From the NCBI GenBank assembly GCA_033065855.1, contig JAVXUO010000077.1, positions 434,001 through 498,000 of the forward strand: a stretch of DNA of 64,000 nucleotides. The letters are read 5' to 3'. This document shows, one piece after another, positions 1-64,000 of the stretch. The notes under the pieces are model-generated. The model did no database searches. It saw only the letters and a list, made by a program, of their open reading frames with translations, and was not told the origin of the DNA. The position numbers and the translations under genes were made by a program. This DNA comes from Escallonia rubra (lineage: Eukaryota > Streptophyta > Magnoliopsida > Escalloniales > Escalloniaceae). How positions within the stretch are numbered: position 1 is the first letter of the stretch; each line of letters begins with the position of its first letter.

Positions 1-1433
1 ATTTCTTCTTCAGTCACACCCGAATCATTCGCTTACTTTTCTGACACTCGTATTTCCCAATACCAAGTTAATCGACTATTAATTTTTTTAGGTAGAAACC
101 CATTTTCTAAAAATACAAATAGCAGAAGCTTAAAAAAGAAACCCAAAAAAGGAAAAAAGAAAAAAAAAACAGAGGCAGGAGGAAAGAGAGAACACAGAGA
201 AAAAGAAACGAAAAGACTCTCTTTCTCTCCTTGCATTAACGAGCCACTTGATCTTTTTCTCTAACATACTAAAATTTTGAGGTATTTTGTGTTTTCTTGA
301 TCAAAGTTTCAAACTTTCGTTTTTCAAATCACGTGTTTCTTTACTCTGTAATAATGATATTCTGATCTGATCTCTGTATTGCCATGGCTTCTTTCATTAT
401 TGGTGTCATAATGTTGTTGTTAAAAAATGCCCAATTTCAGCTAATCTTGGACACACGCGCACATGTGTGTGCAACATGTGTGTATTTAGGATCTGGGTGT
501 TGCTTGATGTTTGTGCATTTTCTTGGTGGTAATTCTGTACAGTGTGCTGTAGAGGCAAAAGGGTACCTATACTTGTTGCGCTTTGGCATGTGTACCATTG
601 GTGAAACTTTGTTGGACGTTACTGGTGGGGAATTGGATTGGATGAAGGTGAATTTTGAATTTGTGATACTACTGTGGTGGATGAAGGCAATTTTCGGTTA
701 GTTTAGAAGGAAGGATTTGGGCTGCATTTGGGTTTCATCGGCTGAGGTAATGTTTCCGTTCGGTTTGTTTTCCATCTATTGAGACATTTTGGATATGTTT
801 GTCTGCGTTCTCTTCGATGTGAACTGCTTCCCCAGATAAATCTGGTGTCTTTCGAATTTGGTTCTGTAGTCTAGTTTGGAAGACTGAAGATTACACAGTA
901 GAAGTCCATATTTTAGTAGTGCTGCAGGAGTTCTGCATAAAGACCCACCTTCAGCTCCGTTCAAGTCAAAGTGTTTACTGTCTTCTCTCTTCCTTAGTTT
1001 GCGATTGGGGTTGTGGGCTTGTAATGAATGGATTTATGTTATCCTAGATGTTTTTGACAAAATGAATGAGCGGATTTAATTTCCTTGTAATGGATAGGAA
1101 TCAATTACCATGAAAGGGAGTTACCGACATCGATGCCATTAAGAATTGAACTTGCACAGGATCATGGATTTATGTAATTGAAGCTTAGACTCAAATTGCT
1201 GTTAGATCTCATACTTGTACGTTTCTTGGACAAGTATCAGTTGAATATGACAATTGTGAAACCTGTTAGTTGAGGTTCAAATTATTATTTTATGCAACAC
1301 TAGTGAGCTCTTAGGTGCCACTTAAGCTTCTATTTTGTTGAAGCTTTCAATTTTATGAAGACGGGACATGCTAACAATATTGCTCCATTTTACAGGAGGC
1401 CAAGGGCAGTGTTAAACTCGAGTCTTAGTGCAA
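1..1433 (+). promoter_or_regulatory. Upstream region and probable 5' UTR of the CSI3-like gene, with a leader intron
   Basis: No protein-coding exon is seen here. A purine-rich stretch around 125-235 and pyrimidine-rich runs around 215-265 look like transcription-start and leader sequence. A plausible leader intron runs from a GTAATG donor at 747 to a TTTTACAG acceptor ending at 1395. The short leader exon 1396-1433 then leads straight into the ATG at 1434. The open frame at 384-701 has no family signature and lies inside the inferred leader or intron. The intron boundaries are inferred from splice consensus only. Confidence 0.5.
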
Positions 1434-4400
1434 ATGTCAAAATCTCCCTCCCCTGAAGCAAGAGGGCGTAAATCACCAGCAACTTCTCAGAATAGGTTAG
1501 TGCTGTTCTCTGTAAGAACTTGTAACTTGTAAGATACTAGTAGCTTATCATTCTCACTTGAAAACTAGAGAATAGTTGAGCTCTGTATCACTAGGTTCAT
1601 CATAATCAACTGATGCTGTAACTACTGAAATCAGTTTGAGATCCCCCATTTGAATTGCTCAAGTTATTTTTATGTAAATACCTACAAGTTTGGTTATTAT
1701 ATAATTTTTTTTTATGGGTGGACTTTGACCTTCAGGGAATCAAATGGAAGTTCGGCAATGGATGATCCAGAAAGTACAATGTCTAGGGTTGCTCATTTTG
1801 TTGAGCAGCTGCACGCCAACATGTCTTCGCCACATGAAAAAGAACTTATTACAGCACGATTGCTTGCTATCGCTAGAGCCAGAAAGGAAGCGCGGAGTCT
1901 TATTGGTTCACATGCCCAAGCAATGCCACTGTTCATATCCATTCTTAGGAATGGCACTCATGTTGCGAAAGTAAATGTTGCTGCAACATTGAGCGTGCTG
2001 TGCAAAGATGAAGACTTGCGGTTGAAGGTGCTTTTAGGTGGATGCATCCCGCCATTGCTCTCACTCTTGAAGTCAGAGTCAACTGAGACACGGAAGGCAT
2101 CAGCAGAAGCAATTTACGAAGTTTCATCTGGTGGACTGTCAGACGATCATGTGGGCATGAAAATATTCGTGACAGAAGGTGTTGTACCAACCTTATGGGA
2201 GCAGCTCAATCTGAAAAACAAACAGGACAGAGTGGTAGAAGGGTTTGTCACTGGGGCTTTGAGAAATCTTTGTGGCGACAAAGATGGATACTGGAGAGCG
2301 ACTCTTGAGGCCGGAGGAGTAGATATTATTGTGGGGCTTCTTTCTTCTGATAATGCTGCTGCTCAATCCAATGCGGCTTCTCTGTTAGCCCGTCTGGTGT
2401 TGGCTTTCAGCGATAGCGTAGCCAAGATAATGGATTCTGGAGCCATCCAAGCTTTACTAGAACTCTTGGGTAAGGAAAATGATGTATCTGTCCGTGCCAG
2501 TGCCGCTGATGCTTTGGAGGCTCTTTCTTCAAAGTCAACCAAAGCTAAGAAAGCTGTTGTGGATGCACATGGTGTGCCGGTTCTCATTGGAGCTGTAGTT
2601 GCTCCTTCTAAGGAATGTATGCAGGGAGAGGGCGGCCAGGCTCTTCAGGGCCATGCAACGCGAGCTTTAGCAAATATATGTGGTGGGATGTCTTCTCTGA
2701 TTCTGTACCTTGGAGAGCTTTCCCAGTCTCCCCGTTTAGCTGCCCCAGTTGCTGATATAATTGGAGCACTTGCCTACTCTTTGATGATCTTCGAACAGAA
2801 ACCTGGGATTGAAGAAGACCCATTTGATGCCACACAGATCGAAAATATTTTGGCTATTCTTTTAAAGCCTCGGGATAATAAGTTGGTTCAGGAGCGTGTC
2901 CTTGAGGCCATGGCCAGTCTCTATGGTAATGCCTCTCTCTCAAGATGGCTTAATCAAGCAGAAGCAAAGAAAGCACTAGTTGGACTCATAACAATGGCTG
3001 CTGCTGATGTGCAAGAGTGTCTGATACACACTCTAATAAGTTTATGCTGTGATGGGGTAGGCATCTGGGAGGCCATTGGCAAGAGAGAAGGAATTCAGTT
3101 ACTCATATCTCTGCTGGGCTTGTCCAGTGAACAGCATCAAGAGTATGGTGTGGAGTTGCTGGCAATCCTGACCGACCAGGTTGATGACAGCAAGTGGGCA
3201 ATCACAGCTGCCGGAGGGATTCCTCCACTAGTCCAGTTGTTAGAAATGGGATCACAGAAAGCAAGGGAGGATGCAGCACATGTTTTGTGGAATTTGTGTT
3301 GTCACAGCGAAGACATCCGTGCCTGTGTTGAAAGTGCTGGAGCCGTCCCGGCATTCTTGTGGCTTTTAAAAAGTGGTGGAACAAAGGGACAAGAAGCCTC
3401 AGCTAAGGCACTAACAAAACTTATACGAACAGCTGATCCTGCAACTATTAATCAGTTGTTAGCTTTGCTCCTGGGAGACTCACCAAGCTCAAAGGCTCAC
3501 ATAATTAAAGTTTTGGGTCATGTACTTACTATGGCATCACGTGGTGATCTTGTGCACAAGGGAGCTGCAGCTAATAAAGGACTGCGGTCACTTGTCCAGG
3601 TTCTCAATTCATCGAATGAGGAAACTCAAGAGCATGCAGCTTCAGTACTCGCTGATCTATTCAGCAGTCGTGAGGATATTTGTGATAATTTGGCAACGGA
3701 CGAAGTCGTGCATCCTTGCATGAAGCTTTTGACTAGCAACACTCAAGTTATTGCTACACAGTCAGCTCGAGCCTTAAGTGCTTTGTCCCGTCCCACCAAA
3801 ACTAAGTCTACGAACAAAATGTCTTATATTTCAGAAGGGGATGTCAAGCCTCTTATAAAGTTGGCCAAAACCTCTTCCATTGATGCAGCAGAGACTGCTG
3901 TTGCTGCACTAGCCAATCTTTTGTCCGATCCCCATATAGCTGCAGAAGCACTGGCGGAAGATGTTGTTTCAGCTTTGACAAGAGTATTAGGAGAAGGGAG
4001 TTTAGAAGGTAAGAAAAATGCATCACGTGCCCTTCATCAATTACTGAAGCATTTTCCAGTTGGCGATGTTCTCACAGGAAGTGCTCAGTGTCGTTTCACT
4101 GTTCTTGCAATTGTTGATTTCTTAAATGGATTGGATATGGATGGAACTGATGCTTCTGATGCGTTAGAAGTAGTTGCACTATTGGCTAGGACGAAACAGG
4201 GCGGGAACTTTACTTACCCACCATGGGCTGCCCTTGCTGAAGTTCCCTCTAGCGTAGAGCCTCTTGTGCACTGCCTGGCTGAGGGACCTCCATCAGTGCA
4301 AGATAAGGCTATAGAAATTCTGTCTAGGCTTTGTGGGGATCAACCAGTTGTGCTGGGTGACCTTTTGGTTGCAAAATCAAGTTCTATAGGTGCACTTGGT

Positions 4401-7400
4401 AATAGGATAATGAACTCTACCAGCTTAGAAGTGAGAGTTGGAGGTACTGCGTTGCTCATTTGTGCTGCAAAAGAACACAAGGACCAATCAATGAATGTAC
4501 TTGATGCATCAGGATACTTGAAAACCCTTATCTATGCATTAGTGGATATGATGAAGCGCAACTCTAGTTGTTGCTCTCTAGAAATCGAAGTCAGAACTCC
4601 TAGAGGCTTTACAGAAAGAACTACCTTCCAGGACGGAGATGAGTTTGAGGTTCCTGATCCGGCCACTGTCTTGGGAAGTACTGTTGCCTTGTGGTTGTTA
4701 TCCGTAATTTCTTCGTTTCATGCAAAGAATAAACTCACTGTAGTGGAAGCTGGGGGACTTGAGGCACTTTCTGACAAGCTTGCAAGTTATACTTCCAACC
4801 CTCAGGTAGAGCCTGATCAAATCCAAAATTTTAAGTGTTTTATGTTAGCTTTAGTCATTGTCTCTTGGAAATTATTGTCCCGTTTGATGAAATTTATTCG
4901 ACCAATATTCAGCATTGTTGTTGTTTAGATATTAGTATTGTGCTTGATGATAAATTTACTTCTTGGTTTCTGATTATAATAGTGCAAATTTAAACTCAAA
5001 AGCTTACTGGTACTTGTTTAATACATAATTGGATGCCTGGACACCCATTCTGAAATCATAAGTCAGGATTCAACTGAAAGTTTATAGTAGTAATCTGGTT
5101 AGATATTATTATTTTAATTTTTTTAAACTTCTTAGGTAATTAAGATATTTTTTGATCTTAGATAACAGAAATGGACAATTGGTAGTTTGAAATGTTATAG
5201 GAGATTAAGATGATATGGCAGCGACAGAAACCCCAACGGGCAGTAGCCGAGGATTCAGTGTTGTAGTGACATTTCCAGCTTGCAGTGACATTATAGGCCT
5301 CACAGGATTGTATAGTATTGAATCTTAGCCGACTTTAGCGAACTGTGGAATAAATAACTTCTTGGAGTGACTTGTTGTAGCCATCCTAGGTTTTCACTTT
5401 TAACAAAGCAAACAGATGGTCCACAGCACGGGTTATGGATTTGGGAAATTATTTGTATGTGCTAGTGAAGAGAGTGCCATCGTTAGAAACTCATGTATGA
5501 AGCCCAACTATGCATAAAATAGCAAAAAAGGAGCAGAGTAGCAAGCGTAGTCCTTTGACCATTAAAGAAAAAGATAACAATTAAAAATTCTTGCCGTACG
5601 TTCTCAAGTGATTTTGAATGCTTGACATAGTGGTGGGTGATTCATTGCAGTTGAATGATATGACATAATTTTTGGTAGTTGGTTTTCTCGCCTTACTTAT
5701 AGAGTTTGAAAATTATATTTTCGATTTGGCAGCTGAACCATATATATATTCTTTTTATGTAGGCAGAATTTGAGGATACCGAGGGTATATGGATAAGTGC
5801 CCTGCTCATCGCTATATTGTTTCAAGATGCAAATGTTGTTTCGTCTCCGGCAACCATGCGCATAGTACCATCACTTGCACTTTTGCTGAAGTCTGATGAA
5901 GTGATAGACAGATTCTTCGCCGCCCAGGCTATGGCAAGTCTTGCTTGTAGTGGGAGCAAAGGAATTAATCTCGCAATCTCAAATTCAGGTGCTGTTGCTG
6001 GGTTAATGACCCTAATTGGCTATGTGGAGTCAGATATGCCAAACCTTGTTGCTTTAGCTGAGGAATTTTCTTTGCTACGAAACCCCGATCAAGTTGTTCT
6101 AGAACGCCTTTTTGAAATTGAAGATGTGAGAACTGGTTCCACTGCACGCAAGACTATCCCTTTATTGGTGGATCTTTTGAGACCTATGCCAGATAGACCA
6201 AGTGCCCCTCCTTTCGCTGTTCACCTTTTGACTCGTATTGCAGATGGAAATGATGCAAATAAACTACTCATGGCTGAAGCTGGGGCTTTGGATGCATTGA
6301 CGAAGTACCTATCCCTGAGCCCTCAAGACTTAACAGAGGCCACAATATCCGAACTACTGAGAATATTATTTAGCAACCCTGATCTTCTCCGTTACGAGGC
6401 AGCAATGAGTTCTTTAAATCAACTCATAGCTGTTCTTCATCTGGGATCAAGAAATGCTAGATTAAGTGCCGCTAGGGCTTTGCATGAACTTTTTGATGCC
6501 GAGAACATTAGGGATTCTGATTTGTCCTTGCAGGCAGTTCAACCTTTAGTTGACATGCTCAATGCGGCGTCAGAAAGTGAGCAACATGCTGCTCTTCTTG
6601 CCTTGATGAGGTTGACTTCCGGAAATATTTCAAAAGCAGCTTTGATGACTGAAGTGGAAGGGAATCCTATCGAAAGCCTATATAAAATTTTGTCATCTCC
6701 TTCTTCCTTGGAATTGAAGAGCAGTGCTGCAGCACTATGCTTTGTGCTTTTTAATAGTTCAAAAGTCAGAGAATTGCCAACTGCCTCTCAGTGCATCGAG
6801 CCTCTTATAATGCTCATGCAATCAAATATGGATATAGCAGTAGAATCTGGTGTTTGTGCTCTTGAGAGATTGTTGGATGATGAACGACAAGTGGAGCTTG
6901 CATCAGCCTATAATGTCGTCGATCTTCTTGTTGGTTTGGTATCTGGGTCAAATCATCGGCTTATTGAGGCTAGCATTTCTGCTCTCATCAAGTTGGGGAA
7001 AGATCGGACTCCCCGCAAGTTGGATATGGTCAAAGCTAGCATTGTAGAGAATTGTCTTGTGTTACTTCCTACTGCACCAAGTTCATTGTGCTCCTCAATT
7101 GCAGAACTGTTCCGCATCTTGACAAATAGTAGTGCAATTTCAAAAAGCTCAACTGCAGCAAAAATTGTAGAACCTCTGTTTATGGTTTTGATGCGTCCAG
7201 ATTTTGGTATGTGGGGACAGCACAGTGCCCTGCAAGCGCTTGTTAATATTTTGGAGAAACCACAAAGCCTTGCAACTCTAAAACTTACTCCTAGCCAAGT
7301 CATTGAGCCTCTAATTTCGTTCCTGGAATCCCCATCTCAAGCCATACAGCAACTTGGCACGGAATTGCTATCCCATTTGCTTGCACAGGAGCATTTTCAG

Positions 7401-10400
7401 CAAGACATAACCACCAAGAATGCAGTTGTGCCCCTTGTGCAGCTTGCAGGAATTGGAATATTGAATTTACAGCAAACAGCAATAAAGGCACTAGAAAATC
7501 TCTCTTTAAACTGGCCAAAGGTAGTAGCTGATGCTGGGGGTATCTTTGAGCTTTCAAAGGTCATTACTCAAGATGACCCTCAAACACCCCATGCACTGTG
7601 GGAATCAGCTTCCCTGGTTCTTTGTAATGTTCTACGTTTTAATGCTGATTACTACTTCAGAGTTCCTATAGTCGTTCTTGTGAAGATGCTGCACTCAACC
7701 CTGGAGAGCACTATCACTGTGGCTCTTAATGCATTGATTATTCAAGAAAGGACAGATGCTGCTAGCGCCGAATTGATGACTGAAGCAGGTGCCATAGATG
7801 CTCTTTTAGACCTATTAAGATCTCACCAGTGTGAAGAAGAATCAGGAAGACTACTTGAATCTTTGTTCAACAATGTACGGGTACGAGAGATGAAGGTTTC
7901 CAAGTATGCAATTGCACCTCTAGCACAATACCTGCTAGACCCGCAAACTAGCTCACAGTCAGGTCGGCTTCTCGCGGCTCTTGCCCTTGGTGACCTCTCC
8001 CAGCACGAAGGACTTGCCAGAGCAAGCGATTCTGTTTCGGCATGTCGTGCATTGATTGGCTTGCTTGAAGATGAGGCAACAGAAGAAATGAAGATGGTGG
8101 CCATTTGTGCATTGCAAAACTTTGTCGTGCACAGTAGGACAAATAGGCGAGCTGTTGCAGAAGCAGGTGGTATCTTGGTAATTCAGGAACTGCTACTTTC
8201 TATAAACTCGGAGGTTGCTGGGCAGGCAGCATTGCTTATCAAGTTTCTTTTCTCAAATCATACACTTCAAGAATATGTATCAAATGAGCTTATCAGATCT
8301 TTGACGGGTAAGTTAGTTTTAAATAGTTCAATCGTCTTTTCCTTCCCATCCCTGGTCTTGATGTCCTTGAAGGCTATATGAGCTTTTTTCTCATGAAGTA
8401 TCTGCGGTGAATGCATACTTTATGGCTAACACCCTTAAAACTCTTACTACCTTACTGAGATGCAAGACCGCTTTTTTTGTACTGCCGAAGAACAGGTTCA
8501 GGTGTCTGGAGGTGGCCAGTTGTTAAAAGTTATTAACAACATAACGCTTTGCTGAGCTACTGAGAAATGCTAAAATTTATATTATTGATCTCCAATCCTT
8601 GCAAATACCATTTGTTCAAATTGTTTTCATTTGAAGGTTTAGCAATAGTATTTTCTCTGACACCTTTGAGGCTAAGGAAGATGTCACTCATATCAGTAAC
8701 CCAATATTGTTTGTAGGTATGCCAACTGAGCTTTTGCTTTTGGAATGTTATGCACTAATCAGAATAGCATGATCTAGGTCTAAGGTGCTACAGAGTTGAG
8801 GGGGAAAGAAGGCATGGGTTGGAATAGGCAAGATCCGATGACATATTGCAAAAAGCATGACCCCCCCTCTTATTGTATACATGGTAAACCAGAGACCTGT
8901 GATCAGGATACATACTAGTATAGTCACATAATTTTCGATCTTTTTCTTCTTTACATGTGTAACTATAATTACACATAGTCTTGCTGATCTCAATGATATT
9001 GGGTTGTCCAACAATCTAATGGAAGCCTCAATTGGGTGCATACTGCGGGTCCTTGGATTCAGACGACGTGAGTCAACATTTGCTTCTTTAGGTTCCTGTT
9101 TATTGTTTTCCCTCCATCAGAGTTGATTTTTATGCTACACACTTAAGTTTGAAACGAGTTGGAGTAATTTAACAGCTTAATTCTTTGAGTAATCTGATGA
9201 TCGAGCCTGTGATCTTTATTGGAAGATATGCGGAAGGTCATTTTCGGTTTGTATACTGAGAGAAAGAGGTTGCAAAGAGGATGCACCATATCTTGGGGGG
9301 TTATGGATTTAACATTGACAGTGAAACAAAACATAAAGGAGAAGGAGGAACAGAATCCCAAAGGAGTTGATAGATGCCACCTTGATCACAACAATAATAA
9401 TCAACAAGAGTAGTCAAAAGATAAATCATCGACATAAAATTTGGTTGATGGGGACAGTTGAGAGGCACATCCTGGTTAGATGAGAGAGTCAAATATTTTC
9501 CTTTTTGAATTACTTGTCATTCTTTTGACTAACTTTTGGTCCAACTCACTCTGCTTCTCTTTTTTGTTATCTTTGTTATTTTACGATATGAAAGTTGGGA
9601 AGTGAAGAAACTTGCCTGACAACACTTCAACAACAAAAAATATAAAAATTGCCAACTAAAATATTCAGTTTGTCGGATAAAGATGCATGTTGGTAGAAAT
9701 GTGTATGCAGCCGCCTACTTCCCTTTTAAGCAATTGATTGGCAAAGAACTTAAGTTGTTCGTTTCTATACTGGTCATGTACTGATTTCTGTCACTGCGTT
9801 GATGTGCAGCTGCTTTAGAGAAAGAACTGTGGTCCACAGCAACTATAAATGTAGAGGTCTTAAGGACTATACATGTCATATTTTCCAACTTCCCTAAGCT
9901 CCATGTTTCTGAAGCATCTACTCTGTGTATCCCCCATTTGGTAGCAGCGCTTAAATCGGGTAGTGAAGCTGCTCAGGATGCCGTGTTAAACACCTTGTGC
10001 TTGTTGAAACATTCTTGGTCAACCATGCCGATAGATATTTCAAAATCTCAAGCCATGATTGCAGCTGAAGCTATTCCCATTCTGCAAATGCTTATGAAAA
10101 CCTGCCCACCAGGTTTCCACGAGAGAGCTGACAGCCTGTTGCATTGCTTACCAGGTTGTTTAACTGTAACCATCAAACGTGGGAACAATTTGAAGCAGGT
10201 CATGGGTGGCACAAATGCTTTCTGTCGATTGACAATTGGCAACGGTCCAGCACGGCAAACGAAGGTATGAATGGTGTATTAAGAGTCATTACCAAAAGCA
10301 GTTAACTTCTGAGCATAGTTCGCTTGGACATCGACTTTTCTTTTTCTCAACGAGCTAGGTTGTGAAATATTGACCTTTTAACTAACTGTATTGTGAGGAC

Positions 10401-11396
10401 GATGCTGCATCGTACTTTACTTCGTGTATTAATAGTATTATGATCGTGGGTTCACTATGAATATGCAGGCCAAGCTATTGTTAAGTAGATTTTTGAAACA
10501 TTAGTATTAGTCTCAAATGATGTGCCTGCCCCTGGATCACACATAGTGATTCATGTCGAGCCTTTATAGAAAGGACAAATTTTTGCTCCAATCCTGGTTG
10601 TGATGATTTTTCGTCAAGCAAATTTTATCATGTAAAAGAAACCTTTGTGAAGCCGGTCCCGCAGTTTAAGCATCTGAACTCAATCTTCCCCAGAAGCAAT
10701 TTGTGGAAATGTTTTTAGTTATGGTGGTTGGTACTATCATAATGTTTCTAGATTAAATTAGGATAGTATTACATAAATGGTTAGTATGAGTCGCAAGTTG
10801 TAAGGTGAGGTGATCATGTTATCAGCCTGCAGCTATACTTCACATGTTGATGGTTCTTTTTAATTATTATTAGGTAGTAAGCCACAGCACCTCTCCCGAA
10901 TGGAAAGAAGGGTTCACATGGGCCTTTGACGTACCACCAAAGGGACAAAAACTACATATCCTGTGCAAAAGCAAAAATACTTTTGGGAAGGTATGTATAG
11001 CTATAAAATCTCTTATTAACTTATCAGCTTCTCTTTCTGCCAATTGCAGCACGTAAAGTTCCTCTTACTAGTGAAACAGGCAAAGCAGGTCAATTCTGAA
11101 GAATTTTACACTTGAGAATGAAAATGATGCATGCTGTAATAGTTGGCTACAGATTACAGCATTGAAAGAGCCCACCATGTTCTTCATGCTATCTTTGTTG
11201 TTTTTAATGGAAAACTCTGTGTGGGCTTTTACAGACAACTCTAGGAAGAGTGACCATCCAAATTGACAAAGTTGTGAGTGAAGGAGTATACAGCGGTCTT
11301 TTCAGCCTTAGCCATGACAGCAACAAGGATGGATCTTCTCGAACGCTTGAAATTGAAATTACGTGGTCCAATAGGATGTTGAACGAGAGCATGTAA
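1434..11396 (+). CDS. CSI3: CELLULOSE SYNTHASE INTERACTIVE 3-like armadillo/C2 protein, 6 coding exons
   Basis: Coding exons are 1434-1495, 1736-4805, 5763-8307, 9810-10264, 10874-10990 and 11235-11396. All introns are GT-AG, and the exons sum to 6411 nt, which is 2136 codons plus TAA. The start [12 protein letters not shown] is followed by [14 protein letters not shown], as I remember the CSI3 N-terminus. Most of the protein is tandem armadillo-type helical repeats with recurrent GG(I/V)PPL and LL motifs. From about residue 2007 to 2125 a C2 domain follows ([13 protein letters not shown], then [19 protein letters not shown]). CSI proteins bind cellulose synthase (CESA) complexes and cortical microtubules and guide CESA tracks and delivery at the plasma membrane. 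The length fits the roughly 2150-aa family. CSI1 and CSI3 are close paralogues, and I choose CSI3 from the N-terminus and the RFC3 neighbour. The gene appears intact. Confidence 0.93.
4806..5762 (+). other. CSI3-like intron 2 (957 bp)
   Basis: The donor GTAGAG follows CCTCAG at 4805, and the acceptor TTTTTATGTAG ends at 5762. The coding frame happens to stay open into the intron until 4928, so a simple ORF finder extends exon 2 falsely. The intron is AT-rich and I see no gene or clear transposon in it. Confidence 0.8.
8308..9809 (+). other. CSI3-like intron 3 (1502 bp)
   Basis: The donor GTAAGT follows ACGG at 8307. The acceptor GATGTGCAG ends at 9809, and the split alanine codon G|CT restores the frame. 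No transposon ends or conserved ORF are recognised inside. It is the longest intron of this gene and ordinary AT-rich sequence. Confidence 0.8.
10265..10873 (+). other. CSI3-like intron 4 (609 bp)
   Basis: The intron runs from GTATGA to TTATTAG and interrupts the C2 domain between QTK and [10 protein letters not shown]. No internal feature is recognised. Confidence 0.8.
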
Positions 11397-13292
11397 ACAA
11401 AAATGTTTTGTATAGCAAGTACACCCAACTCAGGTATGGCAATCCACTTGGTACCACGGGAAACGAACGATGATGGTAAATGCATCCCAAATGGGGATGC
11501 AGGACACTGGTTTGGCCTGTAAGTATGGACATCTTTTAAAGGTCCAGTTTTGTAGCTGGAAAACACTGTGCTGCCTGAGGTGTAAAATACAAAGTGATTA
11601 GTGAATTATAGATGAGGAGTCCAAAGAGAAAGGTCCCAAAAGGTTAGGGAATTACAAAGCTGTTCATGGGTTTTGTTGTACAGGTCAGTATGTAGATTCT
11701 AGTTGTTTGGTTATGTTAGAGAGAGTATGCGTTAAAGGAAGGATTTGAAGGAGGTTTTTTTGTATGGAGTGCTCTGCTCTTCAATGGCAGGATTTGGCTG
11801 AACCTTTGCTTCTGTGGTGCTTTCAGGCATCCCATAAATACAAGGATTCCTTTCGAAAATCTAAGCAGGGAAAACACATTTGGTCTAACTTAGTTGTGAT
11901 TTCCAGTTCCCAGTTATATTACTGGAGGATGCATCCTTCAGATATTAGCAATATTAAGGAATTAATTTTCATTGCTTAACATGTTTAGTAAGGGAGATGG
12001 AAAGATTTAAGGTCTTATTATTTGCCCAAAAAGAAAAAAGGAAATTGTGTTGTTCAAAAAGAAATTGGCAGCTAGAATATCACATTACGTTTTACCTTAA
12101 TTTTTCCTGCGAAGGAATGGAGCATAATTTTAATTGTAAGTTCACGTATAAAGTTGAGACTTGATCAATTCACTCCACATTTCACCTATTCCAGTCCAAG
12201 TAGCTTTTAATACACTTGTTAATAACACAACTTCAACATTTAGTATCAGTAAGGATGCTACCCATCTTTGTTGACATCTATCCCAAGACTTGCAGTTTGT
12301 TCCACAAATGCTACATTACCACAGGTTTGATTAACTTCTCCACAGCAGCCCACTCTTGCACACATTTGGCCAGTGACTACCGCTTTGGGTCCGAATGTTA
12401 TATGTACATATTGGGTAATGTTGATGCAGATTAGCAGTGTCCGCACAAACTGGTGTTTTGTTCACTCAGCCATGTAGCAATAACTCTGTGATGCAACATG
12501 AAAATAGGATGACTGGAATCTTTCGATTTTGATTGTATATAGTCAAGTCTCAGTTTGTACTTGTGAATTCTATTTACTTTATTCTGATGAAATGCAGTTC
12601 TCACTTAACCCAAAAAATAAAAAACATTTTAGTATGGAATGTGAGAAAACAAATTTGAAGTGAATTTATCAATTCTCATGTGTATTCCATTATTCTCGTT
12701 TTTCATATGATTTTGCCCAAAAATTAGTCTCTATAACTCTCTCAAATGCAGTCCATTCTCCTCCTACATTCTACTACTAGGCTTAACAACCACACTCCAC
12801 TTTTCCACACACACCATTACTAAAACATAGAACAAACCTTTAGCGACAAAAATAGAATGTAAGCGGGGAAAAATCGAGTAATATTTTTTGCCTCCTACTA
12901 TGTTCCTTAAAATGGTCTAGAAATGCATTCCTGGTATCTACAAGCAAATGAGAAGTGAGCCAAACTCTGACACTGCTAACAGGAAATAACCACCTCTTCA
13001 TCAAGTACAAAGACACTTTATACAGTAAATCCACAAGAAACAGGCCTGCAAAGTCGCTCTAATTTACAACAACCAGCATAAGAGAAGAGATACAAGATGG
13101 AGCAGTATATAAAGACCACCGAGCAATATGATGCAAGTAGGAAGCTTAAAGCTTCACATTCCTCACTTCTCCGCGGGATAGCAAAATCGGAAAACATCCA
13201 AGTTCTGGAGCTGATAAAATGTGGAGTGCAAAATAAGCTAGCTTTATAGCTGCTATATTATGGGAATACAGCATGCTAAACTAAGAGCAGGA
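11397..13292. other. Convergent intergenic region holding both 3' UTRs
   Basis: The CSI3-like stop (11394-11396) and the RFC3-like stop (13293-13295) face each other across 1.9 kb. The sequence is AT-rich and has no conserved ORF or transposon termini that I can see. The two 3' UTRs must lie here, but their polyadenylation sites cannot be placed without transcripts. Confidence 0.7.
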
Positions 13293-16200
13293 CTACTTAG
13301 CAGCAGCAACCAGCGCTGATCTAGCTCGTGTAAACGTAGCAATGAGCGACCCAAGCTGCAATTTATCATTGCAACCAAAAGTCAATCGGTACCTGCGTAC
13401 ACAAACACAAAGTAACTTAATGGAATTGAATATCCAGTTGATGGCAATGGCAAACAATTCTAGATGGAATCCAAGCTGTGCATGCTGAATTATGCTCACT
13501 TATGTTTGCCTTTTCTTTTCAAAAGTTGTTTACAAGGCCTTAAGCTTTTAAAAAGATAGGACCCGATTTTACCTAAGATACTATGCAGAAATGGACCAAA
13601 AGAAAGGTCTCAAAAAAAGGAAAGGAAACTGAATTGAAAGAAATGAAGGCGTGGATAAACAAGAAATGAAAAAAAAAAAAAAGGTGCGTGATATAAAATT
13701 GCAAAAAAAAAAACTACTTTAAAAACTTACAAACTTAGAAACCACAAAACTGTATAACATGAAAATACAAGAATAGGAAGTAGGAGGCAGCATTAGGCTT
13801 TACAAAGCCATAGATTAGGTTTAATGGACCTATCGATATCCTTTTTGTTCCAACCGTATTTGTAATACCACCGTACTGCAATTTCTGCACCAATAGCAGC
13901 AATAAATTTTGTTTTCTAATAATAATTATTTTATCACTTGCATCCAAGTCATTCAAAATCAATACGATTTCATAATCCAGTGAAGTCACATTTTAAAAGA
14001 CCAACAGCACTATCCTATACATCTAGCAAGAGGAGTTCCAGACAAAATTGTACTCAGTAAGAAAGTGTTACTTGACAAGTAAAATATATAGTAGAGAGCT
14101 GGTACTATGGAGTACTTGAGATTGTAAATACTCAGAGATCCAGAGTATAGATGTTTACAGTAAGAATATATTGGCTGAACTTGACTATGCATCTGTCTCA
14201 ACATATTTTTGCGCCAACTATTACGTATCAAAATTTAACATCTATAAACTGGAAAAGAAATGGGTGCGTACTCAATATCAGCCAAGTCGTTGATGAGCTG
14301 AACTCGAACGCCTGATGGCATTTTAATCTTGAAAACGAACCTGGAAATATATAACACCCTGTAAGATGAGGTCAAGCAAACAAATGTATGGTTGAAAGCC
14401 AGAATAATGAGAACTTACATGGTTACTTCTCTTACAATATCCACCAAGGCCAATCCTTTCCTAGTCTTAATTTCAGATATTCCTACAGAAAGTTAAGGGC
14501 AGCAAGAATGAAGAGGAAAGCAAAAAGGTATGGAAGAGATTTTTTTAGGAGTAGCATGCTTTAGATTCAGAGCTGGACAGAATAACACGTTTGGATACGT
14601 CTGAAACTAGCTGTATATGATTCATTCAGAAGCCAGTAAGATATCTTCTCAATGTCTTTTGGCAATGGATTTCCGGTGCATAGGTACACAGCTTCTTCTG
14701 TAATTTGGTGAGAAGCCATATGTGTTGACTGCATCCATCAAGAAAAGTAGATCAATTATTTAATCCTGAAACCATTAACATTTCATTCAAAGACTCAAAA
14801 AATTACATGGAAGCAAATTTAACTGTGCAATGAGTAAGTGAAACCCACATACACATCTTAAGGGGTCAAACTTGTGCCAGAAAATACTGTGGAAGGGTAT
14901 ATCGTTGGAGAGAAATTAAACGAATGTGAGTGAAATAACTGATACACGTAAGTTTTGCTTTGCACAGCACATGGGACTCCATACAATGTGGAGGACCACA
15001 TCTACAAACCAAGAATATAAGCCCCCACCTTGACTTATTTCAGAAGTGTCGGGTCATGAAACTAGGCTATTGTTCAACTAACCACTTATTTGGCAGATGA
15101 CAAGCAAATGGCCAACCACACCAAACACCAACAGAATTATTTTATTTTATTCTATTTTTATTTTTTTGAGGGGTGGGGGGATGAAGGGGGAGGTCATAAC
15201 CAGAATAACAATCAGTTCTTTTACAAAGTTATAAGAACCTGAAACAGATGATTTCCTAATCAGCATATCCAGGAATCTGAAAGATAACCGCACATTCAGG
15301 ACAGAAAGGGAGCAAGATGTTTGAAAACCTGCAAAATGTTCAAAGCCTTTCTCATATCACCATTGCAGAGCTGTACAAGTGCCGCCAAGCCACTCTCATG
15401 TACATCAAGCCTAGGTCAGTGAAACTATTGTTAGTAAGAAAGCATAAATCCATTGCCCAGTTACGTACGCTAAAACTGTTTGCAAGATTACACAATCACG
15501 TCTCCTTGACTTTCTGGTGAAACAAAAAGGAGAGCAGTCATCTAAGGTAACGTAACTGCTCAAGAATACAATTATAGCTATTATCACCTATGTAGAAACA
15601 TTAAAACTAACTCTTCCAAAGGATGTCGTAATGATTGCTACTTGGTATTCATGATTCGAGAGAGCTTCAGAATTTCAAATTCATCACCTTAAGCATTCTA
15701 GCTGATTAAGTATCAAAACTGTAATGTGTAAATCACTGGTCTAAAGTTTACGAATGAACAGTGGTATTGGGACCACAAGCCGGAGTCACCAGAACATAGT
15801 TCTAACATTTTTTTAGCAATCCCCTTCTAATTGGATTCTCAGTTCCCACCTTAACGAATGGCCATGATGAGGCTCAATGAGTTGCTTAAAGTTTAACATG
15901 TCAGAATGGCGCTAAATAAGATGCGAACTAGGAAGCACCAACACCTCATCTAGGTTGAGGTATGGTGTCCGACATCTACCAACGCCCCGACATCTCCGGA
16001 GTGTCCACCTGTATGGCCAAAATACACTATTTCAAACCTATTTCAGGGCAATGTGTGATAAATGAGACAGACGAGGCTTATTAGAGATGAACTTTTGAGC
16101 CAAACCCTAATCAAATAGACCCAGCAAAAGACACCCTTCTTCTTTCTCTCTCATCTCTCTCTCTCTCTTTCTCCTTCATTTTGCTAACAGAAGCACCCAA

Positions 16201-19200
16201 GCTTACCAGTCCAGAAGAAGATACGTCAACATATCCGACCTCATTTACAGAGACATTTGGTTATATAAGACCTCTCCTTCATCCTTTGGACCCACTTCTT
16301 ATTTCCTTCTCTCTTATTACTGTTGAGACTCTAATCTTGGTATTGTTGAGACATTCAACTGCTTTCTTGTAACTGTTGAGACTATTTCATGTTACTGTCT
16401 TTCTTTCTCAACTGTTTTGAACGAAATTCAGCTACTCCAGTTGATGTTTATTCTTATTATGTATATATTTAATATTTAATACATACTCCCTTTGTCCTAC
16501 ATAATTTATCAACTTTCCTTTTTGGGCCCGTCCCACAAAAATTGCTCATTTCCAAAATCAAGAAAGATTATGTAGGTATTTTTACATATTTTCCCTTTTT
16601 ACACTTTTTTATTCTATTTCTCTCTCCACATTTAAATCTCCATCAACTCATTTTCTCTCTCCTGACCCACTTTATTTCCCTCCTCTCTCTCTAAAGGGTA
16701 GAATGAGAAACACACAACATATCACTTGAATCCTTAATCTGCGTGCAAAAAAAAGTTAATCAAATTATGTGGGACGAAGGGAGTATAAATGTGTATACAT
16801 ATGTATATAATAAAAATAAAAATATATTAAAAAATTCAGCGGTGTCCTACGATGCCAGAATCTGATTTTTTGGAAATTGCAGTGTCCGATGTCCCGGTTG
16901 GAGGCGGTGTCCGTGTCCATGTCCGTGCTACCTAGGATGCCAACTGTCACAGATAGATTTTACTAGTATTCAGTTCCTTCAATGGTCCATACTCCAGAGG
17001 CACGTTTCCTCGCCCTCCTAAAATGTGCTGAAACCATCATTGTTAGCCATAAGAAACGTGCACCCTAATCGATGGCTTAGCAAATCTCAAAATCTGGCTA
17101 CAAAAAAGTAACATTATCTTGTGACAGGACAAAACCGCGAATATGGATATAAGGGTTAATTGACTAAAGCTCCCTCAATATATAGCAGGTTTGCACACTA
17201 ACACGCCAAAATAGCATCATCGACTCTCAATATATTGCACGTCTAGCAAAACTTCACATTCTGCTACAAATTGAAAAAAAATTAGGTTTTGCAAAGTATA
17301 CCTCAATTTAGTCCGGGCAGATTGGTCAAAATCACAAGTCATGTGTTTTGGAGGGAAATGGGGGATCTGGGTATAAGGGACTCGATTGGTCACAACCAGC
17401 CAATCACGGCACCCATCTGTTGCCATCTATTGCTCCAGTCTCATCTACCCGAAGAACAATGGAAAACTCCAAAAGAAAAAGGCTACTGCCGCCGCTGCTA
17501 CAAGGGCTCCATCGTCCATGGGCCTGCCATGGTGGCTACCGGCAAATACAAAAATATGCCATCTGCCATGGTGGCACTAGACCTGGCAAAAAAAGGCACG
17601 TACCCGCGGGTCTACCCGTAATCGTAAAAAAATCCCGGGTACGGGTACAAGAATCACAGACCCGCTGAAATTCTACCAGGACCCGGACCGACCCATAAAT
17701 TCCGGTTCGGTACGGTCCGGGTCCGGGCTACCCGCACATGTTATTATATAAGCATTAGGGTTTCACTTTATCTTCACTTTCACCTCTCATTTCATTCTCG
17801 CCACCACCTCCTCCCTCTCTAAACTCTCTCAGTCTCTCACACAGTCACACATAACCCGTCTCTCTCTCTCTCTTTTCCTCCCCAAAGTCAGATCCACCCA
17901 CACCGCACACCAATCTCTATCTCTCTCTTCCCCCAATCTTAGATACACCGACGACCGCTCTGCACATCAAGTCAACTCGACGGTGCCAAGGTCGCTCCAT
18001 AGTTCGTCGTTTAATCCGTCGTTGTCGTCTTAAAGATACAGCTCAGTCACAGCTCCGCCGTCAGTCATCAATCCGTCACCACTGTCGTTCAAGCACTGGC
18101 TGACCACGGATTTGAACCAAAAGTCAGATCACCGCCAAATCCTCACCATCGCCACTCGCCGAAGATAGATTCACCGCCCTCACTGATGAAGGCTGATATT
18201 TTGACAGATCTACCTTGATCTACGAAATCATCTGACTACCAAATCGATTTGGTCTACCTGTATTTTTATTTATTTATTTATTTTAATTTGTTTATTAACG
18301 TTCTGTATTTTTTGAGGTGATTTTCTGTTTCTAAAGATATATGTACTTATTGGTTGGCTGGTTGGGGTCTGAGATTTGAGATGATTGTATGTGTGTTTTT
18401 CACGGAAATTAGGAGGTGATAATATTTGTGTAACCAATAAGAAGGAAAAAAAACACTCTTAAAAATAAATAAGCAAGTGAATATAATTTTAAAAAGAATT
18501 TTTATTTTTTTTTAAAATAATGAGTTTACCCGCGGGTAATACCCGAACCGGCTGGGTAGGGTACGGGTTTAAGAAATGGCTACCCGTAAAAATCCGGGTA
18601 ATTTTTACCCGGCCCGTTTTTACCCGTTCCCGGCGGGTTTACCCGTTTGCCAGGTCTAGGTGGCACTATGGCAGATCGGTACGAAAATATGCCATTGCTA
18701 CCACCAGAGTTCAACAAGCTAGCAAAGCAATACCGACGAGAATTTTATGAAAGCGCCAAGCTATTAAGTGGTTACAGCCAGCCAAACCAAAGCCGCCGCC
18801 AGGCCACAACCAGTGAAGATCCAAAGCCCTAAAGCCCCTGTGACAGATCAGATAAATCCACGACCATACATTCAGATCTGGCCAAGCCACGGTGGATCCA
18901 AAACAAGCCCCGTCGGACTCAATCAACACCACTAGTTCATACCGCCTAACACTGCTAACCGGCAACTATCGCCAACGCCCACTGGCAAGTACACATTATT
19001 AGGCTAGGGTTTCTATGGGATTGGACGGCCAACAGAACCAAAAAGGGCATCATCAAAATATGGTGTTCTTATTTCATTATGATGATTAGTGGGGATCATA
19101 ATCGGTTCATAACCAGTCACACGTGATATAAAGCCATGATCGTACAACTTAGGGATTAAATGTTAGGACTTTCATGATGGTTCAAGTTAACAAAAGCCTT

Positions 19201-22200
19201 AAATCAGTAACTATGCCTGCAATGATATTGCAGGCTTATGGCAACATATTTTCAAATTTTTGCGAAAACTGAGGGTGGATAATGCTATTTTCATTTTTTT
19301 ATAAATTGGCTTCTTAATAGTCCCAGCTAAGAGATTATAAGTAGTTGGTCCTGCCACAGTTTTAAATAGCAAAGCTGCAGCTTCTCTAAGAAACTTATAA
19401 ATATCAGTTTCAGACACTGTTAGACAAAAGCTGCAAGAAGCCCACAAGCCTACTATTCTTATTAAAAGGAATAAACATGCCAAAAATCTGATCACACAGT
19501 AGACCTGACCTTCTAGCATAATCTAGAGCTGCTTTTTGAAGCTTGGATACAAATGTTATTTCGACTTCTGTTACTGTTATTACTTCAGATAGCCTGTAAC
19601 TGTTGTTAAAAAAATGAAAGATCCAGACCGAAGCTTCTCAGACGTTTTAAAGCTTGGATAGAGTGTTATTTCTGTTTCATTACCAACATCATCCACCTTC
19701 CTTTGAGCAAATTCTGTCAGAATATTCAATTGACATTTCACAACTAAGGTAATTTTATAGGACATCAGGACACAAAAAGATGCTCATAAAGCGAAAGGTG
19801 TCATAGAAATAAAAGAACAATTAATTTACAGCAGTCAGTTCCGCATTTCGAAAGTACGAACCCTGAAGAACAAGAATTGTAAATTTACAGCATTCAATCC
19901 CGCCTTTAAATAATGCTGCAAAGCAACATTCAAAAGTATGTCTTACAACTTAGTTGGCATTTAACACGTTGTAGCACTTACTCCAGGGAAAAAAAATTGC
20001 TTTCAAAGTGATTGCTATTGATATGTTGACATGCACATAGCTAACGACCCAAGTAAAGGGAAAAGTGCTTTTAACCCAATAAACCTACTGCAGAGTATTC
20101 CCAGCAAACTAAGAAAGAGGCAAGAAGAGATATAAAATTAGCGCCAAAAATAGCAGCAGAACTAACCCTTCCGCCGCAATAACATGTTTGAGTCGCTCAG
20201 TGACATGAACCGAATCGAGTGGAGCAAACCGAAATCGTGTACACCTCGACTGTAGTGCTGGAATAACCTTGTTGACGTGATTACAGATAAGAGCAAACCT
20301 AGTGCTTTTTGTGTACTTCTCAATCACTGCATTCCAAGTGAGAATTAAAAAAAAAGGCTTAGAAAGAAAAAAGTACGTTTGAGTACAGGTTTCTACCTCG
20401 ACGCAGAGCAAATTGAGCATCCTTTGTCATGGCATCTGCCTCATCCAATAGAACCAACTTCACAGAGGGTTTTGGGCTGCCCAAATAAAAAACCACATGC
20501 GTGAATCTATGGAATTAATGGTACTTTGATAGAGTTTACGGAACACCAACTCGTATAAGCTATCCCCAGGAAAATGCAATTCAGTGCTCTTTCCTTTCAT
20601 TTGATTTTTCTCATTATCTTTTTCCATGAAACAAATGGAACATAACTATTAGTTGCAATAGGAGTAAAAAAGGTTTGGCGTGTGTTTTTGTCACTCCCAT
20701 TAATCAGGAAGTACCATTTCACAAAACATACAGAGTGACTAGTTTTCCTGTATTATATACTAACAAACTCTTCATTCAGGAACTCGGAACGTTAAATTCA
20801 AAACAAATCGGCATGTAATTTTAAAAGCAGCCCCCCCCCCCTGTATAAACAAAAACTGAGACCTAGCAGATGATGGTACTTTGCATTAATAAAGATCACA
20901 AAATATACAACATACCGGAACTGACACTCTAAGCCTCCTACTTCCCACTTTAAGCTCATTTATGAGACAAGTAAACCACCAACTTCAATTCACCCAAAAT
21001 GGAAAATTTGAAACATGCAAAACCTAACTGAGTTATCAGATACAAACTTGCAAGTAGCTCACAGCCAAAAATCACCATCAACCATTATGAAGTAAAACGT
21101 ATACATAAGATGTGGAATTACCCAAATGAGAAGCTCTGAGTGCTTGCAAAATCCTGAATCTGTTGCCTAACAACATCGATTCCGCGATCATCAGACGCAT
21201 TCAGCTCCAAGACCATGTTATGCATCTGGGAACCATACAGCTTCCGTGCCACCGCAAGAATCGTGGACGTCTTGCCCGTACCGGGTGGCCCATAGAGTAG
21301 CAGATGGGGCAATCTGTTCTCGCTCGTAAGCCTATCAACTGTTTGACAATATGTCACATGTAAATATGCAAAATAACACAAGTATATACTGCCTGCTTTC
21401 CATAATTTCTTTCTCATTTGACTCAGAAAATAAATAGATTAGGCTTGGAACATCATTAAATCAACAAGTAATTGCAGGTCAAATAAGCACTGTTTGACAA
21501 GTCAAACTACAACAAAACAGCGAGTACAATTGAGGTTTACATGTTCAAAGTCTATATTAGCAATTCACAAAATGTCAAAGGGCAATTACAAAACACAGAG
21601 AGTATGTGAAAGTTCGTGTCTGTGTGAGTATGTGTTAATTGAGAATGTGGCTGGACAGTGTCGCGATAATAAGCCTATAAATTGTTCGACAAAATATCAC
21701 ACTTAAATCCATAGACGCACAGACAATTTCAATTGTGTGTGCTCCATGTGTGAGTGTGTGTGAGAGAGAGAGAGAGAGAGGGAGAGAGAGAGATGGTATA
21801 GAGTGCAACCGCTGAGCCTACCAACTGTGCGACAAAACAACACAGAAGCAGATACTCCCTCCTTTTTCATAATCTTTTTCCCATTTGACTCTCTGCAAAT
21901 AATTAGAATAGGTTTGGAACATCTAAACATCGAAATGAACCCAAAGGGTAATAATAGGTCAAATAAGCAATGTTTGACAAGTCAAACTAGGGTTCGAAAA
22001 GTGAGATTTGTTAGTTGTTTACATGTTCAAATTATATCTAGGAATTCGCAAAGAGTCGAAAGGAACAACAGTTATGAAATGCACGAGTATGCGGGTGCTT
22101 TTGCGTGAAAGTGTGTTCGGGAACGTGATACATAGTAACCCCAGATGAGATGAAGTGACTAAGTGGTGTCGACAATGTCACTATAATAAGCCTATTAACT

Positions 22201-22834
22201 GTTTGACAAAATGTCACACTTATATACATATATGTAGACCCACTGGCAATTACAATTGTACACATATGTAGCCCCTTGTGCAATTACAATTGTGTGATAG
22301 AGAGATAAATGAGGTAAGAGTAAAGACCCTAAATGAGAAGGAAGAAGTGATTTCTGGTGTCGAGTTAGTAAAGCATATCAACTGTTCTACAAAATGTCAC
22401 ACATAAATGTCTAGACTCGCAGACAATCGTCAGTCGTGTGTGTGTGACAGGGGAAAGTGTTGTATATGCGAAGAAAAGCTAGTGTCGACAATATCCCACT
22501 AAGCATACCAAGTATTCGACAGAATGTCACAATGAAAGATCTACAACTCCTAAACAATAGTCGATTGTGTGTGTGTGTGTGTGTGCGCGCGCAATGAGGT
22601 GGTATGGTGTAACCCTAAGCGAGACGGAGTGAGGGTATTACTGGTGTCGACGATGTCGCGATGGGCGGCGACGTCGGCGAGGGACTGGGGGCGGTACTTC
22701 TCGACCCAGGGAGTAGCCCTCGAGTCCGGCGGGGTGCCGGCGACGACGACGTTTTTGCCCTTGTTGTTTGGCTTGAGGGAGTGGTTCTCTTCCTCGTTGT
22801 CATCGATGTCCATGGGAGATATTACCTCTGCCAT
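13293..22834 (-). CDS. RFC3: Replication factor C subunit 3 (clamp-loader AAA+ ATPase), 9 exons
   Basis: Coding exons in transcript order are 22834-22642, 21338-21122, 20476-20397, 20326-20167, 15410-15329, 14728-14599, 14482-14419, 14340-14272 and 13392-13293. Their lengths sum to 1095 nt, giving 364 aa plus stop with every split codon restored. Walker A GPPGTGKT is at residues 81-88, Walker B DEAD at 148-151 and the RFC-box SRC arginine-finger motif at 190-192. The N-terminal [20 protein letters not shown] is the small-RFC signature, and the C-terminal collar ends in VAAAK. RFC uses ATP to load PCNA at primer-template junctions in the nucleus during replication and repair. The sequence matches what I remember of Arabidopsis RFC3 (about 369 aa; the orthologue of human RFC5). 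ATG 22832-22834 is the first in-frame ATG; the open frame beyond it begins with TTG. The gene looks functional despite large transposon-filled introns. Confidence 0.95.
15928..16935. mobile_element. Non-autonomous hAT element with GTGTCCG-rich ends, in RFC3 intron 4
   Basis: The termini are inverted: CTAGGAAGCAC at the left and the complement of CTAGGTAGCAC at the right. The flanks are GATGCGAA (15920-15927) and GATGCCAA (16936-16943), an 8-bp duplication with one mismatch, as expected for hAT insertion. Both ends are rich in GTGTCCG/CGGACAC subterminal motifs. No transposase is present. A Stowaway MITE sits inside it and is therefore younger. Confidence 0.75.
16486..16783. mobile_element. 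Stowaway-type MITE (Tc1/mariner)
   Basis: The element is 298 bp with terminal inverted repeats beginning CTCCCTTTGTCCTACATAAT and ending with the complementary ATTATGTGGGACGAAGGGAG. It is flanked by TA on both sides (16484-16485 and 16784-16785). These TIRs and the TA target site are diagnostic for Stowaway MITEs. It is nested inside the hAT element at 15928-16935. Confidence 0.9.
17578..18658. mobile_element. Non-autonomous hAT element with ACCCG-rich ends, in RFC3 intron 4
   Basis: The TIR is TAGACCTGGCAAA at the left; the right end reads TTTGCCAGGTCTA. A perfect 8-bp target duplication GGTGGCAC flanks it (17570-17577 and 18659-18666). The subterminal 150 bp at each end are packed with ACCCG/CGGGT motifs, the likely transposase-binding array. 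The core holds pyrimidine-rich, low-complexity sequence with no transposase. It belongs to the same family as the elements at 24300-26240 and 24928-25846. Confidence 0.9.
21339..22641 (-). repeat. RFC3 intron 1, built of degenerate tandem copies of its own boundary
   Basis: The real donor is ACCA|GTAATA (22641-22640) and the real acceptor is AAACAG|TTGATAGG (at 21339). Between them are five further copies of the acceptor-plus-exon-2 edge, at about 22502, 22371, 22190, 21815 and 21671 on the plus strand. Each resembles AGCCTAT(C/T)AACTGTTTGACA. Most are next to a copy of the exon-1 edge (GTGTCGAC on the plus strand). A later duplication of about 480 bp relates 21400-21700 to 21880-22180, for example GGTCAAATAAGCA at 21477 and 21957. 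Microsatellites (GT, GA) lie at about 21750-21790 and 22567-22590. Confidence 0.75.
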
Positions 22835-23560
22835 TTTCGGCTTTGGTGGTGATGGTGCTGGGGGTGGGTTTCTACTCTCACTCTGCGGTGAGTGGGCGGG
22901 GTTTGATGGCGCCAAATTGTTTTGAGAAGGTCGACGGTGCCCTGGTCGGCCTTTGGTTCGATCGGTGTCAGGTGGCTCCTACACCACTAAACACTTGCCG
23001 CGTGTCCACGACTTTGACTGATTCACCAAGAACCCGTTTTAAATTAATTTTTACTTTAATTTATATTAAACGAAATCAGTTTAGTAAAAATAATTATAAA
23101 ATAATTTAACGTCGTAAAAAGTGTTTGTCAAAAAGTGTTTAAATCAATTTTACTATGATAAAATGATCGCAAAGGACACTTAATAAATAATTTTTAATAT
23201 ACATTCAGTAACTTAGTGTTAACATTGCTTTCATTTGTAAATAACTATAATGTACAAACAAATTATAGGAAAAAACTATTTTCACCCAACTACAAAAGTA
23301 GTTACTTCTCGTTTACAATTCAAAAAAAAAACACAAAATGTCACTTTAGTGCTTATAGTACGCTAACTAGTCACACCTAATAATTAGATAAAGGGTATAT
23401 GATGTCTATTTGTAAGAAACAGTGACATAATATGGTAAGTTAGAAGGTATGAGAAAAAGTAATTATTTCATAATCCTACTGTCTAGTATTTGTGGATCGA
23501 ATCTAGTTTTTAACTTTTTGAGATAAATTAAATCTCTTAATCTTTTTCGTCAAGCACTTT
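22835..23560 (-). promoter_or_regulatory. RFC3 upstream region
   Basis: This holds the GC-rich leader next to the ATG, the E2F-type site, and then AT-rich sequence from about 23030. No ORF of interest and no transposon ends are recognised before the gypsy remnant begins near 23560. Confidence 0.5.
22909..22916 (-). promoter_or_regulatory. E2F-type site upstream of RFC3
   Basis: The minus strand reads TTTGGCGC, a match to the E2F consensus TTTSSCGC, 75-82 bp upstream of the RFC3 ATG. Plant and animal replication genes, including RFC subunits, are commonly driven at G1/S by E2F-DP through such sites. The motif and its position are seen; its function is inferred. Confidence 0.6.
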
Positions 23561-24299
23561 GACCATCACAACATCAACTCAAACATGCTCCAACACGAGG
23601 TTTCCAATGCACAATGCCGCTGAAGAATGAGATTAAAGAGTAACATATATTTTGCAGCCTTATTTGTACCGGCGTTTGTATCACAGGCAATATATGTGAT
23701 AGTAATAGCCCAACTCAAAATCATGCAACAACGGTGCTTCTCAGTAGACACCATGTGAGTTGCATATCTGAATAACCGGGTGAACTCTCCTTCCTAACGG
23801 GCAATTGATTCATGCTCCCCTTGTTTTAAATTGCAACATTAGATCCCTTTCGACGGAGCGAAATTTACTTGTCAAGAAAATGGTATTTGAATTTTTGCCA
23901 TGTCATTGGCCTTTAATATGCAAGCCTAGTGCGAATCACTCTCATCTGTCATTGGTCCGCTTCACCCTTCAATATGTACATGGCTAAAGTAATTGTTTTG
24001 GGTGTCAGCATGATTAAGAGCCTCAAAAGTTTTCTCAATATTAGCAACCCACTCCTCAGCCTCCACCAGATCAGTCACATTAGGTTTGTTTCGTCGATAG
24101 CATTTTCTGATGTGGGATGCGCTTTTCCTGGATGAAATGAAAATTGGATTCCTTAAAGTACTTGCCAACTTATTGAACTCGTAAATTGAAGTTCCATCTC
24201 ATTTTTGTCCGCCTGCTGCTGCTGCATTAATTTGAGTTTGCACCTAGATCGCCTGAGCTAAGTAATAAAGGGCATTGGCAACATTTCCTTCATTATTGC

Positions 24300-26240
24300 T
24301 AGACCTGGCAAACGGGTATACCCGCCGGGTCCGGGTAAAACCCGATCGGGTTCGGGTATAAACGGGTCGGGTAATTTTTACCCGAATTTTTCCGGGTAAG
24401 GTTTTTCTGGAACCGTACCCTACCCTTGCGAGTAGGGTATTACCCGCGGGTAAATTGTTAATTTTTTTTAAAATTTTATTTACACAGACGTTTCTTTTAC
24501 GAGAATTTTTTCATTCTTTTTTATTACTACAACAATCGCTATGTAATTTATCACCCAAAAAAAATAATCACTGAGTAATTTAATTCCTACAATTACTACT
24601 CAGCGATCAATCTGATCATCTCAGTTCTCAAATCCACAACACAACCATTTCAATCGAACGTAATAACCACAATACTACCAAAACACTTAAATACATACAA
24701 AAAATTGACAAAAAACGAAACAATACAAGTATATCTGAAAAAAATTATCTGGTAAACAAAAAATAAAAGGAGTGTTAACAAAGCTATCAAAGGCGATTGC
24801 AGACCACGATCGGATTCGGAGGTCACTTGATTTGGACTGCTGTAACTCCCATACCTCACTCTAGCCTGATCGGAGACAGTGGCGCGGAGCTGTGGCTGTA
24901 GCGGATCTGATCGGAGATACCAGGGCCTAGACCTGGCAAACGGGTAAACCCGTCGGGTACGTGTAAAATTCGACCGGGTACGGATAAAATCGGTTCGGGT
25001 AAAAATTATCCAATTTTTCCCGGGTAGAGTTTTTAAAAACCCGTACCCTACCCTGGCGGGGCAGGTATTACCCACGGGTAAATTATTATTTTTTTAATTT
25101 TTTATTAAATGAAAAAATATTCACTGGATTAATTTCTACAATTATATGATCTTAAATTCAATTCTCAAATCCAAACCCTTCATCTCAACTCCAAGTCTCC
25201 AACCACAAATATACAATAGGCCAACTAACTTAACACAAATACCAGAAAATCACCTACAGATCTGAAAAAAATATTAACTCGTAATACAAAATAACAATAC
25301 AAGCATATCTGGAAAAAAAATCACCTACAAGGCTACAATACTTAAATACATACAAAAATTAAGTACAACACAAGCAGATCTGGCGGTGGCGAGGCGACGG
25401 AGGCGGTGGCAAGGAGCGATGGCGGCGGATCTGATCGAAGACAGGCGGAGCTGTGGCAGATCTCGTGGCTGAGCGTGAGAGGGACAATGCTGGCCGTCGA
25501 GTTGATGTGGATTGCTGCCGTCGATGGATCTAACAGGTGGGCGAGAGGGCGGCGTCGTGCCGTAGAGCGATCTCTAGATCGACAGAGAGAGAGAGGGAGA
25601 GGAAGGAGCGGCGGCTGATGGAAAGTATGAGAGAAGAATGACTTGGTGATTAAAACAGAAAAGCCTAGCACTTTTATATGGGGAAAAACGGGCAGCCCGG
25701 GTAACCCGTATCAGACCCGGACTTACCCGAAAACTTCGGGTCGGGTCGGGTCTATTTCAGTGGGTCTTCAAAACACCTACTCGTACCCGGGTTTTTTGGC
25801 CGGGTACGGATCGACCTGCGGGTCCGGGCCTTTTTTGCCAGGTCTACCAGGGGCGGAGCATCACAGATTTGCGGTGGATCTAACGGCAGAGACTGAGGGA
25901 CATGCATATCGGCGTCGAGTTGATGTAACTTGCAAGAACAAGCGACGTCGGCGTCAAGTTGAAGTGAGAGAGCGACATCGTGATGAGAGAGATTAGAGAG
26001 GAGCGGCGCAGAGGAGAAGTGAGAAAAGAAAATTAGTGAACATGAAACCCTAGCATGTTTTATAGTAAAAAATCTGGGTGGCCCGGGTAATCCGTACCCG
26101 ACCCGGATTTATCCGATATTTACGGGTCGGTTCGGGTACCGGTCTATTTTTTGCGGGTGTTCAAAAGATGTACCTGTACCCGGGGTTTTTACCTGGGTAC
26201 GGTTCTACCCGCGGGTCCGGGTTCATTTTTGCCAAGTCTA
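24300..26240. mobile_element. Non-autonomous hAT element, outer member of a nested pair
   Basis: The left TIR is TAGACCTGGCAAACGGGTA and the right end reads GCCAAGTCTA. A perfect 8-bp target duplication ATTATTGC flanks it (24292-24299 and 26241-26248). Both ends carry dense ACCCG/CGGGT motifs. With the inner element removed the length is about 1.0 kb. It has no transposase and lies in the gypsy remnant. Confidence 0.9.
24928..25846. mobile_element. Non-autonomous hAT element, inner member of a nested pair
   Basis: The left TIR is TAGACCTGGCAAACGGGTA and the right end reads TTTTGCCAGGTCTA. The flanks CCAGGGCC (24920-24927) and CCAGGGGC (25847-25854) match at 7 of 8 positions. The 919-bp element sits inside a sibling of the same family, so it is the younger of the two. 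Confidence 0.87.
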
Positions 26241-27540
26241 ATTATTGCAAGTGTTCACCTATGGATTAGTATTGTTGCTTCTCCCAATGTGACCACCACA
26301 ACTTCCATTGCAATCAGACATTCTATCATGACAACAAGAATGTGAGCCATAAAATGTAGTAAACACGATATACGCTTAAAAGAAATAAGCAATCTTTGTG
26401 CAAAGTCATAATCATCCTAGTACCATCTACTACAATCAAATTCCTACACAAGTCTACATGACCCTAATCTTATGCTCTAACACCAAACCTGTCACACCCG
26501 AAAACCAGAGGCACAACTTCCAATCCATTACAATCAACATTCATGTTTAAGAATCTCTAGAACCATGCAATATGCGAATAGCTCATTAAGGTAATCAAGA
26601 GCACTAATACCATTGATATCCAACAAGGCAACCTAACTAACTTCAAGTCACATCAAAACAATTAATTATTACAATACCAAAAATGCTACTAAATTTGGAA
26701 AAAGGGCCTTGTCCAACCTTAAGTGACCAAAGAACCTTATTACAATTAAAACTATTTCAACTACTAATACTAATAAGAAATTTCCAAAACTTGCTCAAAG
26801 TTCCAACAATATGTCCAAGCTCTGTGTGTAAACACCTCATTTAGTCTTTTTATGTATTTATAATTACTGAGTTTGTTAATGATTGAAGTTTAATATAGGT
26901 GAAATACTAATAATATATTATACTTAATTAGTCCAACCCAAGTGTCTAGTCCAATAACTAGTCCAGTTCAATAGTCAGTCATGTTGTCCAATTTTGTCCA
27001 GTCCAGTAATTAGGCACAGTCCAGTCCAAGTAGTTAGATCCAGCTCACAGTAGAAGATTGTGATTTACTTAGAATTATATACGATTTATCCTTGACGCAT
27101 GTAATTTATCTTTGATTTATATGATATATAAAAATAATTTTCGAATCTGGTACATCTCATATAATTTAATTTAAAATAATTACCAAAATAGGGGTAGATA
27201 ATATTCCAAATTTTGAGAAAAATATTAAAATATTATGGGATAAACCGACCGGCTTACGACAAACCCACCAGTTAGTTGACTTTTTCAGTTTGTGATTTCT
27301 ATCAAAATATATTATGTTCTATCTTCTCATCACAGATTGAGATGGTCATCTTTATTATTGTTGGCGCCCCTGACCTCTACAAAAAATGGTCTTTGGGCTA
27401 CTTTTCAAGGGACCATATTTTTATCTTTAGAGCTTTTAAACAATTCCTCTTATAAAAGTGGTAGACTATCTCTTAAAAGAATTTAGCACTTCATCATTAT
27501 TTTTCTATATTCATAAGTCACTTGCATCGTAGATTCATCA

Positions 27541-28339
27541 CAAAAGCGTGTCTTCTAACCAAGCGCATTCATGAGATATATTTATTGCTCTTTAGGTTAT
27601 TTGGAATATAATCGTTAATGGAAGGAAAGTGGGTTCTCAGTCGACATGGAGGTGCCACAAAGAATGCAGCTTGAGTCAGATACCAAGTATGTTGATGTGG
27701 GACATAGCAAGGATAGAGCAAGGGCAAAGACCAAGGGCTTTTCAGATACAGCCTGAGGATGGTAGTGCTGCAAGGGCAATAGTGCAGGAAGAATACAGAA
27801 CGATAGTCACAATCTAATGCTTAGGTCCAGAGTCCCAGGTCCTGTATGTTTCTCTCTATAGAATTCTAGAGTGAGAAAGTGAATGTGAGAATGAAAGTCT
27901 CCAAAATGTGAAGTCCTAAAAATGAATTCTCAAGGCCCCCATCTATTGAGGTTGAGATGATGATGTCATTAACCAACACGCGGCGCTCCCCGTAGTGACA
28001 TGTCACTGAGGGATCTACAGGTGTCGGTACTTCGCAGACTGTCAAATCACATATTCAACCGGCCTGCGCTGCACAGTGTCACTCTGTTTATCTAGAAAGA
28101 CTGGCCCACACAGTGCTGGTATGGCCAGAGAGCCCCCTTGATCTAGCCACCATTCCAAAGCCCTTGCAGAGTCCCACTGGGTGTCGAAGACGTCGAGGAC
28201 CTGACAGCGGTGGGGAAGACCCGACGCCTAACTACCAGGCGAATTAAGCGTGATTCCCTCCATAGACCTGCTCCCATCTTGGAGTGACCTATGGGTCATA
28301 GTCCCTCAGAATTCCAATGAAAGCCCCAGTGCTAGAGCA
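27541..28339. other. Repeat-like region without a recognised gene
   Basis: It contains a sequence resembling retrotransposon leader or LTR DNA (TTTCTCTCTATAGAATTCTAG near 27850), followed by moderately GC-rich DNA. The short open frame at 27629-27817 has no recognised motif. It leads directly into the tandem array. Confidence 0.4.
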
Positions 28340-29260
28340 CGTATGCTAGTCACGCAGACACTGTAATGGAGATAGTGTCCCGGAGGAGTCACCTATCCCA
28401 TTGTTGAGTCCTTATGCCAAAGCACTCGGAACACGCCAAGGTAGTGCCCCATAGGAGTCGCCTACCTGACAGGCCGATGTAGTGTCCGGAATGAGTCATT
28501 TGCCTGACACGCCGAGGTAGTGTTCCAGAGCAGTCACCTATCTAGTGGGCCGAGGCAGCGTCTCGAAAAATTCGCCTACCTGGCGGAAAGGGAGTTGGAG
28601 CTACCTAGCAGAAGGGGAGTTGGAGCTACCTAGTGGCGATAGTGTTCTAAAGAAGTCGCCTATCCCCGCGGGTGAGTCCTTGTGCCAGAGCACTCGGAGC
28701 TTGCCAAGGTAGTGTCTCGAAGGAGTTGCCTACCCGATGGGGCGAGGTAGCATCACAAGAAGCAGTCTACTTGGCGGAAAGGGAGTCTTCATGTCGGAGC
28801 ACTTGGAGCTCCCTGGTGGAAATAGTATCTCGGAGGAGTCGCCTATCACAGCGAGTGAGTCCTTGTACCAGAGCACTAGGAGCGCGCTAAGGTAGTGTCC
28901 CGGAGGAGTCGCATACCCGACAAGTCAAGGTAGTGTCTCGGAGGAGTCGCCTACCCGATGGGCCAAGGTAGCATCTCAGAGGAGCGGTCTATCTGGCAGA
29001 AGGAGAGTCTTCATACCTAAGCACTTAGAGTTCCCTGGCAGAGATAGTGTCTCGAAGGAGTCGCCTATTACCGTGGGTGAATCCTTGTGCTGGAGCACTC
29101 GAAGCGTGCCAAAGGTAGTGTCAAGGAGGATCGCCTACCTGACGGGCCGAGATAGCATCCAATATGAGTCATCTACCTAGTGGAAATAGAGTCTTCATGT
29201 CGAAACATTTAGAGCTCCCTGGCTGAGATATTGTCCCAGAGAAGTCGCATATCCCCGCCG
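28340..29260. repeat. Degenerate GC-rich tandem array (GAGTCGCCTACC / GAGGTAGTGTC units)
   Basis: Short units such as GGAGTCGCCTACC, GCCAAGGTAGTGTC and GTCTTCATG..GAGCACTTGGAGC recur throughout. The phrase GAGTCCTTGTGCCAGAGCACT recurs at about 28406, 28674, 28856 and 29081. This gives an imperfect higher-order period of roughly 180-270 bp. The array is not protein coding in any frame that I recognise. It may be part of an LTR or untranslated region of a retroelement. Confidence 0.7.
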
Positions 29261-30440
29261 AATGCTGCATACTCTGGGAAGTAGGTTGAAGCATGTTCCA
29301 CGATCAAGGCAAGGTGTTCATGGTATGGTGAAAGAATGGACCAATGCAGGGGCACGGTAGTGTGACAAGAGTGCCTGGGGGTGCGACGGAGTGTGTGCGG
29401 TGTCGACGGCATGGTAGTGTGATAGAGAACCAGGAGGCGTGACTGTATCAGCGGCGCATGGCGCGACAGATTGTATGCGATGCCGGCAGTATCATAATGT
29501 AACAGAGAGCCGGAGGGGGGGGGGGTCGACTGTATAAGCAGCATAACGCATGGGCATGGTGGAGTATGTGTAGTGTCGGGGGCACATGACGTGCAAATGG
29601 TGCACGGGCACGGCGACAAGTGTCGCGAAGTCGGGCGTCTTGCCGGGGGCACGTGACACATGAACGACGCATGAGCGCAGCGACGGTCGTTGCGGAGACA
29701 GTGCATGGGCGAGGACAATGGTTGTTGTCTGAAGAGAGTGATGGGGGTCCAAGGGGGAGGCCAAGGCCAACCCTTGGAGGAAGGCCAAGGCCGACCACCC
29801 AAGGTAAAGGCCAAGGCACGCTGACGTTGATCACTTAGAGATTTTTATGAAAAAGAGAGTGGCATGCACGTGACCTGAGCGTGTATTGCTTTGACCGTCT
29901 CGGGAGGATTGAAAATTGACAGTTGACAATATCGAGTATCGACGTGTCGCGAGAAACGGGGGCTCAAAAGTGTGTAGCTAAGATGGGATAACAACAATAG
30001 TTTAAAGTGTTTTCCATTCTCGCGATCACATATCTGAGACCCTTATGCCGCCGTCGCTAGCCCCTTCATCAACCCAAGCCAAGTACACCGCCCCCACCGG
30101 TGCCTTCCACCCACCGCGAACTCCATGTCGCCATCGCCTTCATCACCCCCAACCTCTTGTACCGCGGCTAGCCTCGCCATCAACCCCTGCAATCACTGGC
30201 CCTAGATCTACAATTAAGGCCAACCCTAGATCTATAATTCGGGCCAACCCCAACCCCGCCAGGCGCTGCCACCACTTGCCCTGTCCACCCTCCATGAACC
30301 TACGTCGCCGTCGGCCAGCCCCGCCATCAACCCCATCCACATGCGCCGGCGCCGCCACCACGAGCTCAGCCCTGTTGTCCAATATCAACACCATTCATGC
30401 CCAAAAATAAAAAAAAAGACCTAAGATCTACAAATTACAG
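29261..30440. other. GC-rich non-coding stretch with long spurious frames
   Basis: Long open frames on both strands (minus 29209-29814, plus 30045-30410) are rich in Pro, Arg, His and Thr and have no conserved motif. They are best explained by high GC and low complexity. A run of G lies at about 29515-29524. I see no functional gene. Confidence 0.5.
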
Positions 30441-30602
30441 TATATATATAGAGGGCAATTTAGACATTTTCATCATTCTGTTATGGGAATCGTCAGTTAC
30501 AACACTTTTGCAATCTCCGGTGTCTTTTTGCAATTTTTGTAACAGCAGGGGCTTTTTTGCAACGACCCCAAATCACAGGGGTATTTTACGTAATTATCCC
30601 AT
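30441..30602. mobile_element. Mutator-like terminal sequence, one end only
   Basis: Repeated phrases such as GGGGCTTTTTTGCAAC and GGGGTATTTTACGTAATTA, read outwards toward 30600, resemble the long ends of Mutator-like elements in plants. I could not find the opposite inverted end in the window, so only a terminus is reported. Confidence 0.35.
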
Positions 30603-31852
30603 TTGAAAACAATATAACTTGACGACAAAACCATATTAACTAAGTTACTATTGAAGCTGTACAAATATGGTAACTTGTCAATATGTGGAACAAGGAAGCA
30701 ACAAATTACTCAACAACGCAAGGCAATTAGCAACAATAAAATGCCCAAGACTTGGGATTCTTGATTTCGGTAATTACCAAACTTTTTTCATGAAGCTATG
30801 GAAACAATTCCAATAGCCTTTCGGAATTGGGCCAAACAAGTCAATTTGAAGAAACAATGAATAAAATGAAAAAGAATTTGGAAATGTACAATGTTAACAA
30901 TTTAATGAACCTCATAAATCAAAGTTGTAGCTGAACTAAAAATGTGAAACAATTGTCGCTAAAGAAAAAGATATCGCAATTTCAATTCAACACGCTGAAA
31001 TCTAGGCCATGAATAGAGGTTAATATCAAGAATTAAAAAATAAGAAAAGGGTAAACAATTCAATTTATAGTCTCGTGCAATCAAGAAAAGTTTGGTCAAA
31101 TGGTGATAATTGACGAATTAGATACGTATATAACTCTTACATCAAATCAATAATAACCTTTCTTACAACAGTTTTAAAATCGAGACATGTAATATAAAAT
31201 TCAGTCACTACCAATCTATGGATTGTAAAACTGAATCCATCGAAACCTAAAAACTTAAACCACTAATGTGAGGCAATAAAACTTACCAACGGTCCCAAAG
31301 TTGTTTTCTAAATCCTTAGTTGTTTACCGCTATCGCCTTTAGCCCTAATTTGCAACCTCAGAGGGTACAAATGGATAAGAATCATGATTTCGAGTGAAAA
31401 ATAACGAAGTTGGTCGGCTGCAGAGAAAGCCCAGATGGTAAATTATGATAACCCCAAACTTTCAAAACTTATTAAAAAGACACTGGTGAATTACAATTTA
31501 CCAGTTGAGAACCGGTTATTTAACAAAATTGCCACTGTTGTATAAATTTCAAAATTTCTGTTTTGGAATTAAAATTGTTTTCTTTTTGTTGGGAATATTA
31601 CATCTAAGCTTTCGAGGGTCAGCATGCTATTCAAAGTGAACCAGGGCCATGCCTGACCAGCTGGCCATGCTTCTCTTAAAAGGGCTAACCCAAAGGTGCT
31701 ATTTAGCTCGAGGGAACTGTCTTATAAAGCCAAATACAAACTCTCCCACTTCCATGTGGAATGAGATGCTACTCATCCTTATATAATATAGCCCAAGATT
31801 CTTGTAATACACAGTCAATGTGTGGTGCCCGTCCACACTACTATGCAACAAG
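30603..31852. other. Intergenic repeat sequence left of CACTA-B
   Basis: It is AT-rich with no ORF of interest. The last 250 bp (from about 31600) read as a plant interspersed repeat (for example TGAGATGCTACTCATCC). They appear to continue directly into 60326 onward when CACTA-B is removed, so CACTA-B inserted into an older repeat. Confidence 0.45.
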
Positions 31853-31879
31853 CACTAGAAGAAAAGCTCTATTTAGCGA

Positions 31880-32235
31880 TAGATTAGCCCGTCGGTAAAG
31901 ATCCGTAGGTAAATGTTTTTACCGACGGACAATTCTGTAAATAAAAACATTTTTCGACGGATAAAACCGATGGGTTATAGCAATGGAATATCTGTCGCTA
32001 AAATCATTTTCCAAAATTTGTATTTTCGATCGAATTTTTTAATATTTTGGAAAAATATTTAGCGACGGATTAAAATTCGTTGTTAAAATGTTATTTTAAA
32101 TTTTTTAGTCCGTCGCTAAAAACTGTCGCTGAAGTAATTAAACTTTTAGCGACGACTTTGCCAGTCGCTAAAAGTTCTATTTTAAAATTAGAGAAAGAGA
32201 CTTTTAGCGACGGCTAAAATCCGTCACTGAAAGCC
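31880..32235. repeat. CACTA-B left subterminal repeats
   Basis: Multiple direct and inverted copies of a motif close to TTTAGCGACGGATT lie here (for example CCGTCGCTAAAA). In En/Spm such motifs bind the element's own DNA-binding protein. Many copies have diverged. Confidence 0.8.
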
Positions 32236-33082
32236 TTGTTCACAAAACCCTATTTCTTTTCCTCTTTCCCCCGATGCAATCTCTTTTCTCTCTCTTCTCT
32301 CTCTATTTCAGCGACCCATCCCCTCCCCCCTTCCGGCAACATTTACCCCCGGCGATATCCCCCTCTCTTACAACAGCCCCCACTCCTCCTCCACTATGTC
32401 CCGCCATTGCCGCACCTACACTATTGGCCTCTTCCACCCCCCCACCCCCCCGGGCGACAGTCCCCACCCCTCCTCCATTGTCAGCACTGCACCACCACTA
32501 CCGCCCTCTGCTATTGCCCACCGCCCCCACTCCACAAAAGTATATACGTTTTTTATAATTACATATTAGAATATTTATGATAATTATACGTTAGATTATT
32601 TTTAATAATTACATCTTAGAATTAATACTTACATGTTAGAGATTTTTTTTACATTTATTATTATAATTACATGTTAGAAATTTTATTATTACATGTTACA
32701 TGTTAGACTTTTTATAAGTTAGAAATAACTACATGTTATTATTATTGATGTTAGATGTGATTACATGTTATAATTATTGATGTTAAATTTTTTATAATTA
32801 TTGTTATAATTATTATTGAATTTGTTATAATTTTTGTTGAATTTATTTTGGTTGTATGTAATGTATGAAATCGTTGTTAGGGTGTTACTTTGATGGTTTG
32901 TATGAGACTAAAATCTTCGTCTTTGGAATTGAGAAAAACAATGATGATCGACTGTTGAACCTTGGAGAAAAATAAATATAGGCTATATTGACAGCAGTGA
33001 CAACAATGACGATCGACTGTTTTGACTAATTAAATGTTAAAAAATAATGATTAAAATAATCAACAACTATGATCCTGATTAA
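32236..33082 (+). other. CACTA-B leader exon remnant and AT-rich intron
   Basis: The pyrimidine- and proline-codon-rich stretch at 32236-32560 matches in position and character the leader region of CACTA-A (44290-44038, reverse). The overlapping open frames are low complexity and not recognised as protein. AT-rich sequence with TTACATGTTAGA repeats follows at about 32560-32830. Confidence 0.5.
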
Positions 33083-34457
33083 GGCGCTGTTTGTTTCACG
33101 AAAAATGCTTCACGGAAAATGTTTTCCGTAAAATGCTTTCCGGAAAATAACAGACTCCTGAAAACATTTTCATGAATTTTATTTTCCGCTGTTTGGGCGA
33201 TGCAAGGAAGAATGGTAAAATTACCTATGGTCCTATACCAAAAATTAAATGTAGATTGAAAACACTATAAACACGATAAAATCATAAAAAAAACGTCAAT
33301 AAACAATACGATGACCTTGTTCAAGTTACATACATGTTCTTAATGAAAAAAATAAGTACAATAAAATGTTGTTGTTGATGAATCTTCTTTGCGTTTTGTT
33401 GCGACTTCAATGTCAACATCTAATCATGTCGAAACAACTTGTCTTTCTTTTAGCTCTAAATTACCATGTGACTTGAAAAACCACATGTTGCAATGTCTTT
33501 GCTAGCAAACAAAGCATATCTCATAGTCATGTTAATCTTTTTTTGTTCAAATATCTCATAGGCAGGACATTTATGTTCAAAAATCAAGTGTAATCAGTAA
33601 AAAAATAGTATTGCACTGCAATACAACAAGCAATGCAGCAATGCAGTTTGTGTAATCAAGCGTCATCAAGGTTAGAACAATACAACAAGACAACAATACA
33701 GTAAAAGCGAGTGTAGTCAAGTGTAAGCAATACATCAATATAATTTGTGTTGGCTTCCCTCCCATCTAGGTTTTTAGAAATTAGAAACCATTGAATATTG
33801 CACCACATGAGTACTTCAAAAACATCTTAGCCATGTAGCAGCATAAGGCACTGCTTAGAACAGCCCCAACAAAAGATACAACTGACAGGAAAAAAAAAAG
33901 AGGATGTAGAATTTCATGCACTTAACGTATCCCTCGGGGCACAAATTAGTTTCTGCCAAAGTTGAACGCATTCTTAGCAGTATAGTTTCCTTTGTTCTAC
34001 TTGCTTGGAGATTTCTCACGTTAACTATCACACGCAAGCCTTGCATTGTGAACTAGTTGATTTGATTTTCCCATCTAAGTAGTTACATAATGAAGATTGT
34101 ATATGTTAATGCAGGCCACAGAACAAGCTGATAGTAGAATATTCATGTCACGACCCGAACCCACGGGTAAGCCCGCGAGCTAGGCACGTGATAGACATGA
34201 AATTAACATATGCTGCAGCGAAAATTAAAACTTCTACAAAACTCTAATTACATTTTCATATTCGCATTTGAATACATCACTTATACTAAAACTCTTCATA
34301 ACTCCGATTGTCAACAACTAAAGCTAAACCAACAATCTAAATGTTTAGCAGCTCATTCAATGCAGTGTCCGAAGCTCCGCACCAAATTGTCTCTTCCTAT
34401 GCTCCTCACCATCACCTTACTTTCAACCTGAATGATAAGTAAGGGATGAGCTTCCAC

Positions 34458-34830
34458 CACTACAAGAAAAAAGGCTTTTAGTGACGGGGAAATCCTTTGC
34501 TAAAAGCCTAAAATCCGTCGCTAAATGTTTTAGCGACGGATTTACCGTCGCTAAAAGTCCCTCGTATAAAAACCCGTTACTAATAGTTTGGCGACGAAAT
34601 TTTCAAATTCATCGCGTAATATTTAAGTTTTTGTGACGGATTTATTTATTAATTAGCGACGGAATATCCGTCTCTAATTATATTTTAAGTATTTTAATTT
34701 ATTTTCTTCTTTGTTAAATTAGCGACGGAATAAATGTTTTAGTGACGAAATATTCCGTCGCTAAAAAACTGATAGTAGGAACACTTTTAGCGACGGATAT
34801 AATCCGTCACCAAAAGTCAAATTTTTTTTT
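34458..34830. repeat. CACTA-A 3' subterminal repeats
   Basis: Dense direct and inverted copies of TTTAGCGACGGA and its complement TCCGTCGCTAAA follow the terminus, for example near 34500, 34540, 34720 and 34785. This is the expected binding array for the element-encoded protein. Confidence 0.88.
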
Positions 34831-35188
34831 ATTTTTTTTTCTATTACCCAGGCCTGTAATAAAATTTTCATTTCTTAACAACAACGCACAATAATCAATA
34901 CACAAAGAAATATATATAATCAATCATAAAAAATGTTTATTATAAAAAAGACTCATTATGTACAAGCTGGGAACCGGATACAGCCGGTTAGGGGAAGGGA
35001 TAAGAGTACAAGTCAGACGCCGGGGGGGAAAGCTGGGACCGGGCATGAGAAGGGGCTCATCAGGGGTTGCCGAGTCCCGGATCTGGATCCTGCTAATCCG
35101 GGGTCGGCTCGGCATGTCCAGCTGCGGTACCCTGCTGATCCTGCTCCCTGATCATCCTCAACACCACCGTAGCAATGCACGCGATCTC

Positions 35189-36733
35189 TTACTCGTCCAA
35201 CGGATGCCAAGGAGCCGGTGTTTGTGGAGGGGCAGCGGGGGGTGATGACGCTCCTATCACGGCACAACCAGTCATGCTAGGCAGGCCGCGTATACGGTCT
35301 TTCAGTCGATTAACGACCTCCGACGTATCCAGCCATCGCTTCAACGCCCCAGTACTCGCACCCGTACTAGTGGACGCTGATGGCTGTCCGGACTGCTGCT
35401 CGAACCCCCTAAGCTGTTCATACGAGGCCTGCAAAAACAATGATATAAAGATATGTTATGGCATTAATTAACGCAACAAACATTGAGGATAGAAAGACAA
35501 AAAATTAACAACTTAAACAAATTGACTCACATCGATCCGCCGGGCAATATCTGAAATATAGTCGTCCACCCGGTGCGCCTCGTCCTTGTCCTTCTTCCGC
35601 ACGTGCGTCTGATTATACGTCAAAGCTACGACCTCATCCTCTTCCAGATCCGGGTGCTCGACCGCATTCAAGTGTCGGAAGATGTCGTGTGGCACCGACC
35701 CCCCCCCCCCGTGTGCGTTGGATCTCTGTTCTGTCTGTTCTCGGTCCCGCTCTTACTCTTGGCGTCCCAACCTGGATCCGCAGCCCACCGATCTATCATC
35801 GCCCCCCATACAGTCGGAGATATCCAATGTGGGGGATATCTCGTCATCTCCGTCATCGAGGCACCCTTGGGCAACATCTTCTTCGCCCGGTCCCATGCGT
35901 CGTGGAGCCATCGGCGGTAATTTTTGCCGATGTAAGCAAAGAAGGTATGCTGCCCCAGTGCCTGCTGCTCAGGCAAGTCAAACGTGAACCCCTCCTGTAA
36001 GGCATTCAATAACACAAATTAACTACAGAAAACAAACTCTAATTAAACAAATACTATCGCTGAAAAAAATACTTCACCGTACCAGCCACTCCTCCCATAG
36101 GGACTCCCTCGCAGCGGCATCCCAGTCCTTCCAGTACAGGCGTGGCTCGAAGAATCGGCCCTTCACAAGAACGCCGATCTTCGTCATCGCCTGATTCTCC
36201 AGGATCCTGCCAAATAAGTAAATAAATTAATTAATACAGTTCAAATATAAATTAACACCCCAAAAAATTAAATATAAGGCATGATATGATTTTTTTTTTT
36301 ACTTACAGGCCCTCCTGGGTGAGCGTAACTCTCTGTTTACACTGGGGGTCGATGCGTACCCCGCGTGTCGGACCACGACCTCGTCGAGATCCTACAAAAC
36401 ACAGACATTAATACACTTCAAATATACTTTAAATATAAGGCTAGCGAAAATGTACTAAACACCGTTATCAACTATACCTGAGGTAGAACCCACGGAAGAG
36501 CGAGAATCAACGCGCGTGTGGGATGAATCTGCGTCGGGCTGGGGCGACGGCTGGGGCTGGGGCGATGGTTGGGATTGGGGCTGGGGCTGGAGCTGGGGCC
36601 CCATCTGCTGTACGCGATCACTCTGTGCCTCGTCATCAGTGGGCAATGACGAGGTGGGACCCACCGGGGAGGAAACAGCTTGGCGTCCAGCCCGGCCACG
36701 AATAGCCCGTATCCTATCCATATCTGACTTCAT
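35189..36733 (-). pseudogene. Second CACTA-A gene, plant transposase of Ptta/En/Spm type (Transposase_24-like)
   Basis: Exon-like blocks are at 36733-36480, about 36140-35668, 35695-35513 and 35440-35189. The first block starts MKSDMDRIRAIRGRAGRQ and has a Gln/Pro repeat. The second has the hallmark WLHDAWDRAKK..RYPPHWI..WGAMIDRWA pattern. The third has LTYNQTHVRKKDKDEAH. In this family the protein probably binds the subterminal repeats. The exon borders are not fully resolved. A C12 run near 35700, close to a block junction, may have shifted the frame, so I list it as a pseudogene. Confidence 0.65.
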
Positions 36734-36897
36734 ATAGATAAATTACAAAGACATTAACACATTAAAACAATAATTTGGCAGAAATCATCATCGGCACTAT
36801 ATATATATATATATGAACGGAGGTGCAAAAACACATCAATATGAACCAAGTTCTAAAATGTTACTACATTTTTCCCGTGATGTTACAACATTACAAG

Positions 36898-39800
36898 TCA
36901 ATCATTTTCAGTTTGCGAATCATCTTCATCACTTTCCTCGTCGTCCTCTTCTTCGTGGGACTCGTCGTCCTCTTCATCTTCTAATTCATCCTCTTCATCA
37001 GTAGACTCGGTCACATCATCTCCAACACTTTTCACGTCTTCCGCATCATCATCTACGACTTTTTCTCCTACATGAAGTGTTGTTGGAAGAGGAAGATCAT
37101 CCTCCTCGTTGTTGACCTCAACAGGGAACAAGACGGGTGGTTGGTCTGCTTGAAAGGAATATATCTCACTGTCATATGTCACGGGCAATTTCTTGGACTT
37201 GATAGTTGTATACAAATGAGATTTGGGATTGGCGACGTCCTCCGCGTAAAAGACTTGTACAGCTTGACTAGCAAACACAAAGGGCTCGTCTGATGCAAGT
37301 CTTGACTTGACTTTGACATCTACAATCCCTTGAAAGCTAACACGGATTCATTTACTGCATGTGACATCGAACCACGTACACTTGAACATTACCAAGCGGT
37401 TTTGGGAACCCATATATGTTAGCTCAACAATCTCATCTAGCTCTCCGTAAAAGTCCATGCAATTATTGGCATAACAGATGCCGTTGACCAAGACTCCACT
37501 GTTTTGGGTTTATTTTGTTCGGTCATCATCTTTTACGTTAAACCTAAACCCGTTGATGATATAGCCTCCGTAACAGGATGTTTGTTTGTTAGGGCATTCA
37601 ACTAGTAATTTCAAGCATGAGGCCACTGGTCTATCCATTGACTGAACCTATTGTAGATGAAGGATAAATCAGTATACTAATTGGCCACAGAACTGTATAT
37701 AACACATAATATAATTTCGTTAAACAATCTTACACGCCTTTTGAACCACTGTACAAATTGTGATTTCCGATGAGATTCAAGTCCAGCGGGATCAGTGATT
37801 AAAGATTCTGTATCGAACTCACTGCAAACTAATATAGTTGACTCGCTTAACACACACTTTCAATTATGTACAGCAATGTAAGTGAATTAAGACTTTAACT
37901 TACTCAACGAATGTCGAAACTTCATCGCAATTTAGAAAGGCATATATTGTTGCAGCACTGTACTCTTCATCCGTTAGCCATCGAGTATACGTTCGGCCAA
38001 ACGGACTACCTGACTGCTTGAATATTGACAATTGCCCTTCCAAATTTGTGTTTGATCCGGGGTCATTTTGGCCTAGTTGATTTAACCTTGTACCAACATC
38101 AGGCCCGGAATATTGACTACAAAAGTTTACAAGTTCTTCCATTACGTAAGCCTTCGCAATTAAGCCCTCAACCCGAGCCTTATTGCGGACTTTTTTCTTT
38201 AAATGGAACATGAACCTAGAAGTTTAGCGAATCGAGTTAGGTGGAATATCAATGATAACAGGTGTCGCATTAACTAAATGAACAACTGTAACAATTTAAA
38301 GATTACCTCTCGAAGGGATACATCCACCGATATTGCACGGGTTCACCCATCTTAGCTTCATATGCCAAGTGAACAGGCAGATGCTCCATTGAATCAAAGA
38401 ACGAAGGTGGGAAGATTTTCTCGAGCTTGCAAATCGTCACCACAATATTCTTCTCAAGCACTTCCATGTTACTCACCCGGATCGTAGAAGAACATATATC
38501 TCGAAAAAAATGAGATAATTCAGTCAAAGTCTCGCTAACAACTTGTGGAAACAGTCCCCAGAATGCAATAGGAATGAATCTCTCCATGAATACGTGGCAG
38601 TCGTGACTCTTCATCCCTTGGAACTTGCATTCCGATACATTGCAACAACGAGATATGTTGGACGCAAACCCATCCGGAAGCTTCATATTCTTAACCCACT
38701 CATAGACCTTCTCCACTTGTTTCTTGTCTAGACAGTAAGGTGCTTTCGGAAGTATCGTCCTCCCACTGACTGTCCGAGGATGCAATTCACGGCGCACACC
38801 CAACTGTTGTAGATTCCTTCTCGCTTTAAGGTGATTTTTTGATTTGCCCTTGACATTCATCACTGTGTTGAACACATTATCAAAAATGTTCTTCTCAAAA
38901 TGCATCACATCCATGTTGTTTTGGATAACGAGCGTCCTCCAGTAGGCTAACTCCCAGAAGATACAAAATTTTCTCCAGTTGTGCTCTTTCCCGTACCCTG
39001 GAATCTTCTGATCTGGCACACCCTTGCCGTGTGGTATGTCAGTATCAAGTGCCTCCAGGTGTGAGAGAACTTCTTCACCAGATGGGTAGTCCAGTGTGAC
39101 AAGCTCACGCTCGATTGTCCCGTCAAATTTATCCTTCTGCCTTTGAAACTGATGGCCCGGTGGCAAAAGCTTACGGTGACATCTGAACCACGAGGCTTTT
39201 CTGCCGTGCTTTAACGTATGACCGGGGTTCACGCCCATACAAGCAGGGCATGCTAGCTTCCCATGTGTGCTCCGACCACACGTCATTCCCAATGCGGGGA
39301 AATCATGTATAGTCCACATCAAAGTAGCCCTCATCTGAAAATTATGTTTAAGGGATGCATCATATGTTTCGACTCCATGATTCCATAACTGTTTTAACTC
39401 ATCAATCAACGGCCTTAAATACACATCTATGTCCTTACCGGGACTCTTCGGCCCTGGATTAAGCAACGATTAGAACATGTACGGCTTCTTCATGCACATG
39501 TCTGGTGGAAGGTTGTACGGAACAATAATAACAGGCCAACAAGAGTAAGGTGTGGTAGACTGACCGAAAAGGTTGAACACATCGGTTGCCAGACCAAGTC
39601 TAACATTCCAAACTTCCTGAGCAAAGACTGGATGCCTGCGGTTAAACTCATTCCACGCCACTCCATCAGCTGGGTGTGTCAGCACATCGGCATCGTTGCT
39701 ACGAGTCTCACGGTGAGTCCTCATATGTTCAGCCATATTGGAGGAGTAGTACATTCTCTGAACCCGAGGTGTGACCGGGAAATATCGCAATATCTTCCAG

Positions 39801-40539
39801 GCAATGTTTTTCTTCTTCCCTTTGTCCAGTTTGTACCTCGAATGATCACATACTGGACACCGTGACAAATCGTTATTCTCTTTCCAGAATAATATACAAT
39901 CGTTAGTGCACGCATCTATCCGCTCATAGCTCAACCCAAGTTTCCTCATCATCTTCTTCGCGTCATAGTACGACGACTGTAGCTTTTCACTTTCAGGCAG
40001 AATTTCTTTGATTAAGGTAACAAACTCGTTAAAACCTTCTCACTCAGCCCGTGGTCTGATTTCAACTGTAATAACCTACTAACCGCAGACAGCCGTGTGT
40101 GTTTCGGAGCTCCATCCCACAACGGCTCTTCCGCAGCTCTCAACAACTCATAAAACTAATGAGCCCCCTCGTTCGGTGGTTGTGGACTGTCGTTACCCCA
40201 GTCAACATTAGCATGTCCAACATCCATAATCATATCTATGTAATTCTATCGTGCCTCATCTCTAACTTCAGTTTGACTAGTCGGGTTGGACGACAATACT
40301 ATCATTTCCCCGTGCTGCGTCCACCTTGTGTATCCACCCATAAAACCGTACCGACGAAGATGCCATTTTACTTCAATTATTTTTTTCCAGTGCAACAACT
40401 CACATCTACCGCACGGACACCTTATCTTATCAAGGTCAACATGTGCAGGATGCGCATAAGCGAAGTCGAGAAATTCGTCAACGCGACACTCAAAATCTTC
40501 AGCATTCTTCCTTTTCATCCAACTTCGATCGACCGACAT
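36898..40539 (-). pseudogene. CACTA-A tnp2-type transposase with TAD, DUF4218 and DUF4216 regions, damaged
   Basis: The start MSVDRSWMKRK (ATG 40537-40539) opens the transposase-associated domain, with CPCGRC at about 40430. The tnp2 catalytic core follows at 39952-38303, with CPVCDHSRYK and IHDFPALGMTCGRSTHGKLACP. It continues with HLAYEAKMGEPVQYRWMYPFER, then the DUF4218 part (MFHLKKKVRNKARVEG, 38211 on). Last comes the DUF4216 part (FVFASQAVQVFYAEDV, 37278 on) with a strongly acidic C-terminal tail ending at 36898. An in-frame TAA lies at 39467-39469 in the core. Further stops and at least one frame change lie at 39953-40245. It probably cannot make full-length transposase. Confidence 0.85.
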
Positions 40540-41239
40540 GACGACTGAATTATCGTACTGTATACCACCTTCAATTATGACCAATCATTAGGCATTGCTG
40601 ATGTAAATATGAATGCATGAATGTTACAACATGTCTATATATTTCCTCTCCACTCTCTAACAGGTAGTGGTCATATCCCATCCAGAAAAGCACATGTTTA
40701 TAAAACAGTGAATAACTCATGCTTAGTCCCATGTCTGCGAAAAATTCGGCAGCATCTCCCCACATTTCTCCAAGTACACGACATCGATTAGGAGTTCTAA
40801 CATTCATCCAACCTTGCCTTGCAAGGTTTGACGCATGTTAGAACACCAGATTTGTATGCACCCGGAGAAACACACGAGAACGTGTCCAAATATCCACGAC
40901 ATAGAACACAAAGCATGAGTCAAAACATTGTTTTATAAACAATTAGCTTTTCCAAATTGTCCAAACTGGACATCCAAAGGCTAATTACAAAGCATTACTT
41001 TGTAATGAGTACTTTTGAACGGGAACTAAGGGTTTTTATGCATGCATGCGTTCAGAAATTGATAACGCAAGAATCTTTCCGAAATATCAAAACTGCAGAA
41101 ATATCGTTACATATGTTACCAATTCCACATTAAATAGAATTTGTTGGCAACGAGTTGAACCATCTCGTTGCCAATGGACTTCTCAAAACAACAACTAATA
41201 TAAAGAAGACAGGGTTTGTAAACAACGAGTAATTGAACC

Positions 41240-41800
41240 ATCTCTGGGCAATATGGAGTAATTATGGGATGTACAAGGGCTAATTAGGGCTACCTGGGTA
41301 ATTAGGGTTAATTACGAGTATTAATTATACTTAATTAGGGTTGATTAGGACTAATTAGGGTTATTTAGTCCTAATTAGGGTTTAATTGTGCCGAGTAGTG
41401 CTGATTAGTCCTAATTAGGGCTAATTAGGCTTAATTGGGTTATGTTAGAGCTAATTATTGTTAATGAGGGCTAGTTTCGGATAATTATAGTTAATTAGGG
41501 TTGATTAGGACTAATTAGGGTTATTTAGTCCTAATTAGGGTTTAATTGTGCCGAGTAGTGTTGATTAGTCCTAATTAGCGCTAATTAGGCTTAATTGGGT
41601 TATGTTAGTACAAATTACGACTAATTAGGCTAACTATAATCAATATGCGCGGTTCGTTTGGGCTAATTTGGGGTAATTACAGCTAATTAGATTTTCATTA
41701 GGTTCTTAGGGTTAATTAAAACTAATTAGGCTCGTTAGAGCTAATTAGGGTTAATTGATTTATTAAAATATTGTTAATCATGACTAATTAGGGCTAATTA
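41240..41800. repeat. TTAGGG-like degenerate repeat tract in CACTA-A
   Basis: CTAATTAGGG and GGTTAATTAGGG units repeat over about 550 bp. A longer block of about 110 bp is duplicated with a 160-bp period (TTGATTAGGACTAATTAGGG at 41341 and 41501). The tract lies upstream of the tnp2-like gene and corresponds in position to the CCCTAAA tract of CACTA-B at 52166-52420. Confidence 0.8.
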
Positions 41801-41893
41801 TAGCCAGTGCTGGAGCCACGATGAGATTCCAGGAGGTGCATGCTAAAAATGTCGCGTTAACCTAAATTTAATGCACAGTCAACAATCTCAATT

Positions 41894-42098
41894 CTGACAC
41901 CTCATATAGGGTGTCGATATGGTGTCCGATAGGTGTCTGACACCTCCGGACACGTGTTCGACACATACGGACACATGTCCGACGCCTCCGGACACTTGTC
42001 CGACACGCACCTCCGGACACATCGGCATACGTTGATTTGTTTTTTAAATGTCGGACACCGTCGATCAGACGTGATGTCCGTGCGCTAACTAACAGGTA
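41894..42098. mobile_element. Possible small hAT MITE related to the element at 15928-16935
   Basis: ACACCTCATATAGGGTGTCG..TATGGTGTCCGA closely resembles the left end of the 15928 element (ACACCTCATCTAGGTTGAGG..TATGGTGTCCGA). The right side has GATGTCCGTGC, like CATGTCCGTGC there. The flanks TCTCAATT and TCTCAATC match at 7 of 8 positions. The terminal inverted repeats are poor, so the exact borders are doubtful. Confidence 0.4.
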
Positions 42099-42240
42099 TC
42101 TCAATCCAATTGGGTCCCATCCTCCGTCAACAATCTCAATTCTCAAATGCTCAATGCAATAAAAATTAACAAAAATCACACATTCAATCCAATTGGGCGC
42201 ATCCTCCGTCAATAATCTCAATATCTCAAATGCTCAATGC

Positions 42241-42870
42241 ACAATTAACAATCTAAAATCATCAATTAACAACCTAAAATCATCAATTAATAATCGCAAT
42301 TACTTCAAATGCACAGCTAATAACCTAAAATCATCAATTAACAACCTAAAATCATCGATCAATAATCACAATTCTCAAATGCACAATTAACAACCTAAAA
42401 TTATCAAACAAATGATCAATGTTCAAATGGAAAAAAATTGTTCAAAATGCACATATCCGATGCGCTTGAATTATTTCAATTTAGAGTTCGATTCTATCAG
42501 GGCATTCAATTTAGGGTTCAATTACTTTAATTTAGGGTTCGATTCGATTAGGGCATTCAATTTAGGATTTAATTATGGTTCAATTACTTCAATTTAGGGT
42601 TCAATTAGTTCAATTTAGGGTTTGGTTGATTTGGGGCATTTAATTTAGGGTTCAATTAGTTCAATTTAGGGTTCGGTTGGATTAGGGCATTCAATTTAGG
42701 GTTCAATTAGTTTAATTTAGGGTTCGATTCGATTAGGGCATTCAATTTAGGGTTTAATTAGGGTTCAATTACATCAATTTAGGGTTCAATTAGGGGGTTC
42801 TATTGATTCAATTTAGGGTTCGGTTGATTTGGAGCATTCAATTTAGGGTTCAATTATTTCAATTTAAGTG
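42241..42870. repeat. Two short-period tandem tracts in the CACTA-A 5' region
   Basis: From 42241 to about 42420, units like CAACCTAAAATCATCAATTAA repeat. From about 42470 to 42870, units like CAATTTAGGGTTCAATTAG repeat, with TTTAGGG at the heart of each. Both lie between the leader and the tnp2-like gene. They are probably intronic or promoter-like spacer sequence of the transposon. Confidence 0.75.
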
Positions 42871-44037
42871 TCCCCACTATTCCTTGAATTTCATATTAGC
42901 AGTCTCTCTTGTAACTTGTCTAATCTAATCAACTCAGGAAACCAAGAATCACCCATGAACTGCTTACTCTATAGCAACCTAATTACCTAAATCATCAGCC
43001 ATTAATTGCTTACCCTTTAGCAATGCTAAAAGCTGAAGTATAATAAAAGATATAGCCCAGCATACAACCTTTAAAGAGTATTTCATGAACATACTTCTTC
43101 TATTTTATTTCATATTTTCAACACTCGCATGTATCTCAATTCAAGTTCAGTATCATTGAGCCGTAGAAAGTTTAGGATACTATTATTTAGACTTTTTAAT
43201 CTCATTCTTATAAGCAGAGAAAAGTTATGTTTTAACTTTTCCAGTCTTTGGGTGCTCATCCTTTTAAGCACAGAAAAGTTTTGTTTGGACTTTTCCAGCT
43301 TTGCAGTTTGCACCCATGTGATATTTACCTCCGCTTTGTGTCTTACACTCTTTTTAGGTTAGGGTCTGATTGGGCTGGTGGTCAATCTACCACCCTCCAC
43401 ACCCTCGATTGGTAGAGTACAAGATCTGAAGGTGATGAAATTGTTGATCAATACCTACGTCATTCTTAGAATCTATGGCGTTAAGGCATTGGTTTGTGAC
43501 TGAAGGTATTTCTTTTTTTTACTTCGAAGTACAAGTAAGAAGGCAAGAATCTCAGCTTTGTGTCTTACACACTTGCTATGTTTTGCCCCAACTGTGGTTT
43601 TGTGCTTTAGTTGAGGGTCCGGGGTACTGGGGTGTCGAGTACCTGATGGAGCTGGGCACGAGTGTAGTAGAAATACATCTTAGTGATTAAGGACAAAGAA
43701 AATCTTAGATTGTCAAGATAATGTAGTAGAAATGAATGGAGGAATATGGTATCTTCGTATCTGATTTTATGATTAGTGTACTCCCCTTATAATTAGTTTA
43801 CTACATAAAGTTGGACTAGACAACAATCAATATAGTATTCTACATATTATGCATCATCAGCATCTCAAGGTGTTTGGCATATCCAAGCTAAAATTACAAT
43901 CCAAAAATGAAATCAAATCCAAATTGCACACTGAAAAAAACATGGATGAATATCAAAATCATACCCGACAGTAGTCACCATACGAAACTATATACATATT
44001 CAAAATCAAAATTGTTGGAAGAAATCATACCTTCTAA
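42871..44037. other. CACTA-A 5' spacer without recognised gene
   Basis: AT-rich sequence lies between the repeat tracts and the leader. A near-palindromic duplication around 43180-43290 repeats the phrase AGCA/CAGAGAAAAGTT..TTTT(T/G)GACTTTTCCAG. No coding region is recognised. Confidence 0.5.
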
Positions 44038-44289
44038 GTGAGGCTGACGGGTAATTATTGCCGGCGGCAGTGGAGGGCGGCGGTGTTGGTGGCGCGACGG
44101 CAGTGGAGGTGGATATATTGGTCACGCGGCGTCAGGGGGAGGATGAGGTGTCGCCGGAGGTGGGGCACCGTGGAGGTGAGAACGACGGTGAGAACGGGGG
44201 CAGTGGAGGTGGGGCACCGTGGGATCGCCGGCGGTGAGAACTCAGAGCATTCCAAGAGAGAAACGGGGAGAGAGAAAAACCAGATTTGG

Positions 44290-44635
44290 GGGACTTAATA
44301 AAGACTTTTCAGCGACGGAATAAAACCGTCGCTAAAAGTCCGTCGGTGAAGGTCGTACTTTTATCGACGGAATTTTAGCGACGGTGATTTTCTGTCGCTT
44401 AATTTTTTTTATTAAACCCTCGGAAATAAAAAATTCTAAAAAAAGTTTAACGACGAAAGTTCAGTCGCTAAAAGACCGCCGACAAAATTTTGTCGCCAAA
44501 AAAATGTTTTTTGGTGTCAGATTTCGTCGCTAATAGTCTTTAACGACGGAATTATCCGTCAGTGAAAGCTCATTTAGCGGCGGAAACACTTCCGTCGCTG
44601 AAAATCCGTCGCAAAAAACGTATTTTCTTGTAGTG
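44290..44635. repeat. CACTA-A 5' subterminal repeats
   Basis: Repeated TTTAGCGACGG and CCGTCGCTAAAA motifs run up to the TTCTTGTAGTG terminus. They mirror the array at 34458-34830. The promoter for the element's minus-strand genes should lie here or just inside. Confidence 0.85.
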
Positions 44636-46449
44636 CACGTGCTCAGTAAGTAACCGATGATTCAACTAGGTGGACCAAAGCATGCAGAAAATAACTCACT
44701 TTTTATTATAGCCACATTAAAAACAACTAAAATTATAAAGTTGGTGATCATCGGGTAAAACAAAATAAGGTACATGAAACCAAAAATTGAAGTATAAAAT
44801 CATTAGCACAAAACTCATGACAACCAGTCAATTCCAACATTAGCTTAAACGATATGCTGCGGTCAGCGTACAGGCCCCACTGACTAGGGCCCGAAATCCC
44901 TCCTACATCCGGGATAAATAATATGTGGACGCAAGGGCGAACCACAAGCAACAGTACTGTGCATCAACGTACAAGCCTCGTTGACGAGTGCCCGAAATCC
45001 AACTTTCCCCCGTTGGATATGGGGCACAACAATCGAATAAACCAAAACCCCATTTGGGTTCATCGTAAACGAAATCACTCATCAATTGATTGTCAACCAT
45101 CCTCACACCCTTTCAATAATTATCAAGATTTTCAATATTCACAATAACATCAAATACCAAACATTTCAAATCCGAGTTCCATTTCAATTTCTAAGCAAAA
45201 CATCATTTACATGCTGGCCTGGTTTTTCTTTAACGAGAAATAAACCACTAAAAGCTTTTTTGGTAAATTAAGCCAGAGCAGTTAAACATAATTAAAGCAG
45301 TCAATGTAGATAAATACCACTTTTAATCGTAGAAAACATATACATTATATATAAAAATACTAGTTGAATCAAAGGGTCACTTACTTAATGCTACGCATTC
45401 CTCATATCAAAATCTCCGAAGCGACGATCATGCTGTTACATCCGGCTCAAGAACCTTCAATGCCATTCTTTTCCTCTTTATATCCCTATACGTGCTTTAA
45501 CCCGAAAGCGTCATCGGTCAACACCATATCCCTTTTCTACCGAAACCTAAATAACAAACCACACGGATGTCATTCATTGCCGCTCGAGTACGCCTAAGTA
45601 TTAGGTTTCTCTTAAGTGCGTAAAATTTACCCAACCGCCCCTCGACTTTTGTAAAATTACCTATTCGCTCCCGATGCCTAACGTACCATTATCCACCTAG
45701 ATATAACCTAAAAGAGTCTTTTTAGACCACTTGTGGGTTTTTCGGACAAGAACGGTTGTTCTGGGAATTTTTCGCTCGGAACCCTAAACTGCTCATTAAA
45801 TTGAGCGTTAATGCTCATGTTCCAAATATATATCAAACGGTACTGGAATGCCACGAAATTTTAGAAACTTAAGCCTCTCGGTACTTTTAGGTCACTATAA
45901 AATTATAGGCTAAAAATAATTCTGTTTACTATGTTAAATAATTCAAAAACCTGTTTTAATAAATAAAATTATTCGAGACATTTCCCATGTCCAGAAAAAT
46001 CCCAGAAAATTCCACGTTGAAGGTTTCACAAAAATAAGGAAGTTTCAGTTTTCTACTTTGTCTCTAATCAGAAGAGGTCTTTAGAAATAATTTAATAAAC
46101 TATTGTAATAGTGAAGCGTTACGCTATATCCGAGCGAGTGTTACGCTGCTAATTACGCTAAAAATAGCAAACGACTTTCAAAACTTTTGAAACTCTGGAA
46201 TATACTCCATCATAGCTACATAAGACTATTTTAAAGGTATCAAAATTTAATAACTTAATATAGTATTTTAAAATACATCGAAATCTCTTGTTCGGATAAA
46301 ATTAGTTAGCATGCTTCCCAACCTCAGAAAAATCTGAAATTTTTCCTGTGTGTATTTCTTGCAAAAATAATATAAATTACTCTTTTGCGTTTTGTCCAAA
46401 TAAGTTCCTAGATATATCAAAAAAAAAAAATTAGGAAAGGAACTGATTA

Positions 46450-49750
<3,301 letters not shown>

Positions 49751-50864
49751 CCCCCCCCCCCCCCATTATGTTCATCATCTTCAGCAAAACACACCTTCAC
49801 ATGAGCACCCCTTCTCCTATCTTTCCCCTTGTACCATTTCCCCCACTTCATAGTACTAGCACCTCACATGCGAACTTCTTTTTAACTTTTCCTTGTAACC
49901 TAATTCCATTGCAAAATACCTACAATCTAATTAACAGGGATATGAGATCGGACATCTGATCTACATGCCAGTAATCCAAAAAAAAAAAAGATCTACTTCA
50001 CACTCTCATACCATTCACCTCATTCAGTTTCTTCCACACATGATCTTAGTACTAAACCAATCACCATATTCTGCAATAGTATAATTGGGTAACAAATACA
50101 AGAAACAAGAAATCAACTTTCATGGACCACACTGCCTCCCTAATACCAACATATTTAAAACAACCACACCCTTCTTTTACCCAAAGATTAAAACACCTAA
50201 CATCACCTAAAATATAATATATAACTACTAAATGTATCAACCACATGTATTCACCAAAATAGAAACCCATCTACCTTCTGTCTTTAGTTAGCTAGAACTC
50301 CCCACGATTATGCCTTGCCTCAATGACTAAGAACCATAAACTCAAAGAACCTGGACATCGGTAAGCTAATGTGAGACGTGCATGAAGACAAGGTCTGTGC
50401 AAATAAGCTAGATTAAGATCTAAGTGACTAGGATACGAAGAAGATTTCTCCTGGAAAATTTCTACACTGTACCTTGAAATCTAGAAACAACCTTTAGGGC
50501 CGGAAACATACTTTGGCAAGGAAATCATATCCAACCAAAAAGATTAAAAACAAACCAGGTAAAAGGCTTACCTCTATAATCAATTCAACCTCCTCTTCTC
50601 TGTATCTCTTTCATTCTTCCGTAACCGAAAAAGCATAAATTGCTCTTCTCTATTGTAATCGAAATCTCACTTAAAAGTTAGCTTAAATCTCTCCAATTTT
50701 TCCTCTTTTGTTCTCTCTCTTTCCAAATTTCAAGAGTTGACAAATTTTAATTTAATTTTTTTTACTATTATGTTTTTTTTATAAATAAAATCAGATTTCT
50801 TGAAATCTTTTATTTATATAATAGTTCCCACTTTAATTTTATATTTATATCTAACCCTGCTTTA

Positions 50865-51000
50865 CTAACCGTCGCTAAAAGTTACCGATAAAAATATTGC
50901 TTATATACATTGCTAGATATTTTGCATAGCAATGGTCGCTAAAATTGCTAATATAATATCGCCACTAATGATGGAGTATGAAAATTGTCGCTAAACATTT
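50865..51000. repeat. Short GTCGCTAAA-bearing segment near the LTR edge
   Basis: ACCGTCGCTAAAAG, TGGTCGCTAAAAT and TTGTCGCTAAACA occur within about 130 bp just inside the LTR end. They resemble CACTA subterminal motifs but lack a CACTA terminus. They may be native to the LTR or the relic of a small CACTA derivative. Confidence 0.35.
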
Positions 51001-51047
51001 TAAATTAACCTGATAGAAAGTACCAAGGTTCAGGGTATTACAATTCA

Positions 51048-52074
51048 ACTGTGGAAACTCTCACAGAATTTCAGTAGTAATGATAAACAAAAATGAAAAC
51101 AATGAACCAAAATTCACTGGAAAACTCACTAGCAAAATTCAGTGGATTCACTGGAAAACAAAAATGAAAAAGGGAAATCACTAATAACACATTAATCATA
51201 ACTGGTTTAACATACAAATGCTCAACCAAATTCGATTATTGCAAAGGATTTATTAAAAGATGAAAAGCCTGAAAATTATTTCACTCTCTATGTGTAGGTT
51301 CTTTATGAAAAAGCAAAGCCTTCATGTGTTAATTTAACCCAAAAACCATTTTCATTGATAATCTCAGTAAGAACAAGCTCAAAGATGAATCACTGATAAG
51401 GAGCATGCTAGCATAAGCACCTCAAATATTCTGTAATGAGTGATACATATATCCTTTGTTAAACAACCAGAAAGGAAAACAACTTTGCTGCAACTAAATC
51501 CCATTAAAGGCAGAATATTGACTGAGTTGTCAATGATATAGTTGCATCAAAGTGGCTCTAACCCACAAGAGAATCAAATAAAATCCAAACCTCATAAGTC
51601 AATGTTTGTTTAAGAAAGAACAAGAACAAAGATCAAAATACAAAATAGCTAACAATAAACAGCGATTAATGGATAGAAAACAATATACCATGGATTATAA
51701 TGCTCAGATCTGGGTTAGAAGGGTCGAATATGCTCAGATCTGTGAAAAAGTGAGGCTCTTGTGGTGATCGAAGAAGACGAAGGCAAAATAAATAGGAGGA
51801 GAGGCATATTAAATATAACAAGAGACAGAGAGAGACAGACAGACAGCCGACAAACCTGATAGAATGGGGAGGCAGCGGCGATGGAGGCAGGGATGGCTGG
51901 TGCACCAGTGCGTAGGCAACACGGGGGAGGCAGAGATGGAGTCGGGCAAAAGATCTTGTATTCAACATATGCGAAATGTGGGAAGGGAGAAGTTACGGGA
52001 AAATGACTTCCCCTTTTCATTTTGGTAAACGTTTTTCCTAGAATTTAGTCTAGATTTTACATGAATGTAAAACA
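51048..52074. other. Right arm of the TIR element that hosts the solo LTR
   Basis: This is non-coding and AT-rich, with a purine-rich stretch at about 51800-51850 (GAGACAGA repeats). Open frames on the minus strand at 51666-52020 are low complexity and carry no family motif. Confidence 0.45.
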
Positions 52075-52165
52075 TTTTCCGTAAACAGTTTTCCAATAAA
52101 CACACCAAACACCAGAAAATACGAAAAATATTTCACGGAAAACATTTTCCGTGAAACAAATCCTA

Positions 52166-52420
52166 AATTCAAACCCTAAACCATAAATCCCAAACCCTAA
52201 ACCGTAAATTCCAAACCCTAAACCGTAAATCTAAACCCTAAATCCTATGCCCTAAATCCAAACCCTAAACCTAAGCCCTAATTAAACCCTAAATACAACC
52301 CTAACTCGAATTACTATATCGTAAACACTATCCCGCCTAAACCCTAAACCTACCCGTAAATATGTACATCCCGAAACCAAACTTTAAACTAAACCCTAAC
52401 CTTCAACTATTGCAATATCA
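52166..52420. repeat. CCCTAAA telomere-like tract in CACTA-B
   Basis: About 20 degenerate copies of CCCTAAA (plant telomere-type) occur, for example CAAACCCTAAACCGTAAA. The tract is interstitial, is flanked by transposon sequence, and sits in the same relative place as the TTAGGG-like tracts of CACTA-A. Confidence 0.85.
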
Positions 52421-53984
52421 TAATTATGATGACACAATATCAACTCCACGAATGAACTCCATACTCCAGTGAGAAACATGAGTCGACTGCCTGCATTAGG
52501 AATATTTGCTGTTATTTTGTAAAGTCATTAACAACGAGTTGGTTACAACTCGTTGTCAATGAACTTGAAAGTGAATCATTTTGGTTATGGCATGTTCTTG
52601 CAAAATAACCTAAAGATTCCATCTTTCTGAAATTTTGATATTTCAGAATGATTCTTGTATATTACCAATTTTTAAACGCGTGCATGCATAAAAATCCTTA
52701 GTTCCCTTTAAAAGATACTCATTACAAAGTAATGCTTTGTAATAAGCCTTTGGATGTCTAGTTTGGACAATTTGGAAAAATTAAGTGTTTATAAAATAGT
52801 GTATCAACTCATGCTCCGTGTTTTCTGTCTTCGATATTTGGTACACTTTCTCCAGTGTTTCTCCACATGCATACAAATCTGGTGTCCTACATCCTTTTAA
52901 TCTTGCAAGAGCAAGACGGATGTTAGAACGCCTAATCGATGTCGTGTACTTGGAGAAATATGGGGAGGTGCTACCAAATTTTTCGTAGACATAAGACAAA
53001 GCATGAGTTGGTAACTGTTTTAGAAACATGTGCTTTTTTGAATGGGATATGACCACTATCTACTAGAAAATAGAGAGGGTATAGACATGTTGTCACATGC
53101 ATGCATTCATTTACATATCAATCCTACATAATTATTGGTTTAATTTAAATGTGATACATAGTAATCTTAGTCGTGTCAGTCGATCGAAGCTGGATGAAAA
53201 GGAAAAATTATGATTATTTCGAGGAACGTGTCGATGAATTTCTCAAGTTCGCTTATGGACATCATGCATATGTTTACTTTGAGAAGATAAGGTGGCCATG
53301 CAGTAAATATGAGTTGTTGTATTGAAGAAAAAGAATGTTGTAAAATGGCTTCTTCTTCGGTACAGTTTTATGGGTGGCTACATAAGGTAGGCTCAGCATG
53401 GGGAAACAATAGTATTCCAACCCGGCTAGTCAATCTGAAGTTAGGGTGAAGGCACAATATAATTATCGAGATATGATTATAGATGATGGGCATGCTAATG
53501 TTGATTGGGGTGACTACTACGACGATGACAATGCCTAATAGTCCATCGAGGGTGCTCATCAGTTTTATGATTTGTTAAGAGGCCAAAGAGCCGTTGTGGG
53601 ATGGTTAGGAAGCACACATAGTTGTCTGCGGTTAATAACAGCTAAATTTGGACTACGGTTGAGTGAGAAAGGATATGACGAGGTCGTAACTTTTATCAAG
53701 GAAATCTTGTCGGAGACTGAGAAGATGCCACCGTCTTATTATGATGGCAAGAAGATGATGATGAAACTTGGATTAGGTTATGAGAGGATACATGCGTGCA
53801 ATAACAACTATGTACTGTTCTGGAAAGAGAATAAGGACTTGACAAAGTGTCCAGTATGTGATCATCCGAGGTATAAATCAGACAAAGGGAAGAAGGAAAA
53901 CATTGCATTGAAGGTATTACAATATTTTGCCGGTTACTCCAAGGCTTTAGAGGATGCGCAACTCCTCCAATGCAGCTGAACATA

Positions 53985-55017
53985 ATTTCCTGTTTGATGT
54001 TCTGAAAAATATTAACTCACGAAATAAATTTTTTGATAGGCCCTCCTCCTTTTATCCAGACTTGGGTATCATTTTTTTAAAAAAGTGAGGAAAAATATAT
54101 GTATTTTTTATATATAGAGAACAAAGAAGAAATAGTGCCGCTTTGGTGCCTCCATGTCTGGAATGTGAATCATGCAGGAACTTAAGAAGCTAATGAGAGC
54201 AAAAGTTCAGGAGCATATTGCATTACAGTGGTCCATCAGCCCAGGATTTGCATCCCAATGAAAGGAACAATAAAAAATAAAATATCAAGCTCCACAAACC
54301 AAGATTCTAAAAGTTCTCCACACTAGACTATTCGTATGTTCTTCCTTGTCACTCTAAACAGTTTGATCATGGTAGAAATACACAATATTTGGGCTTGTTG
54401 TACCATCAAGCACACAATGGTTACATCAGTAGATGTAGAAGACCAATAAGTTGTAATGGGATAATCCATTAATTTATCTGCATATACTTTTTCAAATCAG
54501 CATCAAGATCTTTTTTATCTATCTTCTCACCCTGGCCTCTTCCACAGCCCCTTCCAAATCCACGACCTCTACCGCCACCACGTGACCTTCCATATCCACT
54601 GCCCCTCCCTGGTCCACTGTTCCAAAGTTAATAATTAAAAAAAAGAAAGTGAGACATCAATTCAAAAACATAACGCTGTGAGACAAAATCTAAAATTTTA
54701 AAACAAGTGGGGCAGGGCCAAATTAAGGGCCAAAGGGCCAGGCTAGATTAGGGCCAAAACTGGGCCAGAACCGGACCGGGCCCAGGCCAGCCCTAAAAAA
54801 ATGAGCTGATTTTGGGCAAGCCCGTTTTTAGGGCCTGACCCAGACCTTTTTAGGGCCAGGCCAGATAAAATCCTCGAACAATTAGGCATGGCCTTAGCCC
54901 TGGCCCTATGGTTTAGGGTCGTCACTGTTCATCCATATGCTAGGCCAGCCATGGCCAATTTAGCGTAGGGACGGGTCGGGCCAACCCGCGGGCAGCCTGG
55001 CCCTTTTGACATATCTA
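53985..55017. other. Foreign block inside the CACTA-B transposase, replacing about 150 bp
   Basis: Alignment by eye to CACTA-A shows homology ending at GCTGAACATA (53984) and resuming at TTTAATCCTTTCGG (about 55018). About 150 bp of the CACTA-A equivalent are missing. The block holds the ALY-like last exon with its 3' flank, then a GGCCAGGCC-rich stretch (54700-55017) whose right edge, CCTTTTGACATATCTAG, looks like a hAT terminus. No matching left terminus was found. Confidence 0.55.
54469..54616 (-). pseudogene. Captured last exon of an ALY/REF-like mRNA-export gene
   Basis: On the minus strand an acceptor-like GGAACAG precedes an open stretch ending at TAA (54469-54471). It encodes an RGG-rich tail (GRGSGYGRSRGGGRGRGFGR) followed by KKDLDADLKKYMQIN. 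The RGG tail plus LDADL.KY is the C-terminal signature of ALY/THO4-type or CHTOP-like (FoP domain) export adaptors. Downstream sequence looks like its 3' UTR. Retained intron sequence at the acceptor indicates capture at DNA level, not retroposition. The rest of the gene is absent, so it is a fragment. ALY is the more likely source; a related FoP-domain protein is possible. Confidence 0.6.
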
Positions 55018-57863
55018 GTTTAATCCTTTCGGACAGTCTAGTACGCCCTACTCCACATGGGATTGTTATTTTTGTCTCGTGTAACCTTCCCCCTGGAATG
55101 TGCATGAATAAGCCATAAATGTTTTTTTCGTTGCTCATTCTGGGGTCAAAGAGTCCTAGTAAGGACATAAATATGTAGTTAAGGCACTTGTTTGACGAGC
55201 TCAAACAGCTAGGGGATTGCGCAGTTGAAACATATGATGTATCTCTTAAACAAAACTTTCAAATGAGGGCTGTTTTGATGTGGACTATAAACAACTTTCC
55301 CGCATTGGGAATGACGTATGGCTGAAGCATACATGGAAAGTTAGCATGGCCTGCTTGTATAGTCGTGAACCCCGATTATACGTTAAAGCACGACAAAAAG
55401 TCCTTGTGGTTCGGATGCCACTATAAGTTGTTGCCACCAGACCATCAATTATGTAGGTAGAATGATAAAGTTGACGGAGTGTGAGGTTGTCACACTGGGC
55501 TATCCATCTAGTGATGAAGTGTTTTCACATCTAGAGACACTTGATACTGACATACCATACGACAAGGGTGTGCTGGATCAGAAGATTCTAAAACATGGGA
55601 AAAAAGCACAATTGGATGAGACAATGTATTTTCTGAGAGTTGGGCTACTGGAGGACACTCATTATTCGAAACATGGATGTGATGCACATTGAGAAAAATA
55701 TTTTTCAACATAGCGATGAATGTGAATGGAAAATCAAAAGATCACCTTAAAGTGAGAAATGATCTACAATAGTTGGGTGTACGACGTGAACTATAGTCGA
55801 ACTGCATCTTGTTCAAGTCAACGTGAGGATGATATTTTTGAAAGTACCGTACTGTCTAGACAAGAAACAAGTAGATAAGGTCTATCAGTGGGTTAAGAAT
55901 TTGAAACTTCCAGATGGGTATGCGTCCGACATTTATCGTTGTTGTAATGTATTAGAGTGTAAGTTCTAAGGGATGAAGAAAAAGACTGATTCCTATTGCC
56001 TTCCGGGGATTGTTGCCAAAGGTTGTATGCGAGACTTTGACATAATTATCTCAGTTTTTTTTCGAGATATATGTTCCTCAACACTCCGAGTAAGTAATAT
56101 AGAGCTGCTTGATAAGAACATTGTGGTGACAATTTGCAAGCTCGAGAAAATCTTCTTACTGTCCTTCTTTAATTTAATGGAGCATTTGCCTGTTCACTTG
56201 GCATATGAAGTTAAGATGCGTGGACTTGTGCAATATCGGTGGATGTAGCCATTTGAGATTTAATCTTTTAACTCTCTATTGTCCATTACACATAATGCAA
56301 ACCTTGTTAACATTGATATTTCACTTAACTCTATTCCATAAACTTCTAGGTTCATGTTTCATCTGAAAAAAAGCCCGTAAAGCTTGTGTTGAGAGCTCAA
56401 TTGCCGAGGCTTACATAATAGAAGAACTGGTCAACTTTTGTAGCTAATATTTTGGGCCTGACATCAATATAAGGTTGAATCAGCTAGGCCAAGATGAGCT
56501 CGGTGCCAGCACAAATTTATAAGGACATTTATCAATATTCAAACACTCAGGTAGTCTGTTTGGACGAACGTATACTCGGTGGCTAATGGATGAAGAGTAT
56601 AGCGCTACAACAATGTATGCACTTCTAAATTGTGAAGAAGTTTGAATTTTTGTTGAGTACGTTAATATCTTCAAATTATTGTAAAATCTTGAAAAGTGTA
56701 AGAGTTGGGTTAACTACATTCGTTTGCAGTGAGTTCGATGCAGAATCTTATATCAGTGATCATGTTAGATTAAAAATCATCGGAAATCGCAATTTCTTGA
56801 GTAGTTCAAAAGATGTGTAAGTCTCAAACCAAACTATACTACGTGTTATAGTTATGTGATTTATTAGTATGCTGATATATCCTTAATTTTCACCGTCTTC
56901 TAAAATAGGTTCAATCGGTCAACAAACCAGTAAACTCCGATTGAAAGTACTAGTTGAAGGCCTCATTAAACAAGCATCTTGTCATAGAGGCTATATCGTC
57001 AACGAGTTTAAGTTTAACACAAAAGATGATGACCGAACTAAACAAACCAAAAATAATGGAGTCTCATTCAATGACGACTGTTATGATGAGAATTGCATGG
57101 CTTTTTATGCATAGCTGGATGAGATTGTTGAGCTAACATATCTCGGTAGCCAAAACCGCTTGGTAATATTCAAATATACATGGTTCGATATTACATGAAG
57201 TAAAGGGATTCGTGTTAGCTCATAAGAAATTCTAACAATATTAAGTCAAGACTTGCATCAGATGAACCGTTTGTGTTTGCTAATCAAGCTTCACAAGTGT
57301 TCTACGTAGAAGATGTTGCAAATCCTAAATCTCATTGGTTTACAGTTATCAAATTCAAAAAATTGCCAATTGCATATGACAGTGAAGTAAACACCTAACA
57401 GCCGACCAAGTACTTGTCTTGGTACATGTTGAAGTGAACAACGAGGGACGATCTTCCTCTTCAACCAATACTTCATCTAGGAGAAGAAGTCGTAGATGAT
57501 AAAGAGGAAGATGTAAAAAGTGTTGAAGATGATGAGGATAAGTCTCTTGATGAAGAGAATAAATAATTACAAGATGAAGATGACGATGAGTCTTAAGAAG
57601 GGAAGGATTATGAGTATGAAGATGAAGAGGATGATGATTCTCAAAATGAAGATGATTGACTTATAATGTTGTAATGTTTATGACTTGTAATTAATAAATA
57701 ACTTGGATATTTAACTTAATTTTACAAAATAACAAAGTCATCTTCCCAATATGACCTGGACTTCATTACTCCATATTAGTATGTTAACTTACTCCTTCAT
57801 CTGGTTCATCGTAGAGAAATTTTATATTAACATAATATTTACCATAAATATCTATTATCAGTT

Positions 57864-59582
57864 ATGGATAGATTACGGGTTACTCGTGGTCGCGGTGGAC
57901 ATCGAGCTGCGTCCACGCCGGTGGCTGGGCCATTAGCATTGCTTGCTGATGACAAGGCACATAGCATGAGCATCTAACAGGCCCGCCCGCAGCCACAGCC
58001 TCGGCTCAGGCTAAGCCCTCCCAACCGCACACATGTTCACCTTCTTCAGTGGGTTCGACGACATCAGATATAATTGATATTAGAATTTCAGCAATGTCTA
58101 CCTTACATTTAATTTATATTTGAGCTAATTTAATGCTAGTATTTTGTAGGTTCTTGTTGAGGCCATAGACCGACAGGTAGGGTGCGCATTGATCCCCAGC
58201 GGAAACGACGAGTTACTCTGACCAAGGATGACCAGTAAGTAAAAAATCACATAATGCACTTGACAGTTTAATGATTCCAATAATTATTAATGTTCACTTA
58301 TTTAATGATATTAATGTTATTTTTTATCAGGATCCTGGAAAAAGCCGGTGAATACGAAGATTGACCTTCTTGTGAAAGGCCGCTTTGTTGAGCTACTGCT
58401 ATATTGGAAGGACTGGAATACCAGGAGGAGGACGGCCCTGTGGGAGAAGTGATCGGTATTACTTTGAATCAGCTAATAATTGTTTAATTAGTACTGTTCC
58501 ATGCAATTAATCATACTGATTGTGTAATTTGTTGCATACCAGGAGGGGTTTGACTTTAAGTCGCCTGAGTATCGGGCATTGGGGAAGATGGTTTTTTTTT
58601 TTTTGCGTACATAGCCAAAAATTACAAGCGATGTCTACACAATGCACGGGACTGGGCCAGGAAGTTGGTGCCGAAGAGTGCATCAACGGAGGAATAGAAA
58701 GGGTATCCCCCTAATTGGATCTCACCATTTGTATGGAGGCAGATGGTTGATAGGTGGATGACTGATCCATCTTGGGAGGTGAAGAGTAGGAGTGGGAACG
58801 CTAACCAAAAAGGATAAGGATCCTATGCGCACGGGAGGGTCGATGCCGTACGACATCATCCGATATAAGAATGCGGCTGAGAACCGGTACCTGGAGAAGG
58901 ATGAGGTGTGTGCTTTGACATACACGATGACGCACATCAGAAAAGTAGATAAAGATGATGCACATTGGGCGGGGGAGTTCATTTCATAGGTTGCTCGACA
59001 TATCGATGTAAGTTAGAAATTAATTTGTTTTTAGTTAAAATTTTGATAATGTCTTCAATGTCTACTGCCTTAATATCTTCGACGCCAAATCACTGTTTTG
59101 TAGGCCTCATATGAACATATTATGGGGTCTAGGCAGCAGTCTGGTCAGTCATCAACGTCCATGATTACGAGTACGAGTACTAGGGGATTGAAAGGTGGCT
59201 AGATACACCGAAAGTTATTGATAGTAGGAAAGAACATGTGCGCGGCCTTCCTAGGTGACTGCACGTGCCATGATGGGAGCATCCTCACCCCCTACCGCCC
59301 TTCCATAGACACAGACACAGACACCGACTGCGGAGTGACATTACACCTGGATGATGTTCGTCGCATTGCTCAAGAGGTGGTCAGGATGATCAGGGAGGAT
59401 GGGGTACAAAACATTTACAATTATGAAGTCAATCTTATATTTGAACACAATATATAAGTCGTAACGAGAGTGGGTGCGTGATTTTAATGTAGGACATTAT
59501 TATTTCCGAGACCAAGCCGGATCCGCATGACACCCCCATGGACGAGGAGCAGGGTCCGGATGCCGGTCTCGACGAGCCTTGA
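57864..59582 (+). pseudogene. CACTA-B second gene remnant (Transposase_24-like)
   Basis: It is collinear with CACTA-A 36733-35189. The start MDRLRVTRGRGGHRA is at 57864. A block at 58720-58985 carries WMTDPSWEVKSRSGN- and LTYTMTHIRKVDKDDAHW-like segments, and a C-terminal part runs to TGA at 59580-59582. Frame changes and altered exon borders are evident, and an A/T-run length change at about 58590-58604 may add to the damage. Not functional. Confidence 0.65.
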
Positions 59583-59884
59583 GGCATGCCCTTCTTCCTC
59601 GCCCCTGCTCTCCTAAAATTGTCCTCCTCTATTTTTATTCCCCTCTCGCTCTTATCTCTGCCCCCTGTTATAATTGGTTCACAATTGGACAATATTGTAT
59701 ATATTTTGAGTTCGATTAGAATATAATTTGAATATATATTTTGTGTTTTAGGATGAAATAATTACTGATGGATCAGTAATTATCAATTATTTAACCCTAT
59801 TGTGGATTGAGAATTGTTTGTGATTTGTATAATGTGATTGTATTTGGATTATAGGAGGCGGATTTGGGTATAATTTTTTTTTTT

Positions 59885-60318
59885 ACTTTTAGTGACGATT
59901 TTTTTTCCGTCACTAAAAATCTACAAGGATAGAGATAGGAAAACCTTTTAGCGACGGAGACAGACCTTTAGCGGTAGAAAATCCGTCGCTAAAAAGGCAA
60001 GGGTCTTTAGAGACTGATCTTTAGCAATGGACTAAAGTTTTTTCTGTCACGAAAAGTTATTCCAAAATATTAATTTTTGAAATAAAATAAAATAAAATAT
60101 GAAAATTATCTTTAGCTGCGGAATGTCCGTCGCTAAAAGCTGGACTTTTTTGGTGACGGATTTGAGAATTCTGTCGCCAAACTTTTAGCAACGGAATTTT
60201 CGGTTACGTACTTTTAGTGACAAGTTTATCGATGGGGTGTATGTCGCTAATGTCTTTGGCGACGGATAATGGACTTTTAGCAACGAAACTGTCCCTCGCT
60301 AAAAGTCCTTTTTGGTGT
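59885..60318. repeat. CACTA-B right subterminal repeats
   Basis: TTTAGCGACGGA, CCGTCGCTAAAA and diverged variants (TTTAGTGACG, TTTAGCAACG) repeat up to the right terminus. They are more diverged than those of CACTA-A, in line with greater age. Confidence 0.85.
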
Positions 60319-60325
60319 TGTGAAG

Positions 60326-61890
60326 TGTGAGATCTTTCAATCCACCCCCTTAGGACTAGGTTTCCTCGCTTGCACAATTTAGTTCCCCAAGGGCCACACT
60401 CTGACTCAATGCTATATCACGTAGTCTACATTTGGTACGATCTGCGCCGCGCCAAGTTCATTACTCGTCATAGAATAATGTCTTCCTCAAAAGGGCTAGC
60501 TATGTAGTCAGTAATGAGTTTATTATGAAAGGTCATCGACGTGGATTAAGTCGCTGGTCACCCGTGTATCACATAAAACCTAGATTTTCCTTAGTGCCAA
60601 CTGATTTAGGATATCCAACCATGTTAGCACGCAGCAAAGTTAGGATATTAAAATCCATCCTCCTTGGGACTCAACATCCTTGGGGCATAACATAAGTAAC
60701 CTCATGTTAATACTCGCAATGTTCTCTATGATGCCATCTATAATAGCGCAAATCATGGCCCACTGCCTCTTACCAACTAAATACCAATGAGGTCCATATG
60801 CAAGGTAGTTTGAGGCTACTCAGATCAACATCTCAGATATAAGGTGAGCAAAGATTTTTTATAGGCCGGTCTTTATGGCTTGGATTGAATTGTCCCCAAA
60901 TTATATACTAATTGGTCATTGGTTTGTATCATATGTCTTTGAGCCTGTGGAGGTGGTTTAGCATATTTAAAAGGTATGAACTAACCATATTAGCCCTAAC
61001 GACCTCAATATGCATGTCAACAAAATTCTTGGTCTTAACTAGGACAGACTGATCGGCCAAACATAAGATATACCGATTGTTTAACTCCTTGATGGTGAAG
61101 CCATTGTTACCAAAAACAAGGATTTTTCCAGTAGAGTATCAGTAAGAACTGATCTTAGGTCTTCTTTGCTCAAAGTTAAGTGGAACACAATCAATTCACC
61201 AAAAAAATTACCTCTATGTTAAAATTAGGTTTCTATGAAGTTAGCCCCTCCCTAAGTTCGTAATATGTTTGAAGAATACAATATGGTCTATGATGATTGT
61301 TCCAGAATTCTCCTAGTCCACCTGCCACATTCCTCTGAATTTTTTCAAATGCATAGACAATTGAACTTAGATGACCAAAGTTTTTTAATCCGACTAGGAG
61401 CCTTTGTTGTGTTTGAGCCATTTCCAAACGATCGATGGATCTTTGCATGTTATTTCAAGCTAAGAATTTGTGGTTGCAGTGCTAGCATCTTCGTTATATC
61501 CATTTATCCCATGAATTGAGGTCTAAGTGGTTAATATCATTTTTTGGTTTGCATCGCCATAAAGAGTTCAGCAATTGGGTCCATAGGGTTTTTTCCCCTT
61601 AAAAACCTTTATGGTTGTAGAGTTTAGGGACAAACTCAATGGTGGTTTAATTGCCATGAGCTTTCGGATCTTTCATTCCTAGATTAAATTGTTCTATACT
61701 TGGAATTAGGTTCTTGACTAACTTAGTTATATCGTACTATAGTTGATGTGCGAAACGATATACCATACGTTCATCATTCAAATATTGATCAATCGTCTTC
61801 AGTAACATGCTTGAAGAGAAGGATTTACACATAATCAAATAGTATTGTTCAACAATAATACTGATTATTGAAGGTGAGTATCCACTAAAA
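60326..61890. other. Repeat-like region between CACTA-B and the LINE
   Basis: The first 200 bp (CTTTCAATCCACCCCCTTAG) read as the continuation of the interspersed repeat at about 31600-31849. The rest is AT-rich with only short frames and no family motif, although upstream LINE ORF2 sequence too decayed to recognise may be included. Confidence 0.45.
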
Positions 61891-64000
61891 TTGAAATGTG
61901 AAATGAAATTTCATCCCTTCATAGTACAAACATGCTCAATCATCTTGAACGTCTAAGGAATGGAATCAGTTCACCTTCGAGGATATCTTTAGGAAAAAGA
62001 AACAAATTTTAGCTAGACTAGCGGCATCCAGAAGAGTCTAGCCCAGTACACCTCCGCTTTTTTTATTAAATCTCGAGGCTAATCTTCAGGAAAAATTCCA
62101 TTTCATTTAGGCCCAAGAACATGAATACTGGAAACTTCGTGCAAAAATTCACTAGGCCTACGAGGGAAACCGAAACACTCACTTCTTTCATATGTCGGCC
62201 CTAAACCGGTGTATAGAACAAACAACGTCTTCCACCTTAAAAACTCAAATGACTGTGGACAAATGATGATATTGAAATCCAGAACCTTTTCATCGACCAC
62301 CTTAAAAGTCGGTTCCAAGTTCTAAACTAGACCAATTCAAATTCTCCTTGGACCTATCCGGTGGATCACTTGGATTGTTGTGACTATCATCACTTAAAAG
62401 ATAGCCCCTCTGACAGTGAAATTCAAAACACTCATTTTGACATGGGGACAAACAAAGCCCCGGGCCCGGATGGTTTCCATCTGGGGGCATTCCAAGAGTG
62501 TTGGGACACCTTTGCCGTTGACATATGCTCGTTTGTTAAGACTTGTTTCTGCTCTCAGTCTATCCTAGAGGACATTAATAAAACAAATATCTGTCTTATT
62601 CCTAAACAGCAGCACCCGGAATCTGTGTCCCACTTTTGTCCTATTAGTTTGTGTAACACAAGTTACAAAATTATCTCCTGCATTCTCGTTAACAGGCTGA
62701 GACCAATCATCTATAAAATCGTCCATCCGAACCAGGCTAGTTTTATCAAAGGGCGACGTGCGGCCGATAATATCATTATTTCTTCATATTATTACCCATA
62801 AAAAAGGAAAAAGAGGACTTTCATGGCCAAGCTGGATCTTGAAAAAGCTTATGATCACCTATCCTAGGATTTTTTCTTCCTCACTCTTAGAAAAAAAGGT
62901 TTTCCGTGAGAGACCATCAATTTGATCATGAACTGTGTTTCTACGGTGGAGTATGCTACTCTTTGTCATGGAAAACCTTCGGACTTCTTTACACCTTCGT
63001 GTGGCCTTCGTCAAGGTGACTCTTTATCACATTATATCTTCATCATATGTCTAAATGAATTATCTACCCTCCTTAATCAGGCCGAGGAAGCAAAACTCGT
63101 AAGGCCGATAAAGGTGGCTCCTTCGGGAATCAACATTTCTCACCTCATATTTGCGGATGATATCATATTGTTTGGAAGAGCTACAAAGGATAACGATCGT
63201 TTTTTCATGAACACGATAAACTGTTTCAACTCTTGTGCGGGGCTCCATATAAATGTGGCTAAATCTAAAATTCTATTTTCCAAAAACACAAATAGAGACA
63301 TCCAAAACTACTTCAAACACACTACCAAGCTCCCGTTCACGGACAAATTCAATGCTTATCTTGAAGTACCGCTGACACATGGCAACATCGTTAAGGACCA
63401 ATTTTCTTATATCTTGGAAAAAACTCGTATCAAAGTAGCGGCCTGGAAAACAAAAACCCTCTCCTTCGCTGTTTGGGCTACCCTTGTCAAATATGTGCTA
63501 AACTCCATCCTCATCTATTCTATGAAAGCCTATCGGATCCCCATCACAGTTGCAAATAATCTAGATACGTTAAGTAAAAATTTCCTCTGGGGTCACTCTG
63601 AAACTGAGCATAAATGGCATGGTATATGTTGGGACACCATTTCTTGGCCAAAAGATCTGCGGGGCCTGAGTATCCATAAATCTAGCACCATGAATCTTGC
63701 TATGTTCATGAACCTAGCCTGGCACCTATGGACCAAACCGGACACCTTGTGGGCTAAAATCATCAAAGAAAAATATTCCCGCATGAGACTATATGGATGG
63801 CTAAGGAAAAAAAGACGAGTTCTAGTTTTTGGAAACAACTCTTTCACGTTCGAGACAAGATGAATAATACCAGATATTGGCGCGTTGGCAATGGGGTAGA
63901 CATTTCTTTTTGGAACCATAAACGACTTCATGCAGGGAGCATTCGGTCCCAGATGATAGAACCCATTCATAATCACGCTGAAAATTTAACAGTTTGCAAC
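61891..64000 (+). mobile_element. Truncated L1-type LINE, ORF2 reverse transcriptase, running off the window
   Basis: Plus-strand pieces show a plant L1 ORF2: a linker region (FRKKKQILARLAA near 61990), then TNKAPGPDGFH and NQASFIKGRRAADN at 62361-62801. Next come LDLEKAYDHLS, SCGLRQGDSLS and the catalytic FADD (63150-63161) in the frame 62922-63863. Thumb-type sequence follows with a late WRVGNGVDISFW segment near 63880. Breaks include a TAA at 62799-62801, a stop at about 62866, and a frame change near 63810 that moves the C-terminal part to another frame. The 5' end (endonuclease) is not recognised, and the 3' end lies beyond the window. Inactive. Confidence 0.88.

What the first reader, a model, noticed from the sequence alone, without database searches (positions are those of the whole stretch)
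31853..60325. Nested stack of transposons whose insertion order can be read from target duplications
CACTA-B (TSD AAG) contains a TIR element. That contains a solo gypsy LTR (TSD ATTCA), which contains CACTA-A (TSD CAC) and an organelle-like block. Removing each insert in turn rejoins the host element: LTR to LTR, CACTA-B leader to its telomere-like tract, and 31849 to 60326. One CACTA family therefore inserted here twice, once at the outside and once deep inside, giving an internal clock. Three of the four transposon levels have matching target duplications; the TIR-element level does not.
Basis: partly seen in the sequence, partly recalled or inferred. Interest (0 to 1): 0.72.

Follow-up and report, generated by a model that had tools for sequence, protein, structure and literature searches.

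The report
Transposon nest holding shredded mitochondrial DNA
A plant chromosome carries transposons stacked inside one another, which is ordinary, but the innermost insert is a 3-kilobase patchwork of dozens of mitochondrial DNA scraps of about 37 bases each, joined end to end, which is not ordinary and may record how mitochondrial DNA is cut up and captured by the nucleus.

Summary
The nest is real. The three stated target duplications (AAG, ATTCA, CAC) are exact. The fourth level, said to have none, shows TAA and PIF/Harbinger-like ends. Each level has insert-free paralogues in the same genome (least exact at the TIR element), and the outer host is itself a repeat. Identity to relatives broadly falls outward (inner CACTA 95%, outer CACTA 71-83%), which fits the order but is no clock. 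Such nests are ordinary.

The surprise is the 'organelle-like block'. It is a mosaic: 60 placed pieces (37.2 +/- 6.0 bp, 31 plus/29 minus) cover 2182 of 3100 bp. 51 were assigned to sites scattered over the 795-kb mitochondrial contig; 9 matched nuclear copies best. 25 of 38 close junctions overlap by 1 bp or less. A paralogous LTR lacks the block. Simulated random cutting never gave such uniform sizes. Changes relative to the mitochondrion are mostly C-to-T, concentrated at CG/CHG sites, so the block decayed in methylated nuclear DNA and is unlikely to be an assembly artefact. It is an extreme variant of the known 'complex numt'. I infer that mitochondrial DNA cut to near-uniform duplexes was ligated into a break. 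The cutter is unknown; recurrence is untested.

The parts
31850..31852 (.). AAG target duplication, left copy, of CACTA-B
   Evidence: Read directly; paralogues C934 and C975 read CAGCAAG|TGTG with one AAG
31853..60322 (+). CACTA-B, outer CACTA element, degenerate, interrupted by 33083-52163
   Evidence: CACTA end and AAG duplication; aligns to CACTA-A over several kb; leader and tract joined in 5 relatives
60323..60325 (.). AAG target duplication, right copy
33080..33082 (.). TAA target duplication, left copy, of the TIR element
33083..52163 (.). PIF/Harbinger-like non-autonomous TIR element (about 2.2 kb without its insert)
   Evidence: Inverted ends (26 bp at 96%, 43 columns at 81%); TAA flanks in the window and in copies C1899 and C2157, which share a right flank
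52164..52166 (.). TAA target duplication, right copy
34141..34145 (.). ATTCA target duplication, left copy, of the solo LTR
34146..51042 (+). solo LTR (about 3.36 kb without its two inserts), TG...CA
   Evidence: ends and duplication; paralogous LTRs C2849, C940, C2412
51043..51047 (.). ATTCA target duplication, right copy
34455..34457 (.). CAC target duplication, left copy, of CACTA-A
34458..44635 (-). CACTA-A, inner CACTA element with tnp2 transposase region
   Evidence: CACTACAAGAAAA termini; Transposase_21, DUF4218, DUF4216, Transpos_assoc; 95% relatives; empty site C2412
44636..44638 (.). CAC target duplication, right copy
46486..49834 (.). whole insertion absent from the paralogous LTR in C2849; its outermost 46486-46593 and 49694-49834 are not assigned to any source
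   Evidence: C2849 passes from 46485 to 49840 with 22 bp between
46594..49693 (.). mosaic: 60 placed pieces of 23-63 bp (mean 37.2), 2182 of 3100 bp covered; 51 assigned to the mitochondrial contig, 9 to a nuclear copy as best match (3 of these 9 also match the mitochondrial contig less well)
46552..46565 (+). C14 tract near the left end of the insertion
   Evidence: the empty site C2849 has a C13 tract at the insertion point
49751..49764 (+). C14 tract near the right end of the insertion
53985..55017 (.). extra about 1 kb in CACTA-B relative to CACTA-A, with a gene fragment (FoP_duplication, minus strand 54470-54627)

Best explanation
A plant repeat was hit by CACTA-B. CACTA-B was hit by a PIF/Harbinger-like non-autonomous element, and that by an LTR retrotransposon which collapsed to a solo LTR. 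Two later events struck the LTR. One was CACTA-A. The other was repair of a double-strand break at or near a poly-C tract using mitochondrial DNA. For the second event, mitochondrial DNA had been degraded to short, near-uniform duplexes of about 37 bp drawn from all over the mitochondrial genome. An estimated 84 of them (60 placed, the rest inferred from the unmapped length) were ligated end to end in random order and orientation by non-homologous end joining, making a 3.3-kb filler. The filler then decayed as methylated nuclear DNA. Shown: nest order, the mosaic, piece sizes, junction overlaps, a paralogous site without it, C-to-T decay. Inferred: ligation of free duplexes rather than template switching, one event, the poly-C tract as break site, degradation as the source of the pieces.
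For: Nest. Mosaic: 60 pieces, 37.2 +/- 6.0 bp, 31 plus/29 minus, 2182 of 3100 bp. Sources spread over C3028: 53 positions (the 51 assigned plus two second-best matches), KS p 0.70 for uniformity, with one cluster of 5 in 3.2 kb, p 0.003, window chosen after looking. C3028 is mitochondrial: cox2, nad6 and an nad-type domain. Close junctions, 38 of 59 neighbouring pairs: 17 overlap 0 bp and 4 overlap 1 bp. Poisson cutting at five mean sizes, 2000 runs each, covered at most 64% with pieces of 28-63 bp, against about 70% here (2163 of 3100 without the one 23-bp piece). Control: 17 matches to the held fifth of the mitochondrial contig lie in the block, 1 in the other 60,646 bp of the window, 0 in the reversed block, 0 in three LTR loci. 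Decay: 36 differences in 1875 bp, C>T/G>A 19 against T>C/A>G 3; 13 of 19 at CG or CHG sites, p 0.002. Site without it: C2849.
Against: 912 bp inside the mosaic lies in unmapped gaps longer than 3 bp, and both outer edges of the insertion are unassigned. 6 of the 60 pieces have no match found on C3028, and 3 more match a nuclear copy better. 13 of 38 close junctions overlap by 2 bp or more against about 6.3 expected for blunt joins, so some microhomology was used. Differences per piece (30, 12, 6, 0, 3 pieces with 0, 1, 2, 3, 4) include more pieces with four than Poisson expects (3 against 0.3), so some sources may be wrong or ages mixed. The site without the block is a paralogue (80% and 93.6% identity), not the same locus. 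Detection needs about 30 bp outside the 200 kb held, so shorter pieces could be hidden. No reads or second assembly were available. The recurrence search was uninformative.
Confidence: 0.72

Rival explanations
1. The mosaic was written by a polymerase: during repair the growing end jumped between mitochondrial templates every 37 bases or so (polymerase-theta-type or microhomology-mediated replication).
For: Excess of overlaps of 2 bp or more (13 of 38 against about 6.3 expected); two overlaps of 7 and 11 bp.
Against: 17 of 38 close junctions have no overlap, 4 have 1 bp and 4 have gaps of 1-2 bp; some 60 successive jumps would all have to land on mitochondrial DNA scattered over 795 kb.
Confidence: 0.15
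2. Assembly or library artefact: short mitochondrial fragments ligated into a chimeric read and built into the contig.
For: The only full-length match among the 40 candidates scored is this locus itself; 30 of the 51 pieces assigned to C3028 are identical to it; no reads available.
Against: Directional C-to-T change (19 against 3) concentrated at CG/CHG sites is the mark of long residence in methylated nuclear DNA; a paralogue shows the site without the block.
Confidence: 0.07
3. An ordinary large mitochondrial insertion that was later chopped and shuffled by nuclear rearrangement.
For: Post-insertion fragmentation of organelle inserts is described (PMC7037861, passages).
Against: Sources span the whole mitochondrial contig, neighbours come from unrelated places by inspection, the 38 close junctions hold at most 2 bp of filler, and sizes are uniform.
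Confidence: 0.04
4. The pieces are reverse-transcribed mitochondrial RNA fragments, with C-to-T from RNA editing.
For: C-to-T is the main change.
Against: Sources are spread evenly over the 795-kb contig, both strands are equal (31/29), and the changes prefer CG/CHG sites. Gene content around the sources was not annotated.
Confidence: 0.02

Closest known systems
Complex (rearranged) numts and mitochondrial-plastid mosaics of plants (Portugez et al. 2018, PMC6215612: abstract, passages, Background and Methods seen)
   Same: Several organelle pieces from different places and orientations joined in the nucleus, with blunt or 1-7 bp microhomology junctions; up to 100 segments reported in inserts of 3-92 kb (that paper citing Noutsos et al., second hand).
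   Different: Here the pieces average 37 bp with narrow spread. The worked maize example seen in that paper joins four fragments into 3,573 bp; a plastid survey, PMC3989485, used only hits of 100 bp or more (passage), which would miss this.
Mitochondrial DNA capture at breaks in yeast (Nuc1/EndoG preprint, PMC10802722, passages seen)
   Same: Short mitochondrial fragments caught by end joining.
   Different: There inserts were 22-492 bp and the minimal size for efficient insertion was 44-46 bp, linked to Ku binding; here most pieces are shorter and dozens sit in one place.
UV-induced mitochondrial fragments of set length (Waneka et al. 2024, PMC11228841: abstract, passages and one Results section seen)
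   Same: Arabidopsis mitochondrial DNA yields short fragments of characteristic length, including a cluster at 36-39 nt.
   Different: Those are damage-bearing single-stranded oligonucleotides with peaks every 4 nt (28 nt dominant); here duplex pieces, and TT at the reported position is not significantly enriched.
Nested plant transposons (e.g. PMC6911290, PMC2672092; search listing only)
   Same: Elements inserted into elements, order read from interruption and target duplications.
   Different: Nothing in kind; mixed orders (CACTA, PIF/Harbinger-like, LTR, CACTA) are expected in plants (recalled).

Membership tests
CACTA (En/Spm) DNA transposon | CACTA terminal inverted repeats | tested here: met
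   CACTA-A CACTACAAGAAAA at both ends; CACTA-B left end CACTAGAAGAAAA, right end degenerate ...TTGTG
CACTA (En/Spm) DNA transposon | 3-bp target duplication | tested here: met
   CAC and AAG, with one copy at empty paralogues
CACTA (En/Spm) DNA transposon | tnp2-type transposase | tested here: met
   Transposase_21 2e-42, DUF4218, DUF4216, Transpos_assoc in CACTA-A; the two CACTA-B ORFs scanned had no Pfam match, but CACTA-B aligns to A at 77-78%
PIF/Harbinger-like (Tourist-type) | TAA/TTA target duplication and GGSCC..GTTTGTTT-type ends (motif recalled) | tested here: met
   TAA in the window and in 2 of 3 copies read, these two sharing a right flank; the third uninformative
PIF/Harbinger-like (Tourist-type) | Harbinger transposase of an autonomous partner | not tested
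   The 2.2-kb element shows no convincing ORF; no partner was sought
Ty3/gypsy LTR retrotransposon (solo LTR) | TG...CA ends and 5-bp target duplication | tested here: met
   empty site
Ty3/gypsy LTR retrotransposon (solo LTR) | gypsy-order internal domains | not tested
Complex numt joined by end joining | multiple pieces from different mitochondrial places and orientations | tested here: met
   60 pieces, 51 assigned to C3028, both strands
Complex numt joined by end joining | blunt or short-microhomology junctions | tested here: met
   Overlaps 0-4 bp in 32 of 38 close junctions; 4 have 1-2 bp gaps, 2 have 7 and 11 bp; 21 of 59 neighbouring pairs have larger unmapped gaps and could not be judged
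Complex numt joined by end joining | absence at the ancestral site | tested here: inconclusive
   Paralogous LTR in C2849 lacks it; no orthologous site available

The most novel reading that the evidence does not exclude
The block is a fossil of a size-ruled mitochondrial DNA degradation pathway in plants. Some machinery (nucleoid packaging plus a nuclease, or a damage-triggered excision system) cuts mitochondrial DNA genome-wide into duplexes of about 37 bp, and germ-line end joining can string dozens of them into one nuclear insertion. Such micro-fragment arrays would be a hidden class of organelle-derived nuclear DNA that hit-length cut-offs discard.
Probability: 0.4. Interest if true: 0.78.

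Novelty: new variant of a known kind. Interest (0 to 1): 0.58.

Why it matters
How plants degrade mitochondrial DNA, and what size the products have, is open. UV-induced Arabidopsis fragments of set length (including 36-39 nt) were reported in 2024 with no known pathway (PMC11228841). An insertion that preserves 60 short pieces with readable ends gives direct data on cut length, cut-site preference and joining mode. It also shows a class of nuclear organelle DNA that a 100-bp hit cut-off cannot see. The transposon nest itself is ordinary; its use here is to place the event in time (after the LTR) and to supply a paralogous site without the insert.

Tried and rejected
Rejected: 'no target duplication at the TIR level' (TAA found). 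'A-B divergence is a clock' (it dates lineage split). A separate third CACTA around the block, suspected from GTCGCTAAA-like motifs near 46465 and 50862-50998: the C2849 LTR carries 49840-51043 contiguously at 93.6%, so this is part of that LTR lineage. Assembly artefact and RNA origin: see rivals.

Led nowhere: a 3-kb mitochondrial query for other mosaics scored 40 of 192 candidates and did not even list the known 40-bp match in this window, so it says nothing on recurrence. Five nuclear loci that share a piece with the block were compared with the mitochondrial sequence held (about a fifth of the contig): L009, L010 and L016 (C2721, C267, C3178) gave no match, L014 (C2482) one of 96 bp, L015 (C2078) only the shared 43 bp; none looks like a second mosaic. 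A TT test prompted by the UV paper was not significant at the stated position 7 (p 0.18 and 0.11 against two nulls) nor for the best position overall (0.49 and 0.28); wider sums chosen after looking gave 0.059 and 0.022 (starts at 7-8) and 0.016 and 0.002 (starts at 7-9) and are not relied on. No cut-site motif beyond a mild excess of A just outside the ends. No length periodicity was evident by eye. Rfam and tRNA scans of the window: none.

Rows dropped before counts: where several sources matched one piece the best was kept; in three of the 9 pieces so given to nuclear copies a C3028 match was second best (359964, 450001, 109393). The 9 were left out of the mutation counts.
Full report
WHAT WAS CLAIMED AND WHAT HOLDS. 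The window is 64 kb of contig C1005 of an unnamed 566-Mb genome, plant by its content. The claimed nest is there. CACTA-B runs 31853-60322 between AAG copies, the solo LTR 34146-51042 between ATTCA copies, and CACTA-A 34458-44635 on the minus strand between CAC copies. CACTA-A encodes a tnp2-type transposase region (Transposase_21 2e-42, with DUF4218, DUF4216 and Transpos_assoc). The two CACTA elements align at 78.0% over 1402, 76.8% over 2736 and 67.9% over 1313 columns.

THE FOURTH LEVEL HAS A TARGET DUPLICATION. The TIR element runs 33083-52163 between TAA copies at 33080-33082 and 52164-52166. Its ends share an inverted stretch of 26 bp at 96%; by eye the right tip has lost about three bases. 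Of three sister copies read at their ends, C1899 and C2157 also lie between TAA. They share one right flank, so they are not independent. For C901 the left end was not captured and the right flank is not TAA. TAA with GTTTGTTT-type ends fits PIF/Harbinger (recalled), and the 2.2-kb element shows no convincing ORF.

EMPTY SITES. For the LTR, 7 of 15 non-self rows cross the rejoined junction, and C901 and C1419 read through it. For CACTA-A, the LTR copy in C2412 carries one CAC. For the TIR element, 5 of 96 non-self rows cross from CACTA-B leader to telomere-like tract by 50 bp or more on both sides (40 of 457 candidates scored). The two relatives read there carry other sequence right of the junction, so the two parts belong to one element although the exact point is less clean. 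For the outer site, 12 of 49 non-self rows cross by 10 bp or more (40 of 84 candidates scored), and C934 and C975 read with one AAG at 70-72% identity. The outer host is therefore itself an old repeat.

ORDER VERSUS CLOCK. Identity of the longest rows to relatives broadly falls outward: CACTA-A leader 95% over 1.3 kb in three near-complete copies; LTR 93.6% and 80% in its two parts to C2849; TIR element 83% for the best full-length row; CACTA-B leader and tract 71-77% for the three longest rows, 83% for one leader row. Shorter rows blur this: the TIR element reaches 92% over about 300 bp and the CACTA-B tract 87-92% over about 90-105 bp. The trend agrees with the nest order. It is not a clock: a DNA transposon's divergence from a sister dates their common ancestor, and the stretches differ in kind.

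THE ORGANELLE BLOCK IS A MOSAIC. Searching the genome with 46520-49770 returned, besides itself, 41 short matches (40 of 100 candidates scored). 24 lie on contig C3028, scattered, on both strands and often abutting in the query; 17 lie on other contigs. Sub-block searches (all candidates scored in 20-23, 40 of 73 in 19) and short fetched stretches gave 60 placed pieces: mean 37.2 bp, SD 6.0, range 23-63, 31 plus and 29 minus, covering 2182 of 3100 bp. 51 pieces were assigned to C3028 and 9 to nuclear copies. Of these 9, three also match C3028 less well and six have no C3028 match found, perhaps because parts of C3028 are masked (32.5 of the 200 kb held). C3028 is mitochondrial: COX2 8.9e-61, nad6 3.3e-29 and an nad-type antiporter domain 5.8e-48. 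Against the 167.5 kb of it held unmasked, the block gives 17 matches, the reversed block 0, the other 60,646 bp of the window 1, and three LTR loci 0.

SIZE, SOURCE AND JOINTS. Random (Poisson) cutting at five mean sizes, 2000 runs each, covered at most 64% with pieces of 28-63 bp; here it is about 70% (2163 of 3100 bp without the one 23-bp piece). 16 of the 21 unmapped gaps longer than 3 bp are 25-37 or 58-72 bp, that is one or two pieces long, so the total is perhaps 84 pieces (inference). Sources are uniform along C3028 by KS test (p 0.70, 53 positions: the 51 plus two second-best matches). One cluster has five in 3.2 kb (p 0.003), or four in 1.9 kb without the one found only locally (p 0.013); these windows were chosen after looking. 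Of 59 neighbouring pairs, 38 are close enough to judge. Overlaps are 0 bp in 17, 1 in 4, 2 in 8, 3 in 1, 4 in 2, 7 in 1 and 11 in 1, and 4 have gaps of 1-2 bp. Blunt joining of random pieces predicts a mean of 0.68; the observed mean is 1.13. So joining is mostly blunt with some microhomology, as in end joining.

IT IS REAL AND OLD. Against C3028, 36 of 1875 bp differ and 30 of 51 pieces are identical. C>T or G>A makes 19 changes against 3 in reverse (p 0.0001). 13 of the 19 are at CG or CHG sites (odds ratio 4.4, p 0.002). This is decay of methylated nuclear DNA and argues against an assembly artefact or RNA editing. Three pieces with four differences each, where Poisson expects 0.3, may have the wrong source; without them 24 of 1753 bp differ. 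The LTR copy in C2849 passes from 46485 to 49840 with only 22 bp between, including a C13 tract. The window has C14 tracts near both edges of the insertion. I infer a break at or near a poly-C tract.

MECHANISM. Best supported: ligation of many short duplexes, made by degradation of mitochondrial DNA, into one break. Two reports frame it. In yeast, the minimal size for efficient capture is 44-46 bp, linked to Ku binding (PMC10802722, a preprint, passages); most pieces here are shorter, which is odd for direct capture. In Arabidopsis, UV yields mitochondrial fragments with peaks at 32, 28, 24, 20 and 16 nt and a cluster at 36-39 nt, by an unknown route (PMC11228841, abstract, passages and one Results section). 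The size match is suggestive only: those are single-stranded, and TT at the reported position is not significantly enriched here (p 0.18 and 0.11; sums over wider positions chosen after looking are lower).

NOVELTY. Complex numts joined by end joining are known, and up to 100 segments in 3-92 kb inserts have been reported (PMC6215612 citing Noutsos et al.). Passages of PMC7037861, PMC9630118, PMC4806543 and PMC4632043 describe rearranged, concatenated or fragmented inserts but nothing this finely cut in what I saw. Eight of my ten paper searches bore on organelle inserts (the others, 62 and 65, on shattered transgene DNA and nested transposons). Their listings showed no array of near-uniform pieces this short. 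The library holds open-licence papers only, so this is weak evidence of absence. I rate the block a new variant of a known kind and the transposon nest ordinary.

Noticed in passing
window 54470-54627 (minus), within about 53985-55017: CACTA-B carries about 1 kb absent from CACTA-A, including a fragment matching FoP_duplication (2.2e-7), like the C-terminus of an ALY/THO4-type protein (name recalled): a captured or inserted host gene fragment.
   Followed up: partly
window 54710-55015: A stretch dense in GGGCC/GGCCA words beside the gene fragment, of unknown origin.
   Followed up: no
window 52167-52420 and contigs C802, C806, C2649, C762, C1431: The telomere-like CCCTAAA-type tract of CACTA-B matches closely spaced, overlapping places in several other contigs, which may be degenerate telomere-type arrays or CACTA-derived satellites.
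   Followed up: no
window 41312-42866: Short-period tandem repeats (TAATTAGGG-like, TTTAGGGTTCAATT-like) in the CACTA-A leader.
   Followed up: no
LTR parts 45532-46485 and 49840-51042 against L039 (C2849): The two parts of the LTR differ in identity to the same paralogue (80% and 93.6%), suggesting a recombinant LTR or gene conversion.
   Followed up: no
L025:7130-8212 (C3028:67130-68212): The mitochondrial contig carries a DNA_pol_B_2 (organellar/viral type) ORF, as in linear mitochondrial plasmids (recalled).
   Followed up: no
window 43400-43426: A lone 27-bp exact match to the mitochondrial contig inside CACTA-A.
   Followed up: no
L088 and L090 (C1899 and C2157): Two copies of the TIR element share the same right flank but have different left flanks, so one locus is a partial duplication or chimera.
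   Followed up: no
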